18,135 nucleotides of DNA from an uncultured Synergistia bacterium (GTDB lineage Bacteria; Eremiobacterota; SpSt-956; JAKJGF01), in the NCBI GenBank assembly GCA_937888925.1, contig CALARM010000076.1:1-18135 (forward strand). Reading direction: 5' to 3'. Shown here in pieces: positions 1-18,135 of the stretch. The translations under genes were made by a program, and so were the position numbers. The notes beneath the pieces were generated by a model. It was not told the DNA's origin. It did no database searches and saw only the letters and a program-made list of their open reading frames with translations. How positions within the stretch are numbered: position 1 is the first letter of the stretch; every line of letters begins with the position of its first letter.

Positions 1-1460
1 TGAAAATACCGATACAGGCTGCCATATGGGATAGAATACTTTCACTGCCATGTTCATTTTTCAGACAGTTCTCTTCAGGAGATCTTGCATCAAGATCGCT
101 TGGAATAGATTATATATCAGGTCAGTTGTTCAGCGGTCTTGCCCTTCCGTCACTTCTCGGGGCTATTTATGCTCTCTTTAACTTTATTCTCCTCTTTTAT
201 TATGACAGCAGACTTTCTATTGTTGCAACAATAATTTCCATTATTCTGATTATAATCATAGTTCTTACAAGTTATCAACAGATTAATTATCAGAGAGAAC
301 TCCAGAAAATAAGCGGAAAACTATCAGGTTTTGTATTTCAGTTAATAAACGGCATATCAAAACTAAGGGTATCAGGTGCTCATACACTGGCATTCACAAA
401 ATGGGCGGAATATTTCAGTCAGCAGAAAAAATATTCTTTTAAAATAGGACTTATTCAGAACTTTCTTGCAACAGTTAATTCTATAGTACCGCTCGTTACA
501 GGGATAGCTCTGTTTTCTTTTGTAATATATGAGTCATCAAATCGCGCTGGAGGTTCTACGTTATCAACAGGCAGCTTTATAGCTTTCAACGCAGCTTTTA
601 CCGCTTTTATATCGGCAATGATGCAGCTTGGTTTATCTATAGCTTTACTTGTAAACATAGTTCCTATATTTGAAAGAATAAAACCTATATTTGAAACTCC
701 TCCCGAGATAGATGAGAATAAACTGGAAGCAGGTGAATTAACAGGCAAGCTTGACGTTCATCATTTAACCTTTAAATATAAAAAAGACGGCCCCGATATA
801 TTAAAAGATCTATCCTTTCATGTAGCTCCCGGTGAATTCATAGCTTTCGTAGGACCTTCCGGCGCAGGTAAATCAACTATTTTAAGGCTTCTTCTTGGTT
901 TTGAAAAACCTCTCGAAGGTTCTATTTATTATGATGAACAGAATCTTGCAGGTCTGGACCTTGCCTCGGTGAGGAGCCAGATAGGCGTTGTTATTCAGAA
1001 CAGTAAAGTAATGGCAGGAGAAATTTATTATAATATTATCGGTTCATCACTTCTTACAATGGACGATGCCTGGGAAGCGGCAAGACTTGCAGGTATTGAA
1101 GATGATATTAAAGCCATGCCCATGGGTATGCATACAATGGTTTCAGAAGGAGGAGAAACCTTCTCGGGAGGCCAGAAACAGAGACTTCTTATTGCAAGAG
1201 CCATAGCAAGAAAACCCAAGATAATAATATTTGATGAAGCTACAAGTGCTCTCGATAATACCACACAGGCCATTGTTACTGAAAGCCTCAATAAATTAAA
1301 TGCCACAAGGATTGTTATTGCCCACAGGTTAAGCACCATAATAAATGCAGATAGAATTTATGTGGTAAAAGAAGGAAATATAGTACAGACAGGTAAATAC
1401 GAAGACCTTATAAATGTAGAAGGCCCCTTCAGGGATCTGGCGAAAAGACAGCTTTCGTAA
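1..1460 (+). CDS. NHLP-type bacteriocin export ABC transporter, permease/ATPase (5' end outside window)
   Basis: This is the C-terminal part of an ABC exporter with a fused membrane domain and ATPase, which should move a leader-bearing or matured RiPP across the inner membrane. The reading frame is open from base 3, so the gene starts left of the window; the in-frame TTG at 126 is not its start. About 485 residues are visible. The first residues read like the SLPxxFFRxFxxGDLAxR coupling region of exporter permeases, followed by hydrophobic membrane segments (about bases 135-680). The ATPase domain shows Walker A GPSGAGKST (852-878), signature FSGGQKQR (1161-1184), Walker B KIIIFDEATSALD, and the H-loop IVIAHRLST. 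The GDLA-type coupling region and the RQLS ending resemble the second ABC protein of NHLM export systems (TIGR03797-like), which lacks a peptidase. This assignment is by recall of the family. The precursor gene follows at 1907, which supports a RiPP export role. Confidence 0.85.
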   Translation, partial: KIPIQAAIWDRILSLPCSFFRQFSSGDLASRSLGIDYISGQLFSGLALPSLLGAIYALFNFILLFYYDSRLSIVATIISIILIIIIVLTSYQQINYQRELQKISGKLSGFVFQLINGISKLRVSGAHTLAFTKWAEYFSQQKKYSFKIGLIQNFLATVNSIVPLVTGIALFSFVIYESSNRAGGSTLSTGSFIAFNAAFTAFISAMMQLGLSIALLVNIVPIFERIKPIFETPPEIDENKLEAGELTGKLDVHHLTFKYKKDGPDILKDLSFHVAPGEFIAFVGPSGAGKSTILRLLLGFEKPLEGSIYYDEQNLAGLDLASVRSQIGVVIQNSKVMAGEIYYNIIGSSLLTMDDAWEAARLAGIEDDIKAMPMGMHTMVSEGGETFSGGQKQRLLIARAIARKPKIIIFDEATSALDNTTQAIVTESLNKLNATRIVIAHRLSTIINADRIYVVKEGNIVQTGKYEDLINVEGPFRDLAKRQLS

Positions 1461-1503
1461 CCCTGAATACTGGTATATGTTCCGAAATCAGGGAAGCACC
1501 CTG

Positions 1504-1655
1504 GCATTGCCTGCCTGGCGCTCCTCCGAAAAAAATCTAAACTGGAACAGGCATATTTGTGAGAGCTTGCATCATGCCACTTTATATTATAGTTCAATTA
1601 AATACACCTGTACTGCCGTGATATTTTTTTCTCCAGAGCACCAGGCAGGCAATGC
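1504..1655. repeat. Imperfect palindrome with 20-bp terminal arms (MITE-like)
   Basis: The arms at 1504-1523 and 1636-1655 are inverted copies matching at 19 of 20 positions; both contain the CATTGCCTGCCTGG core on opposite strands. After a 4-base mismatch the symmetry resumes with GAAAAAAAT on the left and its complement on the right. A further ACAGG match, one gap away, lies inside. The whole 152 bp could fold as a long hairpin. It resembles a small non-autonomous inverted-repeat element, but I see no clear target-site duplication and no transposase. It lies just after the transporter stop codon and just before a second, decayed copy of that gene's end. Confidence 0.6.
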
Positions 1656-1685
1656 ACTTATAGACTTTTTTCTGGATTTACTATA

Positions 1686-1727
1686 GAAGGAACCTTCAAG
1701 TATCTGACGAAAAAGCATCTTTCTTAA
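1686..1727 (+). pseudogene. Decayed duplicate of the ABC transporter 3' end
   Basis: The frame EGTFKYLTKKHLS-stop matches the transporter's own C-terminus EGPFRDLAKRQLS-stop at 7 of 13 residues. At the DNA level about three quarters of the bases match between 1419-1460 and 1686-1727, including the stop. The copy has no start and is cut off upstream by the palindrome. It is either the remnant of a second, tandem NHLM transporter gene lost by deletion, or the original end of the present gene displaced when the palindromic element arrived. The short length limits confidence, but the alignment is ungapped. Confidence 0.5.
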
Positions 1728-1906
1728 TAGAATTTGGTGGATTTTACAAATTTTAACATTTCTTTACAATCTTTTACATCTTTTTTTATTTTATAAAAGG
1801 AAAAGTTACATTCAATGTTGAATTTTATGTCAGGAAATTACTACAGGACAAGTCAGAAAATTTTAATTTCCTAAAAAAACGTTAAGGAGAGGAGAAAGGT
1901 AAAATT

Positions 1907-2209
1907 ATGAAACATGCAGACAAACACAATGCATTGATCCAGAAACTCTGGAAGGACGCAAAATTTAAAGAGGAATTTCTGAAAGATCCCAAAAAACATC
2001 TCGGAGAAGCATTTGGAGCAAAAATACCTGCCGATATGGCAGTTGAGGTTTTACAGGAAACAAAAGGAAAACATTATTTCGTTATACCGGTAAATCCTTC
2101 AGATTACGGAAAAAGCCTGAGTGATACTCAATTGGAAGAAGTGGCCGGCGGTACAATGGGTGTAGTCAGTATGATTGCCTTTGCAACCATAGAAGACTGT
2201 GGTAAATAG
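1907..2209 (+). CDS. NHLP-leader RiPP precursor P1
   Basis: A 100-residue precursor with an 82-residue leader of the NHLP (nitrile-hydratase alpha-like, TIGR03793) type. It shows the N-terminal NALIQKLWKDAKFKEEFLKDP helix, a FVIPVNP segment and LSDTQLEEVAGG at the end. Cleavage is expected after Gly-Gly (82), leaving an 18-residue core, TMGVVSMIAFATIEDCGK. The core has Thr1, Ser6, Thr12 and a single Cys16; Thr12-x3-Cys16 is the likely methyllanthionine pair. The rest is small or hydrophobic and offers Val/Ile sites for radical methylation. Translation is supported by a purine-rich AAGGAGAGGAGAAAGG stretch just upstream, shared in form with P2. P1 is separated from RS1 by two hairpins and a promoter, so it is probably transcribed mainly on its own. 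The leader is nearly identical to those of P2 and P3; the core is not. Confidence 0.92.
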   Translation: MKHADKHNALIQKLWKDAKFKEEFLKDPKKHLGEAFGAKIPADMAVEVLQETKGKHYFVIPVNPSDYGKSLSDTQLEEVAGGTMGVVSMIAFATIEDCGK

Positions 2210-2227
2210 TTTAATCAAATAAACTTA

Positions 2228-2310
2228 CTATACTCTTGCAGAAACTTGAAAAACCTTTGTCCCACAGGGGTGCACGGATCCGTGGGCCCCTGCAAGTGGG
2301 AATAGTGTAG
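2228..2310 (+). other. GC-rich multi-part stem-loop after P1
   Basis: This G+C-rich island in AT-rich DNA is strongly self-complementary. The centre is the 12-bp palindrome CACGGATCCGTG (2273-2284), flanked by CAGGGG/CCCCTG (2265-2270 with 2287-2292), CCCA/TGGG (2261-2264 with 2297-2300), and an outer CTATACT/AGTGTAG pair (2228-2234 with 2304-2310, one G-U). It has no T-tract, so it is not an intrinsic terminator by itself. It may protect the 3' end of the P1 mRNA or be a REP-like repeat unit. Confidence 0.5.
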
Positions 2311-2316
2311 AATCTT

Positions 2317-2352
2317 ATATTACTCTGGATTGACTTCCAGAGTAATATTTTT
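2317..2352 (+). terminator. Intrinsic terminator-like hairpin after P1
   Basis: A perfect 12-bp stem (2317-2328 with 2337-2348; right arm CCAGAGTAATAT), an 8-base loop and a run of five Ts (2348-2352). It would end P1 transcripts and so let the substrate mRNA outnumber that of the enzymes. The same positions overlap a promoter whose -35 box is the loop, so the inverted repeat may instead, or also, be an operator. Confidence 0.5.
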
Positions 2353-2357
2353 ATAAT
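2330..2357 (+). promoter_or_regulatory. Promoter for the RS1-lanM enzyme operon, nested in an inverted repeat
   Basis: The -35 box is TTGACT (2330-2335, 5 of 6), the spacer is 16 bp, and the -10 box is a perfect TATAAT (2352-2357). Transcription would begin near 2364, leaving about a 28-base leader before the RS1 start at 2392. The -35 box lies in the loop of the 12-bp inverted repeat, an arrangement that suits repression by a dimeric DNA-binding protein. This is read from sequence only. Confidence 0.5.
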
Positions 2358-2391
2358 CTGTAATGATAGATAAAAGGAAAGCTCTTATTTT

Positions 2392-4023
2392 ATGAAGATA
2401 TTATTTGCTTTTGATTTTTCAATGCCTATGTATAATTATAATTATATATTTCCCATTGGATTATTAAGTCTGGCTACAATTTTAAAAGAAAAAGATTATG
2501 ATGTTGAAATAGTAGACCTTAATTATTTATTTCTGGATAAGATAATAAATTATGATACAGATCCAATGAAAAATCTCGAAACCGTGGCAGGTTATATAAC
2601 AGGTAAAAATCCTGATATAGTCGGCTTCACAACCACATGCAGTTCTTTTCATAATATTCTGCTTTTATGCCGTCTTATTAAAAATATAAATAATAAGATA
2701 AAAACAATCCTTGGAGGCCCTCAATCGGCATATATGCCTGAAAAAATTCTGGAAAACTATGACTGGATTGATTTAATATGTCCGGGAGAAGGTGAAGCTA
2801 AAATTTTAGATATAGTAAAAGGCCTGGAAGACAATGATTTAAGCTCTGTTCACGGCATAGTATACAGAAATAACGGCAGAATTTCAAGAAATGCTGAAAG
2901 TGATTTAATAAAAGATTTAGACACATTGCCACTCTTAAATTATAATTTAATTCCCTACCCTGACAGATGGGAAATTGCCATGGAAATAACGAGAGGATGT
3001 CCTTATAACTGTATCTTCTGTTCAACTGCTGATTTCTGGAAGCATAAATTCAGACGAAAATCTATAGAACGAATATGTAAAGAAATATTGTCCGTAAAAA
3101 ACTATTCCAGTAAGAAACAGACTCATATTATATTCACAGACGATAATTTTACAACAGATTATAATTTTACAATGAATTTATGCAGGGAACTACAAACACT
3201 GAACATAAAATGGAATTGTGATGCCAGGCTTGATACGTTAGATGAAAAACTCATTAAAGAGATGGCTCTGGCAGGGTGTAAATTTATCCTTATAGGAATA
3301 GAATCCGCATCGCCTGCGATACAAAAATATATAAATAAACATTTGAATTTAGAAAAACTTATGTATGTTGTTGAACTTATGCAGGAAAACAATATTGAAC
3401 CAGTGCCGTCATTTATATATGGTTTCCCTTCTGAAACAGAGGAAGATTTAAATATGACATTAAATACGATTTATTCTTTATTTAAACAAAAGGCCTATAG
3501 AACTATACTTCATTCCCTCTGTGTACTGACGGGGACACAATTATTTGAAGACCAGAAGGATAATTTAATTTTAAAAGATTTTTATTCCGATATAGCAGAT
3601 ACAGAGAATTTTGAGCTGTCCAGGGACATGATTTCAGGCAATAAAGACTTATTTTCTCATTTTTATATTTTCAAGGATTCCATTGCCAGCAGGTATATTC
3701 TTCTGGATAAATTTGTAAATTTTATTCTCAAGCTGCACAGGTTTTTCCCGGAAACGATTACTTCCCTGGCAGGTTTATTTGATGACAATATATTATCTTT
3801 CTATAAAGATTTTCTTATTACCGTTCCCGAATTTACAGATTTTTTTAAGAACAGAAATAATTTTAAACTCATAAAAGAACAATCTGCCATAGTAAAACAT
3901 CTGATTGATTTTCTGACTCTCTATATCAATAAAAAATCATTTAATGATTTCAGTTATGGAATGATCAGCCATAGATTTTGTAATGAAAAAGAAGAACTTG
4001 CAAAAGGAGTGAAAAGTGAATAG
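2392..4023 (+). CDS. B12-binding radical SAM enzyme RS1 (subfamily A), putative peptide C-methyltransferase
   Basis: A 543-residue protein. Residues 1-140 form a cobalamin-binding Rossmann domain (MKILF start, GLLSLATILKEKDYDVEIVD, LGGP, and GEGE near 130). It lacks the DxHxxG cobalt-ligand motif, as BchE-type enzymes do. The radical SAM core follows, with CPYNCIFC giving the 4Fe-4S ligands C203, C207 and C210, then FTDDNFT, GIESASP near 302-308, and YGFPSETEEDL. About 140 C-terminal residues form a helical region of unknown role ending in YINKKSFNDFSYGMISHRFC, a tail shared by all five long enzymes here. A cobalamin plus SAM enzyme beside an NHLP precursor suggests methylation of unactivated carbons in the core, as PoyB/PoyC do. 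That role is inferred. The last codons (GVKSE) and the stop lie inside the left arm of a heptamer-repeat hairpin. Upstream ribosome site is weak (AAAGGAAAG). Confidence 0.85.
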   Translation: MKILFAFDFSMPMYNYNYIFPIGLLSLATILKEKDYDVEIVDLNYLFLDKIINYDTDPMKNLETVAGYITGKNPDIVGFTTTCSSFHNILLLCRLIKNINNKIKTILGGPQSAYMPEKILENYDWIDLICPGEGEAKILDIVKGLEDNDLSSVHGIVYRNNGRISRNAESDLIKDLDTLPLLNYNLIPYPDRWEIAMEITRGCPYNCIFCSTADFWKHKFRRKSIERICKEILSVKNYSSKKQTHIIFTDDNFTTDYNFTMNLCRELQTLNIKWNCDARLDTLDEKLIKEMALAGCKFILIGIESASPAIQKYINKHLNLEKLMYVVELMQENNIEPVPSFIYGFPSETEEDLNMTLNTIYSLFKQKAYRTILHSLCVLTGTQLFEDQKDNLILKDFYSDIADTENFELSRDMISGNKDLFSHFYIFKDSIASRYILLDKFVNFILKLHRFFPETITSLAGLFDDNILSFYKDFLITVPEFTDFFKNRNNFKLIKEQSAIVKHLIDFLTLYINKKSFNDFSYGMISHRFCNEKEELAKGVKSE

Positions 4024-4069
4024 TGAATAGTAATTACTATCCAATTCTATTCACTATTCACTTTTCACT
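4008..4069. repeat. Heptamer-repeat hairpin between RS1 and lanM
   Basis: Perfect 23-bp inverted arms (4008-4030 and 4047-4069) built from tandem 7-mers of the form AGTGAAA/AGTGAAT. The stem can extend through an AATT/AATT pair after a 1-base bulge. The left arm contains the RS1 stop (4021-4023) and the right arm ends 14 bases before the lanM ATG. There is no T-tract. A shorter hairpin of the same repeat lies before RS4. Confidence 0.75.
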
Positions 4070-4083
4070 GTAATTAAAATTTT

Positions 4084-7000
4084 ATGTTAAAAGCTTTAAA
4101 GGAGCTAGTATCAAAAACTGTTTTCATAGATGAACGTATAAATGGTTCTTTTATTTTTGAAGGTGACCATGAAGATATCATTGATGATTACATAAATAAG
4201 TGGCATGAAGTTGTAGCAAAAGGAGATAGCAAGACCTTTGAAAAACGCCTCTCTCTTGATAATCTGGATTTAAACTCTGTAAGGAACATTTTAGGAACAA
4301 TTTCTTTTAATGAACATCTGCCGGAATGGACAGAAATATTTGAAGAGATTATCAACAAAGAAGTTTTAGAGAAAAAATATATTACCTGTAACAGTGATGC
4401 CCGCGATGCCGTTCCTTTTCAGGAAATTCTTTACCCTTTTGTTTTAATAGCCAGAAAAGAGCTTTTGAAGACAGAAATCACACATTTAGCCAGTGAGGAA
4501 AGTTTCAATACTTTTGAGCGTAATCTTCTCCGGTTATTGAGTAATTTATGTGCAGAAACATTGTATTATGAATATATAATATACTGCACCGGCAAACAAC
4601 CTTCTTACGAACTTTATCTGGATCAGGCCAGAAAGAGAGTAAACCCTGAATATTATAGCAATTTTATAGAAGACTTCTTTAATGATTCTTTTATAAATTT
4701 CTTTAGTAAATATCCTGTAATGGCCCGTTTTGTTTCCAGTTGCATAAAACTATGGATAGAAGGAACATGTGAATTTTTCACGAGACTGGAAGAAGATTTA
4801 CCGGAAATTTCCAGAGTTTTCTGTAAAGGTGAAAAACCGGGAAAAGTTGTCCAGGTAAAGCCAGGTATTTCCGATACACATAACAGAGGCAGGTCTGCAA
4901 TAGCCATTACCTTTTCTTCCGGATTGAAATTGATCTATAAACCGAAAGATCTTTCTACAGAAATTGTTTATTTTAAAATACTTTCATGGTTTAATGAACA
5001 TATATCACTGAAGTTTAAAACACTTAAAATAATTAACCGGCTTCATTACGGCTGGGTAGAGTTTGTAGAACACAGGCCATGTAACAATAAGGAAGAAGTG
5101 AAGAATTATTACAGGAGAATGGGTCATTTTCTGTGTGTTATATATGTTATGGGAGGCTCTGACTGTCATTGTGAAAATATTATAGCTTCCGGAGAATATC
5201 CTGTGTTTGTAGATTTAGAAACACTTATGCAGGCCTATATAGGCTCGGATAATAAAGAATATAAAGATAGAGCCTGTGTGATTGCAGATAATAAATTAAC
5301 CAGATCTGTTCTTAAAACAGGCCTTTTACCTAACTGGGTAATACAGGAAAACGGCGAAGCCTGTGACATAAGCGGCATATCAGGGCCAAGTATCAGAAGA
5401 AATTCTGTTCTCCGGGAAAAAGAAAATCTCTCAGACAGACAAATATTGACAGGAACAGAGAGATTCCGAAATGTCTTTAATTTACCTGTTCTTTCCGGTG
5501 AACTTATTATGCCTTTTGAATATATTGACAGTATAGTCAACGGGTTCAGGGAAATATACATGCTTGTTATAGAACACAGAGACTATCTTCTTTCATCTCA
5601 TAGCATTTTAAATGAATTACAGAGTCAAAAGTTTCGTTTTATATACCGTGGTACAAGGGTTTACAATATGTTGTTCAGAAAACTGCTGAGACCTGTTTTC
5701 CTGAAAGACGCTATTTTATTCAGTATTGAACTGGATGTTATTACAAGAGCAATCTTAAAATTTGAACAGAATAAATTATATCCTCTCATAAAATCTGAAA
5801 TATCCAGTATTGAAAGACTTGATATTCCTGTTTTTACAGGTTATTCGGACAGGAATGATTTAATTCTCCCTGATGGGCATATAATAGAAAATGTGTTCGA
5901 AGAACCGGCTTACAGCCGTATTATAACCTGTGTAAAAGGAGCAGGACATGAGGATATGGCATGGCAGATTTCTCTTATAAGGGGAGCATTATACGAAAAG
6001 ACGAAATCTGTCGAAATATGTCATGGCAACATAGAAACGGGTATGCCTTCTATTGAAGAAGAAGCTTTAAGTCAGGTTCTTTTACTCGCAGAACATCTTG
6101 AGAGACTTGCCATATGTTCTGACCCGGGGGAAGCAACATGGATTGGATATGAATATATGCCGGGAGGAGACATATTACAGTTAAGACCGGCAGGTTATAA
6201 CATGTACAGCGGATGCTGCGGCATTTCACTTTTTCTTGCTGCCCTTGCCAGGGTTACTCATAATAACAGGTTTCACAGACTTGCTTTGTCTGCCGTAGAA
6301 GCTACCTGCAGAGACATTAAAGATAAGAGGCTGAAAGACAGAGTTATGGAAAACGGTACAGGAGGACTGGTCGGTCTTGGTTCTATTGTATACAGTCTTG
6401 TATCTGTCAGTCAGTTTCTCGGAGCATCGAAACTTATTGAAACGGCAAAAATAGCGTCTTTACTTATAAAAGATCTGATAACATCTGACAATCGTTTTGA
6501 TATTACAGGCGGTTCAGCAGGAGCTTTACTTGCCTTGCTCAAACTTTATGATCTGATCCATGAGAGGGAAATTCTGGAAATAGCAAGAAAATGCGGAAGC
6601 CATCTTCTGGAAAAGAGGGTTAAAAGTTCAACAGGCTACAGGGCATGGAAAACAGCGGGAAATCATTTGCTATCAGGATTTTCTCATGGAGTTTCCGGCA
6701 TAGCATATGCATTACTTCGCCTTTACAGCTACACGGAAGAGAAAGATTTACTGGAAGCTGCAAAAGAAGCAATATTATATGAAAATACACTCTATTCAAA
6801 ACATTGCGGTAACTGGTTGGATTTAAGAGAAGCTGAAGATAGGCCTGAAGAAAAAAGATTTAAAAATTCCTGGTGTCATGGTGCACCGGGGATTGGTCTG
6901 GGAAGGATTGGAGGGCTATTTGTTCTTGACAGTGAAGAGATAAGGAAAGATATCGATATATCAATAGAGAGAACTATTAAAACATTACTGGACTGCGATT

Positions 7001-7254
7001 ATCTCTGCTGCGGAAATTTCGGACTCGTTGATATTCTGTTAACTGCAGCCATGAAACTTGACAGAAGTGATTTAAAAAAAGAAGCTTTATTGAAAGCATC
7101 TCTCATATCGGGGAAAGCAAAAGAGAGGGGTTTTTTCAACACAGGCTATGAGAATGATTTCTGCGCAGGTTTTTTCCAGGGAATCTCCGGAATTGGCTAT
7201 GAACTTATCCGTTTAAACAATCCGGATATTCCGTCAGTATTATTACTGGAATGA
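4084..7254 (+). CDS. lanM: Class II lanthipeptide synthetase LanM, CCG-type zinc site
   Basis: A 1056-residue bifunctional enzyme, the usual LanM length. The N-terminal dehydratase domain (DUF4135) phosphorylates Ser/Thr and eliminates phosphate. It shows KPKDLSTE, YGWVEF, GGSDCHCENI (D360, H362, N365) and FVDLET (D377-E379). The C-terminal LanC-like cyclase has the Gly-rich barrel repeats YSGCCGISLF, GTGGLVGLGS, GGSAGALLAL and SHGVSGIAYAL. Its zinc ligands are C931 in SWCHGAPGI and C975-C976 in YLCCGNFG. Most LanC/LanM proteins have Cys-His at the last pair; the Cys-Cys form marks the ProcM-like clade known for relaxed substrate choice. It lies between RS1 and RS2 with no separate promoter seen. 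The start at 4084 has no clear Shine-Dalgarno, and a stable hairpin sits just upstream, so translation may be restrained or coupled to RS1. The predicted substrates are Thr12/Cys16-type pairs in P1-P3. Confidence 0.93.
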   Translation: MLKALKELVSKTVFIDERINGSFIFEGDHEDIIDDYINKWHEVVAKGDSKTFEKRLSLDNLDLNSVRNILGTISFNEHLPEWTEIFEEIINKEVLEKKYITCNSDARDAVPFQEILYPFVLIARKELLKTEITHLASEESFNTFERNLLRLLSNLCAETLYYEYIIYCTGKQPSYELYLDQARKRVNPEYYSNFIEDFFNDSFINFFSKYPVMARFVSSCIKLWIEGTCEFFTRLEEDLPEISRVFCKGEKPGKVVQVKPGISDTHNRGRSAIAITFSSGLKLIYKPKDLSTEIVYFKILSWFNEHISLKFKTLKIINRLHYGWVEFVEHRPCNNKEEVKNYYRRMGHFLCVIYVMGGSDCHCENIIASGEYPVFVDLETLMQAYIGSDNKEYKDRACVIADNKLTRSVLKTGLLPNWVIQENGEACDISGISGPSIRRNSVLREKENLSDRQILTGTERFRNVFNLPVLSGELIMPFEYIDSIVNGFREIYMLVIEHRDYLLSSHSILNELQSQKFRFIYRGTRVYNMLFRKLLRPVFLKDAILFSIELDVITRAILKFEQNKLYPLIKSEISSIERLDIPVFTGYSDRNDLILPDGHIIENVFEEPAYSRIITCVKGAGHEDMAWQISLIRGALYEKTKSVEICHGNIETGMPSIEEEALSQVLLLAEHLERLAICSDPGEATWIGYEYMPGGDILQLRPAGYNMYSGCCGISLFLAALARVTHNNRFHRLALSAVEATCRDIKDKRLKDRVMENGTGGLVGLGSIVYSLVSVSQFLGASKLIETAKIASLLIKDLITSDNRFDITGGSAGALLALLKLYDLIHEREILEIARKCGSHLLEKRVKSSTGYRAWKTAGNHLLSGFSHGVSGIAYALLRLYSYTEEKDLLEAAKEAILYENTLYSKHCGNWLDLREAEDRPEEKRFKNSWCHGAPGIGLGRIGGLFVLDSEEIRKDIDISIERTIKTLLDCDYLCCGNFGLVDILLTAAMKLDRSDLKKEALLKASLISGKAKERGFFNTGYENDFCAGFFQGISGIGYELIRLNNPDIPSVLLLE

Positions 7255-7297
7255 GCAATATTTATAATACTCTGAAAAATGTCTGGAGGAATAAGAT

Positions 7298-8992
7298 ATG
7301 AAAATATTATTTATAGAGAACTTTCAATATATCCATGGTACCTATAAATATCCCAATATAACCCTGGGATTACTGGGTCTGGCTACAATTTTGAAAGAAA
7401 ACAATTATGATGTTGAATTGATAAATTTCAATTATTTATTTTTAAATAACCTGATAAATTATGATTTTGATACAGAAAAAAAATTTGAAACTATGGCTGA
7501 CTATATAATGGATAAAGAGCCTGATATAGTAGGATTCACTGCTCTGTGCAATACCTTCCACAATGTTCTCTTATTATCCAGAATCATTAAAGAGAGGAAT
7601 AATAAAATCAAAATAATACTCGGAGGACCTCATGCATCACTCGCACCTGAAACTGTATTAAAAGATTACCCGTGGATTGATTTAGTATGCGTGGGAGAAG
7701 GTGAAAGAAATATCGTCAGTATAATAAAAGGCCTGAGAAATGACTCTCTCACCTCTGTACCCGGTATTGTATACAGAAATGATTCACAGATTATAAGAAC
7801 CCATGACAGTGAAATGGTAAAAGATTTAGATTCTTTACCTTTATTAAATTACGATTTAATCCTGTCTTTTAAAGACATAACCTTTGTCGACATAGAGGCA
7901 GGGAGAGGCTGTCCTTACAGATGCACTTACTGTGCAACAAATAAATACTGGAAGTATAATTTCAGATTAAAATCTGTAGATCGTATATGTAAAGAGATTT
8001 TGGAAGTAAAGAAAATCCTGGGTGATAAAAAGGTTTTCTTTAATTTTATCCAGGATAATCTTACAACAAACTATGATTTTATAATAAATTTATGTGACAG
8101 ATTACAGGAACTGCATATTCAATGGGGATGTAATGCAAGACTTGATACACTGGATGAAAAACTCATTAAACGAATGGCAGACGCAGGCTGTACCAAGCTT
8201 CTTATGGGGCTCGAATCTGCGTCTCCGTCTATGCAGAAACACATTAACAAAAACTTGAACCTTGAATCTGTGGAGACTATTGTTGACCTTCTCAAAAAAT
8301 ATAATATAGACCCACTTATATCATTTATGTACGGCTTTCCGGATGAGACAGAGGAAGATTTACTTCTCACATTAAATATGATTTATTCTATAGTAAAAAA
8401 AGGTATTTTTACTCATCTCCATTCCTTATGTGTTTTACCGGGCAGCCAGTTATTTGAACATTATAAAGATAAACTGGTATTAAGAGATTTTTATTCCACT
8501 GTCATAGAGGCGTCTGAAACTAAAACCCTGAGCTCTATGAACCTGAACAATAAAGAATTATTTTCTCAATTTTATATACTTGAAGATTCCCTTGCAGATA
8601 AATATTTTCTCCTTCCAGGATTTATCAATCACATCTTTATAAGGTTATATCCTTTTTTCCAGGAGACACTTGATCTATTATTGGAGGAATTTGACAATGA
8701 TTTATTGTCTTTCTATAAAGATTTCCTGAATAATACAGAGCAATTTGCAGCTTTTTTTAAGAATAAAGAACATGAAAAATTTGTAATAAAAAATGGTATC
8801 TTAATAAGGAATACTGACCTGGTTGAACATCTGATAAAATTTTTAACAGAATATATAAATAATAAGTCTCCAGGCGATTTCACTTTCAGCATGATTTCTC
8901 ACAAATTGTGTGAAGAAATAGAAGCTTTCTCCAATAAACAGGATATTAAAGTAAAAGGGAAAGTCTATCCCCAGTGGTTCAGGAAAGATTAA
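7298..8992 (+). CDS. B12-binding radical SAM enzyme RS2 (subfamily B)
   Basis: A 564-residue enzyme with the same plan as RS1: an N-terminal cobalamin domain (GLLGLATILKENNYDVELIN, LGGPHAS, CVGEGE), a radical SAM domain with AGRGCPYRCTYC (C205, C209, C212), GLESASPSMQKHINKNLNLE and YGFPDETEEDL, and the tail YINNKSPGDFTFSMISHKLC. Differences from subfamily A are the CPYRCxYC cluster loop, VDIEAGRGC in place of MEITRGC before it, and an opening MKILFIENFQYIHGTYK shared almost exactly with RS7. RS2 and RS7 are therefore sister copies flanking the enzyme block. A GGAGGA site at 7285-7290 sets the start, 43 bases after the lanM stop, so the two are probably one transcript. The role, C-methylation or another radical change of the core peptide, is inferred from family and context. 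Confidence 0.85.
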   Translation: MKILFIENFQYIHGTYKYPNITLGLLGLATILKENNYDVELINFNYLFLNNLINYDFDTEKKFETMADYIMDKEPDIVGFTALCNTFHNVLLLSRIIKERNNKIKIILGGPHASLAPETVLKDYPWIDLVCVGEGERNIVSIIKGLRNDSLTSVPGIVYRNDSQIIRTHDSEMVKDLDSLPLLNYDLILSFKDITFVDIEAGRGCPYRCTYCATNKYWKYNFRLKSVDRICKEILEVKKILGDKKVFFNFIQDNLTTNYDFIINLCDRLQELHIQWGCNARLDTLDEKLIKRMADAGCTKLLMGLESASPSMQKHINKNLNLESVETIVDLLKKYNIDPLISFMYGFPDETEEDLLLTLNMIYSIVKKGIFTHLHSLCVLPGSQLFEHYKDKLVLRDFYSTVIEASETKTLSSMNLNNKELFSQFYILEDSLADKYFLLPGFINHIFIRLYPFFQETLDLLLEEFDNDLLSFYKDFLNNTEQFAAFFKNKEHEKFVIKNGILIRNTDLVEHLIKFLTEYINNKSPGDFTFSMISHKLCEEIEAFSNKQDIKVKGKVYPQWFRKD

Positions 8993-9000
8993 GAGAAATT

Positions 9001-9022
9001 CAGTCTATACTACTACAGACTG
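9001..9022 (+). other. Small hairpin between RS2 and RS3
   Basis: CAGTCT (9001-9006) pairs with AGACTG (9017-9022), and one more pair is possible outside. The stem is short and has no T-tract, so it is unlikely to stop transcription. It is the only structure I see in the 69-base gap. Confidence 0.25.
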
Positions 9023-9061
9023 AGACTTTAACAGAGTTCAGTCAAAAATTGAAGGGGGTTT

Positions 9062-10399
9062 ATGTTGATAGCTTTATGTAACCTTACAACAATGTTTTAC
9101 AGAGAAGGCAATTTTGTGTCTGCAACAAATAATTACAGAGGTGCCTCTCCTTATAATATTTATCTCCTTGCTGCCATTATGGAACAGGAAGGATATGAAA
9201 TTTCTATAAAAGACTGGACAGGAAAAAAATTTGAACTTCAGGAAATAACAGATGAACTTCTCGGTTTTGACGTAATCATGATGTCAGCTAATTCCTGGAA
9301 CTGGTATCCCACTGCATGTCTCATAGAAAAGCTCCGCTCTGTAAGAGATGATCAGATATTTGTAGTTGGAGGATTACAGGCAACACTGTTCGGACAAAAA
9401 ATCATGGAAGAATATCCTGTTGACTATGCAGTAAGAGGAGAGGCAGAAAAGTCTGTAATTCCCCTTCTCAGGCTTATAGAAAAAAAAGGAAAACCACAGG
9501 AAGTTCCCGGACTGATATATAAGGAAAATGGAGAAATAAGGTTAAATCCCGTGTCTCCCCTGATGACACCTGAAGAGATGTCTCTTCTTCCTCTTCCTCT
9601 CTATGAAAAGCTCCAGGAAAGTGCATACAGTTGCCTTTCCATAGAATCGTCAAGAGGATGTGTCAATCACTGTATCTATTGTTCCGTGCCCTATCAGAGA
9701 AGCTGGCGTCCTTTAAGTGCAAAAACCTTTGTTGACCGTATAGAAGCTTATATTCCCTATCTGGGAAAGGTATCGACAGGGAAATTTATCTTTATTGACG
9801 ACAGTTTCATAATAGATATTAAAAGAGCAAGAGAAATAGCAGCAATCCTGAGGGAAAGACAGATTGACATAAAGGCTCTGTGGAACAGCCATGTAATGGA
9901 ACTATTTGAGGAAGAAATGCTCACGGAACTCGATCCTTATACAGATTCAATACTTGTCGGGGCAGAATCCTTTCATGAAGAAACCCTGAAAAAAATAGGT
10001 AAATATTTTAAACCGGAAGATATTCTGAAAGGTACGGAAATAGCAATAAAAGCCGGTATAGACAAAAAACTGTTATTTTCATTTATTATCGGTTTTCCAT
10101 GGCAGAATAAAGAAATTATTATAAAAGAAATAGATAAAATTTATTCTCTTGTATCTACAAGCAGCGCCAGTGCCCTTATTAACTGGCTCGTCTTAAATCC
10201 CGGTTCCCGCATATGGAATGAATTTTATAACAAAAAGAAAGTACCTCTCCGTAAGTACCACACAATTTATGAAGAATGGAAAGAAGAGGTATTTCCTCTG
10301 AGTGCCACAGAAGTGGAGGAAATAAAATCTTATGTAAAATCTTTACAAAATTCCATTACTGGAGGAACATACAGGCTTCAGTACAATGTATTCAGATAA
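9062..10399 (+). CDS. B12-binding radical SAM enzyme RS3 (subfamily C, short)
   Basis: A 445-residue enzyme, about 110 residues shorter than subfamilies A and B because it lacks their C-terminal helical extension and FxxxISHKxC tail. The N-terminal cobalamin domain includes GFDVIMMSANSWNWYP, VVGGLQATLFG and VRGEAEKS, without DxHxxG. The radical SAM cluster is SRGCVNHCIYC (C200, C204, C207), followed by FIDDSF, GAESFHEETLKKIGKYF and FSFIIGFPWQNKE. A purine-rich AAGGGGG at 9052-9058 sits directly before the ATG. RS4 is a tandem duplicate with long stretches of identical DNA. The substrate is unknown. Standing with P1-P3 and LanM, it probably acts on the same peptides but at a different residue or by different chemistry from A and B. 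Confidence 0.84.
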   Translation: MLIALCNLTTMFYREGNFVSATNNYRGASPYNIYLLAAIMEQEGYEISIKDWTGKKFELQEITDELLGFDVIMMSANSWNWYPTACLIEKLRSVRDDQIFVVGGLQATLFGQKIMEEYPVDYAVRGEAEKSVIPLLRLIEKKGKPQEVPGLIYKENGEIRLNPVSPLMTPEEMSLLPLPLYEKLQESAYSCLSIESSRGCVNHCIYCSVPYQRSWRPLSAKTFVDRIEAYIPYLGKVSTGKFIFIDDSFIIDIKRAREIAAILRERQIDIKALWNSHVMELFEEEMLTELDPYTDSILVGAESFHEETLKKIGKYFKPEDILKGTEIAIKAGIDKKLLFSFIIGFPWQNKEIIIKEIDKIYSLVSTSSASALINWLVLNPGSRIWNEFYNKKKVPLRKYHTIYEEWKEEVFPLSATEVEEIKSYVKSLQNSITGGTYRLQYNVFR

Positions 10400-10471
10400 G
10401 GGAGTGTGTAAAAACAACAGATGCTTTCAGGTACAATGGGAAAAGAAATTTATTGTCGTGAGTCGTGAAGA

Positions 10472-10523
10472 GTGAAAAGTGAAAAGTGCAGGATTTATCC
10501 GCCATTCACTATTCACTTTTCAC
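10472..10523. repeat. Heptamer-repeat hairpin before RS4
   Basis: 17-bp arms, 10472-10488 and 10507-10523, match at 16 of 17 when one is inverted. The repeat unit GTGAAAA/GTGAATA is the same as in the 4008-4069 hairpin, with further degenerate units (GTCGTGA twice) just to the left. It lies 5 bases before the RS4 Shine-Dalgarno, which resembles the placement of the other hairpin just before lanM. Confidence 0.65.
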
Positions 10524-10541
10524 CAATTAAGGAGTATTATT

Positions 10542-11918
10542 ATGTTGATAGCTTTATGTAATCTTGCCACTATGCCATATAAAGAAGGTAACTTTGTTCC
10601 CGGGAAAAATCCCTTTGCTCACAGAAGTCCCTGTCCTTATAATATTTATCTCCTTGCTGCCATTATGGAACAGGGAGGATATGAAATTTCTATAAAAGAC
10701 TGGACGGGAAAAGGATGTGAATTTCAGGAACTGGTCGGGGAACTTATCGGTTTTGACGTAATCATGATGTCAAGTAATTCCTGGAACTGGTATCCCACTG
10801 CATGTCTCATAGAAAAACTCCGCTCTGTAAGAGATGATCAGATATTTGTAGTTGGAGGATTACAGGCAACACTGTTCGGACAAAAAATCATGGAAGAATA
10901 TCCTGTTGACTATGCAGTAAGAGGAGAGGCAGAAAAGTCTGTAATTCCCCTTCTCAGGCTTATAGAAAAAAAAGGAAAACCACAGGAAGTTCCCGGACTG
11001 GTCTATAAGGAAAATGGCGCAATAAGGTTAAATCCCGTGTCTCCCCTGATGACACCTGAAGAAATGTCACTTCTGCCTCTGGCTCTCTATGAAAAGCTTC
11101 AGGAAGGAACTTATAACTGGCTTTCAATAGAAGCCTCAAGAGGATGTGTCAATCACTGCAGCTATTGTTCCACTCCCTATCAGATAAACTGGCGTCCTTT
11201 AAGTGCTGAAACTGTAGTTGATCGTATAGAATCTTATATTCCCTATCTGGGAAAGGTATTGACAGGGAAATTTATCTTTATTGATGACAGTTTCATAATA
11301 GATGTTAAAAGAGCAAGACAAATAGCACGACTCCTGAGAGAAAGACAGATTGATATAAAGGCCATATGGAACGGTCATGTAACGGAACTATTTGAGGAAG
11401 AAATGCTCATAGAACTTAATCCCTATACTGAAGCCATATTCGTAGGTGCAGAATCATGTCATGAAGAAACTCTGAAAAAAATAGGGAAACATTTTAAACC
11501 GGAAGATATCATGAAAGGTGCGGAAATAGCCGTTAAAACCGGTACAGATAAAAAACTATTCTTTTCATTTATTATCGGTTTTCCATGGCAGAATAAAGAA
11601 ATTATTATAAAAGAAATAGATAAAATTTATTCTCTTGTATCTATAACCGGCGCCTGTGCTATTATCAGATGGCTCCTGTTAAATCCCGGTTCCCGCATAT
11701 GGAATGAATTTTATAACAAAAAGAAAGCACCGCTTCGAAATTTTCGCAAACTTTATCAGGAATGGAAAGAAGAGGCCTTTCCTCTGAGTGAAGAAGAAGA
11801 GCAGGAAATAACCTCTTATGCAATATCTTTACAAAATTCTATTCCAGGAGGAACATACAGGTTTCAATTTCTCCAGGGAATTAATAATATGATAAAAAAC
11901 ATATTCCCTGGTACATAA
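10542..11918 (+). CDS. B12-binding radical SAM enzyme RS4 (subfamily C, short)
   Basis: 458 residues from the ATG at 10542. This start is chosen over an in-frame ATG at 10479 because AAGGAG lies at 10529-10534, because MLIALCNL matches the RS3 start exactly, and because the longer N-terminus would be translated repeat hairpin. Domains are as in RS3: a cobalamin domain, then SRGCVNHCSYC (C202, C206, C209), FIDDSF, GAESCHEETLKKIGKHF and FIIGFPWQNKE. It carries a few extra N-terminal residues (PGKNPFAHRSPCP) and a longer C-terminus than RS3. A 183-base stretch (10818-11000) is identical to RS3, while flanking DNA differs, which points to gene conversion. Function is inferred from family and context, as a peptide-modifying radical enzyme. 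Confidence 0.84.
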   Translation: MLIALCNLATMPYKEGNFVPGKNPFAHRSPCPYNIYLLAAIMEQGGYEISIKDWTGKGCEFQELVGELIGFDVIMMSSNSWNWYPTACLIEKLRSVRDDQIFVVGGLQATLFGQKIMEEYPVDYAVRGEAEKSVIPLLRLIEKKGKPQEVPGLVYKENGAIRLNPVSPLMTPEEMSLLPLALYEKLQEGTYNWLSIEASRGCVNHCSYCSTPYQINWRPLSAETVVDRIESYIPYLGKVLTGKFIFIDDSFIIDVKRARQIARLLRERQIDIKAIWNGHVTELFEEEMLIELNPYTEAIFVGAESCHEETLKKIGKHFKPEDIMKGAEIAVKTGTDKKLFFSFIIGFPWQNKEIIIKEIDKIYSLVSITGACAIIRWLLLNPGSRIWNEFYNKKKAPLRNFRKLYQEWKEEAFPLSEEEEQEITSYAISLQNSIPGGTYRFQFLQGINNMIKNIFPGT

Positions 11919-11990
11919 ATTTCCGGTTATTATGTGGTCGTGACGGGTAAGGCGCAATGGCATTAAGATAAGAAAATGACGTTTTATTTT

Positions 11991-12020
11991 CCCTCCCTTG
12001 AGGGAGGGACTAAGGGAGGG
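11991..12020 (+). promoter_or_regulatory. CCCTCCCT / AGGGAGGG hairpin overlapping the RS5 ribosome site
   Basis: CCCTCCCT (11991-11998) can pair perfectly with AGGGAGGG at 12001-12008, or with the second AGGGAGGG at 12013-12020. The second copy is the probable Shine-Dalgarno of RS5 (ATG at 12031). Pairing with one copy frees the other, so the element could gate translation. It could equally be an ordinary dispersed intergenic repeat. Confidence 0.4.
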
Positions 12021-12030
12021 TGTCTTTCAA

Positions 12031-13716
12031 ATGAAAATATTATTTATCGTGCCTTTCGATCATGTTTCTTTCCTTCATGGAACATATATTATGCCTCTGG
12101 GATTAATCAGCCTTGCCACAATTCTAAAAGAAAATAATAAAGATGTTGAAATAATAGACTTCAATTATTTATTTTTTAATAACATAGTGGAATATAGTAA
12201 AGATCAGGGAAAAAACATGGAAACCATGGCTGAATATATACTGGGTAAATCCCCTGATATTATCGGATTTACCTGTGTTTCCGTCACTTTTCATCATGTA
12301 TTGTTTTTATCCCGTCTTATTAAAAATAAAAATAATAATATTAAGATAATATCAGGAGGGCCGCAGGCATCGAATTTTTCAGAGAAAATTCTGGAAAATT
12401 TCCCATGGATTGATTTAATATGCAGGGGTGAAGGGGAACATAAGATCTTACATATCATAAAAGGACTGGAGACCGATGATTTAACAGACGTTCCCGGCAT
12501 AATCTACAGAAATAATGATATAATTTCAGAAAATGCAGATATACCTCTGATAGAAGATATGGATACATTACCCCTGTTGAATTATGCTCTCAGCCCCGGA
12601 GGTTACGAAGGCAAAATTTCTATGGAAATAAGCAGAGGCTGTCCTTATAATTGTATCTTTTGTTCAACATCAAAGTACTGGAAGAGAAAATTCAGGGTAA
12701 AATCCATAGAACGTATTTGCAGGGAAATATCACTTATAAAAGAAGCTATTCCTGATAATCATAAACTTTGTATCAATTTTATTGATGATAATTTCACAAC
12801 AAATCATAATTTTATAATGAATTTGTGTGCCGAATTGAGAAAATTTGATATTACATGGACCTGCAACGGGAGACTCAATACACTGAATGAAGAACTTATT
12901 AAACAGATGGCTCTTTCTGGATGCAGGTCTGTTTTTATGGGCATAGAATCAGGTTCTCCCCGGGTACAGAAATATATTAACAAAAATTTGAATCTTGAAA
13001 AAGTTAATTCTATTTTTGATACTATATTAAAATATAATATTAAACCTACTGTGTCATTTGTTTATGGCTTCCCCGGGGAAACAGAAGAAGAACTGAATTT
13101 AACCTTAAATATGATTTATTCTTTACTTAAAAAGGGAGTGTATCTGTGCAGATTACATTCTCTCTGTGTCATCACGGGCACAAAATTATTTGAAGACCAT
13201 AAAGATAATTTGATTTTAGGTAATCTGATGTTAAAAGATTTTTATTCAGACCCGGCAGAGGGGGCTAATTTTGAAGATTGCAGAGCCCTTATTATGAAGG
13301 ACAAAAAATTATTTCCTCATTTTTATACTCTTAAGGATTCCCTCTGTGAGAAATATTCTATGCTGGATAAGTTTGTAAATTTTATTTTTAAGCTCTATAA
13401 TTTTTTTCCTGAGACAATTACTTCTCTGGTCAGCTTATTTAATGATGATATATTATCTTTCCATAAAGATTTTCTGAGCAATACACAGAAATTTGCAGAT
13501 TTTTATAATAATAATGAACATCTGAATATTATAATGAAAGATGGCAGTCCGGTAAAGAATTCAGAATTAGGTAAACAGGTAATAATTTTTCTGACGGAAT
13601 ATATAAATAATAAATCATTGAGTGATTTCAGTTTCAACATAATTTCTCATAAATTTTGTGAGGAAATAGACCATAAAGCAGGGAAAATATCTCTTTTACC
13701 TGCGGTTCAGGAGTGA
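12031..13716 (+). CDS. B12-binding radical SAM enzyme RS5 (subfamily A)
   Basis: 561 residues from the ATG at 12031. An upstream in-frame TTG (11998) would add 11 residues encoded by the G-rich repeat and is rejected, since MKILFIV aligns with the starts of RS1 and RS6. It has an N-terminal cobalamin domain, then SRGCPYNCIFC (C204, C208, C211), FIDDNFTTNHNF, GIESGSPRVQKYINKNLNLE, YGFPGETEEEL, and the tail YINNKSLSDFSFNIISHKFC. It is closest to RS6, sharing LSPGGY just before the cluster loop. Near base 13207 an imperfect 15-base tandem duplication adds five residues (LGNLM) to the conserved LILKDFYSD segment. Its stop is 3 bases before the RS6 ATG, so the two are translationally coupled. The proposed role is radical C-methylation of a precursor core. 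Confidence 0.85.
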   Translation: MKILFIVPFDHVSFLHGTYIMPLGLISLATILKENNKDVEIIDFNYLFFNNIVEYSKDQGKNMETMAEYILGKSPDIIGFTCVSVTFHHVLFLSRLIKNKNNNIKIISGGPQASNFSEKILENFPWIDLICRGEGEHKILHIIKGLETDDLTDVPGIIYRNNDIISENADIPLIEDMDTLPLLNYALSPGGYEGKISMEISRGCPYNCIFCSTSKYWKRKFRVKSIERICREISLIKEAIPDNHKLCINFIDDNFTTNHNFIMNLCAELRKFDITWTCNGRLNTLNEELIKQMALSGCRSVFMGIESGSPRVQKYINKNLNLEKVNSIFDTILKYNIKPTVSFVYGFPGETEEELNLTLNMIYSLLKKGVYLCRLHSLCVITGTKLFEDHKDNLILGNLMLKDFYSDPAEGANFEDCRALIMKDKKLFPHFYTLKDSLCEKYSMLDKFVNFIFKLYNFFPETITSLVSLFNDDILSFHKDFLSNTQKFADFYNNNEHLNIIMKDGSPVKNSELGKQVIIFLTEYINNKSLSDFSFNIISHKFCEEIDHKAGKISLLPAVQE

Positions 13717-13719
13717 GTA

Positions 13720-15381
13720 ATGAAAATACTGTTTATCGTGCCTCTGGATCATATGACTTTTAATAATGTCATATATATTATGCCTCTGGGTTTGCTCAGC
13801 CTTGCTACAATTCTGAAGGAGAACAATGAAGATGTTGAGATAATAGACTTCAATTATTTATTTTTAAATAAGATGGTGGAATACAGTAACGATCAGGTAA
13901 AAAACATGGAAACAATGGTTGAATATATACTGGGGAAATCTCCTGATATTATCGGATTTACAGGTGTTTGCAGCACCTTTCATAATGTATTGTTTTTATC
14001 CAGTCTTATTAAAGATAAAGATAATCATATTAAGATAATGTTAGGAGGACCTCAGACATCGAGTTTATCTAAAGAAATCCTGCAGATGTTCCCCTGGATC
14101 GATTTAATATGTGTCGGAGAAGGAGAAAATAAGATCTCAGCCATCATAAAAGGACTGGAGAGGAATGATTTAACAGACGTTGCCGGTATAACTTATAGAA
14201 ATAACGGTATGATTTTACAAAATACAGACATGCCTCTCATAGAAGATCTGGACGCTTTGCCTCTGTTAAATTATACTCTCAGCCCCGGAGGTTACACCGG
14301 AGGCAATGTTTCTATGGAGATAACCAGAGGCTGTCCTTATAACTGTATCTTCTGTTCAACATCACAGTTCTGGAAGCGCAGGTTCAGAACAAAATCCATA
14401 GAACGTATCTGTAAAGAAATAGCAATCATAAAAGAAATTTCCCATAAGGATAAGCTTTTTGTCAGTTTTATCGATGATAATTTTACAACAGATTATAATT
14501 TTACAATGAAATTATGTCATTCCCTGCAAAAACTTGATATTAAATGGGATTGCAGTGCCAGAATCGATACGGTGGATGATGAGCTTATAAAACAGATGGC
14601 TCTTGCAGGATGTGCCGGTATTTTTCTGGGGATAGAATCAGGCTCACCCCGTATACAGAAATATATTAAGAAAAATTTGAATCTTGAACAGGTTAATCCT
14701 CTCATTGATACTATGATAAAATATAATATTAAACCGATTGTATCATTTATGTATGGTTTTCCTGAAGAAACGGAAGAAGACCTGAATTTAACATTAAATA
14801 TGTTATATTCTGTATTAAAAAAAGGCAGTCATAGAACACAATTACAGTGCTTATGTATTCTGCCGGGAACTCAATTATTCAATCAATATAAAGATAAGCT
14901 TGTTTTTAAAGATTGTCATTCGAGCCTGACAGATAATTACATCTTCGAATCCTGTAATTCTTTTATTATTGAAAACAGGGAAATATTTCCCAATCTTTAC
15001 GTGCTTGAAAATACCCTTGCAGATAAATACCCTCATCTGGACAGGTTTGTTACTTTTATATTTACTCATTTATACAGGTTTTTTCCTGAAACACTCAATC
15101 TGATATTAAATCTATTTGAAAATAATTTATTAACCTTTTATAATGATTTTCTATTTACTGCTGATGGTTTATCAGATTACTGGATTACAGAAGATTACCG
15201 GAAAGATTTAACAGGAACAGCAGGACTTACGAAAAAAGCTATTGCTTTTCTGACAGAATATATAAATAATAAATCATTTAATGATTTCAGTTTCAAAATA
15301 ATTTCCCATAAATTTTGTGCGGAGAAAAGCAATATGATAACGGTTTATAAAGATTCTCAGAAAAGAGAGGATGAGAAATAA
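13720..15381 (+). CDS. B12-binding radical SAM enzyme RS6 (subfamily A)
   Basis: A 553-residue enzyme, a tandem paralog of RS5. The N-terminal cobalamin domain opens MKILFIVPLDHMTF. The cluster loop is TRGCPYNCIFC (C205, C209, C212), followed by FIDDNFTTDYNF, GIESGSPRIQKYIKKNLNLE, YGFPEETEEDL and the C-terminal YINNKSFNDFSFKIISHKFC. AGGAG (13709-13713) lies inside the end of RS5, six bases before the ATG, so expression should follow RS5 closely. About 100 bases separate its stop from P2, and that gap holds a good promoter. This suggests the enzyme operon may end or weaken here, although no terminator is visible. The middle of the C-terminal region differs most from RS5, consistent with divergence in partner or substrate binding. 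Confidence 0.85.
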   Translation: MKILFIVPLDHMTFNNVIYIMPLGLLSLATILKENNEDVEIIDFNYLFLNKMVEYSNDQVKNMETMVEYILGKSPDIIGFTGVCSTFHNVLFLSSLIKDKDNHIKIMLGGPQTSSLSKEILQMFPWIDLICVGEGENKISAIIKGLERNDLTDVAGITYRNNGMILQNTDMPLIEDLDALPLLNYTLSPGGYTGGNVSMEITRGCPYNCIFCSTSQFWKRRFRTKSIERICKEIAIIKEISHKDKLFVSFIDDNFTTDYNFTMKLCHSLQKLDIKWDCSARIDTVDDELIKQMALAGCAGIFLGIESGSPRIQKYIKKNLNLEQVNPLIDTMIKYNIKPIVSFMYGFPEETEEDLNLTLNMLYSVLKKGSHRTQLQCLCILPGTQLFNQYKDKLVFKDCHSSLTDNYIFESCNSFIIENREIFPNLYVLENTLADKYPHLDRFVTFIFTHLYRFFPETLNLILNLFENNLLTFYNDFLFTADGLSDYWITEDYRKDLTGTAGLTKKAIAFLTEYINNKSFNDFSFKIISHKFCAEKSNMITVYKDSQKREDEK

Positions 15382-15392
15382 ATCAATAAATA

Positions 15393-15421
15393 TTTACCTG
15401 GATTATATAAAATGTTATACT
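15393..15421 (+). promoter_or_regulatory. Promoter for the P2-P3 precursor pair
   Basis: TTTACC (15393-15398), a 17-bp spacer and TATACT (15416-15421, 5 of 6) sit in the gap after RS6. A start near 15428 gives about 55 bases of leader before the P2 ATG. It would allow separate, strong expression of the substrates. Sequence match only. Confidence 0.5.
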
Positions 15422-15482
15422 GTAAAAGTAATTTTTTTAAATTTCCACAAAAAATATTAGAGAGAGGAGACAGGGTAAAATT

Positions 15483-15779
15483 ATGAAATATGGAGAGAAA
15501 CATAACGCACTGATTCAGAAACTGTGGAAGGATGCAAAATTTAAAGACGAATTTCTGAAAGACCCCAAAAAACATCTCGGAGAAGCATTTGGAACTAAAC
15601 TGCCTGATGACATGCATTTTGAAGTCTTACAGGAAACTAAAGGGAAACATTATTTTGTTATTCCTGTAAATCCGGCAGATTACGGTAAAGAATTGAGTGA
15701 TGCACAATTACAGGAAGTTGCCGGAGGCACAATTGGTGTAGTCGGTATGGTTGTGGCTGTAACATACTCCGAGTGCTGA
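15483..15779 (+). CDS. NHLP-leader RiPP precursor P2
   Basis: A 98-residue precursor. The 82-residue leader differs from P1 at only about a dozen positions and ends in LSDAQLQEVAGG. The predicted core is the 16-residue TIGVVGMVVAVTYSEC, with Thr1, Thr12, Ser14 and Cys16 as the last residue. Thr12-x3-Cys16 has the same numbering as in P1. The TIGVVGMVVAV stretch is rich in valine and resembles the start of the polytheonamide core (also Thr after GG, then Gly/Val/Ala), from memory of that family. An AGAGAGGAGACAGGG ribosome site and TAAAATT spacer precede the ATG, as in P1. P3 follows after 43 bases, so the two are probably one transcript. Confidence 0.93.
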   Translation: MKYGEKHNALIQKLWKDAKFKDEFLKDPKKHLGEAFGTKLPDDMHFEVLQETKGKHYFVIPVNPADYGKELSDAQLQEVAGGTIGVVGMVVAVTYSEC

Positions 15780-15822
15780 GAATTGTAATCATAATATACT
15801 GGAGAGGAGAAAATTAAAAACC

Positions 15823-16116
15823 ATGAAACACAGTGAGAAACATAATGCATTGATCCAGAAACTCTGGAAGGATGCAAAATTTAAAGAGGAATTTCTGAAA
15901 GATCCTAAAAAACATCTTGGAGAAGTATTTGGCACAAAACTGCCTGATGATATTAACATTGAGGTTTTACAGGAAAGTAAAGGGAAACATTATTTTGTCA
16001 TTCCTGTAAATCCTGCAGATTATGGGAAAGAACTCCGTGATTCTCAATTAGAGGAAGTTGCCGGAGGAACAGTAGATATAATAGCTATTATTGTTGTAAC
16101 AGTAGACGCATGTTAA
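15823..16116 (+). CDS. NHLP-leader RiPP precursor P3
   Basis: A 97-residue precursor. The 82-residue leader is near-identical to P1 and P2 and ends LRDSQLEEVAGG. The predicted 15-residue core is TVDIIAIIVVTVDAC, with Thr1, Thr11 and a terminal Cys15; again Thr-x3-Cys. It has no Ser, and Thr1 and Thr11 are its only hydroxyl residues, so at most two dehydrations and one ring are possible. The rest is Ile/Val/Ala with two Asp. TGGAGAGGAG upstream is the ribosome site. The leader DNA is closer to P1 than to P2 in the early part (the GCATTGATCCAGAAACTC segment is shared), which suggests duplication and shuffling among the three genes. Confidence 0.93.
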   Translation: MKHSEKHNALIQKLWKDAKFKEEFLKDPKKHLGEVFGTKLPDDINIEVLQESKGKHYFVIPVNPADYGKELRDSQLEEVAGGTVDIIAIIVVTVDAC

Positions 16117-16122
16117 ATATTA

Positions 16123-16170
16123 AATGAAATTATTACTCCGGAAAGTCATTTCCAGAGTAATAATTTCATT
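16123..16170. promoter_or_regulatory. Long hairpin between P3 and RS7, related to the one after P1
   Basis: 22-bp arms (16123-16144 and 16149-16170) with a single mismatch and a 4-base loop. The centre, TATTACTCCGGA...TCCAGAGTAATA, repeats the stem of the 2317-2348 hairpin. Here it is followed on the + strand by As, not Ts, so it is not a standard terminator. It lies 14 bases before the RS7 ATG. Candidate roles are an operator, an mRNA processing or stability element for the precursors, or a brake on RS7 translation. Confidence 0.6.
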
Positions 16171-16184
16171 AAAAAAAATATTCT

Positions 16185-17858
16185 ATGAAAATATTACTTA
16201 TAGAGAATTTTCAATATATCCATTCTATCTATAAATCCCCCGGTATACCTCTGGGATTATTAAGTCTGGCTACAATCTTAAAAGAAAAAGATTATGATGT
16301 GGAACTGATAAACTTCAATTATTTATTTTTAAATAACATAATAAATTACGATTTTGATACAGGAAAGAAATTTGAGATTATGGCCGACTATATAATGAAT
16401 AAAGATCCGGATGTAGTAGGATTTACGGTTCTGTGCAATACCTTTCACAATGTTCTGTTATTATCACAGCTAATTAAACGGAGGAATAGCAAAATCAAAA
16501 TAATACTGGGAGGCCCTCATGCATCAATTGTGCCTGAAACTATTTTAGGAGATTACCCGTGGATTGATCTGGTATGCGTGGGAGAAGGTGAAGGCAATAT
16601 AGTAAGTATAATAAAAGGTCTGGAAGGTAACTCACTCACCTCTGTCCCAGGTATTGTATACAGAAATAATTCAATGATTATAAGAAATCCTGACAGTGAA
16701 ATGATAAAAGATCTGGATAGTTTGCCTTTATTAAATTATGACTTGATCCTGTCTTTTAACGACATAACCAGTGTTCCCATAGATGCAGGGAGAGGCTGTC
16801 CTTACAGGTGTATCTACTGCGCAACAGGTAAATACTGGCACCATAATTTCAGATTAAAATCTGTAGATCGTATCTGTAAAGAGATAGAGGATGTAAAAAA
16901 CATTCTGGGTAATAAAAAACTTTTCTTTAATTTTACCCATGATAACCTTACAACAAACTATGATTTTGTAATGAATTTATGTGACAGATTAGAGGAACTC
17001 AATATTGAATGGGGATGTAATGCAAGGCTCGACACATTGAATGAAAAACTCATTAAAAGAATGGCAGAAACAGGGTGTACCAGGATTCTGATGGGACTGG
17101 AATCCGCATCTCCGGCTGTACAGAAACATATTAACAAAAATTTGAACCTTGACTCTATCGATAATATTATTGATATTATGGGAACATATAATATAGTACC
17201 TTTTATATCATTTATATACGGATTTCCCGAAGAAACAGAGGAAGATTTAGTTCTCACATTAACTATGCTTTATTCTATACTTAAAAAAAATATTGTTATT
17301 CATTTACATTCCTTATGTGTTTTACCCGGTACTCAATTATTTGAAGATTATAAAGATAAATTAGTTCTGAGAGATTTTTATTCCACCCTTGTAGAAGCTT
17401 CCGATCATGAAATTTTAAAGTCTATAAACCTGAAAAATAAAGAATTGTTTTCTCAATTTTACATACTTCAGGATTCACTCGTAGATAAATATTTTCTCCT
17501 TCCCGGTTTCATTAATCATATACTGATAAAATTATACCATTTCATACCTGAGACATTCGATTTATTATTAAAACTATTCGACAATAATTTATTGTCTTTC
17601 TACAAGGATTTCCTGGATAATACAGAGAAATTTGCACGTTTTTATAATAATAAAGATCATGAAAAAATTATAAGGAAAAATGATACCTTAATAAGAAATA
17701 CCGAACTGAATGAACATGTAATAAATTTTTTAACGGAATATATAAATAATAAGTCACCAGGTAATTTTACCTTTAGTATAATTGCCCACAAATTTTGTGA
17801 AGAAATAGACCATAAAGGAGGAGTAAAGAACCTTCCCCACTGGTTAAAGAGAGGCTAA
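16185..17858 (+). CDS. B12-binding radical SAM enzyme RS7 (subfamily B)
   Basis: A 557-residue enzyme, the sister of RS2: MKILLIENFQYIHSIYK at the start, LGGPHAS and CVGEGE in the cobalamin domain, AGRGCPYRCIYC (C205, C209, C212), FTHDNLTTNYDF, GLESASPAVQKHINKNLNLD, YGFPEETEEDL, and the tail YINNKSPGNFTFSIIAHKFC. No DxHxxG motif is present. No Shine-Dalgarno is visible; an A-rich stretch runs from the hairpin straight into the ATG, so translation is either weak or helped by the nearby structure. It follows P3 directly and could act on P2/P3 products, as RS1 follows P1 directly. Role inferred. Confidence 0.84.
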   Translation: MKILLIENFQYIHSIYKSPGIPLGLLSLATILKEKDYDVELINFNYLFLNNIINYDFDTGKKFEIMADYIMNKDPDVVGFTVLCNTFHNVLLLSQLIKRRNSKIKIILGGPHASIVPETILGDYPWIDLVCVGEGEGNIVSIIKGLEGNSLTSVPGIVYRNNSMIIRNPDSEMIKDLDSLPLLNYDLILSFNDITSVPIDAGRGCPYRCIYCATGKYWHHNFRLKSVDRICKEIEDVKNILGNKKLFFNFTHDNLTTNYDFVMNLCDRLEELNIEWGCNARLDTLNEKLIKRMAETGCTRILMGLESASPAVQKHINKNLNLDSIDNIIDIMGTYNIVPFISFIYGFPEETEEDLVLTLTMLYSILKKNIVIHLHSLCVLPGTQLFEDYKDKLVLRDFYSTLVEASDHEILKSINLKNKELFSQFYILQDSLVDKYFLLPGFINHILIKLYHFIPETFDLLLKLFDNNLLSFYKDFLDNTEKFARFYNNKDHEKIIRKNDTLIRNTELNEHVINFLTEYINNKSPGNFTFSIIAHKFCEEIDHKGGVKNLPHWLKRG

Positions 17859-17907
17859 TCTCATCCTCATAATCTGTTTCTCAGGACAGCTCTGCAATAA
17901 TCATAGA

Positions 17908-18001
17908 ATGAAAGTTATTCTTACTGACAGGGCGATATTTTAACAAAAAGTTAACAATTGAGGAATTAAATAATATTGCCATGAAGCTTCAGGAATGTTA
18001 A
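17908..18001 (+). pseudogene. Possible frameshifted 30-residue ORF
   Basis: The frame from ATG 17908 (MKVILTDRAIF) stops at a TTTT run (17938-17941). Removing one T would join it to NKKLTIEELNNIAMKLQEC and a TAA at 17999-18001. The joined peptide would be 30 residues ending in Cys, with an ELxxIA helix that reads like real protein. There is no clear ribosome site. It could be a broken gene, an assembly error in a short T-run, or chance. Confidence 0.3.
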
Positions 18002-18013
18002 AATAAAAATTAC

Positions 18014-18034
18014 TGAAGGGTGAAGGGTGAAGGG
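18014..18034. repeat. Three tandem TGAAGGG heptamers
   Basis: Three exact 7-bp units in a row. The unit length and the GTGAA core match the heptamers in the hairpins at 4008-4069 and 10472-10523, but no inverted partner is nearby. Confidence 0.6.
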
Positions 18035-18095
18035 AAAAAGATTTTATTAAATATTAGTACTCAACTCACTAAAGAATAAGAGGAGGTATCTATTT

Positions 18096-18135
18096 ATGAA
18101 TATAAATACATCGACTCACATTAAAGGGAATATTC
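18096..18135 (+). CDS. Start of a further gene, cut by the right edge
   Basis: ATG at 18096 with a perfect AGGAGG (18081-18086) nine bases upstream. Only 13 codons are visible (MNINTSTHIKGNI), too few to assign a family. Its place after RS7 on the same strand suggests it may belong to the cluster, for example to export or modification, but that is a guess. Confidence 0.6.
   Translation, partial: MNINTSTHIKGNI

Follow-up and report, generated by a model that had tools for sequence, protein, structure and literature searches.

The plus strand of the window (the whole stretch of DNA analysed, 18,135 nt) carries three precursor genes with NHLP leaders, one LanM gene and seven genes for B12-binding radical SAM proteins (RS1–RS7), with a 5′-cut exporter gene upstream. 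The open reading frames of the RS genes, LanM and the precursors are uninterrupted and all lie on this strand, and the RS genes interleave with the precursors and LanM across short intergenic gaps:

3..1460, plus strand: NHLP-system export ABC transporter permease/ATPase subunit (ABC2 type), truncated at its 5′ end by the window; TIGR03797
1907..2209, plus strand: precursor P1, NHLP leader ending EVAGG, core TMGVVSMIAFATIEDCGK; TIGR03793, 76.8 bits
2317..2348, plus strand: hairpin downstream of P1, T-rich tail; fold z-score -5.3
2392..4023, plus strand: RS1, B12-binding radical SAM, 543 aa; PF02310, PF04055; ApyD profile NF050148, 238 bits (cut-off 750)
4084..7254, plus strand: LanM class II lanthipeptide synthetase, 1056 aa, CCG-type zinc site; TIGR03897, 846.8 bits; motifs; LicM2 and CylM matches
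7298..8992, plus strand: RS2, B12-binding radical SAM, 564 aa; domain and profile matches; 75% identical to RS7
9062..10399, plus strand: RS3, shorter B12-binding radical SAM, 445 aa; domain and profile matches; model pLDDT 83.4; best Foldseek match MgmA
10542..11918, plus strand: RS4, tandem RS3 paralogue, 81% identical; domain and profile matches; start placed by the RS3 alignment and an upstream AAGGAG
12031..13716, plus strand: RS5, B12-binding radical SAM, 561 aa; domain and profile matches; 62% identical to RS6
13720..15381, plus strand: RS6, B12-binding radical SAM, 553 aa; domain and profile matches; model pLDDT 92.8
15483..15779, plus strand: precursor P2, core TIGVVGMVVAVTYSEC; TIGR03793, 76.2 bits
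15823..16116, plus strand: precursor P3, core TVDIIAIIVVTVDAC; TIGR03793, 79.5 bits
16120..16173, plus strand: hairpin after P3; fold z-score -8.6; stem part TCCAGAGTAATA shared with the P1 hairpin
16185..17858, plus strand: RS7, B12-binding radical SAM, 557 aa; domain and profile matches, identity comparison

RS4 and RS5 probably start at the ATG codons at 10542 and 12031, respectively. The exporter, truncated where the window begins, aligns to positions 211–686 of the 686 in TIGR03797 at 701.6 bits (cut-off 709.4). The hairpin after P1 probably attenuates read-through from the precursor into the enzymes, and the one after P3 has a terminator-like score on the minus strand only. No Rfam family was found in the window at gathering scores.

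Precursors and the lanthipeptide synthetase

All three precursors exceed the 50.9-bit cut-off of the curated NHLP-leader model (TIGR03793) and carry a Gly-Gly-type site, with EVAGG preceding Thr1, which places them among the proteusins. They are 74–78% identical to one another, mostly within the leader, and their cores are 15–18 residues long. LanM lies well above its own cut-off (304 bits for TIGR03897) and combines a dehydratase with a LanC-like cyclase; SWCHG (Cys931), CCGN (Cys975/976) and the dehydratase motifs are all present, as in class II lanthipeptide synthetases.

Comparison with 12 precursors from other sequences, giving 15 distinct precursors in all, reveals which core residues are kept. 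Thr at core position 1 is present in every one of the 15, and Thr-x3-Cys, the ring spacing of a class II lanthipeptide, stands near the core end in 17 of 17 rows representing those precursors. Because both features are so strictly conserved, a single methyllanthionine ring per peptide is the natural prediction. The preliminary description had proposed a proteusin-lanthipeptide hybrid, and the curated leader and LanM models together with the one conserved Thr-x3-Cys per core back that proposal. The remainder of the core varies: there are 0–2 aromatic residues per core, none invariant, and Asn is absent from the three cores of the window, which therefore lack the NX5N motif of the polytheonamides. 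Permethylation of Val and Ile cannot be the rule for the precursor group as a whole, since the 11 more distant members have only 2–3 Val/Ile per core.

The seven B12 radical SAM enzymes

Each of the seven RS proteins matches PF02310 and PF04055 above the Pfam gathering scores and has one CxxxCxxC motif, which assigns them to the B12-dependent radical SAM superfamily; the predicted folds of RS6 and RS3 agree, and cobalamin binding is predicted from these domains and models. Together with TIGR03793 and TIGR03897, these matches bear out the gene set first described: three NHLP precursors, one LanM and seven B12 radical SAM proteins on a single strand. No radical SAM protein without a B12-binding domain is present in the window, and the Pfam scan of the window proteins matched no RRE.

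The seven had been divided into three subfamilies. They are better described as two families rather than three equal ones: RS1, RS2, RS5, RS6 and RS7 share 51–75% identity with one another and only about 24–30% with RS3 and RS4, although the larger family does split into three lineages (RS1; RS2 and RS7; RS5 and RS6). In the paralogue pairs dN is below dS. RS1, RS2, RS6 and RS7 are each closer to some sequence elsewhere than to any paralogue in the window, so the division into lineages is older than the locus. This bears on how the number seven should be read. The enzymes may not represent seven steps on one peptide; each could serve its own precursor (or one that has been lost or lies outside), with two or three enzymes per peptide and the total reflecting duplication of a precursor-enzyme cassette. 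The arrangement fits: downstream of P1 come a hairpin and then RS1, downstream of P2-P3 a hairpin whose stem is in part the same and then RS7, and the closest RS pairs are RS3/RS4 and RS2/RS7. However, the lineages RS1, RS2/RS7 and RS5/RS6 are old, each having separate relatives among other sequences, and the similarity of the precursors lies mostly in the leader, such that a common set of enzymes could bind every one of them. We regard this explanation as somewhat unlikely.

Profile comparisons place the larger family nearest to a peptide methylase. RS1, RS2, RS5, RS6 and RS7 score 238–293 bits with the ApyD profile, 144–150 bits with HpnJ (cut-off 577.6) and 125–160 bits with BchE (cut-off 481.35), so that ApyD leads the better of the latter two by 88–145 bits. 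RS3 and RS4 score 66–69 bits with ApyD and 58–63 with HpnJ and BchE, and they score highest with TIGR04013 and BzaD (80–87 bits). Thus the five proteins of the larger family do not cluster with the hopanoid and bacteriochlorophyll enzymes, whereas RS3 and RS4 find their best matches elsewhere than in ApyD. Scores with TIGR03975, the RiPP C-methyltransferase family, are 44–116 bits against a cut-off of 281.85, and none of the seven reaches any of the curated cut-offs compared. The ranking of HpnJ and BchE directly after ApyD for most of the larger family, the TIGR04013 and BzaD scores of RS3 and RS4, and two RS6 relatives on rhizobial plasmids that adjoin aminotransferase, transketolase, racemase or decarboxylase genes could be taken to mean that the RS genes function in the metabolism of lipids, tetrapyrroles or other small molecules and lie here by accident. 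We rejected a lipid or tetrapyrrole role, and consider an accidental location highly improbable, because the seven genes are interspersed among the precursor and LanM genes, closely spaced and on a single strand; in addition, a second LanM elsewhere shares contig size and source with two RS relatives. A PADLOC candidate-defence match of RS6 (91.8 bits) was read as general similarity among B12 radical SAM proteins.

The heavy C-methylation suggested initially is plausible in that five RS proteins are nearest to the ApyD methylase, but all seven fall below the TIGR03975 and ApyD cut-offs. Structure does not settle the reaction, since the best match of the RS6 model is a dehydratase: AprD4, a diol dehydratase that to our knowledge works without cobalamin, ranks first in Foldseek and ties for best in VIA-align. 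OxsB, a ring-contraction enzyme, is also among the best structural matches. It is thus worth considering that the RS enzymes act in the same pathway and mostly do not methylate, making C-C or C-S cross-links, dehydrating or rearranging side chains. The structural matches and the sub-threshold methylase scores are consistent with this, as is the precedent of PbsB, a B12 radical SAM enzyme of a RiPP cluster described as forming a C-C cross-link between ortho-tyrosines (PMC12257519). Nonetheless, the cores offer few aromatic residues and no invariant one, the top profile relative is a methylase, ApyD acting on the C-beta of peptidyl-Tyr (PMC11117315), and MgmA, TsrM, TokK and CysS align about equally well. 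On balance, a mostly non-methylating set seems to us quite unlikely.

Relatives and comparison with known systems

From 351 LanM relatives on genome contigs, 80 loci were retained, the best at 40% identity and none close; viral contigs yielded one distant LanM relative and no precursor relative. Among these 81 LanM loci, many with cut flanks, tblastn (E<=1e-3) found NHLP-like precursors at 20 and an RS relative at one (L010). As a small comparison, 15 further genomes were examined that had been identified by way of their LanM relatives; 10 of them gave RS-profile matches (17 in all, E<=1e-40), each on a contig of its own, several of these assemblies being fragmented. Of 398 genomes from the phylum that includes G001, with up to three candidates scored per genome, one had a match at E<=1e-75; it sits at a contig end, and the single further ORF retained there, within 2.6 kb, resembles no window protein. 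TIGR03975 matched 221 of 292 genomes from the phylum that includes G011 at E<=0.001 (up to four candidates scored per genome), none over the cut-off, and likewise none in 14 control genomes. RS3 had no relative at E<=1e-40 in 198 genomes, an empty outcome that in such a search proves nothing. On plasmids, four records hold precursor-like matches (38–44% identity), 19 match RS3 (the best ten at 23–30%) and 146 match RS6 (the best ten at 25–37%); the two RS6-relative neighbourhoods read contain no annotated NHLP or LanM gene in a gene table that is incomplete.

Two RS relatives, 78% (P0144) and 49% (P0145) identical to RS2, and a LanM relative (P0011, 45%) come from Candidatus Eremiobacterota by NCBI name; Ca. 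Eudoremicrobium, the source of pythonamide, is placed in Eremiobacterota. The next-nearest LanM proteins (P0004–P0013, 45–49% identity) have no same-size contig among the 120 RS relatives listed, nor have the RS relatives P0147, P0148 and P0150, on long contigs, among the 120 LanM proteins listed. Hence the pairing of LanM with RS enzymes is not universal. Size alone can mislead in such matching, as P0104 and P0211 both have contigs of 5,520 bases from different sources.

Among known systems, polytheonamide and aeronamide (poy, aer) have an rSAM epimerase and, in contrast with the full-length LanM here, a LanM-type enzyme reduced to the dehydratase domain; their PoyB and PoyC are presumably TIGR03975 members. 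The common elements are the NHLP leader, B12 radical SAM enzymes and a dehydratase of the LanM type that acts on Thr1 (PMC9505594, PMC11285071), and the differences are a core numbered to 49 and two B12 radical SAM enzymes, PoyB and PoyC (PMC11285071), against 15–18 residues and seven enzymes outside TIGR03975. The window thus lacks the NX5N motif, rSAM epimerase and long core of the polytheonamide subgroup. Landornamide-type proteusins have an epimerase and an arginase instead of many B12 radical SAM enzymes. They have the NHLP leader of the present locus and lanthionine rings of the kind predicted for it, and pythonamide, likewise a proteusin, has a B12 radical SAM C-methylase, EreB, making up to 7 methylations, on a 46-residue core for which the accessible text gives one such methylase and no lanthionine (PMC9259500). 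The aminopyruvatide cluster of ApyD has another precursor with P450 and MNIO partners, and ApyD bears an RRE (PMC11117315). Closer in content is the Chloroflexota MAG locus L010, with an NHLP-like precursor and LanM adjacent to the one B12 radical SAM enzyme seen, a TIGR03975 member (686 bits). Bottromycin is made from a follower rather than a leader peptide, and we know of no LanM or NHLP leader in its cluster. It has three B12 radical SAM C-methylases for one short peptide, and against these printed counts (PMC11285071) the earlier description of seven as an unusually large set is fair; the accessible text of another source mentions "multiple" such enzymes in some clusters and gives no number (PMC12257519). 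Searches of the open PMC literature, judged by titles and abstract openings and with most subscription papers outside it, turned up no description of many B12 radical SAM genes together with LanM and NHLP.

A proposed pathway and its implications

What is directly observed is which genes are present, their catalytic motifs, the core residues that are conserved and dN below dS in the paralogue pairs; each chemical step that follows is one we infer. The locus is probably a proteusin-lanthipeptide hybrid RiPP operon in which LanM closes the ring and most or all RS enzymes C-methylate the aliphatic segment. Its output would be up to three peptides of 15–18 residues. LanM would recognise the NHLP leader, phosphorylate Thr residues and eliminate the phosphate, and form one methyllanthionine near the C terminus between the Cys and the conserved Thr that precedes it by four positions; the invariant Thr1 is probably dehydrated as well. 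Most or all of the seven RS enzymes would methylate unactivated carbons in the aliphatic segment separating Thr1 from the ring, with methylcobalamin as the methyl donor, the paralogues dividing the work by site or by precursor. The peptides would then be cleaved after Gly-Gly and exported by an NHLM transporter that includes the upstream ABC2 subunit, its peptidase-bearing partner presumably lying beyond the window. The distance of RS3 and RS4 from the other RS proteins and the failure of all seven to reach a curated cut-off count against the methylation part of this model.

A bolder version invokes the bulky tert-alkyl alpha-keto cap known from polytheonamides. LanM would dehydrate Thr1 and B12 radical SAM enzymes would methylate it several times over to give such a cap, with the single methyllanthionine at the other end and the remaining RS enzymes methylating nearly every aliphatic residue between, making a miniature per-methylated proteusin of a new class. 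We consider this version unlikely; if true, seven radical methylases per 15–18 residues would yield a capped, hydrophobic, protease-resistant peptide.

Radical C-methylation of peptides is difficult for chemists and rare among known products. The locus appears to make very short ring-closed peptides, and its seven B12 radical enzymes could yield chemistry that has never been isolated. The seven diverged enzymes, three natural cores and twelve related cores are a ready set for studies of site choice. Furthermore, the RS enzymes do not belong to the curated RiPP C-methyltransferase family; should they prove to be methylases, NHLP systems would have acquired C-methylation on more than one occasion.

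Layout of the locus

The 18,135-base window has a G+C content of 34% and carries on one strand, in order, an ABC transporter, P1, RS1, LanM, RS2, RS3, RS4, RS5, RS6, P2, P3 and RS7. The preliminary description, which had recognized three NHLP-leader precursors (P1 to P3), LanM and seven B12 radical SAM genes (RS1 to RS7) on a single strand, is borne out by curated models, Pfam domains and motifs. Specifically, all three precursors score over the cut-off of the curated NHLP-leader model; LanM lies far above that of its own model, can be aligned with LicM2 and CylM, and contains the motifs YKPKDLS, SDCHCEN, VDLETLMQ, RGTRVY, SWCHG and CCGN; and all seven RS proteins exceed the Pfam cut-offs for B12-binding and radical SAM domains, each with one CxxxCxxC motif. 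By the features tested, the locus is that of a proteusin and class II lanthipeptide. Accompanying features are:

3-1460, same strand as the precursors, LanM and RS genes: NHLP-system ABC transporter, 3′ part
2317-2348, 3′ of P1: stably folding hairpin with a T-rich tail, terminator-like on the plus strand
16120-16173, 3′ of P3: stably folding hairpin, terminator-like score on the minus strand only

The hairpins have part of their stem sequence in common, and may increase the amount of precursor transcript relative to that of the enzymes. A G+C-rich palindrome (2265-2292, fold z-score -2.8) also lies in A+T-rich surroundings between P1 and RS1. Inverted repeats at 4008-4069, overlapping the end of RS1, and 10472-10523, just upstream of RS4, have arms that are 100% and 94% complementary with GTGAATA/GTGAAAA heptads, and may constitute a small repeat element. 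At 18096-18135 a new reading frame with AGGAGG upstream, starting MNINTSTHIKGNI, runs off the window end.

Families and history of the radical SAM enzymes

RS1, RS2, RS5, RS6 and RS7 are 51-75% identical in pairwise comparison; RS3 shares 81% identity with RS4, and this pair about 24-30% with the other five. Among NCBIfam profiles, ApyD scores best for the five (238-293 bits against a cut-off of 750), with HpnJ and BchE behind it (125-160 bits), whereas RS3 and RS4 match TIGR04013 best (about 87 bits) and BzaD next. None of the seven reaches the cut-off (281.85) of the RiPP C-methyltransferase family TIGR03975 (44-116 bits), and all fall outside this curated family. Within the RS3/RS4 region (9062-11918), 97-99% of bases are alike over RS3 residues 81-160 and 79-91% elsewhere, an unevenness that suggests gene conversion or uneven divergence. 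RS6 (13720-15381) also matches the PADLOC candidate family PDC-M51A (91.8 bits), probably through general B12 radical SAM similarity. B12 radical SAM-like genes are not rare on contigs classed as viral, since 226 of 296 pattern-matched stretches there encode distant RS6 relatives (23-31% identity among the 80 of these that were retained, L095-L174).

The RS tree holds 49 proteins, namely the window's seven and 42 of the 120 relatives listed; these 42 are P0136-P0180 minus P0137, P0138 and P0141, which are copies of window proteins. P0136 is sister to RS6 (100/99), and P0151, a fragment of 328 residues, to RS1 (100/100), while RS2, RS7, P0140, P0143 and P0144 form one group (100/100) that places RS2 with weak support (90/32). 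Three RS lineages are thus older than the locus. In the paralogue pairs dN is well below dS, and therefore the copies have been kept in use. In the comparison of the 49 proteins P0142 cannot be told from RS7, and we treat it as that gene in a second assembly; relatives P0144, P0145 and P0011 bear the name Candidatus Eremiobacterota.

In a tree of 41 LanM proteins, P0066 groups with the window LanM (94/92), on a long branch. From matching size and source in the relatives tables, we infer that a single 9,982-base contig carries P0066 together with the RS relatives P0139 and P0146, and that another, of 6,574 bases, carries LanM P0001 and precursor P0128, although equal sizes can be accidental (P0104 and P0211, from different sources, are both 5,520 bases). 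The same tables gave no such match for LanM proteins at 45-49% identity or for three RS relatives on long contigs, which argues against a universal LanM-RS pairing.

Precursor cores and proposed chemistry

A search with P2 returned 14 proteins, two of them the window's own P1 and P3. The 17-row precursor alignment (15 distinct) shows strong conservation of the leader, and three core residues never vary, namely Thr1 and, within Thr-x3-Cys, the Thr and the Cys; among the aligned precursors a second Cys occurs only in P0121, and residues (two) after the Cys only in P1. Between window precursors, pairwise dN and dS are 0.07-0.11 and 0.69-1.03 for the leaders, and 0.48-0.53 and 0.48-0.74 for the cores, where each value is based on 15-16 codons. 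Val and Ile are abundant in the window cores (4, 6 and 8 residues), but the 11 more distant precursors have only 2 or 3 each.

Because each window core has one Cys, the natural prediction is a single five-residue methyllanthionine ring per peptide. In polytheonamide biosynthesis, according to PMC9505594, Thr1 is dehydrated by a LanM-type dehydratase domain and methylated four times by PoyC, and the enamine turns into an alpha-keto cap once the peptide has been cleaved. Given that Thr1 comes after the Gly-Gly site in all the precursors and that the window LanM is complete, it is possible that these peptides carry a similar cap at Thr1 and the ring at the other end. A more cautious reading is one ring together with C-methylation of aliphatic side chains. 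Some RS enzymes might instead cross-link, a possibility we keep because PbsB is described as doing so in another RiPP cluster (PMC12257519).

Relation to known systems

The seven RS enzymes compare with two B12 radical SAM enzymes serving the whole polytheonamide core and three in bottromycin (PMC11285071); some MNIO clusters are described as having "multiple" such enzymes (PMC12257519). Open-access (PMC) literature, by title or start of abstract, yielded no match for many B12 radical SAM enzymes with LanM and NHLP. The present account is drawn from a single locus. Like the window, L010, a locus in a Chloroflexota MAG, has an NHLP-like precursor, LanM and an adjoining B12 radical SAM gene (13357-15824); unlike the window's enzymes, that of L010 falls within TIGR03975, its 686 bits also serving as a check on the profile. 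The grouping of NHLP precursor, LanM and B12 radical SAM enzyme is thus found elsewhere with another enzyme branch, the window using its own branch, in seven copies.
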